Below are positions 1-64,000 of a stretch of 64,000 nucleotides of DNA, piece after piece. Positions within the stretch are counted from its first letter, which is position 1. Each line of letters begins with the position of its first letter. The notes under the pieces were generated by a model. That model did not search any database, had not been told where the DNA came from, and worked only from the letters and a program-made list of their open reading frames with translations. Position numbers and translations under genes: made by a program. Where the stretch lies: positions 62,001 through 126,000 of IMG/VR virus record IMGVR_UViG_3300036770_007547; one strand, 5' to 3'. The stretch comes from a virus.

Positions 1-110
1 CCATACATGTCGCCGTGTATCACACAGGCGCAATCGATGCCATTGTTGGGATCGCGCAGTTCGGTGGGCGTCAATCTTTCGAGAGCTTTCCTGCCAGCCT
101 TTTTAGCCAT
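1..110 (-). CDS. Glycosyltransferase-like protein, 5' end only (runs off left edge)
   Basis: An open frame begins with ATG at 110 and stays open to base 1 (36 codons). It starts MAKKAGRKALERL and continues to IDCACVIHGDMY. The CVIHGDxY string resembles the first strand of phage GT-A glycosyltransferases, which is the basis of the call. An AAGGA Shine-Dalgarno lies 5 bases upstream, and the start overlaps the end of the next upstream gene by 40 bases. Only the N-terminus is visible, so the family is tentative. Confidence 0.55.
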   Translation of the reverse strand, partial: MAKKAGRKALERLTPTELRDPNNGIDCACVIHGDMY

Positions 111-931
111 AGTCCTTGTCTAATCTCTTCTACTGTGTATTCGGTGTGACTGATCTCGATCAACCATTGATTCCGATCAGGCACTTCGGCATCTTCGATG
201 TCTGCTATACTTATTGATACCGGATGTGCCAGGCTGGACTGATCCACAACAACGGGTGATCCGCGCAATGCAGCCTGTATGCCCACTCCACTGTTGTAAT
301 TTATCACGGCGTGATAGTCAAACTTGAGATCGTAGGTGTCATACGTGGTGGGGAGTCTGCGCGGACTTTCGATGCGAACATCTCCTGCATAATTTATGCG
401 TTTGTGATTGATGCGGCTGCGCGGGTGTGGTCGTATCACCACTGGACGGTCTGTGTATCTTCGCAGCTCTTGTATGGTGGAATTGATCCAGGATTCCTGG
501 CTGACCATGCTGTCGGTCTGCAGACTCTGTTGATGCTGTGAAGCTATCAATATCGCGGGGTTGGTCTGTGATGTTTCAAACAAGGCCAAGCCCAGTTGTT
601 CGGGTCTTTTGGCATCGAGATCTTCGGTGTGTCCATAATAACCATCGGCCGTGATGTTGTTGATGGCCACCTTCCAAGTGGTGCCACGATGCAGAGCGCC
701 CACATCGACCACGATCACAGGACGGCCTTGATCGACATAGTGTTTGTAAACCGATTGATTGGGTTTCATCCTTCCGTGCCACAGCACGCTCCATATCACG
801 GCAGCATCAGCATCATAAGAACCGTCCACGGTTCTGATACCGGCCGCCCGTGCGCTGTCCAACAGAGCTGACATGGCACTGCCGCTGTTCTGTGCGCATT
901 GGAAAGGAAAATAGGCTAAGGTTTCGATCAC
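71..931 (-). CDS. Capsule-polysaccharide-like glycosyltransferase domain protein (copy 1)
   Basis: This 286-aa protein belongs to a family present five times in the first 8.2 kb. The shared features are WINxTIxEL, TDRPVVIRPHP (residues about 160-170), NYNSGVGIQA (211-220), GSPVVVD (224-230) and a C-terminal PDRxxWL...EEIxxGLW. An HP motif followed by a small-residue G-x-P-V segment recalls KpsS/KpsC-type GT-B enzymes that bind CMP- or nucleotide-sugars; this is analogy, not proof. The start is GTG at 931, chosen because GAGGA lies about 8 bases upstream. It is divergent from the plus-strand gene at 970. No signal peptide or membrane segment is seen, so it is probably cytosolic. Confidence 0.75.
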   Translation of the reverse strand: MIETLAYFPFQCAQNSGSAMSALLDSARAAGIRTVDGSYDADAAVIWSVLWHGRMKPNQSVYKHYVDQGRPVIVVDVGALHRGTTWKVAINNITADGYYGHTEDLDAKRPEQLGLALFETSQTNPAILIASQHQQSLQTDSMVSQESWINSTIQELRRYTDRPVVIRPHPRSRINHKRINYAGDVRIESPRRLPTTYDTYDLKFDYHAVINYNSGVGIQAALRGSPVVVDQSSLAHPVSISIADIEDAEVPDRNQWLIEISHTEYTVEEIRQGLWLKRLAGKLSKD

Positions 932-937
932 TAAATA
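931..937 (+). promoter_or_regulatory. Late-type promoter motif CTAAATA
   Basis: CTAAATA, a one-base variant of the T4 late element TATAAATA, lies 33 bases before the ATG at 970 in the short divergent gap. It is the only candidate promoter for the plus-strand cassette 970-3181. No good sigma70 -35 is present. Confidence 0.4.
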
Positions 938-969
938 TCCTCGGTGGTATCGTTTAATTATTCATTGTC

Positions 970-1824
970 ATGGCATCTACAGCAATTAACTGGACCTATC
1001 TCAGCAAAAAAGGCGAGGACGAGTACATCAATCGACTGGCGCACAGCGCCGGTGTCGAGCCCACGGCCATCGAAAACTGGAACTATGGTGTCTGTCCCGA
1101 TCACGGATTGGTGTTGCGTGGCATAATGAAACACAAAATCATGAAACAGTGCTGGCATGATCGTAGACCTTTTCGATACATGGACACCGGATATTTTGGC
1201 AATGCCAAGAGCACTCGTAATCCCAGCGGATTCAAGCTGTGGCATCGCATCGTGGACAATGATCTGCAACATGGAAACTTGGTGGTCAAACGTCCGTTGG
1301 ATCGCTGGGAACAGCATGGTATACCTGTACATGCCCGCCGGCATGGCAGTAAAATCTTGGTTGTTGCGCCCGATGAGAAACCATGCTTGTTCTATGACAC
1401 CACCTTGGAAACCTGGTTGGACAACACAGTGTCGCGCATCAAACAACACACCGATCGTCCCATCGAAATCCGACATCGAGCACGCGATGCTGTCAAAAAC
1501 AATCGCACCAAAGACAAGAGCTTTGACGCTGCACTGGAAGATGATGTGGCCGCGGTGGTCACTTTCAATTCCACTGCCGCGGTGCACAGCGTGATCCGCG
1601 GCGTACCAGTGTATGTCACTGCGCCCACCAATGCAGCCGAGCCGGTGGCCAACGGTGATCTGAGCTCGATCGATGCTCCGGGATTTCCCGATCGTGACGA
1701 AATCATGGCCTGGCTGGCGCATCTCGCTTACGGTCAGTTCCATGTACGCGAACTTGAAAATGGCACTGCCATCAGATTGCTGGAAGAAACACAATATCTA
1801 ATCAAAAGAGGACTACAGTCTTGA
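970..1824 (+). CDS. Capsule-polysaccharide-like domain protein (copy 2, lacks HP motif)
   Basis: This 284-aa protein is closest to the C-terminal half of the 549-aa protein at 4092-5741. Both carry ETW/SWLxNTxxxIKQHTDR and TFNSxAAVxSxxxGxPV (here about residues 198-214), and both share YxDTGYFGN near residue 75. At the place where other copies have IRPHP it reads IRHRARD, so the histidine-proline pair is lost and catalysis may differ or be absent. It is the first gene of a plus-strand cassette inside a minus-strand region. The stop overlaps the next start (TTGA). Confidence 0.75.
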   Translation: MASTAINWTYLSKKGEDEYINRLAHSAGVEPTAIENWNYGVCPDHGLVLRGIMKHKIMKQCWHDRRPFRYMDTGYFGNAKSTRNPSGFKLWHRIVDNDLQHGNLVVKRPLDRWEQHGIPVHARRHGSKILVVAPDEKPCLFYDTTLETWLDNTVSRIKQHTDRPIEIRHRARDAVKNNRTKDKSFDAALEDDVAAVVTFNSTAAVHSVIRGVPVYVTAPTNAAEPVANGDLSSIDAPGFPDRDEIMAWLAHLAYGQFHVRELENGTAIRLLEETQYLIKRGLQS

Positions 1825-2645
1825 CCTATACCATCGTTACCACGTTTCATGAACCCGGCTTGCAAAAATACGCACAACGCATGATCGACACCTTTGATCG
1901 ATATTGGCCACAGGATGTGAAACTGCGTGCCTATGCCGAAGACTGCGATCCCATGTCACCCAGTGATCGTATTGAAATTTTTGATTTGCACGAATGCTGT
2001 CCCAGCCTGGTAGAATTCAAACAGCGACATCGCGACAATCCTGTGGCCAACGGTGAAGTCATGAAGGACACCGGTGTGCCCTACAAAGACAATCATTTCA
2101 AATGGGATGCCGTGAGATTCAGCAACAAGGTATTTGCCGTGATACACGCCTCACTCAGCACCAACACCGATTGGATGATATGGTTGGATGCTGACACGCT
2201 CACGTTCGATCACATTCCGCCGGGATTCCTGGATTCCATATGCGATCCCGCTGCCATGGCCTGTTATTTGGGTCGCCGAGAAAAGTATCACAGCGAGTGT
2301 GGTTGGGTGGCCTACAATCTACGGCATCCCGACATTACTCAATTCATGCAAGACTGGAAGGATCTCTATGTCAATGACACTATTTTTGATCTCCGCGAGT
2401 ATCATGACAGTTTTGTGTTTGATGTTTTGCGCCGGCGCTACAGTGATCGCGGCACTAGATTCCACAATCTCACTCCGGTACAACCCAATGAAAAGGGACC
2501 GGGTCATCCATTTATCGCATCGCCGCTGGGACGGTACATGGATCATCTCAAAGGTGACACACGCAAGGACATGGGCAAGAGCCAACATCGCGGTGATGAC
2601 ACCAGTTACCAAGTACATCAAGGAGTAGGATATTGGCAGAACTAG
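1821..2645 (+). CDS. GT-A fold glycosyltransferase-like protein
   Basis: The 274-aa product begins MTYTIVTTFHEPG, a typical first beta strand of a GT-A nucleotide-sugar enzyme. It has a WLDADT motif at about residues 120-125, the DxD metal/UDP-sugar site, and KWDAVRFSNKVFAV just before it, as in marine phage glycosyltransferases. Sugar and acceptor cannot be read from the sequence. The start is TTG, overlapping the stop of the previous gene by 3 bases (TTGA), which implies translational coupling. It overlaps the methyltransferase gene that follows by 13 bases. Confidence 0.75.
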   Translation: MTYTIVTTFHEPGLQKYAQRMIDTFDRYWPQDVKLRAYAEDCDPMSPSDRIEIFDLHECCPSLVEFKQRHRDNPVANGEVMKDTGVPYKDNHFKWDAVRFSNKVFAVIHASLSTNTDWMIWLDADTLTFDHIPPGFLDSICDPAAMACYLGRREKYHSECGWVAYNLRHPDITQFMQDWKDLYVNDTIFDLREYHDSFVFDVLRRRYSDRGTRFHNLTPVQPNEKGPGHPFIASPLGRYMDHLKGDTRKDMGKSQHRGDDTSYQVHQGVGYWQN

Positions 2646-3181
2646 CCGAACACCTGGGCGGTCATCTCAACCGCACCCATACCGATCGTGGAATCCTCAG
2701 ATGGTTCCTGGAAAATCACGACATCCGTTCCATGTTGGATGTTGGATGTGGCCCGGGCGGACAAGTCGAACTGGCCCGCGAATGGGGCATAGATGCCTGG
2801 GGCATCGACGGAGATCACACCTTGGACCGCCCCGGGGACCACTACATCATACACGATTACTGTGTGGGACCCAGCACTTTTGATCGGCCGGTAGATTTGG
2901 TGTGGAGCTGTGAGTTTGTGGAACATGTCGACGAGCAGTATGTTCCAAACTTTGTGGCCGACTTTGCTCGTGGTCGATGGTTGTGCATGAGCTACGCGCC
3001 CCCGGGACATGACGGTCATCATCATGTCAATTGTCAGCCCGAAGACTATTGGATCGAGTGTTTACAACAACACGGCTTTCGTTATCGCTCGGATATCACG
3101 GCACAAGTGCGAAGAGCCAGTACTCAGGCCAAAAAATTCATGCGCAAGCGTGGCCTGGTGTTTGAGTCTACGTTAAGGTAG
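2633..3181 (+). CDS. Class I SAM-dependent methyltransferase
   Basis: The 182-aa protein has motif I at residues 35-43 (MLDVGCGPGG), an acidic end of strand 2 (WGIDGD) and a WSCEFVEHV segment like the post-I/motif II region of small-molecule methyltransferases. The start is TTG at 2633, with AGGAG six to eight bases upstream inside the end of the previous gene. Given its neighbours it probably methylates a sugar or sugar precursor; that is inference. Its last 9 bases overlap the convergent gene at 3173. Confidence 0.8.
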   Translation: MAELAEHLGGHLNRTHTDRGILRWFLENHDIRSMLDVGCGPGGQVELAREWGIDAWGIDGDHTLDRPGDHYIIHDYCVGPSTFDRPVDLVWSCEFVEHVDEQYVPNFVADFARGRWLCMSYAPPGHDGHHHVNCQPEDYWIECLQQHGFRYRSDITAQVRRASTQAKKFMRKRGLVFESTLR

Positions 3182-4084
3182 TCGTGCTCGCATGAACCGC
3201 CAGGCAGTGCCGTCTCTGACTTCGTTCCAGTCAAAATGACACTGTGCCAGGCGGTGATAAAAAGTATTTCGATCTCCCATCACAGGATTTTCCAACATGG
3301 ACAAGTCGGTGTTGGCATCAGGCCAAGACTGGCTGCGTTGTGGAACCGGATCAGTGACCCAGGCCGGTATACCCCACAACATGCTGGCAACACTGGGACT
3401 GCTGTTATAAGTGATGGTGGCCCAGGCACGGTCGAAATCGGCTCGTATGTCTGGCGATTGGCTTATTTCAATGTCGGGCCAGCGTTTTTGTAGCTCGGGT
3501 ATGATTTGCTGATTTCCCGGATGTGCTCGCAACAGTATGGGTCGATCGCTGTTGGCACGGATCTGTGGCAAGATGCTGTCCAACCATTCCATGACACCAA
3601 ATCCGTCCATGCTCCAACCGCCGTCTCGCTGCAAACAGATCAGTATATTGCGTCCGTTGAGGCGCCATGGTCGTTCTTGGAATCCATAGCTTTTCTTGAT
3701 GTGTTCCCAGCGGGCAGCATCCACGTCTCGGTTGAAATAGTACCCCGTGGTGGGGAATATACCATCCAAGCTGTAGCGCAGGAAACGATCTCGATCGTTG
3801 GGCATGAGAAAGCCATAGAGATTGCTGTCCATGACCAGCACACGTTTTCCGGCTCTACTCTGTGCTTTGATCACGGCCTGCCGCACACGGAGGTGCGGGG
3901 CCGATTTCATGCCAATCCAGCCCTGCAACACTGCCACATCAGCATCGATCACGGTTTGCTCGTCCACTACCCATACCTCGTCGCCGGCTGCTTTGGCGCC
4001 GTGCGCAAACGTCATGAGATATTCGCGCTTTTGTTCCATCTTGGCTTTACTGGGCACAGCCGACAGGTAAACAGCTATTTTCAT
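3173..4084 (-). CDS. Capsule-polysaccharide-like glycosyltransferase domain protein (copy 3)
   Basis: The 303-aa protein has the family pattern complete: SDRPILLRAHPG at about residue 178-189 (HP motif kept), ITYNSSPSVASMLWGIPAW near 225-243, and DRNTFYHRLA...EVRDGTAW at the C-terminus. The N-terminus MKIAVYLSAVPSKAK resembles the start of the N-terminal Rossmann half of a GT-B enzyme, so this copy may be a full two-domain enzyme. It lies 7 bases downstream of the 549-aa fusion gene and is likely co-transcribed with it. The donor sugar is unknown. Confidence 0.75.
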   Translation of the reverse strand: MKIAVYLSAVPSKAKMEQKREYLMTFAHGAKAAGDEVWVVDEQTVIDADVAVLQGWIGMKSAPHLRVRQAVIKAQSRAGKRVLVMDSNLYGFLMPNDRDRFLRYSLDGIFPTTGYYFNRDVDAARWEHIKKSYGFQERPWRLNGRNILICLQRDGGWSMDGFGVMEWLDSILPQIRANSDRPILLRAHPGNQQIIPELQKRWPDIEISQSPDIRADFDRAWATITYNSSPSVASMLWGIPAWVTDPVPQRSQSWPDANTDLSMLENPVMGDRNTFYHRLAQCHFDWNEVRDGTAWRFMRARLP

Positions 4085-4091
4085 TGATTTG

Positions 4092-5741
4092 TCATCCCCG
4101 GCTTACAGATTCCCAAGCGAATCCACTCTGCATCTCCTGCACTGTGAACTGATGATAGCTGAGACAAGCCATGAGCGCACGAACTTCATCGGTGTCCGGA
4201 CATCGTGGATTTTCGATGTCAGCAAGATTGGTGTTGCTGAGATGGTGTGCGGCATTGGGTCCCATGGTAAACACCGGTTTTCCATATATGAGACTTTCCA
4301 CGGCCGCGATCGAATTAAAGGTGACCATGCAGTGTATGTCATTGGCCAAGGCCATTTCCATGGTGTCCACAGTGGCACGCACCGATCTGTTTTGCTTGAG
4401 CCTGACCACGATCTCACGATCGGTGTGTTGCTTGATCTCGGCAATGGTGTTCTCCAACCAAGACTCTTCTTCCAGACCCCAGTAACTCAATGCCTTGGCG
4501 CTGGGCGGACATATCAGTATCTTGCTGCCCGGAGTCATGGGCTTGATTTTGAGACCGATTCGATCTATGCGATCAGTGGGGCGCTTTTCGATGGCACCCA
4601 ACCATTGCATGGCGTTCTTGGTGATGCGATGCCATTCTTTGCGCTTGTTGTTTCCAAAATAACCGGTGTCGATGTAATAAAAGTCTCGTCCGGTGTCCAG
4701 ACATTGCTGCATGATCTTTTTCTTGGCTATGCTGCGCAATGCTATGGGACTGTCATGCCGTTCGATGTCATTCCAGGGCGACATGCTGCCGGCAGCACCT
4801 TGCACAAAAGCATGCACGATAGGATCCCATCTCGCACCTTTGGTCTTCATTTTCTTTGTAACATCCTCTTCCTCGCTGATACCAATCACTGGCCATTTGT
4901 GACGATCATCCAACCATCTTATCAATTGTGCCCGTGTGGCAGTTTCCCCGTACTTACCATTGGGATTTTCCACATATTCTAGAACATTGGTGAAAAAATG
5001 CTTGTATACCCGTGGAAGATCGAGATCTCGAATCGCTGTCACCGAAGTGTCTATGCGAGATTCGGTGACTTGTTGTTCGTAGAATTTCCAGAGATGACTG
5101 TAATCGCAGTTGCGATAGTTGTCGAACCAAGGCCCACCTTCGGTATAGTGCAGGGCGCTGGGTTTACCGTCCCAGGGCTCGTGATACCATCCCACCAACC
5201 AGTTCCAAGCCGGTGCCAAGGATCCAATGTCGCTGTCGTCCAACCATTCGAATCGATGGAGTCGACTGCCCGGCCATTCGGCGACAGCGGTTTCATCGAG
5301 CTGACGATTCTTGGGATGTTCGCAGTTCCAGAGTATCATGCTTGACCAGTTTTTCCTGGGATAATATTCTTGGCGTTGCCCATCCATCTTGGTCTTGTTC
5401 TGCGGGCGATAGTCATGCTTGACCACCATCACAGCGTAGCGATCATCGGCTTGTTCAAACAGTTTTTCTATGTCATCGATCCAGAGAAAATCACAGTCAC
5501 AGAACACAGCCCACCCACGATACTGCATGAGCTTGGGAACCAAGAATCTAGTGAACGTGAATTCGGTGCTGGCTTTTTCATCGGGCAGTCGAGTGTATAT
5601 TTCTTGGGCTCTCAGATCCTGTTGTTTCAGCATCTGTATGTCAAGCACCGATTCGGTGTTTTCTTCGATGCTGTGTTGACACACGTCTGCTGCTATGGCC
5701 TCTCGACTGTCCCACCCAATGAATACGTTTCTTATGGTCAT
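4092..5741 (-). CDS. Fusion: GT-A glycosyltransferase + capsule-like domain (copy 4)
   Basis: The 549-aa product has two parts. Residues 1 to about 255 look like a GT8-type GT-A enzyme: VFIGWDSREAIAADVC at the N-terminus, CDCDFLW at 81-87 as the DxD metal site, and LHYTEGGPWF near 215. Residues from about 285 to 549 match the capsule-like family, with SWLENTIAEIKQHTDR, VTFNSIAAVESLIYGKPV and a C-terminal EMQSGFAW. The HP motif is replaced by VRLKQN, as in copy 2. The fusion suggests two successive sugar transfers by one polypeptide. The ATG overlaps the upstream stop by one base (TAATG). Confidence 0.8.
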   Translation of the reverse strand: MTIRNVFIGWDSREAIAADVCQHSIEENTESVLDIQMLKQQDLRAQEIYTRLPDEKASTEFTFTRFLVPKLMQYRGWAVFCDCDFLWIDDIEKLFEQADDRYAVMVVKHDYRPQNKTKMDGQRQEYYPRKNWSSMILWNCEHPKNRQLDETAVAEWPGSRLHRFEWLDDSDIGSLAPAWNWLVGWYHEPWDGKPSALHYTEGGPWFDNYRNCDYSHLWKFYEQQVTESRIDTSVTAIRDLDLPRVYKHFFTNVLEYVENPNGKYGETATRAQLIRWLDDRHKWPVIGISEEEDVTKKMKTKGARWDPIVHAFVQGAAGSMSPWNDIERHDSPIALRSIAKKKIMQQCLDTGRDFYYIDTGYFGNNKRKEWHRITKNAMQWLGAIEKRPTDRIDRIGLKIKPMTPGSKILICPPSAKALSYWGLEEESWLENTIAEIKQHTDREIVVRLKQNRSVRATVDTMEMALANDIHCMVTFNSIAAVESLIYGKPVFTMGPNAAHHLSNTNLADIENPRCPDTDEVRALMACLSYHQFTVQEMQSGFAWESVSRG

Positions 5742-6520
5742 TATTTCCTCTCTATGTCATCTTCTTGGCAGTCATCGCCGTACTGTATTTCGACTATGCG
5801 CAATTCTTGGGCAGTCTCGTTGCAGAGGCGGTGCCATTGATTACGAGAGATATGTAGATGCTGGAACTCACTGTAATGCCCGAGATGCTCGATGTCTGTG
5901 CTCTTGTCATCAATGGTATAAACCGATGCTTCACCTTTGCTCACAAACCAGAATTCAGATCGGTTGCTGTGTCGCTGCATGCTGAGACATGTTCCGGGCT
6001 CGACTGTGAGTTCTTTGACCTTGACTTGTGGGCCATCTTCGTGCAGCACACGATAATAGCCCCAGGGCCGGTTTGTCTTGGGTGCTTTCCACTCTTCTAG
6101 TATCCAGCTCGAAGAGTTCTTTTTGTCCTCGCCGCCAACACCGAACTTGAAATCGATGTTTGGGTCCTGTATCGACATCTCGGGGATGTTGTCAGAGGTG
6201 CGATCCCCGCCATTGGCAAAGATGATGCGATTTTGTGGGTAACTGGCCCGCACCATCTCGATGGCCCGGCGTGCCGATCCATCGCTGTCATCGAAGTCGA
6301 TGACGAAATCCACGCCTGTGATGTGTTTGAGTATGTTGCCACGCTCTCTCAAGGGCATGAAAGCACGACCTTTCTTGCGTTCCAACCAAGCATCGCTGTT
6401 GACACCCACTACCAAGATATCGCCCATGGCTTTGGCTGCTTGGAGATAACTGATGTGACCGCTGTGTATGGGGTCAAATCCCCCGGTGACCAATACTACG
6501 ACTTTGTCTTTTTCGTACAT
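5741..6520 (-). CDS. Bifunctional nucleotidyltransferase + mannose-6-phosphate isomerase-like cupin
   Basis: The start at 6520 gives a 259-aa protein beginning MYEKDKVVVLVTGGFD; an upstream in-frame start would add 24 residues overlapping the previous gene. GGFDPIHSGH at residues 13-22 is the HxGH motif of cytidylyl/adenylyltransferases (TagD, HldE domain II). From about residue 145, KTNRPWGYYRVL and a run with MQRHSNRSEFWFV match the type II mannose-6-phosphate isomerase cupin that follows GDP-mannose pyrophosphorylases. The likely role is making or epimerising an activated sugar. The cupin metal histidines HSNRxE are visible. Joining these two domains is unusual. Confidence 0.85.
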   Translation of the reverse strand: MYEKDKVVVLVTGGFDPIHSGHISYLQAAKAMGDILVVGVNSDAWLERKKGRAFMPLRERGNILKHITGVDFVIDFDDSDGSARRAIEMVRASYPQNRIIFANGGDRTSDNIPEMSIQDPNIDFKFGVGGEDKKNSSSWILEEWKAPKTNRPWGYYRVLHEDGPQVKVKELTVEPGTCLSMQRHSNRSEFWFVSKGEASVYTIDDKSTDIEHLGHYSEFQHLHISRNQWHRLCNETAQELRIVEIQYGDDCQEDDIERK

Positions 6521-6522
6521 TG

Positions 6523-8184
6523 TTATTGTTCCTGTTCCTGAAGACGAGAATCTCGCAGCACCCGGGGCCACCAATGCATGAGGTGTTCCCAAGGCAATCC
6601 TGCTTCAATCTCGTCGCGCCGCCACTGTGAATAGCCAAGATTGGCCAACCATTGATCGCGTGGTATATTTAAATTGGGTCGTTCGATGTCTAAAATATTG
6701 TTCTGGCTCACAGGCCAGGCCATTGCGCTCTGATGCAAACAGTAGGTGGGCAATCCATAACAAGCCGATTCAGTGAGGCTGTTGCTGTTTCCTCCCACCA
6801 CTGCCCAGGCTGTATCAAAGTCGCGATACAAACTGTCACCGCCAGATACCCAATTGTCGTCGATGGCGCAACTGTGATCGCTGACCCGCACATCTTTGAT
6901 GGTTTGTATGGCCGATTCGATTATGGGCAACTGCTGCGGCAGCCGGCTGGGATGAAGTCGTATGCGTATGGGACGATTGGTTCGATGCCGTATCATCTTC
7001 AAGGCAGTGAGAACCATGTTTTCGTAACTGCCCCACTTGTTTATGAGCGGGACCATGCTGCTGTCTCGCGGTCTTTGCATCATGAACAACACATCGTCAC
7101 CGCGTGGCTGCCAGGGGTGTATCTCGATGTTCTGTTCTTTTTGTATGCGATGCCATCGATCCGCGGGACTGTCCTGACGGAAATGTATGCCATCGTGATA
7201 GAAATAACTGAACCAACTCCAACGATAGTAGACTTGATCTGATTCGGGACGTGCTTGATTGAAACGGAACGTGGGACTTTCTACCACTATCCAAGGTCGT
7301 CGGCTCTGCGTGATATAATTGTAGCAGTCTCGGTAGCGTTTGGTTCTTTTGTTGTCGGTGTTGTTGTGTATGATCCACAAGTCAGGCAAAGGTTGGTCGC
7401 GTATGTCTTCCAAGTTGGCTTCTTGGATGTTGGTGAATTCAGGCAAAGGCAGTCCTTGCCACCAAGGACCCACCAGAGCCACGGCACGCAGTTCGGGCCT
7501 CACAGTGGCCTCACGCCGGCGAGCCAACACTGTGGCCTGCTTGACCTGTGAGTCGTAGATCTGCAGCATGTTGTCTTTGTTTTTCTGTCGACCTTTCAGT
7601 GTCAGGAATACCCCGGTTCCCTTGCCGATGGCCACCCATTCACCGATGTTTGATATGGGTCGTATATCAAACTCTGGGGCCAATTGTCGCAATACCATTT
7701 GATCGTGTCCGTAGATCCACTGGTCTATGGGAGTATCCAAGAGCCGCTGTCTCAGCACTTTCTTGAAGTCACTGTTGCTGCCAAAGGTCACCGCTCCGGC
7801 CAACCAGTTTTGCTGTTTGTCATGCCACAACATGTGCGGATGGGCAGCGATGCTTTCAAATTCTTCCGGGGTAAATGACCTTGTACACACTGTGTCTATG
7901 TCCAGACTCATCACCAGCTGATCATCATCAAACAGCTCGCTGGCCACCAAGAACCTCAAGGCTTGATAGTAGGCAGCACGATTGTCGTCGTGCAATCGAG
8001 GTGCCTTTACATAGTGGTATCTTGCTCCGGGTACTGGATCCACAGCACCACCCGACACCACCACAGTGATGGACAGCCAGTTGTTGTGTGCCTGTAGGCT
8101 GGTGATGAGATTGGCTGCCCATTCATCATGATATACGGGATCGCAGGCTACCAGTATGTTGTATCGATTTTTGATGTCATTCAC
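6523..8184 (-). CDS. Fusion: GT-A glycosyltransferase + capsule-like domain (copy 5)
   Basis: The 553-aa protein has an N-terminal GT-A-like half (YNILVACDPVYHDEWAANL, then MSLDIDTVC at 92-100 as DxD, and WIYGHDQMVL near 165) and a C-terminal capsule-like half with NRPIRIRLHPSRL at about 405-417 (HP kept), VGGNSNSLTESACYGLPTY near 462-480 and PRDQWLANL...EIEAGLPWEHL. It parallels the fusion at 4092-5741 but keeps the HP motif. Its ATG overlaps the stop of the upstream methyltransferase (ATGA). It is probably soluble and acts on surface glycan precursors. Confidence 0.8.
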   Translation of the reverse strand: MNDIKNRYNILVACDPVYHDEWAANLITSLQAHNNWLSITVVVSGGAVDPVPGARYHYVKAPRLHDDNRAAYYQALRFLVASELFDDDQLVMSLDIDTVCTRSFTPEEFESIAAHPHMLWHDKQQNWLAGAVTFGSNSDFKKVLRQRLLDTPIDQWIYGHDQMVLRQLAPEFDIRPISNIGEWVAIGKGTGVFLTLKGRQKNKDNMLQIYDSQVKQATVLARRREATVRPELRAVALVGPWWQGLPLPEFTNIQEANLEDIRDQPLPDLWIIHNNTDNKRTKRYRDCYNYITQSRRPWIVVESPTFRFNQARPESDQVYYRWSWFSYFYHDGIHFRQDSPADRWHRIQKEQNIEIHPWQPRGDDVLFMMQRPRDSSMVPLINKWGSYENMVLTALKMIRHRTNRPIRIRLHPSRLPQQLPIIESAIQTIKDVRVSDHSCAIDDNWVSGGDSLYRDFDTAWAVVGGNSNSLTESACYGLPTYCLHQSAMAWPVSQNNILDIERPNLNIPRDQWLANLGYSQWRRDEIEAGLPWEHLMHWWPRVLRDSRLQEQEQ

Positions 8185-8945
8185 TGTTGGTCATAGTTTC
8201 TCAATGCCCGATCAAGCCAAGGCAGCACCAAGTCTCTTTGGCGCACTTGGCCATGACGTTGGTAGCTCTGTACCGCAGATTCGGGCAAGAGATCTAATTC
8301 GGCAAGATCCAACCATGTGGTGGTGCGTGGATCTTGCGGCAAGTGTTCGCTGCGATAAACTATGGCATGCAACCAAGGGTCGTCTGACTGTTTGAGAAAG
8401 AATCCATCTCGACAGTCAAAGCCAGATACAGCCAGGGCATGCATGAGACTCACCAATGTCCAATTGTAATACACATGGTCTCTCTGATCAAACGCCTGTG
8501 TGTTGTATTCGATGTTGGTGTATTGCGGCAGTATCAGCACCAACATGCCATTGGCATTCATCATCGATCGCCAATTGCGCAAGGTATCCAGGGGTCTCAG
8601 CGCATATTGGAAAGCGTCATGGCACCATATCACATCGTAGTGATGTCGTAGATCGACTATGGGTTGCTCGAAATCATGACATATGAACCCGGTGTTTCGA
8701 TGTCTCACCACTTGTCCGGGCTCTACTGTGAGGTCCACACCGGTACAACGTATGTTCAACGGCGCCGATCTTTCGTCGCGTGTGGTACGAGTAGACCACC
8801 ATCCCAGGTCTAGGCCTGACCCCGATCCCATGTCGCACACAGTACCAATGCTCTCCATGAAATCATCGTACTCGTACAGTGCTTCAAGTGTGCGCAGGCT
8901 GTGTTCGTGGCTTTCTTGCTCGGATGTAAAATACGTTCTCATCAT
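8181..8945 (-). CDS. Class I SAM-dependent methyltransferase
   Basis: The 254-aa protein has motif I at about residues 36-46 (VCDMGSGSGLDLG) and VIWCHDAFQYALRPLDTL where Methyltransf_11-type enzymes carry D-hh-hhh. The motif I acid is followed by GSGSG rather than GCGxG, which is common. The substrate is unknown; the glycosyltransferase next door points to a sugar. The start overlaps the end of uvsY by 4 bases (ATGA). Confidence 0.8.
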   Translation of the reverse strand: MMRTYFTSEQESHEHSLRTLEALYEYDDFMESIGTVCDMGSGSGLDLGWWSTRTTRDERSAPLNIRCTGVDLTVEPGQVVRHRNTGFICHDFEQPIVDLRHHYDVIWCHDAFQYALRPLDTLRNWRSMMNANGMLVLILPQYTNIEYNTQAFDQRDHVYYNWTLVSLMHALAVSGFDCRDGFFLKQSDDPWLHAIVYRSEHLPQDPRTTTWLDLAELDLLPESAVQSYQRHGQVRQRDLVLPWLDRALRNYDQQ

Positions 8946-9394
8946 ACCGATGCATCCTCCATGCCAGCAGTCCTCAATCTAACGATGTGACCACTCATCC
9001 ATTGCTTGCTGTCCAGACCCTTCATGATGCCCAACCACCGATTGCGTAGATAGGCCACTTCGTTGATGATGGTTTCAAAGTCAATGACTTCGTCTTCGCC
9101 GTCCACGTATTTCTCAGCATCACGAGCCGTGAGTGCCCGGGCATAGCCTTCCAGATATTTCTGGAAGTGTCGCCTGCGTATCTTCCTGAGCTGTATGTTG
9201 AGATAGTTGAGCACGGCTTCGATCTCTTGGAGTTGATTGAATCTGAACTCGGTGATGCCCGGGAGTTCTTTGATGTTGCGCTCCACCAACCCCCCGATTC
9301 GGCATTCTGCTTTGGCTGACTCAAGCTCGTTTTCATAGTGCGTGATGAAATCAGGGATGGCACCAAGATCGCTGGTGATTCGTCTAAGCCACAT
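8942..9394 (-). CDS. uvsY: UvsY-like recombination mediator
   Basis: I place the start at ATG 9394, giving 150 aa (MWLRRITSDLGAIPDF), because GAGG lies 8 bases upstream and the longer frame reads into the previous gene. The C-terminal part, with RNRWLGIMKGLDSKQW and HIVRLRTAGMEDA, matches the UvsY proteins of marine T4-like phages; T4 UvsY is 137 aa. UvsY loads the recombinase UvsX onto gp32-covered single-stranded DNA. The gene lies in the uvsX transcript, three genes downstream. Confidence 0.85.
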   Translation of the reverse strand: MWLRRITSDLGAIPDFITHYENELESAKAECRIGGLVERNIKELPGITEFRFNQLQEIEAVLNYLNIQLRKIRRRHFQKYLEGYARALTARDAEKYVDGEDEVIDFETIINEVAYLRNRWLGIMKGLDSKQWMSGHIVRLRTAGMEDASV

Positions 9395-10646
9395 TTTTTG
9401 CCTCGTCGAGATAGGTAGTAAATTGTTCGAGCCATGGAAAAAGTTCTCTCCAATTGGTGCCACGACGTCGGTCTTTCTCGTCGAGGTACACCAATAGATT
9501 CCGTATCTGTTCAGGCACCGGTCCGGTGCTCCGACTCTTTAGGTATATACCATGCATGTTGGCCCAGGCCAAACGATTTTCATCAGTGTCTTGTGGCATG
9601 AGTCCTAGTATTTCTTGCCAGCGATCTTCAAACACATCACCGCCCAAGATGTTGATCTTGAGATACTCGGGATTGGGGCTGGCATCTGAAAACCAGTGCC
9701 CGATGTGCCGTTGTTTCCGCCATTCTGCCAATCGTCGCAGCAACTCGGGCATAGAGGGCAGTGTGAGTGGGGTGATGGTCTGGCTGATGTGCAATTTCAA
9801 CCACGGTTGTTGGCACAGATATTCAAAATTTTCTTGCCATTGTTTGAGATCTATGCCCCATCGCACATATTCTTGTTCAGGCCCCCAACAGTCGATGCTG
9901 GCGCTGACATCGATACGGCGAAGACGCTCGTTCAGGATCAACTGCTTCCATTGTTCCACATAGGATTCCAATCGAGATCTGGGTATCATGAGATTGGTGA
10001 CCACATTGAGATCGCAGTCAGGATTGGGCTGTTGCCAGATACGATCCAGCAGCTCCTGGAACTCGCGCATCAACAACGGTTCCCCGCCCAAGACATGCAG
10101 CCTGCGCAGTTTGGGAAAGCCGGTTTCAAACCATTTCCAGAACGACGGTGCTAAATCCCGATACTGATTTTGATGCGGTTCCAGTCGTACTCCCAGTTTC
10201 TGGAACGCACCGTGTTTGATGTTTTCTTGATTGATGCTGCTGCTGAGCCTGGGACTGCAATACAAGCATGCGAGGTTACAGGTGTTGCTGAACAACACAT
10301 CTATCACTGTGGGGTCGACTTGGGTGGCAGTGGCATCAGCATCCAGCTCGGGTGGACTGATCCTAGGCATGTCTAGATGCCGCATGCGATCACTGACTCC
10401 ACCTTCTTGCTCGATGCCACGACAATATCCACAATTGGTGTCAGGCCAGTCACCACGTAACATGGCCTCACGATCGGTTATTTTCGATTCAGTGTTGTGG
10501 AATTGGTCAAAGTTTTCGGGAGTGATCGTTGACAACGAAGTACGCCAGCAACTGGCTGTGGTGCCCGAATTGAGGTACAGGGTGCTCCAGGCCCATTTGA
10601 GCTGGCAGGCTGTGGCAGTGCGTATCGGGAAAACACGATCTGGCAC
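9384..10646 (-). CDS. Radical SAM protein (twitch-domain type)
   Basis: The 420-aa protein has CNLACLYC (CxxxCxxC, about residues 127-134), which binds the SAM-cleaving 4Fe-4S cluster, followed by LHVLGGEPLL, the GGE SAM-binding motif. A second pair, CGYC at about 75-78, could hold an extra metal site or be structural. The start is GTG directly after the stop of the acidic gene (TGAGTG), with GAGGA upstream. Such genes recur in marine myoviruses; the substrate is unknown. It sits between uvsX and uvsY, so it is likely transcribed with the recombination genes. Confidence 0.85.
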   Translation of the reverse strand: MPDRVFPIRTATACQLKWAWSTLYLNSGTTASCWRTSLSTITPENFDQFHNTESKITDREAMLRGDWPDTNCGYCRGIEQEGGVSDRMRHLDMPRISPPELDADATATQVDPTVIDVLFSNTCNLACLYCSPRLSSSINQENIKHGAFQKLGVRLEPHQNQYRDLAPSFWKWFETGFPKLRRLHVLGGEPLLMREFQELLDRIWQQPNPDCDLNVVTNLMIPRSRLESYVEQWKQLILNERLRRIDVSASIDCWGPEQEYVRWGIDLKQWQENFEYLCQQPWLKLHISQTITPLTLPSMPELLRRLAEWRKQRHIGHWFSDASPNPEYLKINILGGDVFEDRWQEILGLMPQDTDENRLAWANMHGIYLKSRSTGPVPEQIRNLLVYLDEKDRRRGTNWRELFPWLEQFTTYLDEAKNVA

Positions 10647-10892
10647 TCAATCTTCCTCGTAATCCTCTTCGTCATAGTCGTAGTCATCGCCATCATCACC
10701 GCCATCATCACCAAATTGATCGAGACTGCGTTTGATGTCGGTGTCGCCACGGAAAGCATCACGAATCTCTTGGCTTGACACATCGTTGTCGATCAGAATA
10801 TTCACCAACGAATCGGCTGCTTCAGTGCGATCAGTGACGATGATAAATCTCTTGAGCTCTTCCCAAGCATCTGCTACTAGATTCAAAGACAT
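10647..10892 (-). CDS. Small conserved phage protein with acidic tail
   Basis: The 81-aa protein has a helical N-terminal part (VADAWEELKRFIIVTDRTEA) and a tail of almost only Asp, Glu, Gly and Tyr from about residue 59. It resembles the small proteins encoded next to uvsX in cyanophages, whose function is not known. The acidic tail could mimic nucleic acid or dock on a basic partner such as UvsX or gp32 (inference). AAGGAG precedes the ATG, and the gene lies 9 bases downstream of uvsX. Confidence 0.75.
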   Translation of the reverse strand: MSLNLVADAWEELKRFIIVTDRTEAADSLVNILIDNDVSSQEIRDAFRGDTDIKRSLDQFGDDGGDDGDDYDYDEEDYEED

Positions 10893-10901
10893 TTTTGCTC
10901 C

Positions 10902-11957
10902 TTATTGTTGTTCAGTTTCTTCTTCTTTGTTGGTGGTGGCCGGTTCCTGGAAATCGCGCATGACTTTGTCCAAACAGCCATCCTCGTTGGATTCCCATCC
11001 TTTGCGAAAGTATTTGATGATCTCACCATCTGAGGTCACAAACATCAGCTTGTTGCCATCCTTTTTCAACATGCCTTTCTTTTCAGCAAGATCCACCAAG
11101 CCTGAATAGGGATTCATGCCGGTCTCGTAAGGGATCTTGACCTGCACGCCTTCAAATGGTTTGGCATAGCGTGTTTTCATGACCTTACAAGCCGATCTGA
11201 TGCCCATGACATCGGAGATCTTGTTGCCATCTTCGTCCTCTTTGAGCTTGAGCTTGCGCATGGCTACCACGATGCTTGATGCATAGATAAAGCCCTGGCC
11301 GCCCGAGATCTTGTCATCGGGGTCGAACATGTCTTGGCTGGCATAGGTATGGTTGGTACAAACCATGCCTACTCCATATGCGCCAAACATATTTACACAA
11401 TTTCGCACCAAAGCTGTGAGGCTCTTGGCCTTGCGACCCAGATCACCCTTCATGTCACCGCTCTCAAATTGGTTCACGTCCGTGGGTGTCAGCAACATGC
11501 CCAAGCTGTCGATCACAAACAACACCTTGGGTCGATCTTCTGCGGCCAGGGACTTGTAGTCGCTCATGAACGTGGAGATGGTCTTGGCTACATCATCCAC
11601 CATGGCCATGCTGAGTTTGAGCAGCTTGCCTTCGTCGGTGCTCACTCCTAGAGCATGCAACCATGCTTCGTCGAGAGCATTTTCTGTGTCCACCAACACC
11701 ACGAAGATGCCCTGTTCCTGAGCATTCTTGATGATGTTTCCGCTGCAGATATAGCTCTTGCCTGCACCCGACTCGCCGGCGAACACAGTGACCTTGCCCA
11801 GTGGGATGCCACGATTGAAGTCACCCGAGATCAGGTAGTTGAGTGCGTAGTTGCCGGTGCTGATCCAGTCAGTGGGATCATTGAAGCCGATGCTGAGACC
11901 ATCAATACTTTTGGTGATCTCTTTGCGGAATTTGCTTACATCAAACGGTTTAGCCAT
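10902..11957 (-). CDS. uvsX: UvsX RecA-like recombinase
   Basis: The 351-aa protein is a RecA-family strand-exchange ATPase: Walker A GESGAGKS at residues 61-68, Walker B VLFVIDSLGM near 145-154, and the KSIDGLSIGFNDPTDWISTG N-terminus typical of phage UvsX. It coats single-stranded DNA with help from UvsY and gp32 and drives recombination-dependent replication. The C-terminus is acidic (TNKEEETEQQ). AAGAGG stands 9 bases before the ATG. A near-consensus sigma70 promoter lies 40-70 bases upstream, so this is the head of an operon running through uvsY into the glycan genes. Confidence 0.97.
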   Translation of the reverse strand: MAKPFDVSKFRKEITKSIDGLSIGFNDPTDWISTGNYALNYLISGDFNRGIPLGKVTVFAGESGAGKSYICSGNIIKNAQEQGIFVVLVDTENALDEAWLHALGVSTDEGKLLKLSMAMVDDVAKTISTFMSDYKSLAAEDRPKVLFVIDSLGMLLTPTDVNQFESGDMKGDLGRKAKSLTALVRNCVNMFGAYGVGMVCTNHTYASQDMFDPDDKISGGQGFIYASSIVVAMRKLKLKEDEDGNKISDVMGIRSACKVMKTRYAKPFEGVQVKIPYETGMNPYSGLVDLAEKKGMLKKDGNKLMFVTSDGEIIKYFRKGWESNEDGCLDKVMRDFQEPATTNKEEETEQQ

Positions 11958-11999
11958 GATTTGCCTCTTTCTCTAAATTTTAACCACATCAATGATGTT

Positions 12000-12028
12000 A
12001 GTATACTGCATTTATTCCCAGCTGTCAA
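12000..12028 (-). promoter_or_regulatory. Strong sigma70-type promoter for uvsX
   Basis: Read on the minus strand, TTGACA (12028-12023), a 17-base spacer and TATACT (12005-12000) give a consensus -35 and five of six -10 bases. The predicted start near 11993 leaves a leader of about 36 bases before the uvsX ATG. The -35 lies inside the end of the upstream gene. Confidence 0.85.
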
Positions 12029-13211
12029 TGCCCAACGGATATCTAGGTCGATAGCCAAAAACTTCACAGCATTCGCGCTGTATGTGATCGGGCAAGCTCG
12101 AAAATTCTTGTTCGTTGTCGCAATCTGGCCAACTGGCATCTCGGACGCGATAGTAAAATTCCCACCATTTTTTGCGCCTGAGATACAAGGGTACCAATCT
12201 TTTGGCCGGAGTCGATGTGTCCAATTCGCTGTGTACCTGTTGTATCACTTGCCAATCTCGTTGCATCCAATACTGCAATCTCTGATAGTTGTATTCCACA
12301 TCCTCCCGGACGCGATCGGCTATCACATGCATGTTCTCCAACAACCAAGCTGTGCATTGTACCACAGCATCCAGGCGCTGTTCTAGGTCAGGAATCATGT
12401 CATAGGTCTGTCGGGGCAGATATTCCTCGAAGGTGCGGAATCCGCGTCTTCGCAGATAATCCAGGATTCCGGGACTGCTACCTATCACCAAAAATGGTTG
12501 GCGATTGGCCATGGTCTGCCAGGTTTTCTCTGTCACGATGCCGCGTGTGGATTCATTGGTCTCGCACACGATCCTAAAGGATGTGTCTCGGTACAACCGC
12601 CAATCGAACCAATCACCGTCGCGATGCAGATTCAGCTCAGAATCAAGATCAGCAAAAGCACCATCGGGATCGCGCACATGATTGGCCACGAATTTCTTGT
12701 ATTCGCGATCTGTGAGTTCGGGAATAAACTCACGGGCCTGGGCCAGCTGATCCGGATAACCGGGCAAGCTCCATGTGGCACGATCCAACAACGATGCCTG
12801 TTGCAATTTCCACAACAGTCTCATGCGACTGGCATGGTTGGCTTTGCCCAACAACACCAAGAAACGTCCGGTATGGGCGTTCCAGCTGGGATTGAACTTG
12901 ACCATTCGCCATTCTTCGAGATGCAGGCGCAAAATGTGTAGATCAAAATCCACATAACGTACCTGTTTTCCCAGCAGATGCTTGAGCTCGGCATGGTAAT
13001 CAAACCCGTCCTGCAACAGCCAGATCGCTGAACGATCCGTGTCATACACTTTTACCATGTTCACGATCTCGACCAATGCATGTGGTGTCAGGTACTCGAG
13101 GCTCCAGAGAAGACCGCGACGATTTCTTGGTTTGAGCCGGTACCACTCTTGTATCTTCAACGGATGCGTGCCCAACAAGTGCATCTGATAGGGATAGTAT
13201 GCATCACTCAT
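12012..13211 (-). CDS. Putative GT10-like glycosyltransferase
   Basis: The 399-aa protein carries GIVTEKTWQTMANRQPFLV and SPGILDYLRRRGFRTFEEY around residues 225-265. A TEK motif followed by hydrophobic residues and a glycine-rich turn recalls the nucleotide-sugar end of GT10 fucosyltransferases, and similar genes are common in marine phages. The N-terminal 200 residues are not recognised. The 325-aa gene upstream is a divergent paralogue. The two genes overlap by 8 bases. The stop codon lies inside the uvsX promoter spacer. Confidence 0.6.
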   Translation of the reverse strand: MSDAYYPYQMHLLGTHPLKIQEWYRLKPRNRRGLLWSLEYLTPHALVEIVNMVKVYDTDRSAIWLLQDGFDYHAELKHLLGKQVRYVDFDLHILRLHLEEWRMVKFNPSWNAHTGRFLVLLGKANHASRMRLLWKLQQASLLDRATWSLPGYPDQLAQAREFIPELTDREYKKFVANHVRDPDGAFADLDSELNLHRDGDWFDWRLYRDTSFRIVCETNESTRGIVTEKTWQTMANRQPFLVIGSSPGILDYLRRRGFRTFEEYLPRQTYDMIPDLEQRLDAVVQCTAWLLENMHVIADRVREDVEYNYQRLQYWMQRDWQVIQQVHSELDTSTPAKRLVPLYLRRKKWWEFYYRVRDASWPDCDNEQEFSSLPDHIQRECCEVFGYRPRYPLGIDSWE

Positions 13212-14181
13212 GGTACTGATACCTCAAAGTCATGTGATGTTCGAGGTCCCCGCTGTAAAACCAGTCATAGTTGTGTTCGATGTTGTCAAGCTCGATTTGA
13301 TAGAGATCTCTCCAGTCCGCGGAATCCAAGTTGGAAAATCTAGACAGCATGTCCAACAGCAAAACCAGGCGCTTGACTGGATTGGGCTCGAGATCGAAAC
13401 TGTAGTCAAAAACTCCGCGATAGAGCCGGAATCCCCAATAGCGTTCGAGATAATGATGCCAACCGGGTTGAGCATAGGCCACAAACAATCCACGAGTGGA
13501 GATGCTGTGGAGGAATTTTTCAGTGATGAATGGCTCGTGCGTGGTAGACATGCTCTCGCTGACCACATGCACGAAACTGGTGGTCAAGGCCGATTCCAAC
13601 ACTTGTGCATTGTGCTCATGGCGTCCGCGATCATAGTTCATGGAATTCTGGACTGAAAAAAACTCGGGACTGTTTTTCCCAATGAAAAATTTGCGCCAGT
13701 ATCGATCATCGCTGCCAGTGAAATCTTGTATGTGCCCGTCCACGATGGCAGAGTCAAATGCGAAATTTTTGGTCACTCTCAAGGCATCGTACCAGCCGCG
13801 TCGATGCAAGGCTGCGGTGAGCAACCGACGTCCCACGTGCGGACTACCATTGAAACTGCAAAGAAAAGCCTGGAACTTGTGATCTGGATGCACGCGATAA
13901 CTCAACATGCGTTGCCAGAGGTATTCACGTATGATGTTTACCGGATAAGAAAGGCTGATGTGTGGATAGTTGCACTGTATGTGCGGCAAGGGAAGATATG
14001 GTGTAGACACACAGAGCGTGCGTCCCCGGCGCTGTGCTTCGCCTTCGATGCGATCTAATATGAGATTTCTTCCTCGATGATCGATGCCATCGAGATGATC
14101 GCCCAGCAAAAAGACATCCGGCAGTTGGGCTAGATCTGCCGGAGTCTTGGTTTCATTCCAGGGAGGTTGTATGCAAAGCAT
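13204..14181 (-). CDS. Putative GT10-like glycosyltransferase, paralogue of the next gene
   Basis: The 325-aa protein has HVVSESMSTTHEPFITEKFL then STRGLFVAYAQPGWHHYLER, the same TEK plus turn arrangement as the 399-aa neighbour, and a C-terminal LYQIELDNIEHNYDWFYS like its DVEYNYQRLQYW. It probably transfers a sugar to a surface glycan. The ATG overlaps the symporter stop (TGATG), so it is translationally coupled to it. The donor sugar is unknown. Confidence 0.6.
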   Translation of the reverse strand: MLCIQPPWNETKTPADLAQLPDVFLLGDHLDGIDHRGRNLILDRIEGEAQRRGRTLCVSTPYLPLPHIQCNYPHISLSYPVNIIREYLWQRMLSYRVHPDHKFQAFLCSFNGSPHVGRRLLTAALHRRGWYDALRVTKNFAFDSAIVDGHIQDFTGSDDRYWRKFFIGKNSPEFFSVQNSMNYDRGRHEHNAQVLESALTTSFVHVVSESMSTTHEPFITEKFLHSISTRGLFVAYAQPGWHHYLERYWGFRLYRGVFDYSFDLEPNPVKRLVLLLDMLSRFSNLDSADWRDLYQIELDNIEHNYDWFYSGDLEHHMTLRYQYHE

Positions 14182-15554
14182 CAGGCAAGTTTGGGAACAC
14201 TCCGACGATCTAGAATGATGCCCAGGGCCGGCAGTGCTATCATGATGGCACTAAACATCCAACGCTCCAATGGCAGCGCATTGAAGTGTCCAAGCACTCC
14301 CACGACTATGGCGGCCAACACACCCCAAAGCATGAATCGTACTTGTGCCTGATGACGACTGAACACTCCATACAACACCGGCGCGATGGTCAGCAATCGT
14401 GCTGTACCAAACGTGATAAAAATGATCCAGATGTCGATCTTGAACAGAGCGATCACCGTGGTCACTAGAGCGATAAACACCATGGCGATGCGGCTCACCT
14501 TCACAGCATCACGGTCCGGCATGAAGTCGTTGCTGATGATGCTACCAAAACTGTTGTAGGCTGTGTCAATGGTAGATGCCGAGGCTGCCAGGAATGCCAG
14601 GGTGATCAAGACCAGCCCCCATTGCCCGAGCAAGAACTCACTGACCATGGTACCAGCCAGCTTGGGATCTTTGACTTCGAGTCCAAGCGGAACTGCCGAG
14701 CCTGCCATGATGCCAAATCCGATCAGGATCACTAGATAGATGGGGATGCTCAACAAAAAAGCCCGACGTATCTTGGAAACATCATTGGCGGCAAAGATCC
14801 TTTGGTAAAATCCGTTGTCGTTGAGCGAACTGCCTACCAAGATAAAAATGGTCATGATGCCGATGTTGGTCACTGTGGCTGGGTCCCACAGACTCACATT
14901 GGTCTTGGTCTGCACTGCGTCCCACACTGTGCCAAACCCACCGGCTGCTGCCACGGCAGCACCGCCGAGCCCCACTGCGATCAACAGCATCACACCAGTC
15001 TGCAACATGTCGGTCCTGATACTGCTTTTGAGTCCGCCCCACAGCGAGTACAACAACACGATGGCGGCCACACCAATCACCACCGCTTCGTAGGTGATCG
15101 AACTCTTGCCCACGTAAGTGGCGATACCACCAAATGCTGTGAGATTGGCTACCACGGCATTGAGAACACCAAACAACATCACGGCCTGGAATATACGGGT
15201 GAGAGTGGTGCTGCCATAACGCTCTTGTATGAATCCACTCAGCGTGAACTGTCGATTGTTTTGAGCCAGGAGACTGCTTGACACAGCACTCATCATCAAC
15301 AACACTATCACCGTGGGCAAAATGAACCAGAAGAATCCAGCGAAACCTTTGGTAAACACAAAGGCGCTGACCATGACAAACGCGAACAAGTGTATCCAAG
15401 ATGCCACGATGCTGCTGCTGAGTTCGGTGACACCCACGTCGCGGTTGCTGAGTAAGTAGCCCACTTTGCTGTCTCGAAACTGGCTGCCGATGTTCCAGGA
15501 ACTCAACAGCATGAGTCCAGCAAACAAGGCCAGTGCTATCAGGAATGCATCCAT
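14181..15554 (-). CDS. Sodium:solute symporter (SSS family)
   Basis: The 457-aa protein is almost entirely hydrophobic with roughly 12-13 membrane segments. Family signatures visible are LYSLWGGLKSSIRTDMLQTG (about residues 165-185), QRIFAANDVSKIRRAF (about 248-263) and AASASTIDTAYNSFGSII (about 325-342). These match the LeuT-fold Na+/solute symporters (PutP, urea and monocarboxylate carriers). Substrate is not deducible; the acid ligase upstream makes a carboxylate plausible. AGGAG precedes the ATG. It is a full-length inner-membrane carrier in a phage genome, which is very unusual. Codon use looks like its neighbours by eye. Confidence 0.9.
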   Translation of the reverse strand: MDAFLIALALFAGLMLLSSWNIGSQFRDSKVGYLLSNRDVGVTELSSSIVASWIHLFAFVMVSAFVFTKGFAGFFWFILPTVIVLLMMSAVSSSLLAQNNRQFTLSGFIQERYGSTTLTRIFQAVMLFGVLNAVVANLTAFGGIATYVGKSSITYEAVVIGVAAIVLLYSLWGGLKSSIRTDMLQTGVMLLIAVGLGGAAVAAAGGFGTVWDAVQTKTNVSLWDPATVTNIGIMTIFILVGSSLNDNGFYQRIFAANDVSKIRRAFLLSIPIYLVILIGFGIMAGSAVPLGLEVKDPKLAGTMVSEFLLGQWGLVLITLAFLAASASTIDTAYNSFGSIISNDFMPDRDAVKVSRIAMVFIALVTTVIALFKIDIWIIFITFGTARLLTIAPVLYGVFSRHQAQVRFMLWGVLAAIVVGVLGHFNALPLERWMFSAIMIALPALGIILDRRSVPKLA

Positions 15555-15578
15555 TTGTAACTCCTATGTTATATCACT

Positions 15579-16556
15579 TCATTTAGCCGCGATGCGTGGC
15601 TTGGCCCGAAATTCATCCACAGTGGCCAGATAACTACCACACTCACAGCGACCTTTGTAGCTGTAAGAGATATAGTCACCGAGATCGTTGTTGAATATGG
15701 GCAACGTCCAGATATTGGTGAAAAACGAGCGACCATCACGATAAGTCATGTGCGTGAAATCTTCGTTGAAATGCTGGTGTCCGTGGCGGCAGGTCCACAT
15801 GATCTGCCCGATTTCACTGCTGCCATATATGTCATAGATATCGTCCACGCCAAACGCATCCATGAGTCGTTGTTTGTCGGTGATATGACCACCGGTGCTG
15901 ATGATGGCACGGGGTTGTCTTGTAAAGTATTTGCGTGGTTCCATGTCGGCCAATCGATGCAGTTTGCTGGGCGTGCTCATGAACACTGTGACACCGTGAT
16001 CGCGTATGCGCTCTAGTTTGCGTTTCAAACTGGAACTGCGCTCGATGATGACTCGGGCACCGATCACCAGTTGTGCTGCTTCCTCCATGACACGGAATCC
16101 GGCTTGCATGGTTCCCAGGGCCGTGGTCAAAAACACATCATCGTGATCCATGCCCAAGGCCAGCATACCACGTGCTGTGCAGGCCAGGGTTTTCCACCAA
16201 TCGTCTTGGCGATAAGGGAACAATTTGACCGGACCAGTGCTGCCGCTAGAGGTCACTAGATATTCACCAGACTCTAACACTCCGTATGGAGGATCCGACA
16301 ATTGATTGTTGAGCCAGCGATCGGTGGTGGTTTCGGGAACCACACCCAGGTGTTCTGGACTCGTGACCGTGTGATCTCCAAACCAGAAATCACGAGTCAC
16401 CGAGTCCAACTTGTCCAGCGTGTGCATCCAGTTTTGGTCGCGTCGTTGCAACACATGTTCTCGACTCACTAGATGCGCTTGTGAGTCCAACAAAAGTCTC
16501 TGTCGTACCAGCCTGGATAGATCAGAGTATGCGATGTTCGAGGCTGGTTCGATCAT
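15579..16556 (-). CDS. ANL-family acid ligase, PaaK/LuxE-like, lacking C-terminal lid
   Basis: I choose ATG 16556 (325 aa, MIEPASNIAYSDLSRL) because GGAGG stands 4 bases upstream. LVTSSGSTGPVKLF is the ATP-phosphate loop and YGSSEIGQ the A5 motif of adenylate-forming enzymes. The tail NDLGDYISY then CECGSYLATV matches the end of the large domain in phenylacetate-CoA ligases. The protein stops there, so the small C-terminal domain with the second-half catalytic lysine is missing. It may only adenylate an acid, or hand it to a partner. It overlaps the acyltransferase gene upstream by 35 bases. Confidence 0.8.
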   Translation of the reverse strand: MIEPASNIAYSDLSRLVRQRLLLDSQAHLVSREHVLQRRDQNWMHTLDKLDSVTRDFWFGDHTVTSPEHLGVVPETTTDRWLNNQLSDPPYGVLESGEYLVTSSGSTGPVKLFPYRQDDWWKTLACTARGMLALGMDHDDVFLTTALGTMQAGFRVMEEAAQLVIGARVIIERSSSLKRKLERIRDHGVTVFMSTPSKLHRLADMEPRKYFTRQPRAIISTGGHITDKQRLMDAFGVDDIYDIYGSSEIGQIMWTCRHGHQHFNEDFTHMTYRDGRSFFTNIWTLPIFNNDLGDYISYSYKGRCECGSYLATVDEFRAKPRIAAK

Positions 16557-17163
16557 CGATCCTCCGTCGGCCATTGTAGGTACCAGACTCTGAGAGGCTG
16601 TCATATATGGTAGATCCTGATAAGATATTGGTGTAATTGGGTATGATGGTCGTTCCAGTGCGATTCATGATGGAACTGCGCAAACCTATCACTGTGCCTT
16701 GACCGATGCGCGTGTTATTTAAGAAACAATAGGCGCTGACATGGCAAAAGTTTTCCAAAGTCACATAGTGACCAAACTGTATGAATGATGACAGTATCAC
16801 ATGATCCCCGATGTCGATCACTCCACACAATAGATCCACCCAGGAACTCACCAACGTACCACGACCAATTTTCACATCGGGATTGATGGTGTGACTGGTG
16901 TCATGTATGAGACTGAACCAATCCACTCCCTGCGAATCTAGATATTCCACTGCGCTGATCTTGAGAGCGATGTCGCTTCCAAGCATGATGTATTGATATT
17001 GGCTCAGCCAATCTTTGTTTTGTTGCTGTAGTTGTTCCACAGTGTATGAAACGCACGGCCTTGTGGTAGACAACAGTTTCATCATGTGTCTACTCAGCAA
17101 AGCCGTGCCAACAAAGCACAATGGCTTCCCGGTATCATATAGAACCGTGATACCGGGTGTCAT
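16522..17163 (-). CDS. Left-handed beta-helix acyltransferase (PglD/NeuD-like)
   Basis: The 213-aa protein starts with a short nucleotide-binding-like segment (CFVGTALLSRHMMKLL) and then hexapeptide-type turns: INPDVKIGRGTLVSSWVDL, IDIGDHVILSSFIQFGHYV, NTRIGQGTVIGLRSSI. FGHYVTLENFCHVS carries a histidine where PglD has its catalytic base. It ends SGTYNGRRR, like the YxGxPA endings of this family. Family members add acetyl or other acyl groups to aminosugars. Its ATG is separated from the gp32 stop by one base. A dedicated acid ligase gene follows. Confidence 0.8.
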   Translation of the reverse strand: MTPGITVLYDTGKPLCFVGTALLSRHMMKLLSTTRPCVSYTVEQLQQQNKDWLSQYQYIMLGSDIALKISAVEYLDSQGVDWFSLIHDTSHTINPDVKIGRGTLVSSWVDLLCGVIDIGDHVILSSFIQFGHYVTLENFCHVSAYCFLNNTRIGQGTVIGLRSSIMNRTGTTIIPNYTNILSGSTIYDSLSESGTYNGRRRIDDRTSLEHRIL

Positions 17164-17164
17164 G

Positions 17165-18154
17165 TCAGCCTTTGTTTTGTCTTGCTCGGATCATGGCCAG
17201 GATGTCCTCGGCTTTGGCATTGGAGGCCTTGGCCGGTTCCGACACCACAGGTGCTGTGGCCACCGGTGTGTCTTCGTCCTCGTCAAACGAGCTAGACACT
17301 GGGGCTGCCTTGGCTGGTGCTTGATGCACATCACCATGTCCATCCACCGAGGGCTTGGACGACGGAGCCGACATTCCAGCCGGACGGAAATACTGTCCCC
17401 AGCGTTCCATGTCAAAGGGCTGGCCGTCCACCGAAGCTTCGAACATCTCTTTCATGACCTTGAGCTCTACATCAGTGGGCTTCTTGGGCAAGAACTCGTT
17501 GAGATCAAACAAGCCGTATTTCTCAAGGGCTGCTTGCTCGTCTTCGGTGAGAGCGCTTTCTTTGCGGGCCCACTTGGATGTGGAATAGTCTGCGTAACCA
17601 CCTTTTGATGTCTTGGTGATACGGAAATCCAGACCACGCAAGAGATCGGTGGGCAGTTCTTCCAACTCGGGATCCATCAGTGCGGATTTGATTGTTTGGA
17701 AGATCTGGGGACCGATGATGAATCTGCGGATGGGATTTTCCGGAGTCTTGTCATCGCTGAGCGGATTTTCGCGAACAAAGCCCTGGAAAATGTAGCTACG
17801 CTTCTTCCAGTATTTGCGACCCATGTCTTCGAGGCTCTTGTCTTTGAACCAAGTGCGCACTTCGGCCAGGATCGGGCAGCTTTCGCCCCACATTTCCACA
17901 CAAGGTACTTGTACTTGTACCTGCTTGGAGTCCATTTCGCTTTTGACGCCGTTGAACGGCAGCTTGATCATGGCTCGCTCGACCCAGAAAAATGTGTTCT
18001 TTGAGTTGCCATCGGGCAGGAACCGAACCACTGCGCTTGCGCCTTCGTCGATGTTCCAATGGGGATAGATTGCATTGTCGCCGCCGGTGCTTTGACCGCC
18101 TTTGCCTGACTCTGCGGCTGCGAGTCGTGCGCGGATTTCTGCTAGAGATGCCAT
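17165..18154 (-). CDS. gp32: Single-stranded DNA-binding protein gp32
   Basis: Starting at ATG 18154 (AGGAAA upstream) the protein is 329 aa, close to T4 gp32 (301 aa). MASLAEIRARLAAAES is the basic N-terminal cooperativity segment. The core has WNIDEGASAVVRFLPDG, PFNGVKSEMDSKQV and CVEMWGESCP, a cysteine pair where T4 has its zinc subdomain. The C-terminus is rich in Pro, Ala and acidic residues (SSFDEDED) and ends in a short amphipathic helix. It covers single-stranded DNA in replication and recombination and works with UvsX and UvsY. Its promoter region carries both sigma70 and late-type elements. Confidence 0.95.
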   Translation of the reverse strand: MASLAEIRARLAAAESGKGGQSTGGDNAIYPHWNIDEGASAVVRFLPDGNSKNTFFWVERAMIKLPFNGVKSEMDSKQVQVQVPCVEMWGESCPILAEVRTWFKDKSLEDMGRKYWKKRSYIFQGFVRENPLSDDKTPENPIRRFIIGPQIFQTIKSALMDPELEELPTDLLRGLDFRITKTSKGGYADYSTSKWARKESALTEDEQAALEKYGLFDLNEFLPKKPTDVELKVMKEMFEASVDGQPFDMERWGQYFRPAGMSAPSSKPSVDGHGDVHQAPAKAAPVSSSFDEDEDTPVATAPVVSEPAKASNAKAEDILAMIRARQNKG

Positions 18155-18220
18155 AATAGAAGTTTCCTTTCGTTTGCCTAAGTTTAGCCTAGTATGTGCC
18201 TTCAAACGCATACTGCACTG

Positions 18221-18250
18221 AGTATAGCGTGCTTTTATTTAGTCCGTCAA
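18221..18250 (-). promoter_or_regulatory. Sigma70-type promoter of gp32
   Basis: Minus strand TTGACG (18250-18245), 18-base spacer, TATACT (18226-18221). The leader to the ATG is about 60 bases. The spacer itself holds CTAAATA (18242-18236), a late-promoter-like element, so early and late polymerase forms could both start here. Confidence 0.75.
18236..18242 (-). promoter_or_regulatory. Late-type promoter motif CTAAATA upstream of gp32
   Basis: CTAAATA on the minus strand lies in the spacer of the sigma70 promoter and in the loop of a 6-bp inverted repeat, GTGCTT (18254-18249) with AAGCAC (18234-18229). Confidence 0.4.
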
Positions 18251-18263
18251 GCACTTTCGTTGA

Positions 18264-18290
18264 AATTTGGGCGACCTGGCCGCCCAAATT
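18264..18290 (-). terminator. Hairpin terminator after the MFS transporter gene
   Basis: A perfect 10-bp stem (AATTTGGGCG with CGCCCAAATT) and a 7-base loop lie 8 bases after the MFS stop and just before the gp32 promoter. It has an A/T-rich stem base but no long T run after it, so termination strength is uncertain. Confidence 0.6.
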
Positions 18291-18297
18291 CCCGGTA

Positions 18298-19557
18298 TCA
18301 TGTGCTAGACACAGTGTTTGATCGCGGTATCAAAAAGAAAGTGGACACAAATGCTATGATGCTCAACACCGTGAACACCCAGCCCAACACCGTGATGTCA
18401 TTGTTGTAGCTGGACAATATTTCGGTGTTCATGAGTGGCACCAGCCCTCCGCCCACCATGCCGCCCAGATTCATGCTGACACCGCTGGCAAACTGGCGTA
18501 TGCGAGTGGGATAGATTTCTGTGAGCAGAGCCGAAGCCGGTGCCCAGGACCCACCACCGATCAGTATGGCTCCCAGCAAAAATGGGCCCAGTACCCAGCC
18601 CTCGGCTACCCAACCAAAGATTGGTACACTGAGGAAAATCCCGGCCAGGGTCACGATCTGATACACACGTAGACTGCCCAAGGGGCTGGGACCCAAGCGA
18701 TCGGCCAACCAACCAGCAAACAGCACAAACGCCAGATACACGAAAGTTAGATAAAACCATGTGTCCATGATGGCAGCACGGCTGGCGCCCAGATGTTGTA
18801 CCATCCAGGCCACAGAAAAGAAGATGATGCCGTGATAAAACGCTGCGCCCAATTGATAGACACCAATGGCCACCAGCACTCGTTTCCAATGCTGTGCCAA
18901 CAGTTCGCGCATGCCCGGACCTTCTTCTTTCTGTGCCTGCTGGAAAGCCGGAGTTTCCAGCACCTTGAGCCTAGCATACACACCTATGGCCAAGAGAACC
19001 ACGCTGAAAAGGAACGGGATACGCCATCCACCATCCAGCAAAAAGTTGTCACCGAAACTGGTGAGTGCGGCAAACACCGCGGTGCCCATGATAGTGGCCA
19101 AGGGCAGCCCCGAGGCCAACAATCCGCTGAACAGCCCGCGCCGTTGGCTGTCGAGATTGTATTCGATCATGATGGTGCTGGTGGCAGCCCATTCGCCGCC
19201 CAGTGCCATGGTCTGTATGATCCGCAACACAAACAATCCAACCGCAGCCCACACACCGATCTGTTCAAACGTGGGCATCAGTCCCACCAATGTAGTGGTG
19301 ATACCGGTCATGATCAAGGTCAGCACCAGAGTGGGTTTTCTACCCAGTCGATCACCTAGGTAGCCAAACACTGCGCTGCCCACGGGCCTCGCAAAAAATC
19401 CCACCCCATACACCAATGCAGCGATCCAAAATCCCAGGTCAGGGAAAAATAGATTTTTGAACACCAATGCAGTGGCGATACCAAATATAACAAAATCATA
19501 CCATACTATGGTTGCGCCCAAGACGCAACTCAGCATGGCGTGTTTCCTAACATCCAT
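18298..19557 (-). CDS. MFS transporter, metabolite:H+ symporter (MHS) type
   Basis: The 419-aa protein has about 12 membrane segments. WYDFVIFGIATALVFKNLFF near residue 19, ARPVGSAVFGYLGDRLGRK near 56-74 (the loop 2-3 signature), and MALGGEWAATSTIMIEY near 117-133 are typical of the MHS group (ProP, ShiA, alpha-ketoglutarate or citrate carriers). It would import an organic acid or similar small molecule with protons. AGGAGA precedes the ATG. It is third in a set with an acid ligase and an acyltransferase. An intact MHS carrier is very unusual in a phage. Confidence 0.9.
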   Translation of the reverse strand: MDVRKHAMLSCVLGATIVWYDFVIFGIATALVFKNLFFPDLGFWIAALVYGVGFFARPVGSAVFGYLGDRLGRKPTLVLTLIMTGITTTLVGLMPTFEQIGVWAAVGLFVLRIIQTMALGGEWAATSTIMIEYNLDSQRRGLFSGLLASGLPLATIMGTAVFAALTSFGDNFLLDGGWRIPFLFSVVLLAIGVYARLKVLETPAFQQAQKEEGPGMRELLAQHWKRVLVAIGVYQLGAAFYHGIIFFSVAWMVQHLGASRAAIMDTWFYLTFVYLAFVLFAGWLADRLGPSPLGSLRVYQIVTLAGIFLSVPIFGWVAEGWVLGPFLLGAILIGGGSWAPASALLTEIYPTRIRQFASGVSMNLGGMVGGGLVPLMNTEILSSYNNDITVLGWVFTVLSIIAFVSTFFLIPRSNTVSST

Positions 19558-19566
19558 GAGCTTCTC

Positions 19567-20163
19567 CTAGATTTGTGTTGCTCCGGGCACTGCCCGATTT
19601 CCATAATAAGTGCCGGGACTGACCACATCTTTGTGAACCAGGCTGCCCATCATGAATTTGACATCATCGGTCACGTTCACGTAACTCGATATCGTGGACG
19701 AATAGCCCACGAATACATTATGGCCGATGCTGCTGCGGCCTCCCACGGTGACATTGGGACTGAAATACACGTTCCTACCAGTGTGTGTCTCATGCGTGAT
19801 GCTGGAATGCGTGCTGATCACATTGAACTCGCCCAAACGCACACGGAAACACACATAGACTTGACCATAGATCCAAGTACCGCGCTGTAAATTTTCCGGC
19901 TCTTCCACCCAGGCTGCTGGATGGACATAAATGGGCCAGTTCACCCGATCGATGTCATTGGATTCCAAGAACCGTTTTCGTCGATCAATGTTTCCGAACG
20001 CCAACACACAACTTCCGCCCTGGGGCACACGATGCAGTTCGTCATATTCGATGTGATGTACTGCGGTGACTGTGGATTCACGCTCTAATAGGAAACTGTA
20101 TTCTTGTGCCAGTATTCCCGAGCCTACCACCCAAAACTCGCCCAATTCATGTTGATACAACAT
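19567..20163 (-). CDS. PglD/NeuD-family sugar acyltransferase
   Basis: The 198-aa protein has an N-terminal nucleotide-binding-like part (FWVVGSGILAQEYSFLL) and a C-terminal left-handed beta-helix with THSSITHETHTGRNVYFSP, VGGRSSIGHNVFVGYSSTI and a closing SPGTYYGNRAVP. This is the full PglD/NeuD plan, about 200 aa. HSSITHETHTG holds histidines at the catalytic position. It probably acylates an amino or hydroxyl group of a sugar nucleotide. It overlaps the ligase gene upstream by 17 bases, so the two are very likely made together. Confidence 0.85.
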   Translation of the reverse strand: MLYQHELGEFWVVGSGILAQEYSFLLERESTVTAVHHIEYDELHRVPQGGSCVLAFGNIDRRKRFLESNDIDRVNWPIYVHPAAWVEEPENLQRGTWIYGQVYVCFRVRLGEFNVISTHSSITHETHTGRNVYFSPNVTVGGRSSIGHNVFVGYSSTISSYVNVTDDVKFMMGSLVHKDVVSPGTYYGNRAVPGATQI

Positions 20164-21568
20164 ATTTTTTCAAAACATCAAAAGATCTAGATTTTTTGTT
20201 GGTATCGGTGATTGGGATGTCGACCACCGAGTATATAGAATCAATGCCGCTGACTTGACTTATGTTGGATACATCGCCTAGAACAAAGGCTGCTAGACCT
20301 TGGTCCACTCGTATCACCACGCTGTCGGTGACTCCGGGCTGCTGATTGATGCGATTTTCCAACTCCAGGCAACTGATCCATCGTCCCTGGTGTTCCATCA
20401 ACTGCTCGCGGCGGCCAGCATAGTAATAATATCCATCGCTGTCCATCCACATGTAGTCACCGGTACGGTATCCCCCATCAACGAAACTGCGTTGTGTGCG
20501 CACAGCATCTCCGACATAGCCCACAGCGATGTTGCTGTGATACACCACTAGCTCACCAATCTCATCAACATCGCAGACACTGCCATCGTCGCGTGTCAAC
20601 AAGCACTTCGCCCCGGGTCCCATGCGTCCCAGACTGCCGCGGCGAAAATCGCCGGGACTGTTGCTGAGCACTGCCCAGGTGCGTATCTCTCCGGCGCCAT
20701 AAGTGTTCAAAACGTCCCGGCCAAATTTTTCCCGGAACGCCGATTCAGTCATGGGCAACAGGGCTTCGCCGGTGCTGTACACTGCCTGTAGCCCGGGATG
20801 GAAATCTCCGATCTTGTGTCTCACCAAGAAGTCAATGATCTTTGGGCTCACCATGGCATTGGTCACGCCCTGTTCATCGATGATGTCGTGTATGCGACGG
20901 AAATCTCTGGGAGTGTCAAGCACTATCAAAGTGTATCCCAGACTAAGGTGTCCCAGTATCGAAATGATCATACCAAACGAACTGGCCAGTTTGACTGATG
21001 TCATGACTCGGCTGGTGTGATCCAGAGCCAATGGATTGGGCTTGGAAAATGTTTGTTCAAGTCCGTGATGTCGATGCGCTATCAACTTGGGATCCGAAGT
21101 GGTGCCCGAACTGGTGATCACTGCCCAAACATCCTGTTCGGTGTAATCGTAGACCAGGTCAATGTCAAGTTCCGTTTGGTCATTGATGTCGTCCATGAGC
21201 ACTGTTGGTAGTCCCGGCGGTATCTCTAGATCATCGAGCATGTTTTTCTGGGTGATTATCCAGCGGCTGGCAGCACGCTGGCTGATGCTGACCACATAGT
21301 CGCGTCCAGCATTGGGCATGACCACCACTGGCACAGCACCGATCACTGTCAGGGCATGGAAAACCTCCAACCATTTGACACCGTCATCAGCGATGAATGT
21401 CACAGCATCGCGGCAGCGTATGCCACGATTCCAGAGATAGTGCGCTGTGCTGAGACAGGACGATTTAAATTGCGCCCAATCACGGACTTGACCATCATAC
21501 ACGATGGCATCATGCTTGGGTCCGGCAGCCCAACGAGTCAGACTGTTGTAGACGATGTTGTTTTTCAT
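20147..21568 (-). CDS. AMP-dependent acid ligase (ANL family, full length)
   Basis: The 473-aa protein has the core motifs in order: ITSSGTTSDPKLIAHRH (phosphate loop, about residues 149-165), NTYGAGEIRTW (A5, near 290), YRTGDYMWMDSDGYYYYAGR (A7-A8, near 363-382) and a C-terminal ITDTNKKSRSFDVLKK with lysines at the A10 position. This is the plan of acyl-CoA, benzoate-CoA and acyl-ACP synthetases. It would turn a carboxylic acid into an acyl-adenylate and then a thioester. No carrier protein gene is seen, so CoA is the simpler acceptor. No clear Shine-Dalgarno precedes the ATG. Confidence 0.85.
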   Translation of the reverse strand: MKNNIVYNSLTRWAAGPKHDAIVYDGQVRDWAQFKSSCLSTAHYLWNRGIRCRDAVTFIADDGVKWLEVFHALTVIGAVPVVVMPNAGRDYVVSISQRAASRWIITQKNMLDDLEIPPGLPTVLMDDINDQTELDIDLVYDYTEQDVWAVITSSGTTSDPKLIAHRHHGLEQTFSKPNPLALDHTSRVMTSVKLASSFGMIISILGHLSLGYTLIVLDTPRDFRRIHDIIDEQGVTNAMVSPKIIDFLVRHKIGDFHPGLQAVYSTGEALLPMTESAFREKFGRDVLNTYGAGEIRTWAVLSNSPGDFRRGSLGRMGPGAKCLLTRDDGSVCDVDEIGELVVYHSNIAVGYVGDAVRTQRSFVDGGYRTGDYMWMDSDGYYYYAGRREQLMEHQGRWISCLELENRINQQPGVTDSVVIRVDQGLAAFVLGDVSNISQVSGIDSIYSVVDIPITDTNKKSRSFDVLKKYVVST

Positions 21569-21587
21569 GTGATTGTGTGGATACTTG

Positions 21588-21633
21588 AGATGTCTGAGCC
21601 GACATCTTGTTGGTGTCTTATTTAATTGACACC
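21588..21633 (-). promoter_or_regulatory. Two hairpins and a TTAAATA element in the ligase leader
   Basis: Minus strand: GGTGTC (21633-21628) and GACACC (21617-21612) enclose a 10-base loop containing TTAAATA (21625-21619), a weak late-promoter match. Downstream, AGATGTC and GACATCT (21607-21588) form a second 7-bp stem. They lie between the end of the 455-aa gene and the ligase ATG at 21568. Confidence 0.4.
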
Positions 21634-21644
21634 GGGGGCAACAA

Positions 21645-23012
21645 CTATTTTTTTGCTAGTTCTAGGAGTCTTGCTAGATGCCGCTCGATGCTTTCGCTGC
21701 TCATGTTGGATGGTCGTGTCATCATGACACCGTCGGTGTCGAGATTTTCATCGGTGGGTTGCTGATTGTCGGGAATGTCAATGTCTATGCCTAGTTCGGA
21801 TAGCCGATCCTGGATCAACGGGCGTGCGTCTGCGTCTGCGTCTTTTTTTGCCAACTCACCGAGGCGATCAAACAACTCATCGTCGCCCAATATCCCGTCT
21901 AGGATGGAAGTGACATTGGATGCATCTGGGCCCACTGGCAAAGGTTGGGCCAGGAGTTCTTCCAATTGTTTCCGGGATTGTGGAGTGTCTGGTAACGCCC
22001 ATGTGCCTTCCAGCATGCGTTGGGTCCAAGAATCAAACTCGTTGACTTCTTCCATGTAGTCGCTGTCACTGACAGCCTGGCCAGACAGTGTGCCAGCCAC
22101 TCTCGCCAACACCGGCAATGCTTCTTCGATGCGATGATCGATGTTTCTCTCTACAAACATGTTGCGTATGTTTTCTACTTCGGGCTGGGTGGAATCGACT
22201 GCGGATGGATCAAATTTTTCTCGTTCTTCGCGATAACCTCTTTGGCCCAGCATTTTCCTGGTCTTGGTTTTCAAGGCCTGATAATGACGTATGGCTGCTT
22301 CACGCACTCGATTGGCTTTTTCATCGTAGTCGCGCTTGTCACTGGCACGCAAAAATCTAGACAGCACCGACAACTCGTTCACCATTTCATTGATGTGATT
22401 GCCGAACAGATCATAGGGGGTACCACCTTCGCTGACGTGTCGGGCCAACAGTTTACCATGGGTGAGATTGCGGCTGGGCACACGAAAACGCTCGCCTTCG
22501 GCTGTTTCAATGAACAAACTTTCGATGGCACGATATCTAGCTTCGCCCTCGCCGAGGTCACGAGAATGCTTGATCATGAGTCGTGTCTGCTTGGGCTGGT
22601 CGCTGTAGCTGATGTTTTTCTTCTTGCCATAATAACCTTCGAACAAACCTTCACGTATGGCGGCCATGCCCTTCATGGTATATTTCAAACGATTGAGATT
22701 GTTGACCCGGAAGTTCAAGAGATTGCGTGTAGAAAACTTTTTGATCTGTTCCAGGAACGCATACCATTGCTGTTTGTCATCGCCTTCCATGCTCTTGCCG
22801 AGATTGTCACCAAAATAAAGCTCGACACTGTTGTTGTTGTCAAACAAGATCACCACTGTGCCGTAGTTCTTGGCCGGAGTTTTCCAATCAAATGACAGCA
22901 ATTCAGCTTCACTGGGATCTTCCACGGGTTTGCCCGAGCTGTCTAGAGTCTCGATGTCTAGATCTCGTGTCACCAATAGATCAAAGAGTTCTTTTTGCGG
23001 CGTGTTTTCCAT
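21645..23012 (-). CDS. Conserved marine T4-like phage protein (455 aa)
   Basis: I recognise this as a protein conserved in cyanophages and related myoviruses: SFDWKTPAKNYGTVVILFDN, EGLFEGYYGKKKNISYSDQP, SLFIETAEGERFRVP and RHVSEGGTPYD. Its function has not been established; it lies next to the large terminase and is probably virion- or packaging-related. The C-terminal 120 residues are acidic and low complexity, ending in a helix (SIERHLARLLELAKK). There is no Shine-Dalgarno; ATAAATA lies 6 bases before the ATG. Confidence 0.8.
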   Translation of the reverse strand: MENTPQKELFDLLVTRDLDIETLDSSGKPVEDPSEAELLSFDWKTPAKNYGTVVILFDNNNSVELYFGDNLGKSMEGDDKQQWYAFLEQIKKFSTRNLLNFRVNNLNRLKYTMKGMAAIREGLFEGYYGKKKNISYSDQPKQTRLMIKHSRDLGEGEARYRAIESLFIETAEGERFRVPSRNLTHGKLLARHVSEGGTPYDLFGNHINEMVNELSVLSRFLRASDKRDYDEKANRVREAAIRHYQALKTKTRKMLGQRGYREEREKFDPSAVDSTQPEVENIRNMFVERNIDHRIEEALPVLARVAGTLSGQAVSDSDYMEEVNEFDSWTQRMLEGTWALPDTPQSRKQLEELLAQPLPVGPDASNVTSILDGILGDDELFDRLGELAKKDADADARPLIQDRLSELGIDIDIPDNQQPTDENLDTDGVMMTRPSNMSSESIERHLARLLELAKK

Positions 23013-23018
23013 ATGTGT

Positions 23019-23025
23019 TATTTAT
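23019..23025 (-). promoter_or_regulatory. Late promoter motif ATAAATA, 6 bases before an ATG
   Basis: Minus-strand ATAAATA at 23025-23019, with the ATG of the 455-aa gene at 23012. In T4 a late start falls about 6-7 bases after the element, so this transcript would begin at or next to the AUG. Confidence 0.55.
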
Positions 23026-23026
23026 G

Positions 23027-24592
23027 CTACATGACAACAACAAAGGGCAAGGGCTCGATGATGCTGTCCTGGTGATCACGCATTTGTGCGTCTAGGTCAG
23101 TGTGGTAACTCTGCAAAACCTGCAACATCCTTATCACGAGGATGGTAGACATGACCAAATCGTCGGTCTCGCCTGCTTTGGCTGCATAACCAGCGCCCGA
23201 TGCCACAAAGTTCTTGAGTTCGCTCACCAAATTCCGGCTGTGTATCTTCATGCGGCCGCTTTCCACGAGATTTTTTAGTTTGGCACATGCAGCGAGTTTG
23301 GGCTTGTTGGTGGTGTTGAATCCTTTGCGGAATCTACGGGAGCCGCCCGCACCGGGTTCGCTGAGGAAGTAGCCCGGAATATTTTCTTCTCCGTATTCAG
23401 CTATGGATATCAAGGCAGCTTCGCCGATGCTGTTGTTTTCTACCGAATAATAGATACCACTGGGATTCTGTACCACATCATTGATATGGACCATGATGTC
23501 TCGCAAGATCCTGATCTGCGTGGGTATGTCAGTGCGATTGTGGCGCCATTCGGCCACCTGCTCGGTGCTGTTGGCTTCATAGACTTGGATGGCTGCAGGA
23601 TCACCGCCAGTGCCCAGGCTGGGATCCAGTCCAATCACGTAGATACGATCTTTTTGCGGTTGCTTGTACCATCGCACTTCACCGGTTTTGTAAATCGGAT
23701 CATGCCCTTCGAGATCCACCAATTTGGCGGGTGCGATCAATGTTTCATCTGCGATGATGAATTCGCAGTCCATTTCGCGACGGAATCGATCCACGCCCAA
23801 TGCTGCCCGTTGTTGCTGTGCCCAAGTTTCATCGCGATCAGGGTGTTCGTTCCAAAAAGCCCGATAAGCACGGAATCCGTTCATGCCAACTTCGGTGGGA
23901 TTTCCGTATTCATCGATGCATCGGTTGGCACCTTTCCACAAGAGGGCGAACTGATCCTCGTCGCTGTTGGGTGTTGATGTGATGATGGCTTTACCGCCTG
24001 TGGCCAATGTGGGCGAGATCGAAGTCCAGAATTCCGTGGCTATGGTGGGTCGCACGAAGGCAAACTCGTCAGCGTAGAGCAGCGAGATACTCATGCCTCG
24101 GCCAGTGTTTTCAGTTGTGGTCTGGCTCACGATCCTGCTGCCGTTGTCAAACTCCAGGCTGCCTTTGTTGTAGCTGGTTACACCTGCACGGATATGATCT
24201 GGACAGTTTTCATAGGCATATCGCACACGTTGCATGATCTCTTGTGCGCCGAGATATTTGTGTGCTGCTACCAGGATGGTAGAGTCGGGTATGAACATAG
24301 CATACCACAAGAGATACCCGGCCGCAGATGTTGACTTACCAGTCTGCCTGGGCATCATGGATATGCTGAATCGATACTGGTGATAGGTGTCTATGAGCCG
24401 ACGTTGATATTCAAACGGATGGTACTGCATGCGTCCCCGGGTGGGATGCTGTATGTAAAAGAAGTTGTCCATGAAGTACATGGGCCCGGTATCGGGATCA
24501 GCACAGGCCGCGAACTCTCGTATCTGCTCGTCGGTGTAGATCGAGCTTTCGTGCGGATTTTTGATGAGGGCGACTTCGGTGTTCTTGGCCAT
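23027..24592 (-). CDS. gp17: Large terminase subunit gp17
   Basis: The 521-aa protein has the packaging ATPase motifs MMPRQTGKS (Walker A, residues 79-87) and LLYADEF (Walker B, 171-177), followed by the RNase H-like nuclease domain with VIGLDPSLGTGGD near 313-325, YYSVENNSIGEA and GETDDLVMS as metal-site segments. T4 gp17 is 610 aa; this is the shorter form usual in marine relatives. It cuts concatemeric DNA and pumps it into the prohead. The stop of the upstream methyltransferase is immediately before its position in the transcript. Confidence 0.97.
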   Translation of the reverse strand: MAKNTEVALIKNPHESSIYTDEQIREFAACADPDTGPMYFMDNFFYIQHPTRGRMQYHPFEYQRRLIDTYHQYRFSISMMPRQTGKSTSAAGYLLWYAMFIPDSTILVAAHKYLGAQEIMQRVRYAYENCPDHIRAGVTSYNKGSLEFDNGSRIVSQTTTENTGRGMSISLLYADEFAFVRPTIATEFWTSISPTLATGGKAIITSTPNSDEDQFALLWKGANRCIDEYGNPTEVGMNGFRAYRAFWNEHPDRDETWAQQQRAALGVDRFRREMDCEFIIADETLIAPAKLVDLEGHDPIYKTGEVRWYKQPQKDRIYVIGLDPSLGTGGDPAAIQVYEANSTEQVAEWRHNRTDIPTQIRILRDIMVHINDVVQNPSGIYYSVENNSIGEAALISIAEYGEENIPGYFLSEPGAGGSRRFRKGFNTTNKPKLAACAKLKNLVESGRMKIHSRNLVSELKNFVASGAGYAAKAGETDDLVMSTILVIRMLQVLQSYHTDLDAQMRDHQDSIIEPLPFVVVM

Positions 24593-25243
24593 TTACTTGA
24601 CGTCCACGGATCTCCGTCGAGTACACACAAACACAAAAAATTTTTCAGTCCAAGTTTCACTGTCATCCTGGAACTTGAGTGGCATTTGATAATCATACCA
24701 TTCCACGTCAAACCCGGTTCTTTGCAGCAGGCTCAACCACATGGTACGCCCAAACACGCTGTAATGATTCTGATTGTGTTCGTGTGGCCGTTCGTTGTCG
24801 GGCTGCGGGACCTCGATGTAGAGCTTGCCTCCGGGCCTCAGCACTCGATTGAACTCGAGCAAGGTGATGAAGGGGAACGGACTGTGCTCGATGCCGTGGC
24901 GACAAAACAAAAGATCCACGCTTTCGTCGGCTTCTTGCAGGAAGTTGAAATCGGTCATGCGCACTGGCAACTGCTGGGACTGGCAGGTTTCAAAGTCATC
25001 AGGGCTGAGAGTGATTCCCGTGAGATTGGTATACCCTCGCTGTCTCATGTCTTCGAGAAAGTAACCGGGACCACAGCCTAGATCTAGTATTTTGGCATCG
25101 GCTTTGAGTTTCATGGGCTCCACAAATTTGGAAATCACATCTTTGGTGATATGACGATGCGCTGGACTGATGCCTTCGCTGTAAACTTGGGTGAGCACAT
25201 GCTCGTAATAAAATCTCAGTTTGACTAAGTCTAATTGGTTCAT
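24593..25243 (-). CDS. Class I SAM-dependent methyltransferase
   Basis: The 216-aa protein has ILDLGCGPGYFLEDM (motif I, about residues 53-67), LLFCRHGIEHSPFPF and a VLRPGGKLYIEVPQP strand, the standard Methyltransf_11 series. The target is unknown. It is the only small-molecule type enzyme inside the packaging gene block. It ends directly before the terminase ATG (TAA then ATG across the junction), and GGCGGAA precedes its own ATG. Confidence 0.85.
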   Translation of the reverse strand: MNQLDLVKLRFYYEHVLTQVYSEGISPAHRHITKDVISKFVEPMKLKADAKILDLGCGPGYFLEDMRQRGYTNLTGITLSPDDFETCQSQQLPVRMTDFNFLQEADESVDLLFCRHGIEHSPFPFITLLEFNRVLRPGGKLYIEVPQPDNERPHEHNQNHYSVFGRTMWLSLLQRTGFDVEWYDYQMPLKFQDDSETWTEKFFVFVCTRRRSVDVK

Positions 25244-25269
25244 TTGGTTCCGCCGTAAAAGTAGTGCGA

Positions 25270-25482
25270 TTATTTAACGGGCCGCTCACCGGTGAGGTAA
25301 GGAAGACTGAACCACAATTGGAACCATTCGGGAGTTCCGGGTTGGATGTTTTGATCTCGCATGATACGAGCTTTTTCAGTGCCGGTGTAGCTGATGTTGC
25401 TACCAGCAGTGGGTCGAGACGGAGGTTGGGAGTAGACCCCTTGGCCTACTCCGCTGAGACGTCGCAGCTCATCCAGTGTCAT
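25270..25482 (-). CDS. Small conserved T4-like phage protein
   Basis: The real start is ATG 25482, overlapping the nuclease stop as ATGA; the longer frame upstream only shadows the nuclease gene. The 70-aa product (MTLDELRRLSGVGQG ... GTEKARIMRDQNIQPGT ... WFSLPYLTGERPVK) resembles a small protein found near terminase genes in cyanophages. Its function is unknown. Confidence 0.7.
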   Translation of the reverse strand: MTLDELRRLSGVGQGVYSQPPSRPTAGSNISYTGTEKARIMRDQNIQPGTPEWFQLWFSLPYLTGERPVK

Positions 25483-25904
25483 TGGCACCAGCTGGATTTT
25501 TTCTCGCCGTGGTAAGGGCGCGCCAGGCCGTTGGCTATGAGACCTTGCGTGAGATCCTGTCCGCCCACGCGAACTGCGCCCAGGATACGACCACCATATT
25601 TGTCCCAACCGACGATGTCTATCTCTACCGGCTGACCTGAAGCGATGAGGCTCTTGGTATAAGCCGACGCACGTTCAGCCAAGGCAGCCTCTTGTGGGCA
25701 TTGGGCACGATGTCCTTTTTCCGGCGTATCTACGCCCAAGACTCGTATAGAAAGTTTTTGTTTGAGTTCGGGTGGAAGGAAGCGTGCTTCGATTTCGATG
25801 GTATCACCATCGATCACTCTCAACACTTTGACCGGATAAGGATTGGCCGTCGCCGAGGACATCATTGAAACCGAGATCATTGCTGCTAGAAAAAATTTTT
25901 TCAT
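25479..25904 (-). CDS. Secreted staphylococcal-nuclease-like enzyme
   Basis: The 141-aa protein starts MKKFFLAAMISVSMM...SATA, a signal peptide with likely cleavage after about residue 20. The SNase fold follows: VIDGDTIEIEA (D32, D34 as calcium ligands), RVLGVDTPE (R54, E62) and DKYGGRILGAV (R106), which correspond to the catalytic Arg-Glu-Arg of thermonuclease. It would cut DNA or RNA outside the cytoplasm. AAAGGAA precedes the ATG. SNase genes occur in marine phages; the export signal is the notable point. Confidence 0.9.
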   Translation of the reverse strand: MKKFFLAAMISVSMMSSATANPYPVKVLRVIDGDTIEIEARFLPPELKQKLSIRVLGVDTPEKGHRAQCPQEAALAERASAYTKSLIASGQPVEIDIVGWDKYGGRILGAVRVGGQDLTQGLIANGLARPYHGEKKSSWCQ

Positions 25905-25919
25905 CGTGATTCCTTTCTG

Positions 25920-27599
25920 TTATTCGATGATTTGGCCATTGACCACGCTGCGCCAGTTGGTACCGTCTGAATAGGCCGGTACTGCTCCGCCGCTGGCATC
26001 GGTGACAAACACCATCTGGCCAGCTGGTGTTACGCCCGGAAGTGTGTTGATCCTGAATGCTGGCAACACAAATTTACTGGGTACTATCACACCTGATAAT
26101 ACCACTCCTCCAAGATTGAGTTGTGTGGCTACTACTTCTAATACTTCGCCTAGATTTTCTATGTTGTTGGCCAACTGTACTACCTCACCAAAATCGCTGC
26201 CGTCGGTCCAGGGATAGTTGTTGGGTTGTGCCAGAGAAAATGTCAATGTGCTGTCGGTGGCAGTGATCTGCATGCCTACGTTTTGATTGGCTGGCCCCAC
26301 TGCTGCAAAGGTCACGGTACTGAGTGGTGCATTGGCGATCACCGAATTGCCGTTGGCCACTGTGATGTTGCCAAAGGAATTTGAGCCCGATATACCAGTG
26401 AGTTGGCTTCCGTTGCCAACAAAAACATTGGCAGTGATAGTGCCCGAAGCAGTGATGTCTGCTGCTTCAACATTGCCGGCCACCACGATGGTATCGCTGT
26501 CAATGGTGGTAGTTGTACCACGCACAGTGAGATTGCCTTCGATGATCACAGTACCGGTGCTGCCGTCAGCAGCGGGATCTATGGTTATGATCGAATTGGC
26601 GCTGGTGATGCGATCACCTTCTATCACCACATTGCCCACGGTTATGACACCGGTGTTGGCAGTGAGGTTTCCGGTCACAATCACATTGGCGAATTCGCTG
26701 TCCTGGGTGGTGGCAGCATTGGCCACAGCATTGGCATTGGCCACTCCGTTTGAAGTGGCTATGGGTATGAATTTGCCGGCTGGGTTGATGAGCACTGCTG
26801 TGGGACTGGGATTGTCGTTGGTTACCGGAGGTATCAATAAAATGCCGGCCGTGGCATCGGTCTTGATCACAGCTCCACCAAGATCTATGGTGTTGCCGGC
26901 CAGGTAAATGCTGTTCCAACGCAGATCAGCAGATCCGAGATTGTAGGTGACATTGGCTGTGGGCACGATGTTGCCGCCCACGGTCATGTTGGCACCATCA
27001 AAGGTGAGATTGCTACTGCCCGATAATTCACCATCGTTGTTGATTTGTATGGCGTTGGATTCGCCACCTGCTACGATGCTAGAAACAGTGACCGTGACGT
27101 CTGTGCCCGATGCTGTGGCTGTCACAGCGTTGCCCACAAAGTTAAAACTGCTCACCGAAGAAGTGAGTTCTACGTTTGAGTTGCTGACAGAGATGTTGGC
27201 CGAGCCTGAGGTCTGAGCTACCCATGACAGATTGCCGGTGCCATCGGTTTTCAGCACATAGTTGGCCGATCCGCCTTGTATTGTGACATTGGATACATCG
27301 CCGAGATTGATGGAACTGGTTACCGTGATGTTGTTGGCAGTTAGGGTGGTGTTGTTTGTATCATACACCAAGTCCGGGCTACCACCAAAGATGCCGGCAT
27401 CGTTGTACTGTATCTGTGTGTTTGACCCACCTGGCGAACTATTGCTGCTGCCACCGGTCACCACTGCTCCACCCGGTGTACCATCGTAGACACGAATGGT
27501 ATTGGTTATGGGGTCGTACCAGAGACGGCCATCTTGACCAATATAGTCAACACTGACTACTTTGTTGTTGCGACTGGTGCGGAATTCTTGGATGGCCAT
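25920..27599 (-). CDS. Fibre-like virion protein (unit 1 of a tandem duplication)
   Basis: The 559-aa protein begins MAIQEFRTSRNNKVVSV and GRLWYDPITNTIRVYDGTPGG, an N-terminal fold shared by many phage fibres (Mtd_N-like), then long stretches rich in Asn, Thr, Val and Gly with repeated NITVxxxxxLGD and NLTxNTGVITVGN units, as in trimeric beta-helical fibres. The C-terminal part LPGVTPAGQMVFVTDASGGA followed by YSDGTNWRSV is a common fibre end. It is a paralogue of the protein at 27933-29708. Receptor or assembly partner unknown. Confidence 0.75.
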   Translation of the reverse strand: MAIQEFRTSRNNKVVSVDYIGQDGRLWYDPITNTIRVYDGTPGGAVVTGGSSNSSPGGSNTQIQYNDAGIFGGSPDLVYDTNNTTLTANNITVTSSINLGDVSNVTIQGGSANYVLKTDGTGNLSWVAQTSGSANISVSNSNVELTSSVSSFNFVGNAVTATASGTDVTVTVSSIVAGGESNAIQINNDGELSGSSNLTFDGANMTVGGNIVPTANVTYNLGSADLRWNSIYLAGNTIDLGGAVIKTDATAGILLIPPVTNDNPSPTAVLINPAGKFIPIATSNGVANANAVANAATTQDSEFANVIVTGNLTANTGVITVGNVVIEGDRITSANSIITIDPAADGSTGTVIIEGNLTVRGTTTTIDSDTIVVAGNVEAADITASGTITANVFVGNGSQLTGISGSNSFGNITVANGNSVIANAPLSTVTFAAVGPANQNVGMQITATDSTLTFSLAQPNNYPWTDGSDFGEVVQLANNIENLGEVLEVVATQLNLGGVVLSGVIVPSKFVLPAFRINTLPGVTPAGQMVFVTDASGGAVPAYSDGTNWRSVVNGQIIE

Positions 27600-27605
27600 T
27601 GGGGT

Positions 27606-27923
27606 TTAACCCCCTGCTGGCTGTGTGGGCGGAGTAAAGATGGCAGCGAGTTTGCGTAATCGATCAATCTCTTGATCAGATGCTAGTTCTTGGGTTTGTT
27701 CGGGAGTGGGTTCTTCGGTGACATCATCTGTGGTGGGACCCACAGCATCGCGCATGATATCCAGCTGTTGTTGCAAGGGCGTGCTCCAGTTGGCTCGGCC
27801 ATCTTCACCATAGCTGATGCCAGGATTTACAACAGCGGGTTTTTCTTCGGTGGGAGACATCACGATCACATTCATGTTCTGTATGTTTACTGAACCAGAT
27901 CCTAGTATATCTTTGATGTTCAT
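27606..27923 (-). CDS. Small phage protein paired with fibre gene (unit 1)
   Basis: The 105-aa protein shares PLQQQLDIMRDAVG and a C-terminal EIDRLRKLAAI with the 113-aa protein at 29717-30058 (PLQLKLELLKRAVG, DEIAIMQRRAGI), so the two are paralogues. Both begin with an xDIL motif. Each lies directly upstream of a fibre-like gene. It is acidic and probably a virion component or fibre partner; function unknown. The spacing to the next gene is 6 bases. Confidence 0.7.
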   Translation of the reverse strand: MNIKDILGSGSVNIQNMNVIVMSPTEEKPAVVNPGISYGEDGRANWSTPLQQQLDIMRDAVGPTTDDVTEEPTPEQTQELASDQEIDRLRKLAAIFTPPTQPAGG

Positions 27924-27932
27924 TTATTATAC

Positions 27933-29708
27933 TTATGCCCAGTTTCCTATTGAGACATTGGCCCCAGTGGCACCAATAGGCCAAACTTCGATACTGGATC
28001 CGGCAGTGACTAAACTTCCGGCACCGGGCAAGCCGGTGAATCCGATCTGCGGGAACCAGGTGCCGCCTGTGGTGACATTTATCTTGCCCTGTACAGTGAG
28101 ACTGTAATAGCCAGCACCATTGAGTGATGCAGTGACAGTGACCGCAGTGCCAAAATTGGTGGTCAACACATTGCGCACCACGTTGGGCGCGGTGAGAGTA
28201 CCCAAGCCCGCAGCAGCAGTAGTCAGGGTCTCGTAGGTGTGTCTGGCCAGGGTAGCAGTACCACCTAGAGCATACTGCAAGGCGATGTTGTTGGCAGTCT
28301 TGTATACGGTAGATTGAATGCGGTAGGCATATCGGGTGTTTGAACTCAAGGTCACGCTGGCGCCCAGCAGGGTCTGCGGCGCGGTCTGATCCACGATGTT
28401 GTAGTCCGCGTTGATCACGTAGATCTGTTCGGTGACTATGAGACCGCGCTCGCTGTCTTGTGGTGTGGCATAGAACACGCGACCATCATAGTTCATGCCG
28501 CCTGCGATGGGAGAGGTGGTGACCACTCCTGTGGTAAACACCAGAGGTGCTATGTTGGCCGTGCCCGCTGGCAAGGTCACATAAGAGTTTACATTACCAG
28601 CTGAAATGTTGCCAGTGGTGGATATCAAGCCGGTGCTGGATATCAACCCACCATCGCTGAGTATGAGGTTCCCACCTGCGATGTTGCCCGTGGCAGTGAT
28701 GTTGCCAGCAGTATTGAATTGCGTGGCAGTGACACCGTTGGCCACTGTGATATTGGCCACATCTACTCTCGATGTAGCTGCTGATCCCACTGGGGTCACA
28801 GTAAACACAATTTCACTGCCTTGTGCTGTGGCAGTTTGATTTTCTAGAGCCGCCATTGAGATCTGTGCCATGGCCACATTGCCCACATTGCCGCCACCGG
28901 CATTGGTGGCCGCAGTGGCATTGATGCGTAACACATCTTGGCCGGCCAGCACCTGTGTGGGTGCGGTCACATTGCCGTTCCAGCGCCGTGCCACCCATGA
29001 TACATAGTCGCCGTTGCCGTCGTAGTAAAGGCGGCAGGGTGTGTCTAGCTGCCCGGTCACATGCAACATGGTACCCGGTGTGCCCGGAGCGATGGAATTG
29101 CCTGTGGTGGATCCCACGATTTCCACTGCACCCAGTAAGGGATCAGTGTTGGAGACCAAGATACTAATCTGTCCATCATTGGATGCCTGGAAATAACGAT
29201 TGGCCACATTGGGCGGCAAACCGTTGGTTCTATAAAATCCTATGTTGCCGATCAACTGTATTTCTGCCGAACCTTGTGTGGCCAAGATCATGTTCTCATC
29301 TAGATTCACTATGGTCAGCACATTGTTGTTGGCAAAGAAGTTACCAAAGCTCACTGGTAAGTTGGCCGAGTCGATGGTGAGCAGCCCGATGTTGCTGATT
29401 TCAACACCGGGACCGGGTATGATACCACCGATCTTGTTGGTGGATGCAGGTGATATATTGCCGGAAATGACGAGATTGCCTGTGACTGTGATATTGCCTG
29501 ATGTGGATGTTACGGCATTGAGTGTGACTGTGTTAGCCGTGATGTTGGCACCAGTGGCCAGGTCCACAGGAATACCTCCCACAGTGGCGCCGTCTGATGC
29601 ATAAAGGCTGTTGGTGTCGGGATTGTACCACAGGCGGCCCAGCTGGCCTACATAGGTGTTGCCATCAAGGTTGTTGTCACGGCTGGTAAAAAAATTCTGG
29701 ATGGCCAC
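27933..29708 (-). CDS. Fibre-like virion protein (unit 2)
   Basis: The 591-aa protein starts at GTG 29708 with AGGAAAAAC upstream. Its N-terminus MAIQNFFTSRDNNLDGN and GRLWYNPDTNSLYASDG aligns with the 559-aa paralogue. The body is a series of NITVTGNLVISGNI-like turns; the C-terminal 150 residues (NYDGRVFYATPQDSERGLI, RYAYRIQSTVYKTANNIA) look like a globular tip domain. This tip differs from that of the paralogue, which fits duplication followed by change of specificity. Confidence 0.75.
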   Translation of the reverse strand: MAIQNFFTSRDNNLDGNTYVGQLGRLWYNPDTNSLYASDGATVGGIPVDLATGANITANTVTLNAVTSTSGNITVTGNLVISGNISPASTNKIGGIIPGPGVEISNIGLLTIDSANLPVSFGNFFANNNVLTIVNLDENMILATQGSAEIQLIGNIGFYRTNGLPPNVANRYFQASNDGQISILVSNTDPLLGAVEIVGSTTGNSIAPGTPGTMLHVTGQLDTPCRLYYDGNGDYVSWVARRWNGNVTAPTQVLAGQDVLRINATAATNAGGGNVGNVAMAQISMAALENQTATAQGSEIVFTVTPVGSAATSRVDVANITVANGVTATQFNTAGNITATGNIAGGNLILSDGGLISSTGLISTTGNISAGNVNSYVTLPAGTANIAPLVFTTGVVTTSPIAGGMNYDGRVFYATPQDSERGLIVTEQIYVINADYNIVDQTAPQTLLGASVTLSSNTRYAYRIQSTVYKTANNIALQYALGGTATLARHTYETLTTAAAGLGTLTAPNVVRNVLTTNFGTAVTVTASLNGAGYYSLTVQGKINVTTGGTWFPQIGFTGLPGAGSLVTAGSSIEVWPIGATGANVSIGNWA

Positions 29709-29716
29709 CGTTTTTC

Positions 29717-30058
29717 CTAGTCGTCGAAAGGTTCGTCATCTACGGCCATCATCATAGGCACTATGCCGGCACGTCGCTGCATGATCGCGATCTCGTCTTC
29801 GCTGTCACCATCTGTGACTTCGTCAGCACGCTCGCCGTCGTACACATTGTCCACGCCCACAGCACGCTTGAGCAGTTCCAGCTTGAGCTGCAAGGGAGGT
29901 ACAAAATTGTCATCACCTTCGGCGGCATCGTTGTTCTTGGGAGCTTCTACCTGATCTCCGGCTGCTGTGCTGGAAAGTTCGGGCACAGGATTGTGATCAC
30001 GCACATCTTCTTGGTCCACTTCGTCGGCCAAGCGTCGCAATATGTCTGCTATCTTCAT
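29717..30058 (-). CDS. Small acidic phage protein paired with fibre gene (unit 2)
   Basis: The 113-aa protein begins MKIADILRRLADEVDQED, is strongly acidic, and shares PLQLKLELLKRAVG with its paralogue at 27606. Related small proteins occur in cyanophages next to structural genes. The N-terminal helix could be a head- or fibre-docking segment. Start overlaps the preceding stop (ATGA). Function unknown. Confidence 0.7.
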   Translation of the reverse strand: MKIADILRRLADEVDQEDVRDHNPVPELSSTAAGDQVEAPKNNDAAEGDDNFVPPLQLKLELLKRAVGVDNVYDGERADEVTDGDSEDEIAIMQRRAGIVPMMMAVDDEPFDD

Positions 30059-30420
30059 CTCGGATATCCTTGGAATGATTTTATCGGGCTCTCGGTGTTG
30101 ACGCCGGGCGGTTCGTGACTGTCTTCGCTGCCCACCAGTTCTTCGTATTCACTGTCCACTGTGGCAAACGCTGCCTTCATCATGTTGTGTTCTTCGCGTG
30201 TGTAGGGATGCGCTGAGTTGTAGCGATCCAACCACGAAGCCTGGGGCATGTCTACTGCCGCAGTGCTGCGTCCATCTGCACAGGCAGCAGCCATCATCAC
30301 ACGATTGAGATTGTAGGCTCGATCATTTAGACTGCGGAATCGTATGTTTCCGGTCATGGCTGCTTGAGCGGTGTGTCTCAGCCGACCGTTTCGTTCTGTG
30401 ATGAACTCGCGAGCTCTCAT
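30055..30420 (-). CDS. Putative internal head protein with capsid-targeting N-terminus
   Basis: The 121-aa protein starts MRAREFITERNGR. A short basic-aromatic leader ending in I-x-E matches the T4 capsid-targeting sequence (MKTYQEFIAEA in IPIII), which the prohead protease gp21 cuts after L/I-x-E. The C-terminal HEPPGVNTESPIKSFQGYPR is shared with the next upstream gene, so the two are tandem paralogues. It overlaps its neighbours by ATGA junctions. The mature function is unknown. Confidence 0.7.
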   Translation of the reverse strand: MRAREFITERNGRLRHTAQAAMTGNIRFRSLNDRAYNLNRVMMAAACADGRSTAAVDMPQASWLDRYNSAHPYTREEHNMMKAAFATVDSEYEELVGSEDSHEPPGVNTESPIKSFQGYPR

Positions 30421-30758
30421 CGTGGATATCCTGCGAAGGGTTTTACGATGCTCTGGATGTTGCCACCTGGTGGTTCCCGGCTGCCCACATCAGTGTGGAC
30501 TGTGGGCGTGACGCCAAACTGTTTGAAAGCAGCCAGCATCTTTTCCTGATCGGCCTTGGTGTAGGTTCCGATAAACATGTTGTCCCCGATCCAACTCACG
30601 TCGCTGTCTCCGACATCGAAACCAGGCGCAGATGCCATGAGCACACCCATCCTATACAATTCATAGTATTTGTCTACACCACCAAAGCCACCAGGTATAG
30701 GGTACTCTTGGTATGGGTGCATTTTTTTGCTTTCAACTATAAACTCACGAGCACGCAT
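30417..30758 (-). CDS. Putative internal head protein, paralogue of the next gene
   Basis: The 113-aa protein starts MRAREFIVESKKMHPYQ, again a capsid-targeting-like leader with an IVE cleavage site. It shares YTKADQEKMLAAF with YTREEHNMMKAAF and the ending REPPGGNIQSIVKPFAGYPR with its neighbour at 30055. The middle part differs. A protein delivered into the head could be injected with the DNA; that is inference from T4 internal proteins. Confidence 0.7.
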   Translation of the reverse strand: MRAREFIVESKKMHPYQEYPIPGGFGGVDKYYELYRMGVLMASAPGFDVGDSDVSWIGDNMFIGTYTKADQEKMLAAFKQFGVTPTVHTDVGSREPPGGNIQSIVKPFAGYPR

Positions 30759-30759
30759 G

Positions 30760-31041
30760 TTAGCCCGCCTTGACTGCGTTTTTGCCCGAGCTCGTGGTTC
30801 CTAGTTCTTCGGCTGTGAAATTGGCGCCGGTGATGGTGAGCTGATTGCCTACGCCCACCCAAACATCGCTGCTCCAATTGGCCGGGATCGACGCAGCATT
30901 GCTGTAGATGTTGCCGGTGGTGGGAGTTCCATAAATCATGTTGACATTGTAGGTCACAGCGGTGTTTCCCGTGGTGATCCTGCATTTGTCAGTGTACCAA
31001 CTCTGGGCGCTCACTGATGTATAGACGTTTGCCTGTGCCAT
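30760..31041 (-). CDS. Small putative virion protein
   Basis: The 93-aa protein (MAQANVYTSVSAQSWYTDKC ... YGTPTTGNIYSNAASIPANW ... VGVGNQLTITGANFTAEELG) is rich in Thr, Asn, Ser and aromatic residues, as in beta-structured virion or decoration proteins. I do not recognise the family. AAAGGAAC stands 10 bases before the ATG. It is one base away from the next gene start in the same operon. Confidence 0.65.
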   Translation of the reverse strand: MAQANVYTSVSAQSWYTDKCRITTGNTAVTYNVNMIYGTPTTGNIYSNAASIPANWSSDVWVGVGNQLTITGANFTAEELGTTSSGKNAVKAG

Positions 31042-31058
31042 TTATTATAGTTCCTTTC

Positions 31059-32033
31059 TTACCACTTGCGGCAGCTCCAGTAACGTGCCTTGGTGCGCGG
31101 ACCGGGATTGTCACAATTATGCCGTGCCCGGAAGCTGCGCCGACGTGCTGGATTTGATTTTTTGATGCGCATGGTCTTGTCACCAAAATTGACTTTTTTC
31201 ACATTGCCAGTCTTGGGATCCTTGACATAGACCTTGAACTTTTTGACATCGCCTTGCATGGGTTTGCCCAACTGTACCTTGCGGCCTTGATATTCGGCTT
31301 CGGACATTTCTTCAAAATCAGGATCGCCGCCGTATTCTTCGACTAGCTTGTCCCATAGTATTTCGATCATCCGATCATAGTCGTTGATGACATCGTTCAT
31401 GCCTTTAGATGCTAGTTCGTCTTTGAGTTCTTCCATCATGTGTTGCAAGACATCTGCCGTACCAGGTCCCAGGTCACCTTCGAGAGCAGCGATTAGATCT
31501 TCCTCGTCTCCGCGATTGGCCAGGCTACGCAGATCGATGTCTATGTCACTCATTCGACCTTCGTCCACGGTGGTGGCTTGATTGGGATTGTCCATGGCAT
31601 TCACTGCTGCATCATCTGCGGCCTTGGCGGCAAGAGGGTCATTGTCGTTGGCGTTCTCGGACATGCGGCTTTCTAGGCCAGCACGACTGCGTATGAGATC
31701 TAACACAGCATCAAACGCCGATCCCGCATCGTGTTGTGGGGCAGGTTCGCTGCCGCATTCATCGATCGATTCTTCTTCTAGAGTGTAGCCTTGACCGCGA
31801 CTGGATCCCACCGCGCCATAGCGCCGTACAGTTTCGAGAGTTATACCATACTGCTCCATGAGTTGGATCATACGATCATCGGCCTGTAGCACCACGCCAT
31901 CGGCAGTGGTTTCAACGATGTGGCTTTCGATCAGGCATTCCTCGCGGATGTTGATGGCAAAGCTGTCGCCCACTGCTGGTGTGTCGATCCAAGTCTCGCA
32001 TTCAGAAATATACTCTTTGAGAGTACGCATCAT
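31059..32033 (-). CDS. Conserved head-region protein with C-terminal cysteine/basic domain
   Basis: The 324-aa protein starts MMRTLKEYISECETW (capsid-targeting-like, ISE site). The middle is acidic and helical. The C-terminal 60 residues, FKVYVKDPKTGNVKKVNFGD and SFRARHNCDNPGPRTKARYW, ending SCRKW, form a small domain seen in many cyanophage head-region proteins (DUF5872-like by memory). Two cysteines and many arginines suggest metal or DNA binding. GAGGA precedes the first ATG, which overlaps the upstream stop. Confidence 0.75.
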   Translation of the reverse strand: MMRTLKEYISECETWIDTPAVGDSFAINIREECLIESHIVETTADGVVLQADDRMIQLMEQYGITLETVRRYGAVGSSRGQGYTLEEESIDECGSEPAPQHDAGSAFDAVLDLIRSRAGLESRMSENANDNDPLAAKAADDAAVNAMDNPNQATTVDEGRMSDIDIDLRSLANRGDEEDLIAALEGDLGPGTADVLQHMMEELKDELASKGMNDVINDYDRMIEILWDKLVEEYGGDPDFEEMSEAEYQGRKVQLGKPMQGDVKKFKVYVKDPKTGNVKKVNFGDKTMRIKKSNPARRRSFRARHNCDNPGPRTKARYWSCRKW

Positions 32034-34663
32034 GAAATCCTCTTGTAGAGATCAAGCATGCGCTGATACTGATCTTGTTCCACCTGCTCGGCAATGGCGC
32101 CTAGATTGACCTGACCCGACGGAGCTCGGCCAAGATCACGCATGGCCATGGGGTTGTCACCCATGTTGTTGGGGTTCACTTGCAGCTTGGGACCATTGAC
32201 GCCGCCAGCCAACCCGTAGTCTCGGGTGGCACCCAGTTCAGCATAAGCGGGATCGGGCTTGTTGGCCATCTCTTCTTCCACCATTTCGCCTTGGCTGCAA
32301 CCGGCTTCGTGCATGCCAGCACCACCGCACTCACTGCAGGTGTCTTCGGCATCGATGCGCTGATAACCCGAGCTACCAAACAAACCTGCCAGTTTCAAAA
32401 GCTCGCCCAGCTTGGCAGCATCCTCGCCAGTGGCTGTGACAGTGACCGAGGGATCGCCTTGTGTGCTGGCGTTCATGGTAGCATTGACTTCTTCGCCCAA
32501 GATCTCCGACATCTTGTTCTGGAAACTTTCTTCCAATCGACCCTCGTACACGCCTTTGCCAAACTGCATGCCGCCTTTCTTGCTCTTGGGAGCTTCGTCA
32601 CTGGTGGCCACTGAACCTGCTGTGGTTGTTTCTTCCACGCTTTCGTCCTTCTTGGCCGGTAGATCTTTTTCTTTGGTCTTGGCAAACTTCTTGAGTTCTT
32701 TGGTGGGCATGTCGCTCATCTCTTTTGATGCGCCACGCAGTTCGCTCTTGGGGATGTCACCCTTCTTGGCAGCGTAGGCTATGCCAGCTGCCTTGCGCTG
32801 TGCTTTGCTTACAGCTTTTTCGCTGACAGCTTCTTCATCGAAGAGATCAGGCTGTGTGATCTTTACTTTGTTGGGAGCAAACTTTTGGATGAACTCTGCT
32901 CTCTGCCATTCGCCCTGCTCAAACTTGCTTAATACAGCATCTTTGAGTTCGCGGAAGCTCATGTCTCCCGAGTCCCATTTGTTTTGTATCCTTATGAGAG
33001 CATCACCCAAGTATGGATTGTCGTCGAATACACCGTCGGCATGATATGATAACCAATCAGAAATCTTGCGACCGGTTTTGTCATCAACATCACGGAACGC
33101 ACCTTCCATCTGTATTTCACTGTCGTCCTCGGGGCGATTGGCTTTGAGGTAGTCACGTGCCGAATCGATGTACTCTTGTGCTAGAGTGATCTTCTTCTGC
33201 ACCCACTCTGGCAGGTTCTCGTTGGCATCCAGGATGCTTTGCAGTTCTTCGGCAGCATCTTCGATGCTGCGGGCCTGGCTCTGGGCCATCTCACCTTCTT
33301 CGTCGTACTCGTCTTTGTCGTAGTCTTCGCCCATGGTCTTCTTGGCAGGCAGCTTGGTCTGCTTGGCTTTTTCTAGAGCACGCCGCTCAAGATCGTCGAG
33401 CTTTTTGTGATCTCGGGCCAACTGCTTGCGATCAGCAGCACGCTGTCCTGTGTTTTCAGGATCGCCAATGGCTTCTTCAACTTCTTCTTCACGTATAGCA
33501 GCACCACGGGCTAGTTTGCTGAGTCCAGTGGATTTGGCACCGAGGCGCTTGCCACCACCTGAACCTTTGGGACGTCCACGACCGCGTTTTTCGCCCGGCA
33601 CTACATGCGCAGCCTTCTTCTTGCCGGGTTTGAGGTTGCCCCACTCGTCGTAGTCATCGTCCTCGCCGCCTTCGTCGTCGCGATCGCTGCGATATCCGTA
33701 TTTCTTGTGTATGTTGCGCTCGCTTTCAGGATCCTTGATACCAGGCTTGGCACCTTTCTGCATGGCTTTGACAAGATTGATGTCCAGGGCTTCGTTGACA
33801 AATGCGCTGGCCATCGACACAGCATTGGATTTGTTCTCAGTGAAGTGGCGAGACATCATGCCATCGGCATGCAAACGCACTTGATACTCGTTGTATTCAC
33901 GATCAACAAACACTTCAGCTCGCCGGTCGTTGCCTTCCAGCACTTTTACCAGGGCCATGCTTTCTTTCATCTTCTTCTTTTTGTCTTGGGCAGCTTTCTT
34001 CATGCTTTCTTTCTTGTTGCCGTCCTTGTCAAGGTCGATGTAATCGGGCTTGGCTGCTTCTTTCACCTGATACTTTTTGCCATCCACTTCAAATTCTTGT
34101 TTGCCTGCGGCCTTGGCCTTGGCCAGCTCGCCGGAAAACTCGTTGCCTTCTTCCATGTCGGCTTCATTGACATCTTCTTTTCTCAGCTTGGCTAACACAG
34201 CACCAGCCACTTTCTCGCCGCGCTCTTTTGATCCATATCGCTCACCCGCTGACTTGGCTATCTTGGCAAACTGCTTGCCGGGCTTGCCGATGTCTTTGCC
34301 GGCGCGGGCTTTCTTGGCCGAATAATCACCGGTGCTGCCCTCTTTGACTTGGTCATGATCGGCATTGACCCATGCCAATACCTCATCATAATCGTAGCCC
34401 AATTTTTGTGCAGCCATTTCTTCGGCATCTTCTGGTTCAAGATTGCGATTCAATATCATCAGGTGCCGTTTTTTGCGTGCGATTTTGTCGTAGTCTGCTT
34501 GTGTAAATCCCTCGTCGCCTTCTTTCACCTGTTTGGCCTGTTTCGCGGCCTGTTTCATGGGCTCTGATTTGTCACCATCCTTGTCAAGGTCAATGAAGTC
34601 GGGTTTGCTGCCGCGGCCTTCCAGCAGATTCATTTTTGCGAGTATGTCGTACATGTTATCCAT
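32030..34663 (-). CDS. Large charged, putative prohead-core or internal DNA-binding protein
   Basis: The 877-aa protein has MDNMYDILAKMNLLEGRG at the start, with LLE-G fitting a gp21-type cut. DLDKDGDKSE (residues 25-34) and DLDKDGNKKE (about 205-214) are EF-hand-like DxDxDG loops, each followed by MKxAA. KRGRGRPKGSGG near 360 is an AT-hook. CSECGGAGMHEAGC near 775 is a DnaJ-like zinc knuckle. The rest is Lys/Glu/Ala-rich helix, typical of scaffold proteins. AAGGA lies before the ATG. Neither size nor domain mix matches a named T4 protein. Confidence 0.75.
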   Translation of the reverse strand: MDNMYDILAKMNLLEGRGSKPDFIDLDKDGDKSEPMKQAAKQAKQVKEGDEGFTQADYDKIARKKRHLMILNRNLEPEDAEEMAAQKLGYDYDEVLAWVNADHDQVKEGSTGDYSAKKARAGKDIGKPGKQFAKIAKSAGERYGSKERGEKVAGAVLAKLRKEDVNEADMEEGNEFSGELAKAKAAGKQEFEVDGKKYQVKEAAKPDYIDLDKDGNKKESMKKAAQDKKKKMKESMALVKVLEGNDRRAEVFVDREYNEYQVRLHADGMMSRHFTENKSNAVSMASAFVNEALDINLVKAMQKGAKPGIKDPESERNIHKKYGYRSDRDDEGGEDDDYDEWGNLKPGKKKAAHVVPGEKRGRGRPKGSGGGKRLGAKSTGLSKLARGAAIREEEVEEAIGDPENTGQRAADRKQLARDHKKLDDLERRALEKAKQTKLPAKKTMGEDYDKDEYDEEGEMAQSQARSIEDAAEELQSILDANENLPEWVQKKITLAQEYIDSARDYLKANRPEDDSEIQMEGAFRDVDDKTGRKISDWLSYHADGVFDDNPYLGDALIRIQNKWDSGDMSFRELKDAVLSKFEQGEWQRAEFIQKFAPNKVKITQPDLFDEEAVSEKAVSKAQRKAAGIAYAAKKGDIPKSELRGASKEMSDMPTKELKKFAKTKEKDLPAKKDESVEETTTAGSVATSDEAPKSKKGGMQFGKGVYEGRLEESFQNKMSEILGEEVNATMNASTQGDPSVTVTATGEDAAKLGELLKLAGLFGSSGYQRIDAEDTCSECGGAGMHEAGCSQGEMVEEEMANKPDPAYAELGATRDYGLAGGVNGPKLQVNPNNMGDNPMAMRDLGRAPSGQVNLGAIAEQVEQDQYQRMLDLYKRIS

Positions 34664-34674
34664 TTTGTGTATCC

Positions 34675-35274
34675 TTATTTCTGAAAGCCAGTGGCTGGAC
34701 GCGGGGGGCGTTTGATAGTGGTCATGGGACTGTTCACACCCATGGGAATATCATTTGTGGTTTCTGCAGGCTTGGTTTTGCCACCAGCAACGACAAACGT
34801 GGCATCAGCTGCTGAATTCTTGATCACTTTTTTGTCTTTGCCCACGGCTGCATAATCGCTGCTGGCTTCTTTTTGTTCTTTGGTGTCAGCAGGATATTCG
34901 GTGGTCAATAGATCTTTCTGACTTTCAATGCCCAACAGTTCACGATCCATGCCATTGGCCCAGTCGCGCTGTTGTATTACCAATCGATCGGGATCCAACC
35001 CCAACAGCTTGGCGATCTCTTGTATCTGTGGCGGTGTGGCTGGATAGCGCAGAGTAACGTCCACGATATTCACTGCTTGGTTGTTGAAGGCAGGAAAATC
35101 TTGTGGCTTGGACATGACCGGTGTTTTCTTGAATTCGCCTACAGTCACTGGATCAAACTTTTTGAGTTGATCTCGGAACTGTGAGGTGAATCCAGCCGGC
35201 ACATCACCCACGATTTTGATGCGATAATCGTGTGTTTTTTGGCTCTCGGTTAGGTATTGTGCGAATGTCTTCAT
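34675..35274 (-). CDS. Putative head-core protein with capsid-targeting N-terminus
   Basis: The 199-aa protein starts MKTFAQYLTESQKT, the closest match in the window to T4's MKTYQEFIAEA, with LTE-S as a predicted protease cut. The next 100 residues (YRIKIVGDVPAGFTSQFRDQ, VTLRYPATPPQIQEIAKLLG) form a small alpha/beta domain seen in cyanophage head proteins; the tail is Lys/Pro/Thr-rich. GATAAATA lies 18 bases before the ATG, so it probably heads a late transcript through the internal head protein block. Confidence 0.75.
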   Translation of the reverse strand: MKTFAQYLTESQKTHDYRIKIVGDVPAGFTSQFRDQLKKFDPVTVGEFKKTPVMSKPQDFPAFNNQAVNIVDVTLRYPATPPQIQEIAKLLGLDPDRLVIQQRDWANGMDRELLGIESQKDLLTTEYPADTKEQKEASSDYAAVGKDKKVIKNSAADATFVVAGGKTKPAETTNDIPMGVNSPMTTIKRPPRPATGFQK

Positions 35275-35291
35275 GATTTATGATCCTATCT

Positions 35292-35813
35292 TTATTTATC
35301 AGAACCGTTGTTTTCGCGATCACCCAATATAGATCTCAACAGTTCGTTGCGATTGAGCACACGCCCTTCGGCGCTTGGCAATGATGCCTTGTCTGATGGT
35401 TCTACCTGATCCAGTCTTGCTTTTTTGAGCTGTAGATCAATCATCTTGAGTTTCTTGTTCATCTTGGCTGTCTTGGCTGTGATGGCATGTCCCAACATGG
35501 TACCGGCCACGGCAAAGATTTCTGATGCGTATCTCGAATCCACCTGCATGCCCAATGTCATGAGCTCGTCAAAACTCTCCTGAGCCTTTTTAGCGAGGTC
35601 GTCCATCTCGTTGTCTGACGATTCCAGACCACGCACCGTGGGCAAGGCTTCTTCGATTTTGTCAAGTGCTTTGAGTGTTTCGGGAAGTATGGGCAGATTG
35701 TTGGCGAGGTCGTCGGCCGGCTCGGCCTGGTCTGAATCTTCGGGTTCGGGATTGTCTGATGATCTTGGAAGATCAAACAGTTCTTCGAGGTTGTGATTAT
35801 TTGCAAGGGCCAT
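35292..35813 (-). CDS. gp16: Small terminase subunit gp16
   Basis: The start is taken at ATG 35813 (173 aa, MALANNHNLEELFDLP); the longer frame overlaps the end of gp4. SFDELMTLGMQVDSRYASEI and a basic coiled-coil (KMNKKLKMIDLQLKKARLDQ) match the central domain of T4-like gp16, which forms the ring that recognises DNA for gp17. The N-terminal 60 residues are acidic. A 5-bp hairpin with GTAAATA in its loop region abuts the ATG, with no Shine-Dalgarno. Confidence 0.85.
   Translation of the reverse strand: MALANNHNLEELFDLPRSSDNPEPEDSDQAEPADDLANNLPILPETLKALDKIEEALPTVRGLESSDNEMDDLAKKAQESFDELMTLGMQVDSRYASEIFAVAGTMLGHAITAKTAKMNKKLKMIDLQLKKARLDQVEPSDKASLPSAEGRVLNRNELLRSILGDRENNGSDK
35293..35299 (-). 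promoter_or_regulatory. Late promoter motif ATAAATA
   Basis: GATAAATA on the minus strand, overlapping the stop codon of gp16 and 18 bases before the ATG at 35274. Confidence 0.6.
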
Positions 35814-35827
35814 GCGGTATTTACCGC
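35814..35827 (-). promoter_or_regulatory. Hairpin with GTAAATA in the loop, directly before gp16 ATG
   Basis: Minus strand GCGGT-AAAT-ACCGC followed at once by ATG. The late-like element GTAAATA spans stem and loop. A transcript starting after it would lack the 5' arm. Confidence 0.4.
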
Positions 35828-36258
35828 TTTTTGGCACCGTTGCGGAACAATGAATCTTCGTTGAGCACTCGGAACACTATGCCAGCACGCCGGCACCAGG
35901 CCTGGGCTGCCTGCCATTTGGCGTGATTTATGGCCACCACCATGCGGTCTCGTTCGCTCATCTTGCCTTCGATGAGACTCTGCTTTCTCGGTTTGATCTC
36001 AATGATCTCGGTGCATATCTTGTTGTTGCGAGTGCGATATCGCATGAACACATCGGGCACATAACTTGACATCTTACCGGTCAAGGGGTTGCGGTACTTG
36101 ATGGCTATGGCTTCGCTGGCCCATTCCAGCACAGCATCGTTGTTGTCGCAGAACTGGAAGAAACTCCACTCCCATCCTGATCGATAACGAGGATTTCCTT
36201 TACCTACATATTTCTGTGGATTCTTTGGCACGAATGTGCCCTGGGCAAAGTTGCTCAT
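35821..36258 (-). CDS. gp4: Head completion nuclease gp4
   Basis: The 145-aa protein has NPRYRSGWEWSFFQFCDNND, YVPDVFMRYR and EIIEIKPRKQ, the TnsA/restriction-type E...D...ExK arrangement of the T4 gp4 (50/65) head-completion protein. It acts on filled heads before tail joining, trimming or protecting DNA ends. The length is close to T4 gp4 (150 aa). The ATG overlaps the stop of the gene upstream by 4 bases. Confidence 0.9.
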   Translation of the reverse strand: MSNFAQGTFVPKNPQKYVGKGNPRYRSGWEWSFFQFCDNNDAVLEWASEAIAIKYRNPLTGKMSSYVPDVFMRYRTRNNKICTEIIEIKPRKQSLIEGKMSERDRMVVAINHAKWQAAQAWCRRAGIVFRVLNEDSLFRNGAKKR

Positions 36259-36614
36259 ACACGGATGTTACGACTCACGAATGGGTTGCCGTATGTGACT
36301 CCGCCCACGCCCAAGAGGGTGGTCTTGCTGCGCAAAGAGTTCATGTAATAGGCCAGGGTAGCTGACAGTTGTATTCCGGGCTGCGATTCAAGTTGTGCCA
36401 GGATGTCCAATGCGCTGGTTCCAGTGGCAGTGCTGATACGGAACACTGATGTGGTGAAATTCTTGGCTGCTGTTTTGTCTTTGAGACGAGACATAAAAAA
36501 CGACAACACCGCATCGTACTCAGTGGCCGGCACGCTGGCGTCATACTGATAAAATTGATCGTATACCCTGACCGTGGGATCCAACCCCGGATTGGCATTG
36601 TTGACTGAGCCCAT
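36255..36614 (-). CDS. Conserved small virion protein of T4-like marine phages
   Basis: The 119-aa protein (PTVRVYDQFYQYDASVPATE ... SFFMSRLKDKTAAKNFTTSV ... TYGNPFVSRNIRV) resembles a conserved cyanophage structural protein encoded between gp4 and tail genes. I cannot name its role. It lies 2 bases downstream of the tube-like gene and overlaps gp4. Confidence 0.7.
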   Translation of the reverse strand: MGSVNNANPGLDPTVRVYDQFYQYDASVPATEYDAVLSFFMSRLKDKTAAKNFTTSVFRISTATGTSALDILAQLESQPGIQLSATLAYYMNSLRSKTTLLGVGGVTYGNPFVSRNIRV

Positions 36615-36616
36615 GA

Positions 36617-37822
36617 CTACCCTCCAGAACGTTGACGACCGGCCACAGCAGGATCAGGAATGCAAGGTACAGCGCCCGGTTTAGATGGTGGGAACGGAAA
36701 CTGTGGTGCTTGCAACAATCCACTGCGATTGGTGACCACCGGTGAAGATACCGATCCCACTACTCCGCTGCCAAGCACACCGGTCTGCTGTCCGCGCAAC
36801 ACTGTCTTGGCACAACCTAGAACTTCTTCTTTGATGCTGGGTTTGCTGGTCTTGGTGGTTTCATAAATGCGACCGGCTTTTTGCACAGCACCTACTACCC
36901 CGGCCACAGATCCAGCCTGTACGTCTTGTATGATACCAACACCGGTGTCTAGGATACCGCCACGGCCGATCACACTACGGGTACCGCCAGGACGGCTCAA
37001 TGGACTTGTTTCTTGATCATAGTAGTTGGGATCGCCAAATCCCTGCACATTGGTGTCGGGTCTCACACCACCAATGGCACCGGTGTAGTATTTCACTGTT
37101 TCAAAATTGATGGTCATGGTGTTTTCCATGACACCGTCACCTGAATCGTAGTCGTAGTTGTCGTGCGACCAATCCGTGATCATGGGGTTTATCAACACAT
37201 ATTCAACAAACTTGTGCTGATTGAATCCGTATATAGATATGTCTTTGAAAAAAGGCGGTTTGCCGTTGGTGGTACCGTCGCTGTAGGATTCACCGATGTA
37301 GCCCCAGTCATTGGCCAGCCTATCTGGGGCATATATGTCTCTGCTGTTGTAGTCAAACCCATTGGTTTGGTTTCCACTGACACCCAGGGTACCATTGGTA
37401 GTGGCCTGACCACGATAGGGTTGGCTGGGGTCTTTGTAATAATAGGCAAAATAGTTGTACCACATGGTACGGATCAAATCTCCGCCGTCATCGTGCAATT
37501 TCACAGTGACTGGTTGATATTCGATCTTGCTCTGGACCAAGCGTTTGCGATTGTATTGATTCATGGTGTCCACAGACACCTTGTATTTGGGTAGGTCTAC
37601 TGTTTTTACCAGTAGACCTATCGTGCTTTGATCAGGAGAGGAGAAAATATTTCTCAGACGTGGTATCTGTGAAGTGTTGAGATTGAAGTAGACATGAAAT
37701 AGAAACTTGAAGCGCGGAGCGTTTTCATATCCACCACTGCGAAAAATCTTTGACGCATGGCGATAGTCCTTGACATAGTCATTGCCAAAAAAGGCTTTGA
37801 GAAAGTCCTGACCAAACGCCAT
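36617..37822 (-). CDS. Tail tube-like protein, possible tube initiator or baseplate tube protein
   Basis: The 401-aa protein begins MAFGQDFLKAFFGNDYVKDY. Residues about 45-130 (PRFKFLFHVYFNLN, LLVKTVDLPKYKVSVDTMNQ, YQPVTVKLHDDGGD) follow the gp19-type tube fold. The C-terminal 120 residues are Gly/Val/Pro-rich and probably extended. T4 gp48 and gp54 also carry a tube fold plus an extra region, so a role at the start of the tube is possible. No Shine-Dalgarno is seen. Confidence 0.7.
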   Translation of the reverse strand: MAFGQDFLKAFFGNDYVKDYRHASKIFRSGGYENAPRFKFLFHVYFNLNTSQIPRLRNIFSSPDQSTIGLLVKTVDLPKYKVSVDTMNQYNRKRLVQSKIEYQPVTVKLHDDGGDLIRTMWYNYFAYYYKDPSQPYRGQATTNGTLGVSGNQTNGFDYNSRDIYAPDRLANDWGYIGESYSDGTTNGKPPFFKDISIYGFNQHKFVEYVLINPMITDWSHDNYDYDSGDGVMENTMTINFETVKYYTGAIGGVRPDTNVQGFGDPNYYDQETSPLSRPGGTRSVIGRGGILDTGVGIIQDVQAGSVAGVVGAVQKAGRIYETTKTSKPSIKEEVLGCAKTVLRGQQTGVLGSGVVGSVSSPVVTNRSGLLQAPQFPFPPSKPGAVPCIPDPAVAGRQRSGG

Positions 37823-37835
37823 ACGTCAGATCGAC

Positions 37836-38462
37836 TTAAGAGCCTGAGCCAGTTACCGTGGTTCCAGCTGCTCGTCCAACCGATGTACCCACACCAATAC
37901 CAAGCGGTGTTTGCACAGCGTTGTCGAAACGTATGTTCATGGTAATTGTCACTGCTTCACTATTGGCATAGTTGAGTTCGTTGTAGTTGACACTACGCAG
38001 GAAGCAACCATACATCTCCCAGGTCTCTAGGACTGTGGGTGCCGAAGTTCCGTTACCACCATCAAGTATCTCACAGCGTGTGAGGAACTTGTAGTCGATA
38101 CCGGCAGCAGCAGATGCCTGCTCAACGAAATCCAATTGTTTCTGGAGTTGTTCGCCCACCAGTTTGGCCACTTCACCGGAAGCATCGTCACGGAGGTTGA
38201 CCGTGAGTTCTTGCCAGGTGTGTTTGCCAGCCAAATAGAGTCGGCTGTTGTAGATGGGAATCTCGATCTCTTCAAACTCGACTTGTGGGCGAGTAAAATC
38301 GATCACTTGTTTGGTGAGCTCAGTCCTTGGGGTGCTTACTCCAAAGTTTTCGAATACCACTCGGAAGCGGTATTGAAGCTTGGGCATAAGCAGACCTTGA
38401 GTAGTGCTACTCTGGTCACTGGCCAAGGGCACTGTCATTCTTGTCAAAGATGAAACGGCCAT
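37836..38462 (-). CDS. gp19: Tail tube protein gp19
   Basis: The 208-aa protein (T4 gp19 is 163 aa) has PKLQYRFRVVFENFGV, KQVIDFTRPQVEFEEIEIPI and EMYGCFLRSVNYNELNYANS, the conserved tube signatures. It stacks as hexamers inside the sheath. GATAAATA 23 bases upstream and ACAGGAGAA before the ATG give it its own late promoter, just after the sheath-gene terminator. Confidence 0.92.
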   Translation of the reverse strand: MAVSSLTRMTVPLASDQSSTTQGLLMPKLQYRFRVVFENFGVSTPRTELTKQVIDFTRPQVEFEEIEIPIYNSRLYLAGKHTWQELTVNLRDDASGEVAKLVGEQLQKQLDFVEQASAAAGIDYKFLTRCEILDGGNGTSAPTVLETWEMYGCFLRSVNYNELNYANSEAVTITMNIRFDNAVQTPLGIGVGTSVGRAAGTTVTGSGS

Positions 38463-38484
38463 TTGTGTTTTCTCCTGTTCCTTT

Positions 38485-38491
38485 TATTTAT
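38485..38491 (-). promoter_or_regulatory. Late promoter motif for gp19
   Basis: GATAAATA on the minus strand, 23 bases before the gp19 ATG, followed by A/G-rich leader with ACAGGAGA. Confidence 0.7.
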
Positions 38492-38509
38492 CACTCAGTC
38501 GGTGTGTCA

Positions 38510-38531
38510 AATCGGGGCCTAGGCCCCGATT
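38510..38531 (-). terminator. Terminator hairpin between sheath and tube genes
   Basis: A 22-base perfect palindrome (AATCGGGGCC-TA-GGCCCCGATT) begins 12 bases after the sheath stop and is followed on the minus strand by TT-GACAC. Being symmetric it could stop RNA polymerase in either direction. It separates gp18 from the gp19 late promoter. Confidence 0.75.
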
Positions 38532-38542
38532 GTCCTCAGTCA

Positions 38543-41500
38543 TCATACCGCCGAACTTGTAGCAGTTTGACCTGCTGCCAGTTCACCGGTGTTCTTGAGT
38601 CTCACCGGAATGTAGATGAACTCAACAGCCTTGACTGGTTCGATAGCAATGTCTACATAGAGTTCATTGCGGTCGATACGAGCCGGCGTGTTGTTAGACA
38701 GATCACAGACCACCAAGTAGTCATAGATACCACGCTTGGCGATCAAGTCGATCATGAGACCGTCGATCGCATTTGTGATCTCGTTACGAGTGATCTGATC
38801 ATTGGGTTCAAACACAAACTGCTTGGCAATCTCAGTCAATCGTCCACGTATGTAAGCTACCAGACGTGCTACGTTGATCCGATCCAATGCACTGGTCACT
38901 GCACTTTCAGTCTTGTTACCATAGTTGGTGATACCAACACCGGGGATGAACGTGATGGGGTTGATCTTGTTGGTGTAAAGAACATCCCGCAGTCCTTGTC
39001 CAGTCGCGATGCTGACAAACTCACCAGTCTGTGCATTGACATAACCAATGGATGCAGCATTGTCGATCACACCACGACGTACACCTGCCGGGGCCAACCA
39101 AGGGAATCCAACTTCATCGCTGCGAACGATAGTGCGCAACATCATGTGGCTGGCTGGTTGTACCACCACCGATCCCGAAAGATCGTTGGTCAAACAAGCA
39201 GGGTAGAACGTTCCCAGGTAAGGATCGCTGATAGTAAGGCCATCGCCCGAAGGGAAACCAGTACCGTTGTTGTTGGTACTCCAACTCACGATATCAGCAC
39301 CAACTGGTTCCAGTCGCATGGGTGTGTCGCCAATCACGAAACCGGTGTTGTTGCGCTCGTTGTTGAGTGCCACCATGTTGGGGATCAGTTCAGGATAGTT
39401 GGGAGTTGCGATGAGATCAAACACCAACTGTTCTTCACGCAATGTGTCGGAACTGTCGATGGCTGCTTTCATGGCCGCAACCACTACCTGACGCTGGCTC
39501 AATCGACCCATGTAGGGAGATCCGTCAGCGCGATTGCCCACTGTGGTAACCCAAGCATTGCTTTCAAGCACGCTCCAGTAGTTTGAGTCGCTGGGGAGAT
39601 TGCCCTGTGTGGTAGCTGTACAGATGTAAATGATTCCATCGTACTGCACAAGGTCGCCACCAACGTATGTGGTAGGATTGCTGTAACCGTCAACTTCGAA
39701 GTCGCGAGGATTGAAATAGTCAGAACGGAATGTCTTGACATTGAAACCACTACGACGTGTGTTGAACAACAATGTGCCCGAAGGATACAAAGTAGAATCG
39801 GGAGCATCGATGTCAAGATAGTTGCTGGTCAACAGTGTTGTGATGCTGGGGATCGAGTCAGTGACTGGATCTGTGACACCGTTTGGTGCCCAACGAGCAT
39901 CAGCGAACACAATGCCGTCTGATGTGGTTTGATCCGTGTTGTCGATCAACACCCACTGATTGACACCATTGAGCGGCTGCCAACGACGTATCACTGGATA
40001 GTTTTCGAGATCGCTGGTGTCGATCCAGAGATCACCGTTGACCAGATCAGTGTTGTCGCTTTGCTTGGTGGGCGAAGTAGCACTGAAGATCGGACCGGCT
40101 GGGTCGGTGAGAGTGAGGTTGAATCCACGAACGTCGAGATTGACGTTGCGATAACCTTGCCATCCCGAGTCGCCTTTGATCATGATGTCAGCTTGGTTGG
40201 TGGCCGAATAGTACCAACGGCGTCCATCAGCAGGATCCAGGCTTGGAGCATCGGCTGCAGCGGTATAATCAAGCTCTTCCCAAGATGACAGCAACAGAGA
40301 ACCAGTGATGTCTTTGGGTCCTGAACGCACACCGTCGGTGCTGGTAGTGAATCCAGCTGCTGTGAGTGGTGTACCCAGTGTGTTGGCGAGAACGATGTCA
40401 CCACCACGAGCATGTGTAAATGCGATAGCTCCGGTGTCTGTGACCGAAGCCGACACGTTGGCTACACCAGCTGCCGAAACCGCAGCAACGAAATCGGCTG
40501 CTGTGGTACCACTCAAGGTCACTGTCACGGCAGCAGTCAACGAGTCACTGTTGGCTTGGCTGGCACGGATAGTAAAGGTGTTGCCGGAAGTAAAGGTCGG
40601 TGTGAGTTCGTCACCAACAATCACTGTGGGACCAGTGGTGGCACGCACCAACGGCAGGAATGTCACAGTGTTATTGAGCACCGAAGCGCTGGTCAATTCA
40701 GGATCGGCATTGTACTGGATGTACAGTGTGTCGGCCGGAATGTTTTGACCACCACCAACTGGATCGAGAGCCTTGTCGGCGCTCCAGTTGTTTTCGTAGA
40801 TCGGTGTGCTCTGTGTCACAAACGCACCCAGAGCAGAACTGTAACGACGCACCACGATGTCGGCACCGTTGTTCACGGCTGTCAGCATGTTCCATACCGA
40901 GCCAGTGGGGCGCGGGGAAACGTCGGTGCTGCGCCAGCGTGGTACTGTGTAGTTGGGACTCTGCTGGAGAGCAGGGGCGAAATAAGTGCCCGAAGTCATG
41001 CCCAACGCGGTCAACAGTGCTGCGGTACTTTCGCTGGAGATGTTGATGACGCCACCATCAGAACTGGATCCATCGCTGAGAGCCGAGCTGTCAGCGGTCA
41101 ATACCAAGCGATCGCTGCTGTCGACTTCGGCATAGATGCCGGGCAAGTTCACCGAACGCTGATTGTTGATCGCGTTGGCAAGACCTTCCACGGTGTTGTT
41201 GGGGCTGGCAGGTACCGAAACGTACACACCGTTGATCACGATCTGTTGTCCGGCTGTGAGAGCCGCGGTCACTGCTTCTTCGCCTTGAACTGTGGGCCAG
41301 CTGAGTTTCCAGGCATCGCTGCCTACCAGGACCCAGGCGTTGTCGCTGTTTTTGTAATAGATGGGGTTGTATGCGCTGAGAGCATTCACACAATAGTCAC
41401 CAATGTTGCCTATGCTGGCAAGAGGTACGCCGCCAGACACTTGATTGGATGCTGTGATCACCAAAGGAATCTTGGTAGAAAATGCGCCAGTGGTTTGATT

Positions 41501-41947
41501 CCACTCAAAAACACCCCAAGAAGTGCTTTCTGTGTCAAGCCAATAAGTATCATTGGTGGGAGCACCAAGAGGGCGCACCAGTGATGCTGTGAGCTCGGCG
41601 AGGTCGATGTCAGCACGCTGTACATAGGCACGATTAGTGATGCCTAGCACAGAGAACGCTGCCAACAAACCGTATTCGTTGAGTTCATAACCGTTGATCG
41701 GTGTTCCAGCCGAAGTCTTGTAGAAGAAAGGATTTCCAAACGTGGCGGCTAAATCACGTTGGCTTGTGATGAGATAAACACGATCTGCGTTGGCAGCCAA
41801 TGTGCCAGGTGCTACGCCTACTCCAGTTCCCGAAATCTTGTTTTGCGCAGTGGCAATCAAGATGTAAGGCACTGAGTTGGTAGCAGCAGGTACATAGTTC
41901 GACTCATCGATAACTGTAACTTCTACACCGGGGGATACGAGGGCCAT
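38543..41947 (-). CDS. gp18: Tail sheath protein gp18, greatly enlarged
   Basis: The 1134-aa protein keeps sheath ends: MALVSPGVEVTVIDESNYVP with LAATFGNPFFY near residue 70 and RAYVQRADID, and C-terminal NPITFIPGVGITNYGNKT then VARLVAYIRGRLTEIAKQF. T4 gp18 has 659 aa. The extra sequence lies in the middle (about 150-830) and includes GDLWIDTSDL...W and a CBM5/12-like stretch near 39550-39690 (YVGGDLVQYDGIIYIC...NYW). These would sit on the sheath surface. AAGGAAG precedes the ATG and CATAAATA lies 32 bases upstream. Confidence 0.95.
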   Translation of the reverse strand: MALVSPGVEVTVIDESNYVPAATNSVPYILIATAQNKISGTGVGVAPGTLAANADRVYLITSQRDLAATFGNPFFYKTSAGTPINGYELNEYGLLAAFSVLGITNRAYVQRADIDLAELTASLVRPLGAPTNDTYWLDTESTSWGVFEWNQTTGAFSTKIPLVITASNQVSGGVPLASIGNIGDYCVNALSAYNPIYYKNSDNAWVLVGSDAWKLSWPTVQGEEAVTAALTAGQQIVINGVYVSVPASPNNTVEGLANAINNQRSVNLPGIYAEVDSSDRLVLTADSSALSDGSSSDGGVINISSESTAALLTALGMTSGTYFAPALQQSPNYTVPRWRSTDVSPRPTGSVWNMLTAVNNGADIVVRRYSSALGAFVTQSTPIYENNWSADKALDPVGGGQNIPADTLYIQYNADPELTSASVLNNTVTFLPLVRATTGPTVIVGDELTPTFTSGNTFTIRASQANSDSLTAAVTVTLSGTTAADFVAAVSAAGVANVSASVTDTGAIAFTHARGGDIVLANTLGTPLTAAGFTTSTDGVRSGPKDITGSLLLSSWEELDYTAAADAPSLDPADGRRWYYSATNQADIMIKGDSGWQGYRNVNLDVRGFNLTLTDPAGPIFSATSPTKQSDNTDLVNGDLWIDTSDLENYPVIRRWQPLNGVNQWVLIDNTDQTTSDGIVFADARWAPNGVTDPVTDSIPSITTLLTSNYLDIDAPDSTLYPSGTLLFNTRRSGFNVKTFRSDYFNPRDFEVDGYSNPTTYVGGDLVQYDGIIYICTATTQGNLPSDSNYWSVLESNAWVTTVGNRADGSPYMGRLSQRQVVVAAMKAAIDSSDTLREEQLVFDLIATPNYPELIPNMVALNNERNNTGFVIGDTPMRLEPVGADIVSWSTNNNGTGFPSGDGLTISDPYLGTFYPACLTNDLSGSVVVQPASHMMLRTIVRSDEVGFPWLAPAGVRRGVIDNAASIGYVNAQTGEFVSIATGQGLRDVLYTNKINPITFIPGVGITNYGNKTESAVTSALDRINVARLVAYIRGRLTEIAKQFVFEPNDQITRNEITNAIDGLMIDLIAKRGIYDYLVVCDLSNNTPARIDRNELYVDIAIEPVKAVEFIYIPVRLKNTGELAAGQTATSSAV

Positions 41948-41979
41948 AGTTGCTTCCTTGTAAAAAAGTTTGTCCTTGA

Positions 41980-41986
41980 TATTTAT
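41980..41986 (-). promoter_or_regulatory. Late promoter motif for the tail sheath gene
   Basis: CATAAATA on the minus strand, 32 bases before the gp18 ATG, in the divergent gap with the HNH-like gene. Confidence 0.7.
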
Positions 41987-42030
41987 GAAAAGCCGATAAA
42001 ATCAGGCCGTTACGATAGCCTACATATAGG

Positions 42031-42038
42031 TTTAAATA
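42031..42038 (+). promoter_or_regulatory. Late-type motif TTTAAATA, 4 bases before an ATG
   Basis: TTTAAATA followed by CAAG and the ATG at 42043. If used as a late promoter the transcript would begin at or just inside the start codon. Confidence 0.45.
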
Positions 42039-42042
42039 CAAG

Positions 42043-42387
42043 ATGAGACCGTTATGTAGCGTTTGCAACAGCAATTTCCGGGCAGTGGCGTACCACAAGT
42101 ATGACCGCGTCTACTATCGCAGTCGTTGTGATTCATGCATACGCAAAGGAAAGAAACTCAAGAAGGTGCAACCCAGATGGGTTCGTGCTGGATATCAAAA
42201 AAAGAAACAGTGCGACCGCTGCCGTTTCATAGCCCGGCACACATCACAACTGTTGGTGTATCACGTAGATGGTAATCTCAACAACAACGAACTGAGAAAT
42301 CTCAAAACTATTTGCTTGAATTGCTCGGTGGAAATCACTAAGATGGATCTGCCTTGGAAGCGCGGAGATCTTGAACCAGATCATTGA
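42043..42387 (+). CDS. Zinc-binding HNH-like protein
   Basis: The 114-aa protein has CSVCNSN, CDSCIRKGK, CDRCRF and ICLNC, two zinc-ribbon style CxxC pairs. VYHVDGNLNNNELRNLKTIC follows the HNH pattern H-x-D-G-N-x-x-N...N-L-x-x-L-C. It may be a small nuclease or a DNA-binding remnant of one. Similar proteins stand near the tail genes of cyanophages. It is the only plus-strand gene between 3.2 and 47 kb and overlaps the convergent kinase gene by 50 bases. Confidence 0.7.
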   Translation: MRPLCSVCNSNFRAVAYHKYDRVYYRSRCDSCIRKGKKLKKVQPRWVRAGYQKKKQCDRCRFIARHTSQLLVYHVDGNLNNNELRNLKTICLNCSVEITKMDLPWKRGDLEPDH

Positions 42388-42979
42388 CTTGGGCATACAA
42401 GTCGTCAAGGCTGCCGTTGTTGTCGATCACACGATCAAAGTCGGTACCAATCCACGAAGTTTCGCTGGCATGTACTCCTAGATTTTGCAAGGCCACGGCG
42501 GCAAATTCTACGCCACTATTGGCCGATTCGGCGATGCTGTACCAGTCAGGATCTGGGCCACGTTTCACACGGATCACAGCACCGCCTTGGGCACGGATGG
42601 CACGGATCTCGTTGGGGAAACGACAGTCCGAGATCACAACATCGTCCTGTGCTGTGCGTAGTTTGTTTTCCAAACTGGCTATCCAGATGTCATCGTGGAA
42701 TCCACGTCGACATACTTCTGTGCCCCAATGTTGTAGGATATAGCGTGGGGTGATCTCGCGACCCAAGCGACGACTCCACCATTCATCGGGCTGTTCTCTC
42801 CATTCCCGACTGCTCTTGGTGCGACCCTCTAGCATGGTACGATCCCAGCCAAACACCGCGGCGCACGCATCTTTCAAAGTGGCTGCAAAACTGTCCCTGC
42901 GGAACTCATGGATATTCACGAGATAATCGGCGATGGTATCTTTTCCAGCCCCGATGAGACCACACACTCCAATGATCAT
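42338..42979 (-). CDS. Deoxynucleoside monophosphate kinase (T4 gp1-like)
   Basis: The start at ATG 42979 (213 aa) overlaps the previous stop (ATGA). MIIGVCGLIGAGKDTIAD holds the P-loop (GLIGAGKD, residues 7-14); DSFAATLKDACAAVFGWDR and ILQHWGTEVCRRGFHDDIW match T4-like dNMP kinases (T4 gp1, 241 aa), and DVVISDCRFPNE the nucleotide-binding core. It phosphorylates dNMPs for phage DNA synthesis in the cytoplasm. Confidence 0.88.
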   Translation of the reverse strand: MIIGVCGLIGAGKDTIADYLVNIHEFRRDSFAATLKDACAAVFGWDRTMLEGRTKSSREWREQPDEWWSRRLGREITPRYILQHWGTEVCRRGFHDDIWIASLENKLRTAQDDVVISDCRFPNEIRAIRAQGGAVIRVKRGPDPDWYSIAESANSGVEFAAVALQNLGVHASETSWIGTDFDRVIDNNGSLDDLYAQVNDLVQDLRASKADPS

Positions 42980-43620
42980 TGCAACTTCTCCTGTATGAAT
43001 TTTGCAAAAGCCCAATGGGCTTCGAGTTCGTAATGTTGTTCTATGCGTTTGAATCCGTGAGTGTCACAGAAATCCACCCAGCTGGGCAAAACCAGATTGT
43101 TTTGTTTCAGGCATCGATGCAAAGAGGTATCCCCGGGCACCTGATAGCTGAAACCAAATCTCCAGTCAATGTTTTTGCTGTCAAGATACTGTTGCAAAGC
43201 CAGCATTTGCACCACGCTGTGTTCGCGAAACCATTCGTCATCAAACTGATCACGGAATATGCTTTGTGCCAACACATGCATCAAAGCACCGTTGTTGTTG
43301 AGACGAGGATGCAGCTCTATGGCATTACCGCTGTTCAACGAAAAATAACGAGATTTTAGATCGCGTTCCTGCCAGAATGGTATGGCCAATTCCAAACGAT
43401 CGAAGTGGCTCCATTGAATGTACACAAAATCGTAGTGATGTTCCTCGAGATGTTGCACAGTGCGGCGGCGTATGCTGTCGTTGCTGCTGCCGGCCTGGGC
43501 TATGTTCACGACCTGCCAATCCGCAACATAGTTGGGCCAAGTCAATGTCGGACTCACTTCGGCATCTTCGTGTAATTCGCAACCTTGCACATGGCTGCAT
43601 CCGTTGACCAACACTTTCAT
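42976..43620 (-). CDS. SGNH-hydrolase-like phage protein
   Basis: The 214-aa protein begins MKVLVNGCSHVQGCELHED. G-C-S-H replaces the G-D-S block of SGNH esterases; AQAGSSNDSIRRRT supplies a glycine/asparagine block and the tail has an ELEAHWAFAKF with histidine. Such proteins are frequent in marine phages near glycan genes, with unknown substrate; an acyl-esterase role is possible. ATGA overlaps on both sides couple it with DexA and the kinase. Confidence 0.65.
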   Translation of the reverse strand: MKVLVNGCSHVQGCELHEDAEVSPTLTWPNYVADWQVVNIAQAGSSNDSIRRRTVQHLEEHHYDFVYIQWSHFDRLELAIPFWQERDLKSRYFSLNSGNAIELHPRLNNNGALMHVLAQSIFRDQFDDEWFREHSVVQMLALQQYLDSKNIDWRFGFSYQVPGDTSLHRCLKQNNLVLPSWVDFCDTHGFKRIEQHYELEAHWAFAKFIQEKLQ

Positions 43621-44150
43621 GTGAGTTCACGTATGTTGAGATGTTCGAGGGTATCATGCAACATCACAATCTGTCGCCGACAGTCTTCGAGGGCATTGTG
43701 AGTGGCCGGTGGTTTTGGCACTCCCGGCCATAGGCTGTAAACTGTTCGAGCATCGCGCACACGGTAATATTTCCAAGGCAGGGCCATGCCAGCTTCTTTG
43801 TAAGCATGCTCGAGTATGTTGGCATCAAAAGTGGGACCATTGGCCCAGAACCTATTGCTGTGCCAGATCATCCGGCCCAGTTCTTCCAGACTTTGTTTCA
43901 ACGAAATACGATCGTGGTCTCCAAACGCTTCGTCTTGTATGTGTTTGGGTTGTTGGCTCCACCAGGCCAAGGTGTCGTCCTGTACTCGCCGAGAAGGCTG
44001 GCTTTCGGGATCAATCCTGGCATAGTAGCTGATCCAGTTTTCCCAATCGCAATGCCGATTGAGGGGATCAAATGTCTGCGCTGCGATTGTGATTATGCAG
44101 GCCTCGGGTCCTGTGCCCAAGGTTTCGATGTCGATCATGATATCAGCCAT
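43617..44150 (-). CDS. dexA: DexA-like 3'-5' exonuclease
   Basis: The 177-aa protein has MIDIETLGTGP (D7, E9 of the DEDD family), FWANGPTFDANILEHAY and THNALEDCRRQ (final Asp), all DEDD exonuclease motifs. It is shorter than T4 DexA (227 aa) and resembles the Rv2179c-type exoribonuclease group. It would degrade DNA or RNA for nucleotide recycling or mRNA turnover. The ATG lies in a 6-bp hairpin with a TGCTATAAT promoter element; no Shine-Dalgarno. Confidence 0.85.
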   Translation of the reverse strand: MADIMIDIETLGTGPEACIITIAAQTFDPLNRHCDWENWISYYARIDPESQPSRRVQDDTLAWWSQQPKHIQDEAFGDHDRISLKQSLEELGRMIWHSNRFWANGPTFDANILEHAYKEAGMALPWKYYRVRDARTVYSLWPGVPKPPATHNALEDCRRQIVMLHDTLEHLNIRELT

Positions 44151-44167
44151 GCTGGGATTATAGCATG
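44148..44167 (-). promoter_or_regulatory. Hairpin with extended -10 element overlapping the dexA start
   Basis: Minus strand CATGCT-ATAATCCC-AGCATG: the ATG of dexA is in the 3' arm and TGCTATAAT (44165-44157), an extended -10, spans the 5' arm and loop. The predicted start is at or next to the ATG. Confidence 0.4.
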
Positions 44168-44182
44168 ACTTGGGAAGCCAGT

Positions 44183-44464
44183 CTAGCGATAAAGGTTGAG
44201 TAGTTTGAGCAGTTTGGCCTTGGGATTTATCCGCTTGGTACGCTTGGCCTTGCGTGCCTGTCGAACCTTGGTGCGCTGGCGTGTTTTTTTCATGCGTTGT
44301 GCTTGGGCAACATCTGGCGCCGACGAACAGTCGGACACCTTGGGCACTGTACGGTTGCGCCTAGGACCAGATTCACAGCGCCAACGCAGGGTCACTTTGC
44401 CGGTCTTGGGATTCCGCCGCCACACCATGCGATGCTCGTCCAAGATGAATTCGCTGGCTCTCAC
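44183..44464 (-). CDS. Small very basic head-targeted protein
   Basis: The 93-aa protein starts (GTG) MRASEFILDEHRM, a capsid-targeting-like leader, and is then dominated by Lys and Arg (MKKTRQRTKVRQARKAKRTK). A basic protein sent into the head could neutralise or condense packaged DNA, like T4 internal proteins; inference. An AGGAT precedes the GTG. Four bases separate it from the neck gene upstream. Confidence 0.7.
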   Translation of the reverse strand: MRASEFILDEHRMVWRRNPKTGKVTLRWRCESGPRRNRTVPKVSDCSSAPDVAQAQRMKKTRQRTKVRQARKAKRTKRINPKAKLLKLLNLYR

Positions 44465-44467
44465 AAA

Positions 44468-45229
44468 CTATCCTATCACAAAAGTCAGTGGTTGGCTGCC
44501 ATCCACATAGAGTTTGAGATCTTCTATGCACCGGTCCATCATGGCCTGGCCTTCGCTCTTCATGGCAGCACCATTGAGCGCTGTACCACCCTGTGGGCCT
44601 GCGATGCTGGCAAATTTTTCGCGAGCTTCGCCGATGATGTATTTGGCTGCACCCACCATGTAATCACGAAACCACTGCGAGATCTGATAGTCGCTCAACA
44701 GCGTGATTTCGGGCTTGAGATTGTAGGTCCACAACAACACCACTTCGTCGTTGCCGCGCGGATCGCGTATGAGTTGCAGCTTCTTGGTCACCGGATTCCA
44801 GGTATAGTTGATGTAACCTCCAAACATCCTGGCAGCCAGTTCCACATATTGCTGATAAAAGTCATATGTGGCCATTCCGCCCGATGCTTGGTTGAAATTG
44901 AGTAGATACACGTTGAGTGTGGCTGCGCCAAATGGGTCGAAACTGTAGCCACCTACACCAGTGATACCAATGGTTCTACGGAAAATCTGGCGCACTTGAG
45001 TGACTTCTTGTGGCAATGTGTACACGTTCACGTCATCCTGCAACTGCAAGAAACTGTAGCTCTCTTCGTAGGCGTTTTGAGCTCGTTGGCGATATGTGCC
45101 TAGGGTTTTCTGATAGGCTGCTTCGAGGTGTGCTGGGTCTAGCTCGATGTCGATGATGCCATCACCCAGTTCGAGTCTCACATACTCGAGCAGTTGGCTT
45201 TTGAGGGGTTCTAGTGTTTGATCTGCCAT
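44468..45229 (-). CDS. gp13: Neck protein gp13-like
   Basis: The 253-aa protein (T4 gp13 is 309 aa) matches the neck protein of marine T4-like phages: KSQLLEYVRLELGDGIIDIE, VRQIFRRTIGI, YINYTWNPVTKKLQLIRDPR and GAAKYIIGEAREKFASIAGP. It forms part of the head-tail connector with gp14. Its Shine-Dalgarno (CGGAG) lies in the 3' arm of a 12-bp hairpin whose loop carries CTAAATA. Confidence 0.82.
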   Translation of the reverse strand: MADQTLEPLKSQLLEYVRLELGDGIIDIELDPAHLEAAYQKTLGTYRQRAQNAYEESYSFLQLQDDVNVYTLPQEVTQVRQIFRRTIGITGVGGYSFDPFGAATLNVYLLNFNQASGGMATYDFYQQYVELAARMFGGYINYTWNPVTKKLQLIRDPRGNDEVVLLWTYNLKPEITLLSDYQISQWFRDYMVGAAKYIIGEAREKFASIAGPQGGTALNGAAMKSEGQAMMDRCIEDLKLYVDGSQPLTFVIG

Positions 45230-45230
45230 A

Positions 45231-45264
45231 GTGGGCTCCGTGTGGTATTTAGCACGGAGCCCAC
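45231..45264 (-). promoter_or_regulatory. 12-bp hairpin with late promoter in loop and Shine-Dalgarno in stem
   Basis: Minus strand GTGGGCTCCGTG, loop CTAAATACCA, CACGGAGCCCAC, then T and the gp13 ATG. Read-through RNA would fold and hide GGAG. RNA started about 6 bases after CTAAATA (near 45240) would lack the 5' arm, leaving the ribosome site free. T4 uses this arrangement at genes e and soc. The stem might also slow upstream transcription. Confidence 0.7.
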
Positions 45265-45269
45265 ACGGA

Positions 45270-45491
45270 TTAACCCTGGCTTACAAACTTGTTGAGTTTT
45301 TCAGCTTCGGCCAGCACACTGTCAGTGCTGGGAAAATCCGGCAAGGCAGGAAATGGTGCCTGTTTGTCGGTTTCAAACCGGCAGTGATATTCCTGTATCA
45401 AGGCCTCTCGGCGTTGGAATACTGGCGTTGTGAGTACTTCGTTGGCCAGCTTGAGGAGTTCGAGACGGATCTCGTAGGGTGTTTTGCTCAT
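45270..45491 (-). CDS. Small conserved T4-like phage protein
   Basis: With the start at ATG 45491 (AAAGGAG 9 bases upstream) the product is 73 aa, MSKTPYEIRLELLKLANEVL and a Pro/Ala-rich second half. Proteins with this N-terminus are conserved in cyanophages; function unknown. The longer frame upstream is unlikely because it overlaps the next gene and has no ribosome site. Confidence 0.75.
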   Translation of the reverse strand: MSKTPYEIRLELLKLANEVLTTPVFQRREALIQEYHCRFETDKQAPFPALPDFPSTDSVLAEAEKLNKFVSQG

Positions 45492-45544
45492 GGTAGTCTC
45501 CTTTCTGTGAGTGTGTGTATGTGCTACACGAGCATGTTTAGTTA

Positions 45545-46693
45545 TCATTTGACTCGCAGGATCACTAAATTTTCGTTGCCACGACCATTCCATTTGATCT
45601 CGGTGGCTTTGATGTCCTTGAAGAACTTGCGAGCATTGGGCACCGATGCTGCCATGAGAGTCTTGAGCTGTTCAGCGGGTTTCCTCAGTGTTTTTTGCAG
45701 TGTTTGTGCGGTATCAAGTCCAATGAGGCCCGAACCTTTTACTGTGAAACTGCCCACATGAGAATCTGCCACAGCATGTATCAGCTTGCGTTTTTTGACA
45801 TCATACAACCAGGCTTCGCTGGCACCCACCAAGCGAGCGGCTGTCTCACTGCGCAATTTGAGCTCGGCATCTTCCACCAAGATTTTGAACCCGCGTGCTA
45901 TGACCTCGGGAGGTTTGGCCTTCTTGGCTCTGGGTTTGCGTTCCACTTTCTTGAGTTGTCGATAACTGTTGCAATCGGCGATCACTTGTTCCACGAACTT
46001 GATCATGCCGCGTATCTGCAATTTTCCAAAATTTCCGTAGCCCTCGACCAGTTGCGCATCTCGACCTTCGGCCACGGCTTCGAGTTCTTCCAGCCGTTGT
46101 TGCCAAAGTCCAGCGATGTCTCCCACCATCTGCGGTGACACATTCATGCCGCGCAATACTGTGATGGGTTTGAAGTCGGCCGACATCTTGCAGCCAGCCC
46201 GTAACATGTCATCAAACATGCCTTCTAGCTCGCCTGCGGCCTCCATCATCTTTTCACGCAAACGATCCTGGATAGTGATCTTGGGTACGATGGGTTCGTC
46301 CACGGCTTTGGTGACTTCTTTTACGGATAACGCGGCCTGGCACTGTTGAGAAACATGATCGTTGACATAGAGCAGTTCGCGATCCGAGAGGGCAAGGCCC
46401 ATGAGACTCATGCGACTCAGCCAAGCAGCCTGCAAGCTCACCGAACTGTCAGGTACACGATGATAGTTGCGGGCATCTTTCTGGCGATCGTTGCGTGTGA
46501 GCCAATCAATCAAAAAATTCTTGGCATCCTTTTTACCATAGTGGTAGTTGTACCAAGTGAACGCTCCGATGACCTGGCTCATGCGCTGTTCGGCTTCGGG
46601 TTGTGCTCGCCACTGTGGTTCCCCGCCAGTGTATTTGGTTTCGTGCGATTTGGGCTGTAAAGGTTTCACGGGTTTGAGTGCAGTCGCAGTCAT
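45545..46693 (-). CDS. Conserved T4-like phage protein of unknown function (382 aa)
   Basis: The sequence has EPQWRAQPEAEQRMSQVIGA, FTWYNYHYGKKDAKNFLIDW, a highly basic stretch (ERKPRAKKAKPPEV) near residue 255 and WLYDVKKRKLIHAV. I recognise it as a conserved marine T4-like protein without assigned role. It is charged and soluble; the basic stretch could bind nucleic acid. AAGGAG precedes the ATG, which overlaps the upstream stop (ATGA). Confidence 0.75.
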   Translation of the reverse strand: MTATALKPVKPLQPKSHETKYTGGEPQWRAQPEAEQRMSQVIGAFTWYNYHYGKKDAKNFLIDWLTRNDRQKDARNYHRVPDSSVSLQAAWLSRMSLMGLALSDRELLYVNDHVSQQCQAALSVKEVTKAVDEPIVPKITIQDRLREKMMEAAGELEGMFDDMLRAGCKMSADFKPITVLRGMNVSPQMVGDIAGLWQQRLEELEAVAEGRDAQLVEGYGNFGKLQIRGMIKFVEQVIADCNSYRQLKKVERKPRAKKAKPPEVIARGFKILVEDAELKLRSETAARLVGASEAWLYDVKKRKLIHAVADSHVGSFTVKGSGLIGLDTAQTLQKTLRKPAEQLKTLMAASVPNARKFFKDIKATEIKWNGRGNENLVILRVK

Positions 46694-46962
46694 CTTGGCT
46701 CCTTGTTCATTAGTTTAGCCATCAATATGTGTCCTTCGAAATTCTTCAGGGCTTCGTCGGCTTGGGCGAGAAGATCGTTGAAGCGCGGGCTTCCGGTGCC
46801 TCGCCGTCGGCAATTGACCCATTCGGCATTGGCCTGGTTCAGCATTTTTGAGATCGCTCGATGCCAGATCCAGAATTCTCTGACACCTATTCTCATGCCA
46901 ACACAGTTGCGATGAGCTTGGTCCAAACGATCATGCAATTTTTGCCAATCTTCCAGGTCCAT
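46690..46962 (-). CDS. Hypothetical helical protein (90 aa)
   Basis: The product (MDLEDWQKLHDRLDQAHRNC ... FWIWHRAISKMLNQANAEWV) is helical, with no known family. It is believed real because it has tight coupling (ATGA) to the 382-aa gene and starts opposite gp14. There is no Shine-Dalgarno; a 5-bp hairpin (TGCTA-AAA-TAGCA) containing CTAAAATA lies 1 base before the ATG. Confidence 0.6.
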   Translation of the reverse strand: MDLEDWQKLHDRLDQAHRNCVGMRIGVREFWIWHRAISKMLNQANAEWVNCRRRGTGSPRFNDLLAQADEALKNFEGHILMAKLMNKEPR

Positions 46963-46963
46963 G

Positions 46964-46976
46964 TGCTATTTTAGCA
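46964..46976 (-). promoter_or_regulatory. Short hairpin with TAAAATA next to an ATG
   Basis: Minus strand TGCTA-AAA-TAGCA-C-ATG. The element CTAAAATA is a weaker late-promoter match than others here. Confidence 0.3.
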
Positions 46977-47003
46977 TGATCATCGTTTCCGGTCAAGCCG
47001 TCC

Positions 47004-47010
47004 ATAAATA
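47004..47010 (+). promoter_or_regulatory. Late promoter motif ATAAATA, 7 bases before the gp14 ATG
   Basis: CCATAAATACAGAACTATG on the plus strand. It is the only promoter candidate for the plus-strand neck island and leaves almost no leader. Confidence 0.55.
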
Positions 47011-47017
47011 CAGAACT

Positions 47018-48343
47018 ATGCCCAGACTCAGTCTTTATCGTCCCAATCGCACCAATGATTACCGATTTTTGGATAGAACTATTTCGGAAATGTACACAGT
47101 GGGCGGAGTGGACATCTACGTCCACAAATACATGGGACCAAAAACCGGCGGCGAAGATTCTGCCGAAAGCGGCAACTACGATGCCACGCAGCCGATTTAC
47201 AGCAACGAAAACCCCTTGTTCATACAGGATCTCTTGTTGCTGGAAAATCGAGACCGAGCCTACGATCCCGATGTCTATCGCTTGCGCGGGGTTTACAATA
47301 CCCAAGACATAGATTTCAACCTCAGCCAGTTTGGCCTGTTCTTGCAGAATGATACCTTGTTTATCACGTTCCACTACAATGACATGATCGACACCATCGG
47401 CCGCAAGCTCATGAGCGGTGATGTGTTAGAAGTGCCCAACCTGCGCGACATGCATCCGCTTGACACCACTATCGCAAAAGCCATACCCAGATACTACGTG
47501 ATACAAGAAGCCAATTATGGCAGTGAAGGATTCAGCCAGACTTGGTTGCCGCACCTGTGGCGTGTGAAAGCCACACCCATGGTCAATGCACAAGAATACC
47601 AGGATGTGCTCAACAAACCGTTCGTGCAGGATCAAATCTGGGATCCGGGCAATTTTTATCCTGCAGGTTCCATAGTCAACTACGGCGATGTTTACTATCA
47701 AGCTCGAGTGGACGTGCCCGTTGACACCGAAATCACTGACACCAACTATTGGCGAGAGATTGATCCTCCCACGCAAGAAGAAAAAGTCACTACCAGACCC
47801 AAAGATCTTGAAATCAACGATGCCATCTTGGCACAAGCCGAGATCGAAGTCCCGCTTTCGGGCTACGACACAGTAAAGTTTTACATCTATCCCACGTTGG
47901 AAGATGGTACTCCGGCACCGCCCCAGGCCCTGTCTGTGGATGATTCACAGGTCACTATTGACAGCAGTGGCACCAACGTCACCCAAGCATCTGCCACGCC
48001 ACAGAGCGATGGCTATACCATGGGCTATCTCACTGGAGATGGCATCGCTCCCAACGGCTTGCCGGTGACGCCGGGAGTGAGCTTCCCTTCCAACCCTTAC
48101 GAAGGCGACTATTGTTTGCGGCTGGACTATTTCCCCAACCGACTGTTCCGATTCAACGGCAAAGGATGGATCAAGATCGAGGACAATGTACGCACTGACC
48201 TCACCAACGGTCCGGCCAATCAGACCCTGCGCTCGAGCTTTGTCAACAACGACAACACGGTGCCGACCACGGATCGCGGCGACATACCCAGCCGTCAGAG
48301 TCTCAGCGAGATTCTCAAACCACGAGCCGACAACGGAGGCTAA
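47018..48343 (+). CDS. gp14: Neck protein gp14-like, enlarged
   Basis: The start is taken at ATG 47018 (441 aa, MPRLSLYRPNRTNDYRFLDR), since the upstream extension overlaps the divergent gene. GGVDIYVHKYMG, FGLFLQNDTLFITFHYND and LMSGDVLEVPNLRD fit T4 gp14 (256 aa), where a conserved strand is followed by G-D-x-h-x-h-P. An added segment at 47639-47761 (FYPAGSIVNYGDVYYQA...NYWREI) is CBM5/12-like, and the C-terminus has RLFRFNGKGW. No Shine-Dalgarno is seen. Head-tail connector component. Confidence 0.75.
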   Translation: MPRLSLYRPNRTNDYRFLDRTISEMYTVGGVDIYVHKYMGPKTGGEDSAESGNYDATQPIYSNENPLFIQDLLLLENRDRAYDPDVYRLRGVYNTQDIDFNLSQFGLFLQNDTLFITFHYNDMIDTIGRKLMSGDVLEVPNLRDMHPLDTTIAKAIPRYYVIQEANYGSEGFSQTWLPHLWRVKATPMVNAQEYQDVLNKPFVQDQIWDPGNFYPAGSIVNYGDVYYQARVDVPVDTEITDTNYWREIDPPTQEEKVTTRPKDLEINDAILAQAEIEVPLSGYDTVKFYIYPTLEDGTPAPPQALSVDDSQVTIDSSGTNVTQASATPQSDGYTMGYLTGDGIAPNGLPVTPGVSFPSNPYEGDYCLRLDYFPNRLFRFNGKGWIKIEDNVRTDLTNGPANQTLRSSFVNNDNTVPTTDRGDIPSRQSLSEILKPRADNGG

Positions 48344-48346
48344 CAA

Positions 48347-49729
48347 ATGCAGTCCTTCTTTTACGATGAACAAATACGCAGATTCCTCCTGCAGTTTGCT
48401 AGGATCTTCAGCAACTTCCAGGTCGAATACGGTCGAGACGAAGAAGGCAATCCCACTCTGTTGCGTGTACCAGTTCGCTATGGTGATTCCAGCCGCCAAG
48501 TGCAAACAGTGATCCAAAACAATTCACCCAACTCCATGCCTAGCACACCAATGATCACTTTTTACATCACTGGCATGGACTATGATCGCCCTCGCATGCA
48601 AGATCCCTATTTTGTTGATCGGGTATCAGTGCGTCAACGCACCTACGATTCCGACACCGACAGCTACGAGACCACGCAAGGCAATGCATTCACCATTGAA
48701 CGCTTGATGCCGGTTCCCTACAAGATGACCATCAACTGCGACATCTGGACTTCGAACACCAATCAAAAATTCCAGATATTCGAGCAGATATCAACCTTGT
48801 TCAATCCTGCACTGGAAATACAAAGCACCGACAACTATCTGGACTGGACCAGCCTCTCGGTGGTGGAACTGGATCAAGTCACATGGAGCAGTCGTACCGT
48901 GCCCGTGGGCACCGAAGATCCCATAGACATCATGACCATGAGATTTTCCCTGCCCATATGGATATCTTCACCAGCTAAGGTCAAGAAGCTGGGAGTGGTT
49001 GAAAAAATCATTGCATCAGTGTACGATGCTCAGGGCGATGCTGTAGAGGCCGTGACCAACAATGACCTGTTGTTGGGCACTCGACAAAAAATCACTCCGT
49101 TTGGCTATCAAGTCCTGCTCATCGGCAACAAACTGCAGGCACTGAAACAAAGCGCAGTGGTAGATCAAAGCAACCGAAGTCTAGATCCTCCCACATCGCC
49201 GCCCAGCAACGAGCTGTGGAATACCATAATCAACATGTATGGAGTGATCCGTCCGGGCATAAGCCAGATACGACTTGACAGCCAATGGGGTGACGAATCA
49301 CAGGTGATTGGATACATCAGCCAAGATCCCACTGACGATCGTTTCCTGCTGTTTGATGTTGACATCGATACCATCCCCCAGAATACCCTGTCACCATTGG
49401 ATGCTGTGGTCAATCCTTTGTTGAGCGGTCCTGGAGCTGGATTACCTGCGGCGGCCGCTGGACAACGATATCTTCTCGTTGAACCGATCAATACCACTCA
49501 AAATGTTGGACCAGCCACGGCCTGGGGCTTGATCGAAGGCGATGCCAACGACATCATCGAATACGACGGTCAGGGATGGGTAGTAAGTTTTGACGCTACG
49601 CAATCGCGTGATAATATACAATTTGTTACCAACATAACCACCAACATACAATATCGTTGGACTGGTACTACATGGGTCAAGAGTTATCAAGGTCTGTATC
49701 CGGGAGGAGAATGGAGCATCGTATTTTAA
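48347..49729 (+). CDS. gp15: Tail completion and sheath stabiliser gp15-like, enlarged
   Basis: The 460-aa protein keeps the gp15 core (T4: 272 aa): FFYDEQIRRFLLQFARIFSN, LLRVPVRYGDSS, RLMPVPYKMTINCDIWTSN, FQIFEQISTLFNPALEIQ and MRFSLPIWISSPAKV. The extra 190 residues after about 245 include QYRWTGTTWVKSYQG, similar to W-G-x-x-W modules in the fibres. It caps the tail end and joins it to the neck. GGAGG precedes the ATG, 3 bases after the gp14 stop. Confidence 0.85.
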   Translation: MQSFFYDEQIRRFLLQFARIFSNFQVEYGRDEEGNPTLLRVPVRYGDSSRQVQTVIQNNSPNSMPSTPMITFYITGMDYDRPRMQDPYFVDRVSVRQRTYDSDTDSYETTQGNAFTIERLMPVPYKMTINCDIWTSNTNQKFQIFEQISTLFNPALEIQSTDNYLDWTSLSVVELDQVTWSSRTVPVGTEDPIDIMTMRFSLPIWISSPAKVKKLGVVEKIIASVYDAQGDAVEAVTNNDLLLGTRQKITPFGYQVLLIGNKLQALKQSAVVDQSNRSLDPPTSPPSNELWNTIINMYGVIRPGISQIRLDSQWGDESQVIGYISQDPTDDRFLLFDVDIDTIPQNTLSPLDAVVNPLLSGPGAGLPAAAAGQRYLLVEPINTTQNVGPATAWGLIEGDANDIIEYDGQGWVVSFDATQSRDNIQFVTNITTNIQYRWTGTTWVKSYQGLYPGGEWSIVF

Positions 49730-50169
49730 ACGCTGTGGGTGTTTGGTTTTACAGTATCAACACTGATAGATACCTTTATCTCATGCGAGACGACTCTCGA
49801 CATCCCATGACATGGGGTCTACCTGGCGGCAAATGTGATGCCAACGAAGCATTGCTGGATGCTATCAATCGAGAATGTCAAGAAGAACTGGGCAGCATGC
49901 CCGAATACGTGAAGTTACTGCCCATAGAAAAATTCACCAGCGATGATGGCAAGTTTGTGTATCACACTTTTTTCGCTGGTGTTGCCGACGAGTTCAGACC
50001 CCGTCTCAACGACGAGCACCTTGGGTATGCCTGGATCGACAGCGGAGTCCTGCCCAAACCATTGCACCCCGGACTTTGGAACACCGTGAATTTTGACGTG
50101 GTGCAAAACAAGATATCGCTGATACGCGATGACTTTCAGATGTCACAGTGCGTGACAAATTTTCGATGA
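49711..50169 (+). CDS. NUDIX hydrolase
   Basis: The start at ATG 49711 (152 aa) has GGGAGGAGA directly upstream and overlaps the gp15 gene by 19 bases. WGLPGGKCDANEALLDAINR then ECQEELG is the NUDIX box (G-x5-E-x7-R-E-x2-E-E-x-G). It would hydrolyse a nucleoside diphosphate derivative; nucleotide-sugar, dNTP or RNA cap substrates are all possible. Its end overlaps the convergent gene at 50136 by 34 bases. Confidence 0.88.
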   Translation: MEHRILNAVGVWFYSINTDRYLYLMRDDSRHPMTWGLPGGKCDANEALLDAINRECQEELGSMPEYVKLLPIEKFTSDDGKFVYHTFFAGVADEFRPRLNDEHLGYAWIDSGVLPKPLHPGLWNTVNFDVVQNKISLIRDDFQMSQCVTNFR

Positions 50170-50840
50170 GTCATGCAACGAACATTGGCCAGCTTTTTCC
50201 AATCTTCGGGCATGTTACTGGCTGCGCCCACTAGAGTAAACTGCACACCGCTGTAGGCACGCATGACATTTTCGATGTCCTGCATCCAAGAGCGTTCGTA
50301 GTGCGTGAGTTCTTGATTGTAGCCCAGCATGTAGATCTCTTGGTGCCCATCAAAAGCCGCGATATAAAGCGGCAGTGCTAGGTTGCTCATGGGCACTGAA
50401 TGTGGGATGAGATAAAATTTTCCGGGATTGGCCAAAACTTTGGGAGCCGTGGTATACACTGCGGTCATCTCATGATACATGACTCGACGTGTGAAGAATG
50501 GAGTGATATCGTAGTGTACTTTTTTTGATAGACTGTCCAGTTCTTCTGATATCGTAGTGGCATAAAAATCCAATCGCATGTCACGCCAGGTATCCAAAGC
50601 ACCGTAAGTCTGTAAACGCTTACGACCATGCAGTCCACCACGATGACGTTGTAAACGAGTGTGATCAAACATGCTTCGATCGCTGTTTGATCCAATCACT
50701 GCGGCACGCCCTGAGATCCAGTGATTCTGGATCTGATTTGGGATCCATTCGCGTTGTTGTATCTTGACACCATCACGCCATGTGGTGTCGGATATAACAA
50801 ATTCTCCGGTGTACTCGCTGCGATACCGCTCGGATATCAT
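50136..50840 (-). CDS. Conserved marine phage protein near tail fibres
   Basis: The 234-aa protein begins MISERYRSEYTGEFVI and has WIPNQIQNHWISGRAAVIGS, RLQRHRGGLHGRKRLQTYG and LPLYIAAFDGHQEIYMLGYN. I recognise the pattern from cyanophages, where it also lies next to tail genes, but no function is established. The GRAAVIG and LALPLYIAAFDG strands look like a Rossmann-type alpha/beta fold. It is the last gene of the fibre operon, coupled by ATGA. Confidence 0.7.
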   Translation of the reverse strand: MISERYRSEYTGEFVISDTTWRDGVKIQQREWIPNQIQNHWISGRAAVIGSNSDRSMFDHTRLQRHRGGLHGRKRLQTYGALDTWRDMRLDFYATTISEELDSLSKKVHYDITPFFTRRVMYHEMTAVYTTAPKVLANPGKFYLIPHSVPMSNLALPLYIAAFDGHQEIYMLGYNQELTHYERSWMQDIENVMRAYSGVQFTLVGAASNMPEDWKKLANVRCMTHRKFVTHCDI

Positions 50841-53800
50841 AGACGTCCCACTACCACTTCGATCACACCCAAGCCTTCACTGTCGTGATCTTCCAAGGCT
50901 TTTCCTATCACTGATCCATACACAAACACGGTGTGATCTATGGCAGTGGCCACACCCGGTGAATCACTGCTGATCAAGAGATCTCCGCGACGTATACGTC
51001 CTTTCACCAAGCAAGGCACACGTCCAGTCAGTGCCACTGACACTGCTGCGGTATCATCTAGACCGGTATTCATCAAGAAAGCAGGATCGGTAGATACCAC
51101 GCCAATCACACGACTGCTGGCGGGAGTAGTGGTCTGCGTGACTTCGGCTGTACCACCAATTTCCACCACGGTGCCCGGGGGGTAGGATTGATCAGCCAGA
51201 TATTTTTCTGCCAAGTCAGCGTAAAGTGCGCTGGTTGCTCGAGCGTAAACTGTGTTGAAATAGTTGCTGCTTGATCCAATATTGCCCACACCGTTGGAAC
51301 CGGTCTTGATGATCTCGATGGTGCTGACTGCACCAGCTGTGACTAGATTACCGCCGGTGATGTTGCCTGTGGCCACCACTTGTGCGCCGGTGTTCAGATT
51401 GCCACCGGTGATGTTGCCAGTAAACTGTCCCAGGCCTCCCACATGTAGGTTACCAACCACACCCGCACCCCCGGCCACTTGAAGTGCACCAGTAGTGGTG
51501 GAAGTGGCTGCCGTGGTTGAAGTCACGTTGGCCAATGCAGAAATGATTATGTTGGCCGCGCTGAGAGTGGCCGAAGTGCTGAAATTACCGGCATTGACGT
51601 TGCCAGTCACAGTGGCATTGGCAGCGATGGCCAGGTTGCCACCTGATATGTTTCCAGTGACTGCTGCTGCACCGGCTGTGACCAAGTTACCACCTATGAC
51701 GTTGCCCGTGGATTGTACCACACCAGCTGTGGTCAGATTGCCACCTATGACGTTGCCTGTAGACTGTACCACACCACCTGTGACCAAGTTGCCACCGCCT
51801 ACGTTTCCAGTAGCAGACACTAGACCACCAGTGACGAGATTGCCGCCTGACACGTTTCCGGTAGCGATCACTTGCCCACCCACATAGGTTTCACCACCTA
51901 TGCCCACACCGCCGGCCACGATCAACGCACCAGTGGTGGTGGAAGTAGATGTTGTTGACGCTGTGAGATTGGCTGATCCGGCTTTGATGCCTGGATAGAC
52001 CAAGTTGGCATCAGAAAAATCAACTTCGGTGTTGGGTCGATTGGCTATGTTGGCAAAAAATTTGAACACACCGTCGGTGGCATCACGCACCAGACCGTTG
52101 TAGAGATTGCCACCGGCATTGTATTGACCCACGAAACCCAGATCCAGGAGGTCTGCGGCATTGTTGGCTCCCAAGAAGATCAAGGGATCATCAACCACCA
52201 GGGCCGACACGTCAATGGTGTTGCCTGAACCGCCCAGGGTGATGTTACCAACGATGTTGACGTCACCGCCCACGTTGAGGTTACCCGTGAGTCCCAAACC
52301 ACCATCAATCACCAAAGCACCGGTGGTTGTCGATGTGGAATCTGTGGGGATCACGATCTCGACCTTTTGGTCGGGGAAGATGATCATCTGTGTGTTACCA
52401 GTGCCAAAGCCGCCGGCACCAAACTTGATGGCATTGACATTGCCGTTGCTGCCCGTGGCGATGATGAGGTTACCGCCTGACGCCACATCAGTGGGAGCTT
52501 CAAACAAGAGATAACCGTCGCTGGCCTGGGTGAGCAGGAAAGCAGGGTCGTCGTATAGACTGGAGTTGATACCCATGGAAATCCAGCCCTGCTCGATGTT
52601 GCCCACGTCGTTGATGGCGATGAATTCACCATAGGCCAAGTTGCCCGAGCTTTCGTTGACTGAGGCGATCTCCGCTGCGCCAGCGATGTTGGCCACAGCG
52701 ATGATACGTCGCCCTTCCTCGCTTTCGCCCTGTGCTGTGAGCCAAGCGTTGACTTCGCCTGAATGCACCCAGTTGTTGGCTGTGATGTTGTTGGCTGTGA
52801 TATAGCTGGTTTCGCTGGCTGTGAGGTTACCGCCCATGTTAAGGTTGCCAGTGAGTCCCATGCCACCTGCCACACGCAATGCGCCAGTGGTGGTAGATGT
52901 AGATGTGGTTGGAATCTCGATGTGCACCTGCAGATCAGGTATGATCACCATCTGTGTGTTACCAGTGGCAAATCCGCCAGCACCAAACACGATGGAGTTG
53001 TTGCTGCCATTGCCGCCCGTGGCGATCACCAAGTTGCCTGAACCAGAAGTGTTGGCCGGGGCTTCAAACAGGATGTAGCCCTCGTCGGCCATCGTGAGCT
53101 GGAAGCTGGGATCATCGTAAGTGGAACTGTTGATGCCCATGCTGATCCAACCCTGGCTTACATTGCCCACGTCGTTGATGGCCAAAAATTCCGAGTAACT
53201 TAGATTGCCAGCATTTTGATTGACTGTGAGTATTTCGGCTGCGCCTGCGATGTTGGCCACAGCAGCGATGCGTCGGCCAGTGTCTGCTTCACTTTGATCT
53301 GTGAGCCACTGTTCCACTGGTCCCGAGTACACATGATTGTTGGCCAAGAAATTGTTGGCCAGCACTGTACTGGTATCGCCCACGGTGATATTACCAGCCA
53401 CATTGAGCTGGCCGCCCATGTTGAGGTTACCGGTAAGGCCCATGCCGCCGCCCACTCGCAAAGCACCAGTGGCGGTGTTGGTAGACACCGTGGGTATTTC
53501 GATGTGCACCTGCTCGTCAGGCATGATCAGCATCTGCACGTTACCAGTGGCAAATCCACCAGCGCCAAACACGATGTAGTTGTTGGCGCCATTGGTGCCG
53601 GTACCTATAACGAGGTTACCACCAGCAGTGGTTCCTGCTGGTGCTTCATACAAGAGATATCCACCATCAGCTTTGGTGATAGGGAAAGAAGGATCATCAT
53701 AGGTGCTGGAGTTGATGCCCATGCTGATCCAGCCCTGGTCGATGTTGCCAACATCGTTCATAGCAATGAATTCTGAATAGGCAAGATTGGCTGCACTTTC

Positions 53801-54715
53801 ATTGACCACAGCAATCTCAACCGGTCCTGCGATGTTGGCAACGGCCATGATGCGCCGATCTTCGGCAGAAACACCTTCGTCAGACAACCATCCATCCACA
53901 TTGCCCGAGAACAAGTGATCGGTGGCAGAAACATTGGCAGCTACGATGTTGCCATCAACTGTGAGTGTGCCGGCTGTGAGATTCCCCGACACATCAAGCG
54001 AGGCCATGTCCAGCACTGTGTTGGCCGCACTGTTGCCGGACAGCACGAATTCAGCACCTTCAGGTCCGGTGATGATCACACTGGTGGTATTGGCACTGAA
54101 AGTGGCATTGGCCAAGAATATGGAATTGCCGGCTAGATAAAGATCGTTCCAACGATTGGTGGTATTGCCCAGGCTGTAAGTGACATTGGCGCTGGGATTG
54201 AGGTTTCCTGCCACCGAAAAAGGCACAAGAGTGTCGTTCAATGTCAACACACCGTCGATGTTTACATTGGCCGATGCTTCGAGTTCTCCGGCCACCGAAA
54301 CTCCATTGGCAAAAATAGCTTCTGGGGTGATTGTGATTCCACTGCTGCCATCTTGAGTGTCAATGAGATTGGTGTAGACATTTCCGTGTAGATTATCTGC
54401 AGTGACATTGGCCACTACTGTGATTCCGTTGGGCAGCACTTCAACTATGCGTGTTCCGCCAACATTGATGTTGACGTTGCCACCCGAGCTTAAAATTTTG
54501 ACGTTGCTGGTACCATTGTAAATTTCGCTGGTGCTGAACGGAGATACCAGGTTTTCCACCCAGGGTTCGGTGGCTAGAGTGGTGCCCCCGGCTGTGGTAC
54601 CGTCGTGTACCCGCAGCGTACCGTTAGTGGTGTCAACCGTGATTTCGCCCAACGCTCCAGTGAAAGCGTCATTTTCTTGTTCAGTTCCTCGTCGATATTG
54701 TATCTGTACAGCCAT
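50837..54715 (-). CDS. Long tail fibre with three internal repeats and C-terminal chaperone-like domain
   Basis: The 1292-aa protein begins MAVQIQYRRGTEQENDAFTG and TTNGTLRVHDGTTAGGT, the N-terminal fold of many phage fibres. Three repeats of about 155-185 aa follow (residues about 264-450, 461-635, 646-815), each with WLxxxxxxxxxRRIxAVANI, GWISMGINSS and GGFxTGNxQM. Next come NVSGGNLVTGG-like turns. The C-terminus, YADLAEKYLADQSYPPGTVV then ALTGRVPCLVKGRIRRGDLL, resembles Peptidase_G2-type autocleaving chaperone ends. Two late elements precede it. Confidence 0.85.
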   Translation of the reverse strand: MAVQIQYRRGTEQENDAFTGALGEITVDTTNGTLRVHDGTTAGGTTLATEPWVENLVSPFSTSEIYNGTSNVKILSSGGNVNINVGGTRIVEVLPNGITVVANVTADNLHGNVYTNLIDTQDGSSGITITPEAIFANGVSVAGELEASANVNIDGVLTLNDTLVPFSVAGNLNPSANVTYSLGNTTNRWNDLYLAGNSIFLANATFSANTTSVIITGPEGAEFVLSGNSAANTVLDMASLDVSGNLTAGTLTVDGNIVAANVSATDHLFSGNVDGWLSDEGVSAEDRRIMAVANIAGPVEIAVVNESAANLAYSEFIAMNDVGNIDQGWISMGINSSTYDDPSFPITKADGGYLLYEAPAGTTAGGNLVIGTGTNGANNYIVFGAGGFATGNVQMLIMPDEQVHIEIPTVSTNTATGALRVGGGMGLTGNLNMGGQLNVAGNITVGDTSTVLANNFLANNHVYSGPVEQWLTDQSEADTGRRIAAVANIAGAAEILTVNQNAGNLSYSEFLAINDVGNVSQGWISMGINSSTYDDPSFQLTMADEGYILFEAPANTSGSGNLVIATGGNGSNNSIVFGAGGFATGNTQMVIIPDLQVHIEIPTTSTSTTTGALRVAGGMGLTGNLNMGGNLTASETSYITANNITANNWVHSGEVNAWLTAQGESEEGRRIIAVANIAGAAEIASVNESSGNLAYGEFIAINDVGNIEQGWISMGINSSLYDDPAFLLTQASDGYLLFEAPTDVASGGNLIIATGSNGNVNAIKFGAGGFGTGNTQMIIFPDQKVEIVIPTDSTSTTTGALVIDGGLGLTGNLNVGGDVNIVGNITLGGSGNTIDVSALVVDDPLIFLGANNAADLLDLGFVGQYNAGGNLYNGLVRDATDGVFKFFANIANRPNTEVDFSDANLVYPGIKAGSANLTASTTSTSTTTGALIVAGGVGIGGETYVGGQVIATGNVSGGNLVTGGLVSATGNVGGGNLVTGGVVQSTGNVIGGNLTTAGVVQSTGNVIGGNLVTAGAAAVTGNISGGNLAIAANATVTGNVNAGNFSTSATLSAANIIISALANVTSTTAATSTTTGALQVAGGAGVVGNLHVGGLGQFTGNITGGNLNTGAQVVATGNITGGNLVTAGAVSTIEIIKTGSNGVGNIGSSSNYFNTVYARATSALYADLAEKYLADQSYPPGTVVEIGGTAEVTQTTTPASSRVIGVVSTDPAFLMNTGLDDTAAVSVALTGRVPCLVKGRIRRGDLLISSDSPGVATAIDHTVFVYGSVIGKALEDHDSEGLGVIEVVVGRL
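52330..53930 (-). repeat. Three tandem in-frame repeats in the long tail fibre
   Basis: Approximate units 53380-53925, 52810-53335 and 52260-52780 encode homologous modules sharing GWISMGINSSxYDDPxF and ATGGALRVxGGMGLTGNLN-like ends. DNA identity is visible by eye but not perfect, so the copies are old or under selection. Confidence 0.75.
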
Positions 54716-54735
54716 GTCAGTTGTCTCCGTCCCGG

Positions 54736-54742
54736 TATTTAT
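54736..54742 (-). promoter_or_regulatory. Late promoter motif for the long tail fibre
   Basis: CATAAATA on the minus strand, 20 bases before the ATG at 54715, with ACGGAGAC in between as ribosome site. Confidence 0.65.
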
Positions 54743-54785
54743 GGTTATGAACTAACAGACTGAGTCTGCGTCCGGTGTTTGATGT

Positions 54786-54792
54786 TATTTAT
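54786..54792 (-). promoter_or_regulatory. Second late promoter motif upstream of the long tail fibre
   Basis: GATAAATA on the minus strand, 50 bases upstream of the first element, just after the stop of the 268-aa gene. The 84-base gap between the genes holds nothing else I can name. Confidence 0.55.
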
Positions 54793-54799
54793 CGATGAT

Positions 54800-55606
54800 T
54801 CAGCTGGCATCAGTGGTGTACGTTATAGCTACAGATCCCCCGCTGGGTACCGAAATATTGTAAGTAGTGCTGGGCAACACCGATGAATTGGTGTAAGATG
54901 TGGGTGTTGCTGGATATCCAGTACCGGCCTCGTAGGCTCCGCCCGGGAACGAGTAAGACGCAAAAGCCGTGGCCGAAGTGCCCGCAGTCCCGGCGAAATA
55001 TTGGGTGGCAAACACCGCTGAACCGTAACGACGACTCTGTCTCGCACCAGTGTCGGGGTTGAATCCATACTCGCTGATGCTGATGGGTATGTCATCGTTG
55101 GGCAATGGGGCTATCGAGTTAAAGGTTCCGCCTTGGGCGATGTAAGCAGTTCCGCCCACGACTTGATAGGTAGGCTGCCCCCCATAAGGACCGGCCACTG
55201 TGGCTCGTTGTGTCCATCCTCGACCATCATTGTCTGTGACTGGACCGTACACTGATCCATAATAGTTGGTGGTCTCCACTGTGTTCACTCCGCTCAGTCC
55301 GTTGATTTCGTTGCGCTTTTGTTCAAGCAAGTCATAGAATTGCTGCATGGTGGCCACACCTGGGTCGTACTGGAGCACGATGTCAGCTATGCTAAATCCT
55401 ATGCTGACCCACATCACATAATCGATTCCGGTGCTGTCACTGACTCCGTTTGACCCTTGCCCGGTCATGGAATTGATGGAAAAAATGCCCCAAGGCACAG
55501 TGAAAGTACCACTGGATGTGTAGGTCACTGTGGTGGTAGTGAGTCGACGGGCTCGGAATCCCAGAGCCCGAGCACTGGCCGATCCCAGACTGTTGATCAT
55601 GGGCAT
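54800..55606 (-). CDS. Putative fibre tip or adhesin protein (268 aa)
   Basis: The protein (ARALGFRARRLTTTTVTYTS, GTFTVPWGIFSINSMTGQGS, then Gly/Ser/Thr/Tyr-rich to PSGGSVAITYTTDAS) contains a T-S-S-G-T-F-T-V-P segment like the start of glycine-rich fibre tips such as the 291-aa protein in this operon. It may be a receptor-binding module. Coupled to the upstream fibre gene by TAATG. Confidence 0.65.
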   Translation of the reverse strand: MPMINSLGSASARALGFRARRLTTTTVTYTSSGTFTVPWGIFSINSMTGQGSNGVSDSTGIDYVMWVSIGFSIADIVLQYDPGVATMQQFYDLLEQKRNEINGLSGVNTVETTNYYGSVYGPVTDNDGRGWTQRATVAGPYGGQPTYQVVGGTAYIAQGGTFNSIAPLPNDDIPISISEYGFNPDTGARQSRRYGSAVFATQYFAGTAGTSATAFASYSFPGGAYEAGTGYPATPTSYTNSSVLPSTTYNISVPSGGSVAITYTTDAS

Positions 55607-57090
55607 TATGCGAATCTCGTTTGCGAAGCAAACACGGTGAAAGTGGCTGATCCAGTCTTGAATATCGAAAGCGTGTACATGTCAATACCGTTGGCATTTC
55701 CGCCCGTGGGCGCTACACCACCTTGCCACTTGGGTGTAACGCTGACACCATCGATGGTGGTAGCAGACTGATAATAAGCCGTGGAACCTTGCGTGGCCAA
55801 AAAAGCCAGTGTCAATGTTTGTCCAGTCTCCATGACCGAGTCCAGAGTGGTCGAAGAATTTCCACGCACATTCAATGTCCAGTTTGCTGATGCGTTGGTG
55901 GTATAATACACCACCGACTGTGTGAGAGCATCATAGTCAATGGTTCCTGTGGCTGCTGTGGCCGACACTGCGCAATCTTCCAACACGATACGAGTGTTCA
56001 CAGGTCCAGAAAACACCGCCGCAGCGCCGTTGAGTGTGCCCGACACGTTGGCACCACCAGTCACTGCCAGCGTGGTACCGTTCCAGGTGAGATTGGCGCT
56101 GCCTGCAAATGCGCCCGAATTGTTGTACTGTATCTGCGTGTCGCTGCCGCCGGCCGAGGTTGACACGCCGGTGAGTTGGCTTCCGTTGCCCAGAAAATAA
56201 TTGGCTGTGACGTTGCCGGTGGCTGCGATCGTGCCTGTGGCAGAGATGTTGCCAGCAGTGACGTTTGCAGTCACCGATGCGTTGCCGCTTGACACAGTTC
56301 CGGTCACAGTGAGCGATGCTGCCGACACTGCAGATGTTATACTGGCATTGCCCGCATTTAGATTTCCCGAAAACGTAGCCGATGCTCCGGTTATGCTACC
56401 GGTGTTGCCAATACTGGCCACATCATTGACATTGATGGTGGTGGCGGTGAACCAAGTGTTGGGGGCTGCGCGATATAGCAGGGCAGCATATTCTGCGCCC
56501 ACTGGTCCCACTTCGAGTCCGCCATTGTTGGCTTCGCTGGCTGTGGCAGCATTGTTGGCCACGTTGATGGTGATGTCATTGATGGTAGAAGTCTGGCTAT
56601 CTACGGTGGTAGTGGTACCGTTGACTTGCAGATTTCCAGTAATGATCACAGTACCGTTGCCGCTGGCCAAAGGTATGATATCGATGTTTCCGTTGGTGCT
56701 GACTATAGAATCCGAGCTCACTGTGATGTTGGCTGATCTGAGATTTCCGCCAGTGATGTTGCTGGTGGTCACGATCTCGCCCGAGGTAGTGATGTTTCCA
56801 CCCGTGACATTGCCGGTGGCCACGACCTGGGCTGCGGTCTCTACGTTGCCTGTGGCAATGAGTTTGCCTGATGCTGTGACGTTGCCACTCGTGAGGTTTC
56901 CCGATACCACGGATGTAGTGGCAGCTAGATTGGTAAAAGTTCCGTTGGATGCAGTAGTGTTCCCGATAACGATGTTGTTGATGGCACCGGTTCGTTGCAA
57001 CTGCCAGCCGCCACCATTCCATACCCAGGTTTTATCACCAAAGGTATAGGTCTCATCTAGTACAGGGTTGGCTGGAAATTGTAATGGCAT
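55606..57090 (-). CDS. Tail fibre (MPLxFPANP N-terminus)
   Basis: From ATG 57090 the protein is 494 aa. MPLQFPANPVLDETYTFGDK and TWVWNGGGWQLQ form an attachment module shared with three other fibres here, followed by GAINNIVIGNTTASNGTFTN. The shaft has NVTGGNITTSGEIV turns and SQTSTINDITINVANNAATA, also found in the 638- and 555-aa fibres. SWLPL-side GNGSQLTGV is another common unit. The C-terminal 130 residues (TLNVRGNSSTTLDSVMETGQ) look like a trimeric fibre tip. Confidence 0.8.
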   Translation of the reverse strand: MPLQFPANPVLDETYTFGDKTWVWNGGGWQLQRTGAINNIVIGNTTASNGTFTNLAATTSVVSGNLTSGNVTASGKLIATGNVETAAQVVATGNVTGGNITTSGEIVTTSNITGGNLRSANITVSSDSIVSTNGNIDIIPLASGNGTVIITGNLQVNGTTTTVDSQTSTINDITINVANNAATASEANNGGLEVGPVGAEYAALLYRAAPNTWFTATTINVNDVASIGNTGSITGASATFSGNLNAGNASITSAVSAASLTVTGTVSSGNASVTANVTAGNISATGTIAATGNVTANYFLGNGSQLTGVSTSAGGSDTQIQYNNSGAFAGSANLTWNGTTLAVTGGANVSGTLNGAAAVFSGPVNTRIVLEDCAVSATAATGTIDYDALTQSVVYYTTNASANWTLNVRGNSSTTLDSVMETGQTLTLAFLATQGSTAYYQSATTIDGVSVTPKWQGGVAPTGGNANGIDMYTLSIFKTGSATFTVFASQTRFA

Positions 57091-57113
57091 TTTTGGCTCC
57101 GATCCTGTACTTA

Positions 57114-57593
57114 TCAGTTGTTCCAACCATAACGATCTGGGGCTTGCTGCCCGGTATCATCGGCCATGCACCCTGAACAGCAGAATTTTGGGTACAGAAC
57201 CGGGTTATCCCGGAGATCAACAAGTTTGTCCAAGAATTCTTGCCGTTGTTCTGGAGTAAGATCGCGTGCTTCGTGTATGGTATCGATGTTGTTGATGTAA
57301 AATGTGGCTGCTCTCACACATTCGTCTAGCATGGCTTGGCGCTGGATTTCAGCTTCTTGTTGTGTCATGAATCTCGTGTCCCAAACATCGTACACACGAC
57401 CGTTGTTGAGTTCGTAATGAAATCCGGTTATCACTAACCAGTCATCGATCACGGGCTTGTCACTGCGGTCAAACGGCACATAATCATGCGGATTGTTGTT
57501 GGCATCAAAGTCGGGAAAGGCTGTCCGTAGATTGTCCTCCAGGACTGGGTGATCATAGATCACACCATCTTTGTATCGTATATACAGGTTCAT
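57114..57593 (-). CDS. Fibre-operon accessory protein (160 aa)
   Basis: The start at ATG 57593 overlaps the upstream stop as TGATG. The sequence (MNLYIRYKDGVIYDHPVLED ... DDWLVITGFHYELNNGRVYD ... VLYPKFCCSGCMADDTG) has helices with many Gln/Glu and a CCSGC cluster. Position and size resemble small fibre-assembly proteins of phages, but I do not recognise the family. Confidence 0.65.
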   Translation of the reverse strand: MNLYIRYKDGVIYDHPVLEDNLRTAFPDFDANNNPHDYVPFDRSDKPVIDDWLVITGFHYELNNGRVYDVWDTRFMTQQEAEIQRQAMLDECVRAATFYINNIDTIHEARDLTPEQRQEFLDKLVDLRDNPVLYPKFCCSGCMADDTGQQAPDRYGWNN

Positions 57594-58468
57594 CACACGT
57601 TTCCAGTGTTGGTGCTAGGGAACGCACGCCCTTCGCCCCAAATTATACGCACTGCACCGCCAGATCCGCTGCCCCCGACGCCATCACCGCCAGATCCTCC
57701 ACCGCCACCGCCACCATAGGCTCCGCCGGGACCGCCCGGTCCTCCGGCTGGACCTGAACCATTGGTTCCATTGCCGCCACTGGATCCGCCTCCACCACCG
57801 CCACCACCTTGGAAGCTAGATCCAAATCCGCCGCCACCGTTGCTGCCTTGACCTAGTATACCTACACCACCACCGCCACCACCGCCACCTTCGGCATTTG
57901 TATCTGGTGGCCAACCACGGCCTGCACCACCACCACCACCGGCTCCGCCGCTGCCCGAAGATCCCGGATTACCATCTGACTCCACGACTCCACTGCCGCC
58001 ATTGCCGCCTGTTCCGCTGTAGCCGCCAGCACCACCAGCACCAGCACCACCGCCACCACCAGCTTGGCATGATCCACCGCTGCCGCCATTTCCCCCACCA
58101 TCACCGGTGTAAGAGCCGCCACCTCCACCGCCTCCACCGTTGTTGCCGCCGTTGCTACCACCGCCACCTCGCACAGTACCAGTGTCAATGAAATAACTGG
58201 CGCCGCCTGCTCCACCAACCACCACCGTGTAACTGGTTCCGGGCGAGACCGAAATATTGTTTTTGTAACCTAAACCACCACCGCCACCGCCTCCGGCGCA
58301 GTTTGTTCCGCCCGATCCCCCACCACCTACTGCTACCACTGACACGGAAAAAACACCGGCTGGACACAGCCAGCTGTAAGTGCCGGCCGAAGTGTAGGCT
58401 TGTTGTCCGGGTGGTGCTATGTATCGACCTTTGCCAAACCCACTGGCCATCAAGGTGTAGATAGTCAC
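57593..58468 (-). CDS. Glycine-rich adhesin-like protein
   Basis: The 291-aa protein starts at GTG (TAGTG overlap). After GTYSWLCPAGVFSVSVVAVG it is dominated by Gly runs with GGGGGGLGYKNNISVSPGTS and repeated GGGGSxGGNGG units, ending AVRIIWG. This is the plan of phage glycine-rich tips (S16/T2 gp38-type polyglycine-II sandwich). The distal loops would bind receptors. The gene has C/G-rich low complexity, prone to repeat change. Confidence 0.82.
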   Translation of the reverse strand: MTIYTLMASGFGKGRYIAPPGQQAYTSAGTYSWLCPAGVFSVSVVAVGGGGSGGTNCAGGGGGGGLGYKNNISVSPGTSYTVVVGGAGGASYFIDTGTVRGGGGSNGGNNGGGGGGGGSYTGDGGGNGGSGGSCQAGGGGGAGAGGAGGYSGTGGNGGSGVVESDGNPGSSGSGGAGGGGGAGRGWPPDTNAEGGGGGGGGVGILGQGSNGGGGFGSSFQGGGGGGGGSSGGNGTNGSGPAGGPGGPGGAYGGGGGGGSGGDGVGGSGSGGAVRIIWGEGRAFPSTNTGNV

Positions 58469-58953
58469 TAACTGACTCCTCCTCCACCCACTACAAAAGT
58501 ATTGGCACCCACACAGAATATAGTGGCGATACCGCGTTGTGCTAGAGTGCGATTGCCGGTGTCGGATGTACCAATGTTGTACATGGTCACGCCGGTGTCT
58601 TGAACCAAAGTGATATTGCCCGTGCTGTTGTTGTAAACTGCCACCGATTGACCCGAAGTGAACACGCTGTTAGGCACAGTGACGCTGGAGTTGCTGCTGA
58701 TGTATTTTCCAGCGTCGCTGTCTATCAATGTGTAACTTGCGGTCTTGGCATTTTCAGGCACAGTGCGCAGTTCTCCCAAAGAATCAGACACCGTAGTAAA
58801 TGTACCTGTGCTAGGAGTCACATTGCCAATGGGGATACCATTGATGGCCCCAGTGCTTTGTAGTTCCCAGGCAGATCCATTCCATACCCATGTTTTATTG
58901 TTAAAACTGTAGGTATCGTTGAGATTAGGGCTGGCGGGAAAATCTAAAGGCAT
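58468..58953 (-). CDS. Short tail fibre or fibre-attachment protein (161 aa)
   Basis: The protein has the attachment module MPLDFPASPNLNDTYSFNNK, TWVWNGSAWELQ, and a tail GQSVAVYNNSTGNITLVQDT, GNRTLAQRGIATIFCVGANT nearly identical in plan to the end of the 555-aa fibre at the right edge. With almost no shaft between them it may be a short fibre or connector carrying the glycine-rich adhesin encoded next. Confidence 0.75.
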   Translation of the reverse strand: MPLDFPASPNLNDTYSFNNKTWVWNGSAWELQSTGAINGIPIGNVTPSTGTFTTVSDSLGELRTVPENAKTASYTLIDSDAGKYISSNSSVTVPNSVFTSGQSVAVYNNSTGNITLVQDTGVTMYNIGTSDTGNRTLAQRGIATIFCVGANTFVVGGGGVS

Positions 58954-58967
58954 ATCATTTGTTCCAG

Positions 58968-59285
58968 TTATTGATAAGGATATCTATCTCGTATGGCTTG
59001 CACCGCGTCCAACCATTCTTGTTGGGTGGCTTCACCGCGTTGTACTTTGAAAAAGAGTGGGTCAGCCTCGACTTCGAATGCTCGCTGGCGATTTGATCGA
59101 GCTTGTCGGTTGGGTTCCTCGGCGGTGAGTCTCGTCAATTCGGCCTCGGCCTCGGCCTGAGTAGGTTGCACTCCTTGATGGTCGGGCTGCCAGACAATGG
59201 TGGCATAATCATTGTCTTCCATGGTGAATCGAGCAAGCGGATTCAACGAAAGTATGGCACGACCGAGATTTATTCTCCTCGTCAT
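58968..59285 (-). CDS. XkdW-like small tail protein
   Basis: The start at ATG 59285 overlaps the fibre stop (ATGA). The 105-aa product, MTRRINLGRAILSLNPLARF, DYATIVWQPDH, then a helical Glu/Ala/Arg-rich half, matches the XkdW pattern found in many phage tail operons, probably a fibre-assembly aid. Confidence 0.75.
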   Translation of the reverse strand: MTRRINLGRAILSLNPLARFTMEDNDYATIVWQPDHQGVQPTQAEAEAELTRLTAEEPNRQARSNRQRAFEVEADPLFFKVQRGEATQQEWLDAVQAIRDRYPYQ

Positions 59286-61198
59286 GGTGCTATTTCCTCC
59301 AGCATTATATATGTCCATCCCTGGTAAGGCAGTTCAAGAAGCGTGCCAGAGAGACCTACTGCCGCCTGGAAGTTAAAACTGCGAGTTCCGCTGCCAGCAG
59401 AGGAAAAACCTACCATGGTTATGGGAACCAGCAATACTTCGGTGTTGGTAGCGTCATTGGTACTGAGTATTATATAATAAACCTCACCAAGATTTGTGCT
59501 GCCTTCGCGTAGCTGGAAATAGCCCGAAGGAAAACTCTGGGCATTGCCATCAATGTATACACAGGTAGTCACTGTCATCTTGACTATGCTGGTGCTACGC
59601 TCGGCCGGGATAGTGATCTGTGGTGTGGCGTTGAAGCCTGTGACTTCGGTGAGGCTGGTAGATGTGGTGCTGAAGGAACTTGACTTGTAAAAATACTTGC
59701 TCTGAACTACGCCGCTGGTACTACCACCAGATGCAGCTTGGCTGATCCAGGCCGATCCATTTGATGTCAGCACATTGCCACTGGTTCCCGGTGCTAGTTG
59801 GCGCACAGCGCTGGTACTATTGCCTAGCAGCACATAGTTGCTGGTAAGGCTGGCGGCACCGGTACCACCTTGGCTCACTGATACAGTGCCAACCACGTTG
59901 GCCACGGCAATGTTGCCCAAGAAATTCAAACCTGACACATTGGCGCTGGCTATGAGATTGCCGCCTGACACATTGCCTGTAGCAGCTACAACTCCAGCAG
60001 TTACTAGATTGCCACCAGTGATGTTGCCAGTGGCCACCACTTGTGCACCGGTTTCAATATTGCCACCCGACACATTGCCTGTAGCAGCTACAACTCCAGC
60101 AGTTACTAGATTGCCACCAGTGATGTTGCCAGTGGCCGATACTAAGCCTGCAGTATTGAGATTAGCGCCTGACACGTTTCCAGTGAAACTGGGTGCATCT
60201 GACACAGCAAATGTAGCCGTGTCACTGGCAGCATTGCCAGTGATAGTGAGATTGTTGCCCGCGGTCAACGTCAGTGTTTCGGTACTGCTGGTAGCAATTA
60301 AACTGGTGCCATTGGCATCAATGGTGCTAAATGAATTGGCTGCGCCGCCGCCTCCAGTACTAGTAAAACTCTGCGACGCCTCCATTTCGGCCCATTGGCT
60401 GCTGTTTCCATCATTGAAATAAATGAACTGTTTGCCAGTGTCAGTGTCAATCCACACATCTCCTTGGCTGGGAGAGCTTGGGGCCGATCCAGAGACCGTG
60501 GTCTTGGCACCAGCCAACTGGCTGCCGTTGCCCAAGAAATAGCTGGCAGTGATGTTTCCGGTCACGTCCAAAGGACTGTCACTGACCCACTTGTCGCCAG
60601 TGCTGGCATAAGTCAAAGCAGCATATTCGCTGCCCACAGGACCCACTTTGATACCACCGCCGTTGGCTTCTGATGCTGTGCTGGCGTTGTTGGCCACGTT
60701 GATGGCTAGATCATTGATGGTGACTGTGGTACTATCCACTGTGGTAGTAGTGCCCGTGACCTGCAGATTGCCAGCAATCACCACTGTGCCACCAGCACCG
60801 GTAGTACTGGGATCAATGGTCAATGTGGTGTTGGCACTGACGATGGTGTCAGACCCAACTGTGATATTGCCTATCGTGAGATTTCCGCCGGCAAGATTAC
60901 CAGTATAAGTCGGTAGATAGGCTCCAACATTGGCATTACCATAGCTTTCGGGCAAACCAGTGAGCTGGCTACCATTGCCGATAAAGTAGTTGCCAGTGAC
61001 GTTACCGGTCGCACTGACATTTCCAGTGGCAGTTATTGTGGTAAAAGCCCCGGTGTTGGGGGTGACGTTACCAATAGGGATGTTGTTGATAGACCCTGCT
61101 GAATTCAGGCGCCAAGCTGACCCATTGTAGATCCAGGTCTTACCACCAAACGAGTAAGTGTCATTCAACGAAGGATTGGCAGGAAAATCTAAAGGCAT
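59282..61198 (-). CDS. Tail fibre (638 aa)
   Basis: MPLDFPANPSLNDTYSFGGK, TWIYNGSAW is the shared attachment module. The shaft has GNGSQLTGLPE, VSGSAPSSPSQGDVWIDTDT with FIYFNDGNSSQWAEMEA near residue 240, and NVSGGNxxTAG turns encoded by a 69-bp perfect repeat. SGVVQSKYFYKSSSFSTTST begins a C-terminal tip of about 140 residues with a CVYIDGNAQSFPSGYFQLRE segment. A perfect TATAAATA lies 25 bases upstream. Confidence 0.85.
   Translation of the reverse strand: MPLDFPANPSLNDTYSFGGKTWIYNGSAWRLNSAGSINNIPIGNVTPNTGAFTTITATGNVSATGNVTGNYFIGNGSQLTGLPESYGNANVGAYLPTYTGNLAGGNLTIGNITVGSDTIVSANTTLTIDPSTTGAGGTVVIAGNLQVTGTTTTVDSTTVTINDLAINVANNASTASEANGGGIKVGPVGSEYAALTYASTGDKWVSDSPLDVTGNITASYFLGNGSQLAGAKTTVSGSAPSSPSQGDVWIDTDTGKQFIYFNDGNSSQWAEMEASQSFTSTGGGGAANSFSTIDANGTSLIATSSTETLTLTAGNNLTITGNAASDTATFAVSDAPSFTGNVSGANLNTAGLVSATGNITGGNLVTAGVVAATGNVSGGNIETGAQVVATGNITGGNLVTAGVVAATGNVSGGNLIASANVSGLNFLGNIAVANVVGTVSVSQGGTGAASLTSNYVLLGNSTSAVRQLAPGTSGNVLTSNGSAWISQAASGGSTSGVVQSKYFYKSSSFSTTSTSLTEVTGFNATPQITIPAERSTSIVKMTVTTCVYIDGNAQSFPSGYFQLREGSTNLGEVYYIILSTNDATNTEVLLVPITMVGFSSAGSGTRSFNFQAAVGLSGTLLELPYQGWTYIMLEEIAP
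59967..60137 (-). repeat. 69-bp perfect direct repeat in a fibre gene
   Basis: Copies at 59967-60035 and 60069-60137 are identical, 102 bases apart (34 codons, in frame). They encode TGNITGGNLVTAGVVAATGN-type turns, so recombination between them would change shaft length without a frameshift. Confidence 0.85.
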
Positions 61199-61223
61199 GT
61201 CTGGTCTCGGTGTATTTGACTCG

Positions 61224-61231
61224 TATTTATA
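61224..61231 (-). promoter_or_regulatory. Consensus T4 late promoter TATAAATA
   Basis: Exact TATAAATA on the minus strand, 25 bases before the ATG at 61198, between the BNR-repeat gene and the 638-aa fibre gene. Confidence 0.85.
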
Positions 61232-61237
61232 GTGATT

Positions 61238-62209
61238 TTATGGGGCCCATCTATACACCTGGCCATCAGCGCCTATGAGATACACATAATTTTCACCGTC
61301 GCTGCGAGCATCGCGTATATTAGTGACACCTGAAATCAGTGTTGGTGCCGAGCCCGAAGTGTTCACGCTCCATACCCCGGTAGTCATAGGAACTATGATA
61401 GTACCGCCCGGGGATATACAAGGTTGTCCGGTGCGCAGAGTGCCCATTCCAGTGACATTGGCGTTAGAATAGCTAGTACCAGGATATGTGGCATAGAGAA
61501 CACCAAATGTAGCAGATCCTTCAGGTGCAGATACTATGGCATTGAATCCTGTGACCGGATTTGATGCCACATAGTTTTGATTTCCAGTGACAGAGATAGG
61601 ACCCACAGCACTGCCACCGACATTGGTGGCTATGTAAGCCGCTGCCGGCGATGAGCTGCTGCCAAGTCCCGCATGCAAGAACCGGTTGCTGCCGTTGTTG
61701 GTCACAGTCACAGTGGCCATACATCTTCCAAATGGCAGCCCAGCCGCGGAGGCCGAAACCCAGTTATTAGAGGTCACCATGTTTTGATCATACCCACCAC
61801 ACACTCCATAGGTTCCATCGGTGGTGGGTCTGAAGAAATTGTTTTGGCCGCCCGAAGTATTGAGGATACTGCTGAATGTCACGCCGCCGTTGGTGCTGCG
61901 GAACATGGAACCTCGATGCTGAGCAATCACGATCGAGCTAGAGATGGCCAGCAGTCCAAAACCGTATGCCGAGCCGGTTCCCACCATGCTGCCTCGCTGT
62001 GTCCAATTGGCTCCTAGATCAGCGCTGTAATATATGGTACCGGTGCCGCCGGGCTCGGCCGATTGTGCCATGGCAAACATGGCACCATCAGAGGTGATGT
62101 CTAGTTGCCAACCGCCAGCTGGTGAACTGTTCAATGATCCTACTAGAACAAAGCCGCTGACTATGCCTGTGCCTGGACTATATCCTGCCAAAAGATTATA
62201 GATGCTCAT
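61238..62209 (-). CDS. BNR-repeat (beta-propeller-like) tail adhesin
   Basis: From ATG 62209 (TAATG overlap) the protein is 323 aa, MSIYNLLAGYSPGTGIVSGF. IYYSADLGANWTQRG and MFRSTNGGVTFSS are BNR/Asp-box repeats (S-x-D/N-x-G-x-x-W/F), and the sequence shows about five repeated strands ending GQVYRWAP. Such repeats form the beta-propellers of sialidases and photosystem-stability-like proteins. No catalytic sialidase triad is evident, so binding is more likely than cleavage. Confidence 0.75.
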   Translation of the reverse strand: MSIYNLLAGYSPGTGIVSGFVLVGSLNSSPAGGWQLDITSDGAMFAMAQSAEPGGTGTIYYSADLGANWTQRGSMVGTGSAYGFGLLAISSSIVIAQHRGSMFRSTNGGVTFSSILNTSGGQNNFFRPTTDGTYGVCGGYDQNMVTSNNWVSASAAGLPFGRCMATVTVTNNGSNRFLHAGLGSSSSPAAAYIATNVGGSAVGPISVTGNQNYVASNPVTGFNAIVSAPEGSATFGVLYATYPGTSYSNANVTGMGTLRTGQPCISPGGTIIVPMTTGVWSVNTSGSAPTLISGVTNIRDARSDGENYVYLIGADGQVYRWAP

Positions 62210-64000
62210 TAACTGAGCCCGCCGCCCGTGATCACAAAAGTGTTGGCGTCGGTACAAAACACTGTGGCCAATCCGTTTTGTGCCAGTGTGCGATTTCCTG
62301 AGTTTGTGGTGCCCACTTGATACATGGTCACTCCTGCGTCTGAGATCAACAAAATGTTGCCTTCGCTGCGATTGAATATGGTCACGCTCTGTCCGGCCGA
62401 AAACACGCCATTGGGCACCGTGATGTTGGCATTGCTGTTGATGTAGAGACCTGCATCGTTCAAGGTCAAGGTATAATCTTCGTTTTTAGTGGCTGCAGGA
62501 ACTGTGCGCAAATCGCCTTTGCTGTCACTGACTGTGTTACCAGTGACTTGCGAGGCTGAAATGTTTCCTGCCGTGATGTTGCTAGTTGCAGCTATGGCAC
62601 CTGTTGTGTTGAAGTTGGCAGCGTCTATGTTTCCTGTAAACACACCAATGCCACTGCCAATGTTGCCAATGTTCGCATTACCGGTCACAGTCAGTATACC
62701 TGCAGTTGAAACATTGCCAGCAGAGATGTTTGCAGTGGCTTGTATCCCCAAGGTGGTGATCCAAGAGTTGCTGCTGTTGTCAAACAACCAGGTGGCATAT
62801 TCTGAGCCCACCGGGCCTACTTTGATTCCTCCGCCGTCGGCCTGGCTGGCGTTGGCTGCATTGTTGGCGAGATTGAAGTCTTTGTCATTGATGGTGACTG
62901 TGACTGAATCCACAGTGGTAGTGGTTCCGGTGACCTGCAGATTTCCGGCCACTATCACCAAACCGCTTGACCCTGCTGCGGCTGGATCAATTGTTATGGT
63001 GCCGTCGGCGCTGGTGATGCTGTCACTTGATATAGAGATATTTCCCACTGTGACTGTGTTGGCTTCAACCAAGTTGGCTGCCACATTGGTTGATGTGACA
63101 TTTCCGATCACCGAAGTAAAGTTTCCAAGGTTGGCGTTGACATTGACTGCGATAACAGTGTTTGAGTCAATGGTGGTGGCTTCAATCACTTCGGGCAGTG
63201 CTAGGTTGCCCGAACTGGCATCCAATGTGGTGTTTCCGATTTGTATCACATCGGGCAAAATTAGATTGCCGCCTGAAGCCGAGATGTTGGCCTCGCCCAA
63301 GAAAATTGTAGAATTTGATAGATAGAGATCTCGCCAGCGATTGGTGGCGTTTCCGAGGTCGTAAGTGATATCGCTGCTGGGTATCACATTGCCACTGATG
63401 TTGGCTAGATTGGGCGTTTCTGTGACACTGATACTGGTGGCAGCCTCCATCTCAGCCCATTGATTGGAATCTCCGTCGCTGAAATAGATGAATTGAACAC
63501 CTGTGGCAGTATCAATCCAAATGTCACCCTGACTGGGGCTGGCTGGGGCGGTGCCTGACACAGTGACATTGGCACCAAACTGTATGCCAGTGAGCTGGCT
63601 ACCATTACCAATAAAATAAGACGCGTCAACATTGGCTGTGGTAGTGATGTTGCCAGTGAGGCTGTTGAGATTTCCAGTATACGTGGGTAGATACGCGGCC
63701 ACGTTGGCATTGGAGTAGTTGCTCTCACCACCGCCACCTGCCGAGAATGCCTGGAACGCCTCCATTTCGGCCCATTGGCTCGTGACCCCATCATTGAAAT
63801 AGAGATATTGGATGGCAGTATCACTGTCAATCCATATGTCCCCGATCACAGCATTGGCTGGATATTCGCTCTGCACATAGACGTTGCCTACGTTGATTCC
63901 TGTGAGCTGGCTACCGTTGCCCAGGAAATAGTTGGCAGTGATGTTGCCGGTGGCTGATACCGCACCAAATTCACCGGTAGTGTTTCCTGCACTGTTTCCG
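62209..64000 (-). CDS. Tail fibre, 5' end beyond the window
   Basis: The frame is open to base 64000 (codons begin at 63999), so at least 596 aa are encoded and the annotated GTG at 63876 is internal. GNGSQLTGI and GDIWIDTATGVQFIYFSDGD with NQWAEMEA occur twice; TVDSVTVTINDKDFNLANNA resembles other shafts. The C-terminus RTLAQNGLATVFCTDANTFV matches the end of the 161-aa protein. It is a trimeric fibre shaft, probably with the attachment module upstream. Confidence 0.8.
   Translation of the reverse strand, partial: GNSAGNTTGEFGAVSATGNITANYFLGNGSQLTGINVGNVYVQSEYPANAVIGDIWIDSDTAIQYLYFNDGVTSQWAEMEAFQAFSAGGGGESNYSNANVAAYLPTYTGNLNSLTGNITTTANVDASYFIGNGSQLTGIQFGANVTVSGTAPASPSQGDIWIDTATGVQFIYFSDGDSNQWAEMEAATSISVTETPNLANISGNVIPSSDITYDLGNATNRWRDLYLSNSTIFLGEANISASGGNLILPDVIQIGNTTLDASSGNLALPEVIEATTIDSNTVIAVNVNANLGNFTSVIGNVTSTNVAANLVEANTVTVGNISISSDSITSADGTITIDPAAAGSSGLVIVAGNLQVTGTTTTVDSVTVTINDKDFNLANNAANASQADGGGIKVGPVGSEYATWLFDNSSNSWITTLGIQATANISAGNVSTAGILTVTGNANIGNIGSGIGVFTGNIDAANFNTTGAIAATSNITAGNISASQVTGNTVSDSKGDLRTVPAATKNEDYTLTLNDAGLYINSNANITVPNGVFSAGQSVTIFNRSEGNILLISDAGVTMYQVGTTNSGNRTLAQNGLATVFCTDANTFVITGGGLS

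Follow-up and report, generated by a model that had tools for sequence, protein, structure and literature searches.

What would a large phage do with two sets of genes, each apparently able to take up a carboxylic acid, activate it and join it to a sugar, on either side of its single-strand DNA-binding protein? The window analysed, a stretch of 64,000 nucleotides, belongs to a 222,775-bp record of a large T4-like virus of bacteria, in which gp32 lies between set A (18298-21568) and set B (14181-17163). The two trios are probably independent modules that supply acyl donors for glycans built under phage direction, and on the best reading such interchangeable modules produce the N-acylated amino sugars used by a glycosyltransferase specific to phages, here called gtB1. 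The features concerned are the following.

5741..6592, minus strand: sugar-nucleotide enzyme, an HldE-type adenylyltransferase (PF01467, 4e-13) fused to a mannose-phosphate-isomerase-type cupin (PF01050, 9e-21)
10902..11957, minus strand: RecA/UvsX recombinase, right border of the cargo slot
12012..13211, minus strand: gtB2, a second glycosyltransferase-like protein with a TEK motif; 33-37% homologues in relatives
13204..14181, minus strand: gtB1, glycosyltransferase of predicted GT-B fold, constant partner of acyl modules between gp32 and RecA
14181..15554, minus strand: SSF, sodium/solute symporter, 457 aa (PF00474, 3.6e-18, above cut-off)
15579..16604, minus strand: ligB, PaaK-like AMP-binding ligase, large domain only, 341 aa (Pfam AMP-binding, 2.5e-12; likely start 16574)
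16522..17163, minus strand: hexB, NeuD/PglD-like acyltransferase, 213 aa (TIGR03570, NeuD_NnaD)
17165..18211, minus strand: gp32 single-strand DNA-binding protein (phrog_1192, 3e-67), backbone marker between both sets
18298..19557, minus strand: MHS-family metabolite:H+ symporter of the MFS, 419 aa (TIGR00883, 3e-79)
19567..20163, minus strand: hexA, NeuD/PglD/VioB-type sugar N-acyltransferase, 198 aa (TIGR03570, NeuD_NnaD)
20147..21568, minus strand: ligA, full-length ANL (AMP-forming) carboxylic acid ligase, benzoate/anthranilate-CoA-ligase-like, 473 aa (Pfam AMP-binding, 1.4e-41)
21645..23012, minus strand: conserved virion structural protein (phrog_13484), left border of set A

All six set A and set B ORFs were confirmed at these coordinates on the minus strand, and Pfam and NCBIfam matches bear out the contents originally assigned to both sets. 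The sets had been described as three consecutive genes with overlapping ends; strand and placement stand, but each set has a single overlapping junction, the other being a gap. In set A, ligA and hexA overlap by 17 nt and hexA and the MHS gene are 9 nt apart, while in set B the overlap of hexB and ligB measures 83 nt if ligB is read from its first ATG and 53 nt if it is read from the start shared with relatives, and ligB and SSF are separated by 24 nt. A chimeric contig in this interval is ruled out by conserved flanks and by codon usage, in which the six genes resemble their neighbours. The backbone order gp17, structural gene, gp32, RecA is common to dozens of relatives, with homologues of the structural protein at the same place in 52 loci and, in most relatives, a RecA homologue (75-96% identical) coming next after gp32 or after the genes of the slot. 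The record is related to the Arenbergviridae at about 53% protein identity, its nearest deposited relatives being Pseudomonas phages of that family (about 53% for gp17 and gp32). The interval between gp32 and RecA is a cargo slot, and also houses unrelated radical-SAM genes.

In set A, the P-loop, core motifs and C-terminal lysine of ANL ligases are all present in ligA, with S154, G155, T157, K161, E294, D371, R386 and the C-terminal K458 invariant across six phage sequences, and its best PDB match is anthranilate-CoA ligase (2.5e-25). The acyltransferase hexA matches TIGR03570 at 6e-29, yet scores under the curated cut-off of 160.8 bits, and in the PDB it matches VioB (6e-12) and PglD (1e-4); its LbH histidine aligns with that of VioB and is kept in five of six phage homologues, the exception (L141) carrying a lysine. 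The MHS symporter scores above cut-off for MFS_1 and Sugar_tr, and its hydrophobic spans number at least 10. The source genome is the only one known to hold set A together with this carrier, of which the gp32 loci of relatives contain no homologue. In L105, a ligase (42% to ligA) and an acyltransferase (34% to hexA) lie directly before gtB1; in the source genome, set A and gtB1 are on opposite sides of gp32.

Set B runs unbroken into gtB1 (1-nt overlap) and then gtB2, and it is kept whole and in the order hexB-ligB-SSF-gtB1(-..-)gtB2 between gp32 and RecA in the near-identical loci L034, L096 and L097 and in L101, at 36-44% identity, with part of it in L102. The 53-nt hexB/ligB overlap is identical in the window, L034 and L101. 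At the same places, L034 holds an orthologue of hexB (38%), and L034 and L101 hold orthologues of ligB (40%, 331 aa each) and of SSF (44%), a symporter with 12 hydrophobic spans; for neither it nor the MHS carrier did any equivalog model reach its cut-off. The acyltransferase hexB matches TIGR03570 at 5e-15, again under the 160.8-bit cut-off, and its H132 is invariant across hexB, L034, L046 and hexA. The PDB match of ligB is to a PaaK-like ligase (1.5e-5), and its ORF stops after the large domain, as do those of L034, L101 and a distant relative in L124 (319 aa). Truncation of ligB is ruled out by these equally short ligases, which agree with the large-domain-only ligase originally described, and the NF045666 model (331 positions) is likewise large-domain-only. 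Given that the C-terminal catalytic-lysine domain is absent, we are unsure whether ligB has full ligase activity. Neither ligA nor ligB, used singly as a query against viral contigs, gave a match; the ligB pair alignment as query reached four viral contigs.

That the sets are not close copies holds, since they differ in ligase subclass and transporter family, and hexA and hexB fall on different branches of their tree; duplication of one set as a close copy is ruled out by the same differences. The original idea of convergent assembly of one pathway twice is upheld to the extent that there are two independent builds, but set B is itself an inherited cassette, and the ligase/acyltransferase pair of set A has relatives too.

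The recurrence of the association in related genomes, on which the original prediction staked itself, was found, and it centres on a gene that this prediction lacked: gtB1, a dedicated glycosyltransferase family which the sets would serve. The acyl module is the part that is swapped, while gtB1 is fixed between gp32 and RecA wherever flanking sequence is available. Upstream of it lie, variously, ANL and NeuD genes with SSS or TctC transporters, NeuD and a dioxygenase, a formyltransferase, or nothing. Distant ANL and NeuD pairs precede gtB1 in L113, L124, L141 and L150, and an ANL and TctC pair precedes it in L117. The ligase-adjacent carboxylate transporters are of three unrelated kinds (MHS, SSS and TctC); three complete ANL, NeuD and gtB1 loci (L124, L141 and L150) have no transporter. 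Further gtB1 loci hold formyltransferases, or NeuD with an Asp/Asn-hydroxylase or TauD, and L108 has a DegT-like fragment, all of which fit N-acyl amino-sugar chemistry. Among 80 relatives' loci chosen by gp32 alone, gtB1 is present in 8 and NeuD or formyltransferase genes in 3, all within those 8 (P = 0.0007). On the gtB1 tree of 55 rows the upstream module switches at least 27 times and ANL presence at least 7 times. In about 20 of the 52 complete gtB1 loci, no partner was recognised.

An AlphaFold model of gtB1 from 63 sequences is confident (pLDDT 93.6, pTM 0.91), an earlier one from 8 sequences having been poor (pLDDT 55.9). Compared with PDB folds, it places GT-B enzymes at rank 1 (probability 0.95), rank 3 (0.96) and many lower ranks, all weak matches (E at least 5.6e-3); because no fold match falls under E 0.001, assignment of gtB1 as a glycosyltransferase is of moderate strength. 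Its TEK motif (K222 invariant and E221 in at least 90% of the 63 sequences) may correspond to the Glu-Lys donor-binding motif of GT10, in a protein without a Pfam GT10 match. The family is present in at least 231 viral contigs, in no deposited phage, and in none of the 84,980 bacterial and archaeal (GTDB) genomes scanned. Homologues of gtB2, which has no Pfam match, lie between gtB1 and RecA in L034, L101, L106 and L107.

Beyond the observed gene content, fold, conserved order, gp32-RecA position and module exchange around gtB1, we infer every substrate of the pathway and its final target. In the infected cell, a symporter (of the SSS or MHS type here, of the TctC type in relatives) would make more of a small carboxylic acid available to the AMP-forming ligase; as the genome encodes no carrier protein, activation by this ligase most likely yields a CoA thioester. 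Through the NeuD/PglD-like acyltransferase, the acyl group would then pass to the amino group of a nucleotide-linked sugar, an amino sugar that the SDR and DegT aminotransferase encoded by the phage itself could produce. Finally gtB1, with gtB2 possibly acting after it, would hand the acylated sugar on to an acceptor glycan, which most likely sits on the host surface, where the change would block competing phages, or on a virion protein. The originally proposed route of acid import, activation and sugar attachment gains support, in that it recurs in relatives, also with TctC, and the genome supplies candidate amino-sugar genes: outside the window a DegT sugar aminotransferase (2e-63) adjoins an NDP-sugar SDR (3e-48). 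The genome further encodes a third NeuD-like gene and a carbamoyltransferase, which also fit this reading. The fused enzyme at 5741..6592 also matches TIGR02199 and the C-terminal part of TIGR01479. Several long records with gtB1 lack DegT, G006 (177 kb) and G009 (149 kb) among them, and these records may be incomplete; the host may therefore supply the amino sugar there, or the sugar may not be an amino sugar.

Whether the trios instead constitute separate metabolic cargo, with transporters and ligases feeding host catabolism and acyltransferase neighbours incidental to a cargo hot spot, deserves consideration but is unlikely. In bacteria, carriers of the TctC and MHS kinds take part in catabolism, the slot's radical-SAM genes are unrelated, and L067 has an ANL gene without NeuD or gtB1. 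However, in every other slot that has an ANL gene, this gene accompanies gtB1, nearly always beside a NeuD-like gene; set B order and its 53-nt overlap are kept at 40% identity; and beta-oxidation or ring-cleavage genes were not seen next to the ligases or transporters. It is more doubtful still that gtB1 and gtB2 place the acylated sugar on phage DNA as a shield against restriction or CRISPR. Phage glycosyltransferases with a role in DNA hypermodification are known (work cited in PMC12619734), gp32 and RecA are replication genes, and the genome also encodes a carbamoyltransferase. Yet it has neither PF00303 (the dCMP hydroxymethylase/thymidylate synthase family) nor the cytosine methylase PF00145, and therefore the usual sugar-carrying hydroxymethyl base would not be made by known routes (a TET search, its control being silent, was uninformative); moreover, the slot is empty in many relatives, the cultured phage Paride among them, and replication therefore does not need the slot genes. 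DNA-base acylation, offered originally as an alternative, is accordingly less likely here.

Very improbable is a third possibility, that the product of the ligase/acyltransferase pairs is not a surface or virion glycan but a free small molecule, an acylated amino sugar or glycosylated metabolite, for example a signal or antibiotic. An ANL ligase, an acyltransferase and a glycosyltransferase follow the logic of glycosylated natural products too, and such metabolites have been proposed for jumbo cyanophages (PMC7824862). Nevertheless, an acyl carrier protein was not found in the genome, no scaffold-forming gene was recognised in the slot, and partners of the NeuD and formyltransferase families are characteristic of the sugars in surface polysaccharides.

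No described system of this make-up was found in the open-access literature searched, in line with the original impression. The pathways by which bacteria make N-acyl amino sugars for O-antigens and protein glycans (PglD, VioB, NeuD, PerB and formyltransferase variants) have in common with the phage the SDR, DegT, NeuD-type acyltransferase or formyltransferase and glycosyltransferase. In the phage, unlike in those pathways, the genes are scattered over the genome, a dedicated acid ligase and carboxylate transporter are added, the glycosyltransferase family is phage-only and modules are swapped at one replication-gene junction. Polysaccharide-modification clusters of jumbo phages, cyanophages and pelagimyophages likewise hold phage epimerases, cupins, nucleotidyltransferases and glycosyltransferases with a proposed change of host surface, but the relevant parts of PMC7824862 and PMC7029224 describe no ligase, NeuD acyltransferase and transporter sets and no gp32-RecA site, the pelagimyophage island sitting at the tail-fibre region (PMC7029224). 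Prophage serotype conversion and O-acetylation, exemplified by NeuO (PMC3046976), also involve a phage-encoded acyl change of a surface glycan by an LbH fold; those systems are single O-acetyltransferases using host acetyl-CoA, whereas the phage described here, of lytic type, apparently brings in and activates the acyl donor itself.

The swapping of acyl genes beside a constant gtB1 in related viruses suggests a widespread, undescribed phage means of customising sugar coatings. If true, phages go beyond borrowing host sugars, importing and activating acids to make new N-acyl sugars. A constant glycosyltransferase with exchangeable donor modules would provide a ready-made set of natural variants from which to work out the specificity of acyltransferases and ligases, a defined locus for asking why such phages diversify glycans, and a testable role for the gtB1 family. 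A wider proposal, tentative and one that could well fail, is that a family of large lytic-type phages keeps a private gp32-RecA glycosyltransferase while rapidly swapping acyl-sugar-donor enzymes, including unusual-acid import and activation, so that each phage builds during infection a chemically distinct virion or host glycan, driven by an arms race that involves receptors or defences. As for the other slot proteins, hhalign among a reduced set of the unknown ones gave weak links only, and a WPDC tail motif suspected to be common to several slot families was located by pattern search in gtB2 alone.

The six genes that the original prediction had grouped into two ligase, acyltransferase and transporter sets around gp32 are all present in the sequence, at the coordinates it gave, and profile searches bear out their identities:

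20147-21568, minus: ligA, AMP-forming acid ligase (AMP-binding profile 1.4e-41)
19567-20163, minus: hexA, NeuD/PglD-like acyltransferase (NeuD_NnaD profile 6e-29)
18298-19557, minus: MHS symporter (TIGR00883 3e-79)
17165-18211, minus: gp32 (profile search)
16522-17163, minus: hexB, NeuD/PglD-like acyltransferase (NeuD_NnaD profile 5e-15)
15579-16604, minus: ligB, acid ligase (AMP-binding profile 2.5e-12)
14181-15554, minus: SSF symporter (SSF profile 3.6e-18)
13204-14181, minus: gtB1, predicted GT-B-fold glycosyltransferase, directly continuing set B with a 1-nt overlap
12012-13211, minus: gtB2, second glycosyltransferase-like protein, continuing set B past gtB1

Overlapping gene ends, also predicted, occur at one junction per set but not at the other, and the three genes of set B (hexB, ligB, SSF) run on into gtB1 and gtB2, which had been omitted. 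Conserved flanking genes across dozens of contigs and ordinary codon usage in the sets speak against a chimera, a concern raised at the outset.

Set B is an inherited cassette. Its trio, whose recurrence in related genomes had been in question, is found with gtB1 and, directly or after inserted genes, gtB2 between gp32 and RecA in two related viral loci, L034 (with the near-identical L096 and L097) and L101, at 36-44% identity to the window and with the same 53-nt hexB/ligB overlap in all three; a further locus, L102, holds the later part. The gtB1/gtB2 insertion of L034 (6710-9428), absent in L101, encodes two proteins, one a 641-aa B12-binding radical SAM protein and the other 270 aa long and on the opposite strand. 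Because the short ligase recurs in L034 and L101 (331 aa) and in the distant L124 (319 aa), ligB, which is similar to PaaK-like ligases, is a genuine form; these short ligases conserve core residues and a C-x-C-G motif and lack the C-terminal lysine domain.

The constant part of the system is gtB1. Its family occurs in at least 231 viral contigs, downstream of gp32 and before RecA wherever the flank is known, and was found neither in GTDB genomes (pattern scan, same alignment) nor in 50,697 deposited phages. The structure predicted from 63 sequences (pLDDT 93.6, pTM 0.91) has GT-B glycosyltransferases as PDB fold matches 1 and 3, none with E <0.001, and viral structure matches down to E 9e-12, mostly to uncharacterised proteins. 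Its T-E-K residues, K222 being invariant, are reminiscent of the GT10 fucosyltransferase donor site. The window covers positions 62001-126000 of a viral record 222,775 bp long. By gp17 and gp32 the closest deposited phages are Pseudomonas Arenbergviridae (e.g. PA5oct, Paride; ~53%). Given that UvsX directly follows gp32 in Paride and that the gp32-RecA interval is empty in 20 of 66 complete relatives sampled by gp32, the two sets occupy cargo slots flanking gp32 on both sides, outside any core region.

What lies beside gtB1 is exchanged. Among 52 non-redundant complete gtB1 loci, partners were ANL (acid ligase) plus NeuD in 6, NeuD without ANL in 6 (5 with an Asp/Asn hydroxylase or TauD), a formyltransferase in 5, an unknown 392-aa family in 10 and a 276-aa family alone in 5, with no known partner in ~20. 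For the last two families, the examples L016:2604-3782 (~390 aa) and L017:12672-13502 (276 aa) have no Pfam hit that passes the cut-off, and most members of the 392-aa family are 71-87% conserved, far above gtB1. At least 27 upstream-module changes, and at least 7 in ANL presence, map onto the gtB1 tree, where well-supported sister pairs (e.g. L158/L217, L100/L112) differ in module. The 60 complete loci that lack gtB1 carry, under the same labels, no NeuD or formyltransferase gene; one of them, L067, has an ANL and is the single counterexample, where a diverged 473-aa AMP-binding ligase and a DUF6356 protein (1874-3544) stand alone between gp32 and RecA. Since gtB1 loci were retrieved by gtB1, the fair co-occurrence test uses loci retrieved by gp32: 8 of 80 carry gtB1, as do all three with NeuD or formyltransferase (hypergeometric P 0.0007). 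In many relatives without gtB1 (L049:2033-5232; L018, L019, L054, L063, L065) the slot holds a recurrent cassette encoding a protein of ~219 aa, one of 291 aa (weakly radical-SAM/HNH-like), a 180-aa NAD epimerase and a 384-aa SPASM radical SAM protein.

Set A likewise appears to be part of the same system as set B. Just ahead of gtB1 in L105 lie homologues of ligA (42% identity) and hexA (34% identity), the former (256-1738) broken into two overlapping frames, by a sequencing frameshift or gene decay. More distant ANL and NeuD pairs lie upstream of gtB1 in L113/L114, L124, L141 and L150, and an ANL and TctC pair in L117. With the TctC periplasmic receptors of L113/L114 and L117, which have an N-terminal hydrophobic signal, three unrelated types of putative carboxylate transporter (MHS, SSF, TctC) accompany these ligases. 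The P-loop, E294, D371, R386 and K458 are kept in all six full-length ligases compared, and the nearest solved structures to ligA, anthranilate- and benzoate-CoA ligases, do no more than hint at an aromatic or small acid. As hexA and hexB fall on different branches of the acyltransferase tree with moderate support, the two sets were probably acquired separately, in keeping with the separate assembly originally proposed.

Observed directly are the genes present, their order, the constant site, the exchange of modules and their co-occurrence with gtB1. We infer that an acid would be imported and activated to acyl-CoA, that an NDP-amino sugar would then be N-acylated, much as in bacterial N-acyl amino-sugar pathways, and that gtB1/gtB2 would transfer the product, the favoured acceptor being a host surface glycan or virion protein. 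The lack of an acyl carrier protein in the virus's own genome points to CoA as the carrier. Placement on DNA, related to the base acylation first offered as an alternative, is less likely because PF00303 and PF00145 are absent from that genome, where a TET search was uninformative. It is possible that the ligases are instead unlinked catabolic cargo, as L067, with ANL but neither NeuD nor gtB1, and three ANL and NeuD loci missing a transporter would suggest. Phage surveys describe clusters of glycosyltransferases and sugar enzymes (PMC7824862; PMC7029224), but their relevant passages contain neither this gene composition nor the gp32-RecA site; we file the two sets and gtB1 among phage glycan-modification loci, as a variant not described in those passages.

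For the glycan reading, a sugar source can be sought in the virus itself. A DegT aminotransferase (2e-63) adjoins an SDR of the dTDP-glucose-dehydratase/epimerase kind (both ~207.3-209.4 kb); its nearest models are PseC and dTDP-sugar transaminases, and among solved structures it comes closest to an inositol transaminase and to sugar transaminases resembling DesV and QdtB. Given that DegT occurs in 4 of 23 relatives searched and is missing from two long gtB1-positive records, the host may often supply the sugar. A carbamoyltransferase and, near 215 kb, a third NeuD-like protein are also encoded. DegT and the SDR lie in a second sugar locus (~201-209.4 kb; L091:2-8355 in the fetched stretch of this genome) with the carbamoyltransferase and two TEK-motif glycosyltransferase-like proteins (420 and 368 aa); the same stretch carries ThyX (8579-9262) and, at 15061-18643, a PBP_like_2 phosphate-binding-protein-like periplasmic protein, a DUF6071 protein and a fatty acid desaturase.

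Follow-up and report, generated by a model that had tools for sequence, protein, structure and literature searches.

Do the similar N-termini of six proteins encoded by an uncultivated T4-like bacterial virus direct these proteins into the phage head? The proteins are encoded in a 64,000-nt stretch (positions 62,001-126,000 of record IMGVR_UViG_3300036770_007547), here termed the window, whose numbering is used for all coordinates. A sequence-only reading had attributed to all six the plan of the T4 internal-protein leader ending in a gp21 cut site. The T4 internal proteins IPI, IPII, IPIII and Alt carry an N-terminal head-targeting leader (CTS) that is cut by gp21, and the leaders of IPII and IPIII are MKTYQEFIAE. 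The T4-type CTS comprises 10-19 residues, of which residues 4 and 7 serve targeting and residues 8 and 10 serve processing (PMC9026906).

Genes with leader-like N-termini

The six genes lie on the minus strand. Protein A1 (121 aa, 30055..30420) begins with MRAREFITE (codons 30394-30420), and its paralogue A2 (113 aa, 30417..30758) with MRAREFIVE (codons 30732-30758). Protein B (323 aa, 31059..32030; leader MRTLKEYISE, codons 32001-32030) has an acidic body (pI 4.7) and a C-terminal Cys domain, phrog_7595, and its start overlaps the stop of protein E (877 aa, 32030..34663), whose leader MDNMYDILAKMNLLE (codons 34619-34663) is followed by G after the cut point. Protein C (199 aa, 34675..35274; leader MKTFAQYLTE, codons 35245-35274) weakly matches the virion structural protein family phrog_14802. 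Protein D (93 aa, 44183..44464; leader MRASEFILDE, codons 44435-44464) has a GTG start and a very basic body (pI 12, with 28 K+R vs 3 D+E). All six N-termini are present at ATG or GTG starts, each preceded by a sequence resembling AGGA or AAGG, thus the resemblance that had been noticed is real. The six bodies had also been called unrelated; A1 and A2 are related in their bodies, since they share 35% identity across the full length and a C-terminal ...K-x-F-x-GYPR motif (conserved as SPIKxFxGYPR in A1), while it holds that the leader is common to unrelated bodies.

The same strand encodes a terminase small subunit-like protein (35292..35837; weak phrog_445 match), the gp4 head-closure protein (35821..36258; phrog_218, 9e-40), and a gp18-like tail sheath protein (38543..41947; PF17482, 7e-16). 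Sequence searches of Pfam, PHROGs and PDB assigned no function to A and C, and PDB profile searches returned nothing useful for either protein (best E 0.15 for A). A match of the A body to ChaB was sub-threshold and was not used. No near-identical DNA was found in the phage collection searched.

The leaders fall into distinct classes. The MK[TS][FL]xxY[IL]xE form of B and C is the classic T4 type and matches the CTS determinants at residues 4, 7, 8 and 10 (PMC9026906). The MRAxEF[IV]xE form of A1, A2 and D constitutes a 9-residue variant class, which has one residue fewer than the T4 CTS and no counterpart of the residue-4 aromatic; its processing positions are equivalent (I7, E9), and the aromatic F6 is kept. 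The D leader has one extra residue, and the registers observed in its relatives before HRM (I-T-E/HRM, L-E-E/HRM and L-D-E/HRM, with the cut at the slash) indicate that its cut motif is kept. The leader of E belongs to a separate class, about 15-27 residues long (15 in E itself), that ends in L-x-E followed by [GAS]. Thus, the T4 plan fits the five proteins with a 9-10-residue leader ending in [IL]-x-E and does not extend to MDNMYDILAKMNLLE, which is outside this short class.

Leader conservation and the prohead protease

In the 144 kb covered of the 222,775-bp record, the strict leader pattern M[KR]x(2,4)[FY][ILV]x(1,2)E matches 4 of 151 ORFs, compared with an average of 0.31 in shuffled sequences (0 of 2000 shuffles reach 4) and with 0 of 837 internal Met positions. 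The remainder of the record was covered by two narrow pattern scans only, and may hold more leaders. Protein D is a fifth match and is outside the greedy ORF set because an antisense ORF overlaps it. Applied to 231 T4 ORFs, the pattern picks out IPII, IPIII and two false positives, thus the pattern alone is not error-free and we place more weight on conservation. The 115 distinct leader ORFs of relatives group by body into no more than 7 clusters, and none of these is evidently spurious. When homologues are picked by the body, the strict leader is found in 48/55 of A, 52/53 of C, and 5/6 of D, and every listed exception keeps [IL]xE; in the A family this motif occurs within the first ~15 residues of all 55 homologues. 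The A-family leader has invariant R2, A3, E5, F6, and E9, with at least eight identities at residue 8. Rows chosen by the leader pattern show F/L4, Y7, L/I8 and E10 in 43/43 for C, and L/F4, Y7, I/L/V8 and E10 in 16/16 for B; this selection biases leader identity values, and the selection by body alone repeats the check without that bias.

The genome encodes an S77 prohead protease homologous to gp21 (Pfam Peptidase_S77, PF03420, 5e-25), and the same record contains T4-type gp20 portal and gp23 major capsid proteins (identified by Pfam) and a gp22-like scaffold gene (identified by place and sequence). An S77 protease is present in 12 of the 14 leader-carrying records larger than 120 kb and in none of the 20 tested leader-carrying records of 53-102 kb. 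Of the four small S77-less records examined, three share related genes with this phage and are clearly incomplete pieces of T4-like relatives; in the fourth, the only T4-like genes are those for replication. A search for Peptidase_S78 in 14 records found nothing.

The gp21 homologue, the match to the CTS determinants, and the retention of the leader in homologues bear out the proposed assignment of these N-termini as head-targeting leaders of T4 type that end in a cut motif for the prohead protease. Given these motifs, their conservation and position at gene starts on unrelated bodies, and the protease gene, we conclude that the leaders are very probably capsid-targeting propeptides that the prohead protease removes, in the manner of the T4 internal proteins. 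During prohead assembly, the first leader residues would bind the scaffold core and bring the protein inside; the gp21-type protease would then cleave at the C-terminal side of the Glu in [IL]-x-E, releasing the mature cargo, which would remain with the DNA and probably enter the next host alongside it.

An improbable alternative is that the leader only targets, by binding the scaffold or another head component, and is not removed, or that it is a conserved N-terminal structural element. The C leader is slightly more conserved than the C body (0.62 vs 0.53, in rows picked by the leader pattern), and with Asp at CTS residue 10 a protein is no longer cut but can still be packaged (PMC9026906). 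Moreover, the C homologue of phage PA5oct, which according to its record note was detected by ESI-MS/MS in virions (such evidence exists for C only among A-E), has the N-terminus MKSFRDYYDASK, which keeps K2, F4, and Y7, has lost Leu8 and Glu10, and contains no [LI]xE, thus this protein is either packed uncut or the segment is merely part of the fold. However, the A, B, and D leaders show little or no variation at the Glu while the residue before it varies freely, and the Glu persists even in homologues that have diverged elsewhere in the leader (MKINEIIIE, MKISEVIIE, MRAREFVPQNLGE), the pattern expected from a protease site. Synteny and an MS note had suggested that E is orthologous to the PA5oct protein that neighbours C; direct comparison revealed no detectable similarity between E and this protein in the same position, thus the MS evidence cannot be carried over to E.

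It is very unlikely that the leader targets another part of the virion, such as the tail or baseplate: the leader genes flank the sheath, tube, and gp4 genes in the window; however, the leader looks like the T4 head CTS established by experiment, its last residues form a prohead-protease motif, and in related records it stands in islands away from tail genes.

The proposed leaders share with the T4 internal proteins the 10-residue plan, the [LI]xE end, an S77 protease in the genome, and the presence on unrelated bodies, and differ by the 9-residue class without the residue-4 aromatic, by the lack of any body resembling a T4 internal protein, and by a far greater number of body types, which sometimes stand in tandem. 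The propeptides, N-terminal or internal, of head proteins in SPN3US and phiKZ are mostly longer than 100 residues and end in an A/S-x-E motif (PMC5694885). They resemble the present system in Glu-terminated cut motifs, several cut sites per substrate, and identical N-termini on the diverged ejection proteins gp53 and gp54 (PMC5694885), whereas the phage studied here is of T4 type with short leaders.

The MRAxEFIxE leader in environmental phages

A scan of IMG/VR with the exact DNA pattern for MRAxEFIxE identified at least 146 sites, compared with 25 for a control pattern with swapped residues; the order of residues in the leader therefore matters. Among the matches listed, 127 coincide with the first start of an ORF, as opposed to 4 of 25 for the swapped control, and the median distance from the upstream stop is 8 codons vs 259. 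The bodies among the matches listed form about 39 unrelated clusters, nearly all unannotated; one cluster is a clear ADP-ribosyltransferase, and others contain acetyltransferase, ParB-like, and chitinase or lysozyme-like domains. ADP-ribosyltransferase is the kind of enzyme that T4 packs as Alt, which parallels its occurrence behind the leader in related phages. To judge from these matches, MRAxEF[IV]xE is a portable tag on many unrelated environmental-phage proteins, and a search of a limited set of papers found no use of the literal leader string. That the shared N-termini result from whole-gene duplication or chance, without a targeting role, is largely refuted and retains a slight residual probability for individual proteins: A1 and A2 are true paralogues, but the roughly 39 bodies among the matches listed have no detectable similarity, and the leader occurs at gene starts and depends on the order of its residues.

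If the capsid-targeting interpretation is true, this nine-residue tag identifies, from sequence alone, proteins that are packed in the head and probably injected by uncultivated T4-like phages, and its occurrence on dozens of unrelated proteins makes it usable for finding proteins that phages may inject. The three tagged proteins of T4 are all anti-restriction inhibitors (PMC12373910), and by analogy the tagged bodies may offer a set of candidates for counter-defence and takeover functions.

Cut motifs and modules of protein E

Protein E contains internal [LIV]xE motifs followed by [GAS] after residues 48, 108, 167, 202, 243, 291, 397, 707, and 712, variants (MxE or xK) after residues 172, 234, 615, and 786, a DUF3008 domain (617-672), and an AT-hook-like GRGRPKGS. 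The sequence-only reading had passed over these many internal motifs. In the E family, [LIV]xE[GAS] occurs 192 times vs 54.8 expected (the counts are not independent), and control motifs with D for E or shifted spacing are at or below expectation; for this E alone, 10 are observed vs 3.3 expected (p about 0.002). Thus, the excess, as expected of a multi-site prohead-protease substrate, depends on the exact spacing and the Glu. The P1 Glu is kept at 0.63 vs 0.42 for other Glu residues of the family, and the P2 identity of 0.41 is like the average. The same scan of 231 T4 ORFs puts gp22 at the top, gp21 in third place, and gp23 in fourth. E is a candidate polyprotein that may be cut by the same gp21-type protease at about ten sites, probably into small modules.

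Recurring modules of E (the DLDKDG module, the STGDYSAKKARAGKD module, and DUF3008) are found in other orders and copy numbers, and a cut site is kept just before them. Single-linkage clustering over-merged the modules, hence their shuffling rests on an HSP-boundary test. The separation of shuffled modules by protease sites suggests that one gene could deliver separately released, DNA-packed peptides. There is a substantial chance, a little short of even, that E is a true polyprotein delivering an injected peptide cassette and, together with the MRAxEFIxE head address, represents a general T4-like cargo system. It is possible, if rather doubtful, that E is instead an extra core or scaffold-like protein, shredded like T4 gp22 and gp67, with most fragments leaving the head. 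E is largely charged and of low complexity, and both T4 gp22 and the gp22 of this genome show the same enrichment in sites, with multiple [LIV]xE[GAS] sites per protein as in E. Unlike these core proteins, E is modular, its pieces being recognisable in other arrangements, and is located ~40 kb away from the 20-21-22-23 cluster, where the separate gp22-like gene is found.

The polyprotein reading of E also invites comparison with the polyvalent proteins of phages and conjugative elements, multi-domain proteins with predicted delivery alongside DNA, which combine at least two disparate enzymatic or effector domains and whose release is ascribed to embedded peptidases (PMC5512222). Some leader-bearing relatives similarly have ADP-ribosyltransferase, GNAT, ParB-like, or weak kinase matches; however, a separate prohead protease is proposed here, and Pfam detected in E only DUF3008 and none of the enzymatic or effector domains of polyvalent proteins. 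If the polyprotein reading is true, the E family illustrates, in a virus of bacteria, the cutting of a polyprotein by a capsid protease that is a separate protein, and T4-like environmental phages add new effectors as tagged genes or as modules in a cleavable chain.

Protein F (455 aa, 21645..23012, minus strand) has a homologue in PA5oct whose annotation records MS detection. A CTS-like leader was looked for at its N-terminus and none was seen; [LIV]xE[GAS] occurs 6 times vs 1.6 expected, and up to 13 times vs 2.5 in its relatives, which suggests that F is possibly a further substrate of the protease.

Leader-tagged genes and their genomic setting

The six leader N-termini proposed by the sequence-only reading, those of A1 (30055-30420), A2 (30417-30758), B (31059-32030), E (32030-34663), C (34675-35274) and D (44183-44464), are all real and have plausible ribosome-binding sites. 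The single plan proposed for them holds for A1, A2, B, C and D but not for the 877-aa protein E, whose leader is longer and of a different type; likewise, the supposed unrelatedness of the bodies breaks down for A1 and A2, since these are paralogues with a common C-terminal GYPR tail. The strict pattern M[KR]x(2,4)[FY][ILV]x(1,2)E matches 4 out of 151 ORFs in 144 kb (0.31 in shuffles) and none of the 837 internal methionines therein; D, which is missing from the ORF set because an antisense ORF overlaps it, is a fifth match.

The leader-gene region is transcribed from the minus strand, and its leader genes are interspersed with tail sheath, gp4 head-closure and terminase small subunit-like genes. 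The T4-type head module lies outside the window (bases 62001-126000 of the 222,775-bp virus record), at record positions 135313-141191, and comprises portal gp20 (Portal_T4, 2e-102), an acidic core protein, an S77 prohead protease (Peptidase_S77, 5e-25), a gp22-like scaffold and gp23 (Gp23, 2.5e-99). At 1134 aa, the tail sheath protein (38543-41947) is unusually long, and its residues 755-791 give a weak CBM_5_12 carbohydrate-binding match, under the Pfam cut-off.

Conservation and portability of the leader

IMG/VR scans gathered 115 relatives, whose leader ORFs form seven body clusters. In homologues picked by body alone, the strict leader is present in 48/55 (A), 52/53 (C) and 5/6 (D) cases, and the listed exceptions, such as MKINEIIIE|G, MRAREFVPQNLGE|A and MRATEFELEE|H, all keep [IL]xE within the first 15 residues. 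In the A leader the Glu is invariant, while the preceding residue shows at least eight identities. T4 genetics assigns residues 4 and 7 of the capsid-targeting sequence to targeting, and 8 and 10 to processing (PMC9026906); B and C match this pattern at all four positions, whereas A and D represent a nine-residue variant.

An exact DNA pattern for MRAxEFIxE has at least 146 matches across IMG/VR. Among the matches listed, 143 begin ORFs of 40 codons or more, and 127 are first starts, with no other start between them and the upstream stop (median distance to the stop 8 codons). When residues 3 and 6 were exchanged as a control, there were 25 matches in total, only 4 of them first starts, with a median of 259 codons. 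The 141 distinct leader proteins among the matches listed form about 39 body clusters. Tagged bodies include an ADP-ribosyltransferase domain (PF03496, 9.5e-13), the same enzyme class as T4 Alt, GNAT (PF00583, above cut-off in L060, a stretch from another phage record), DUF6321, a chitinase class I/lysozyme-like domain (1.7e-11) and, below threshold, matches to ParB_N and Kinase-PolyVal. Tagged genes are frequently paired, with runs of at least three at four loci. Two stretches hold islands of adjacent, mutually unrelated tagged genes (L142 2414-6637 and L221 281-5690), and one L142 gene combines the leader, a TAT-signal-like stretch and a chitinase class I/lysozyme-like domain. In Kyanoviridae Melnitz-3 (L126 3342-5294) and HTVC008M (L125 3079-4869), nucleotidyltransferase-like proteins start with MKKFSEIIE or MKTLKELLR; the Cys domain ending protein B is also C-terminal in the Melnitz-3 protein and encoded next door in HTVC008M.

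The S77 protease occurs in 12 of 14 leader-carrying records above 120 kb (gp23 also in 7 of the 8 tested) and in 0 of 20 below 102 kb; three of four inspected small records are fragments with genes of this phage's relatives.

The motif, its conservation, gene-start position and portability, and the protease gene are direct observations; the leader is best explained as a T4-style capsid-targeting propeptide taken off by the phage's own S77 protease, and we infer targeting, cutting, packaging and injection of the tagged proteins. Anti-restriction activity is possible by analogy, because the three T4 internal proteins all inhibit GmrSD enzymes (PMC12373910), although none of the bodies in this genome shows a link to such a role. 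Internal proteins with a common leader are a known kind, at least ten having been identified in T-even phages through the signal sequence (Repoila et al., 1994, as cited in PMC12373910); what is new here is a separate class of nine-residue leaders, carried by dozens of different bodies among uncultivated T4-like phages.

Protein E as a candidate polyprotein

The second novelty is E, a candidate polyprotein that the prohead protease would process. Splitting E in silico at [LIV]xE|[GAS] yields pieces starting with recognisable modules: two DLDKDG copies each directly follow a site, and DUF3008 starts directly after AVSE. This E alone has 10 sites against 3.3 expected (p about 0.002). Across 23 E-family proteins, including one truncated copy of this E, there are 192 against 54.8, totals that are inflated by shared ancestry; the Asp-for-Glu variant is depleted (16 vs 50 expected), and shifted-spacing or reversed-order variants reach at most about 1.1x expectation. 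Conservation within sites is 0.63 for Glu (0.42 for other Glu) and 0.63 for the P3 hydrophobic (0.55 for other hydrophobics), and no better than average for P2. Of the out-of-order E-E similarities, 34% begin no more than three residues from a site; for random positions the figure is 12%. In an unbiased site scan of this genome's ORFs the top two proteins are gp22 and E; the same scan on 231 T4 ORFs placed gp22, gp21 and gp23 at ranks 1, 3 and 4, thus validating the method. Multi-site cutting is known for gp22 and SPN3US propeptides (PMC5694885), and a release idea was proposed for polyvalent proteins (PMC5512222); the E case resembles both, with an exact match to neither.

Homologues in Pseudomonas phage PA5oct

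Sheath, gp4 and C are syntenic between the window and a region of PA5oct in which the homologues of C and of F (21645-23012, 455 aa) are annotated as ESI-MS/MS-detected. The C homologue (L124 6001-6603, equal to MK797984 126689-127291) reads MKSFRDYYDASK, retaining the targeting positions and lacking the cut positions Leu8 and Glu10, which fits a leader that targets uncut and makes this homologue a naturally occurring test case for targeting in which no cut is made. This pattern also warns that the N-terminal segment of C may be structural. The C-adjacent PA5oct protein was considered as an E counterpart and rejected: it is MS-detected, yet has no similarity to E.

F resembles its MS-detected PA5oct homologue at 23% (1e-18) and is enriched in [LIV]xE[GAS] motifs, with up to 13 in relatives against 2.5; its gene lies upstream of a terminase large subunit-like ORF. 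Elsewhere in the window, a small ORF (25479-25904) begins like a signal peptide, continues with VIDGDTIEIE and resembles, by eye, a secreted thermonuclease-type protein. Several tail-fibre-like ORFs (25920-29708 and 55606-61198) have common N-terminal segments, MPLDFPA(N/S)P.LNDTYSF..KTW and MAIQ.F.TSR.N, which look like shared anchoring domains on differing bodies.
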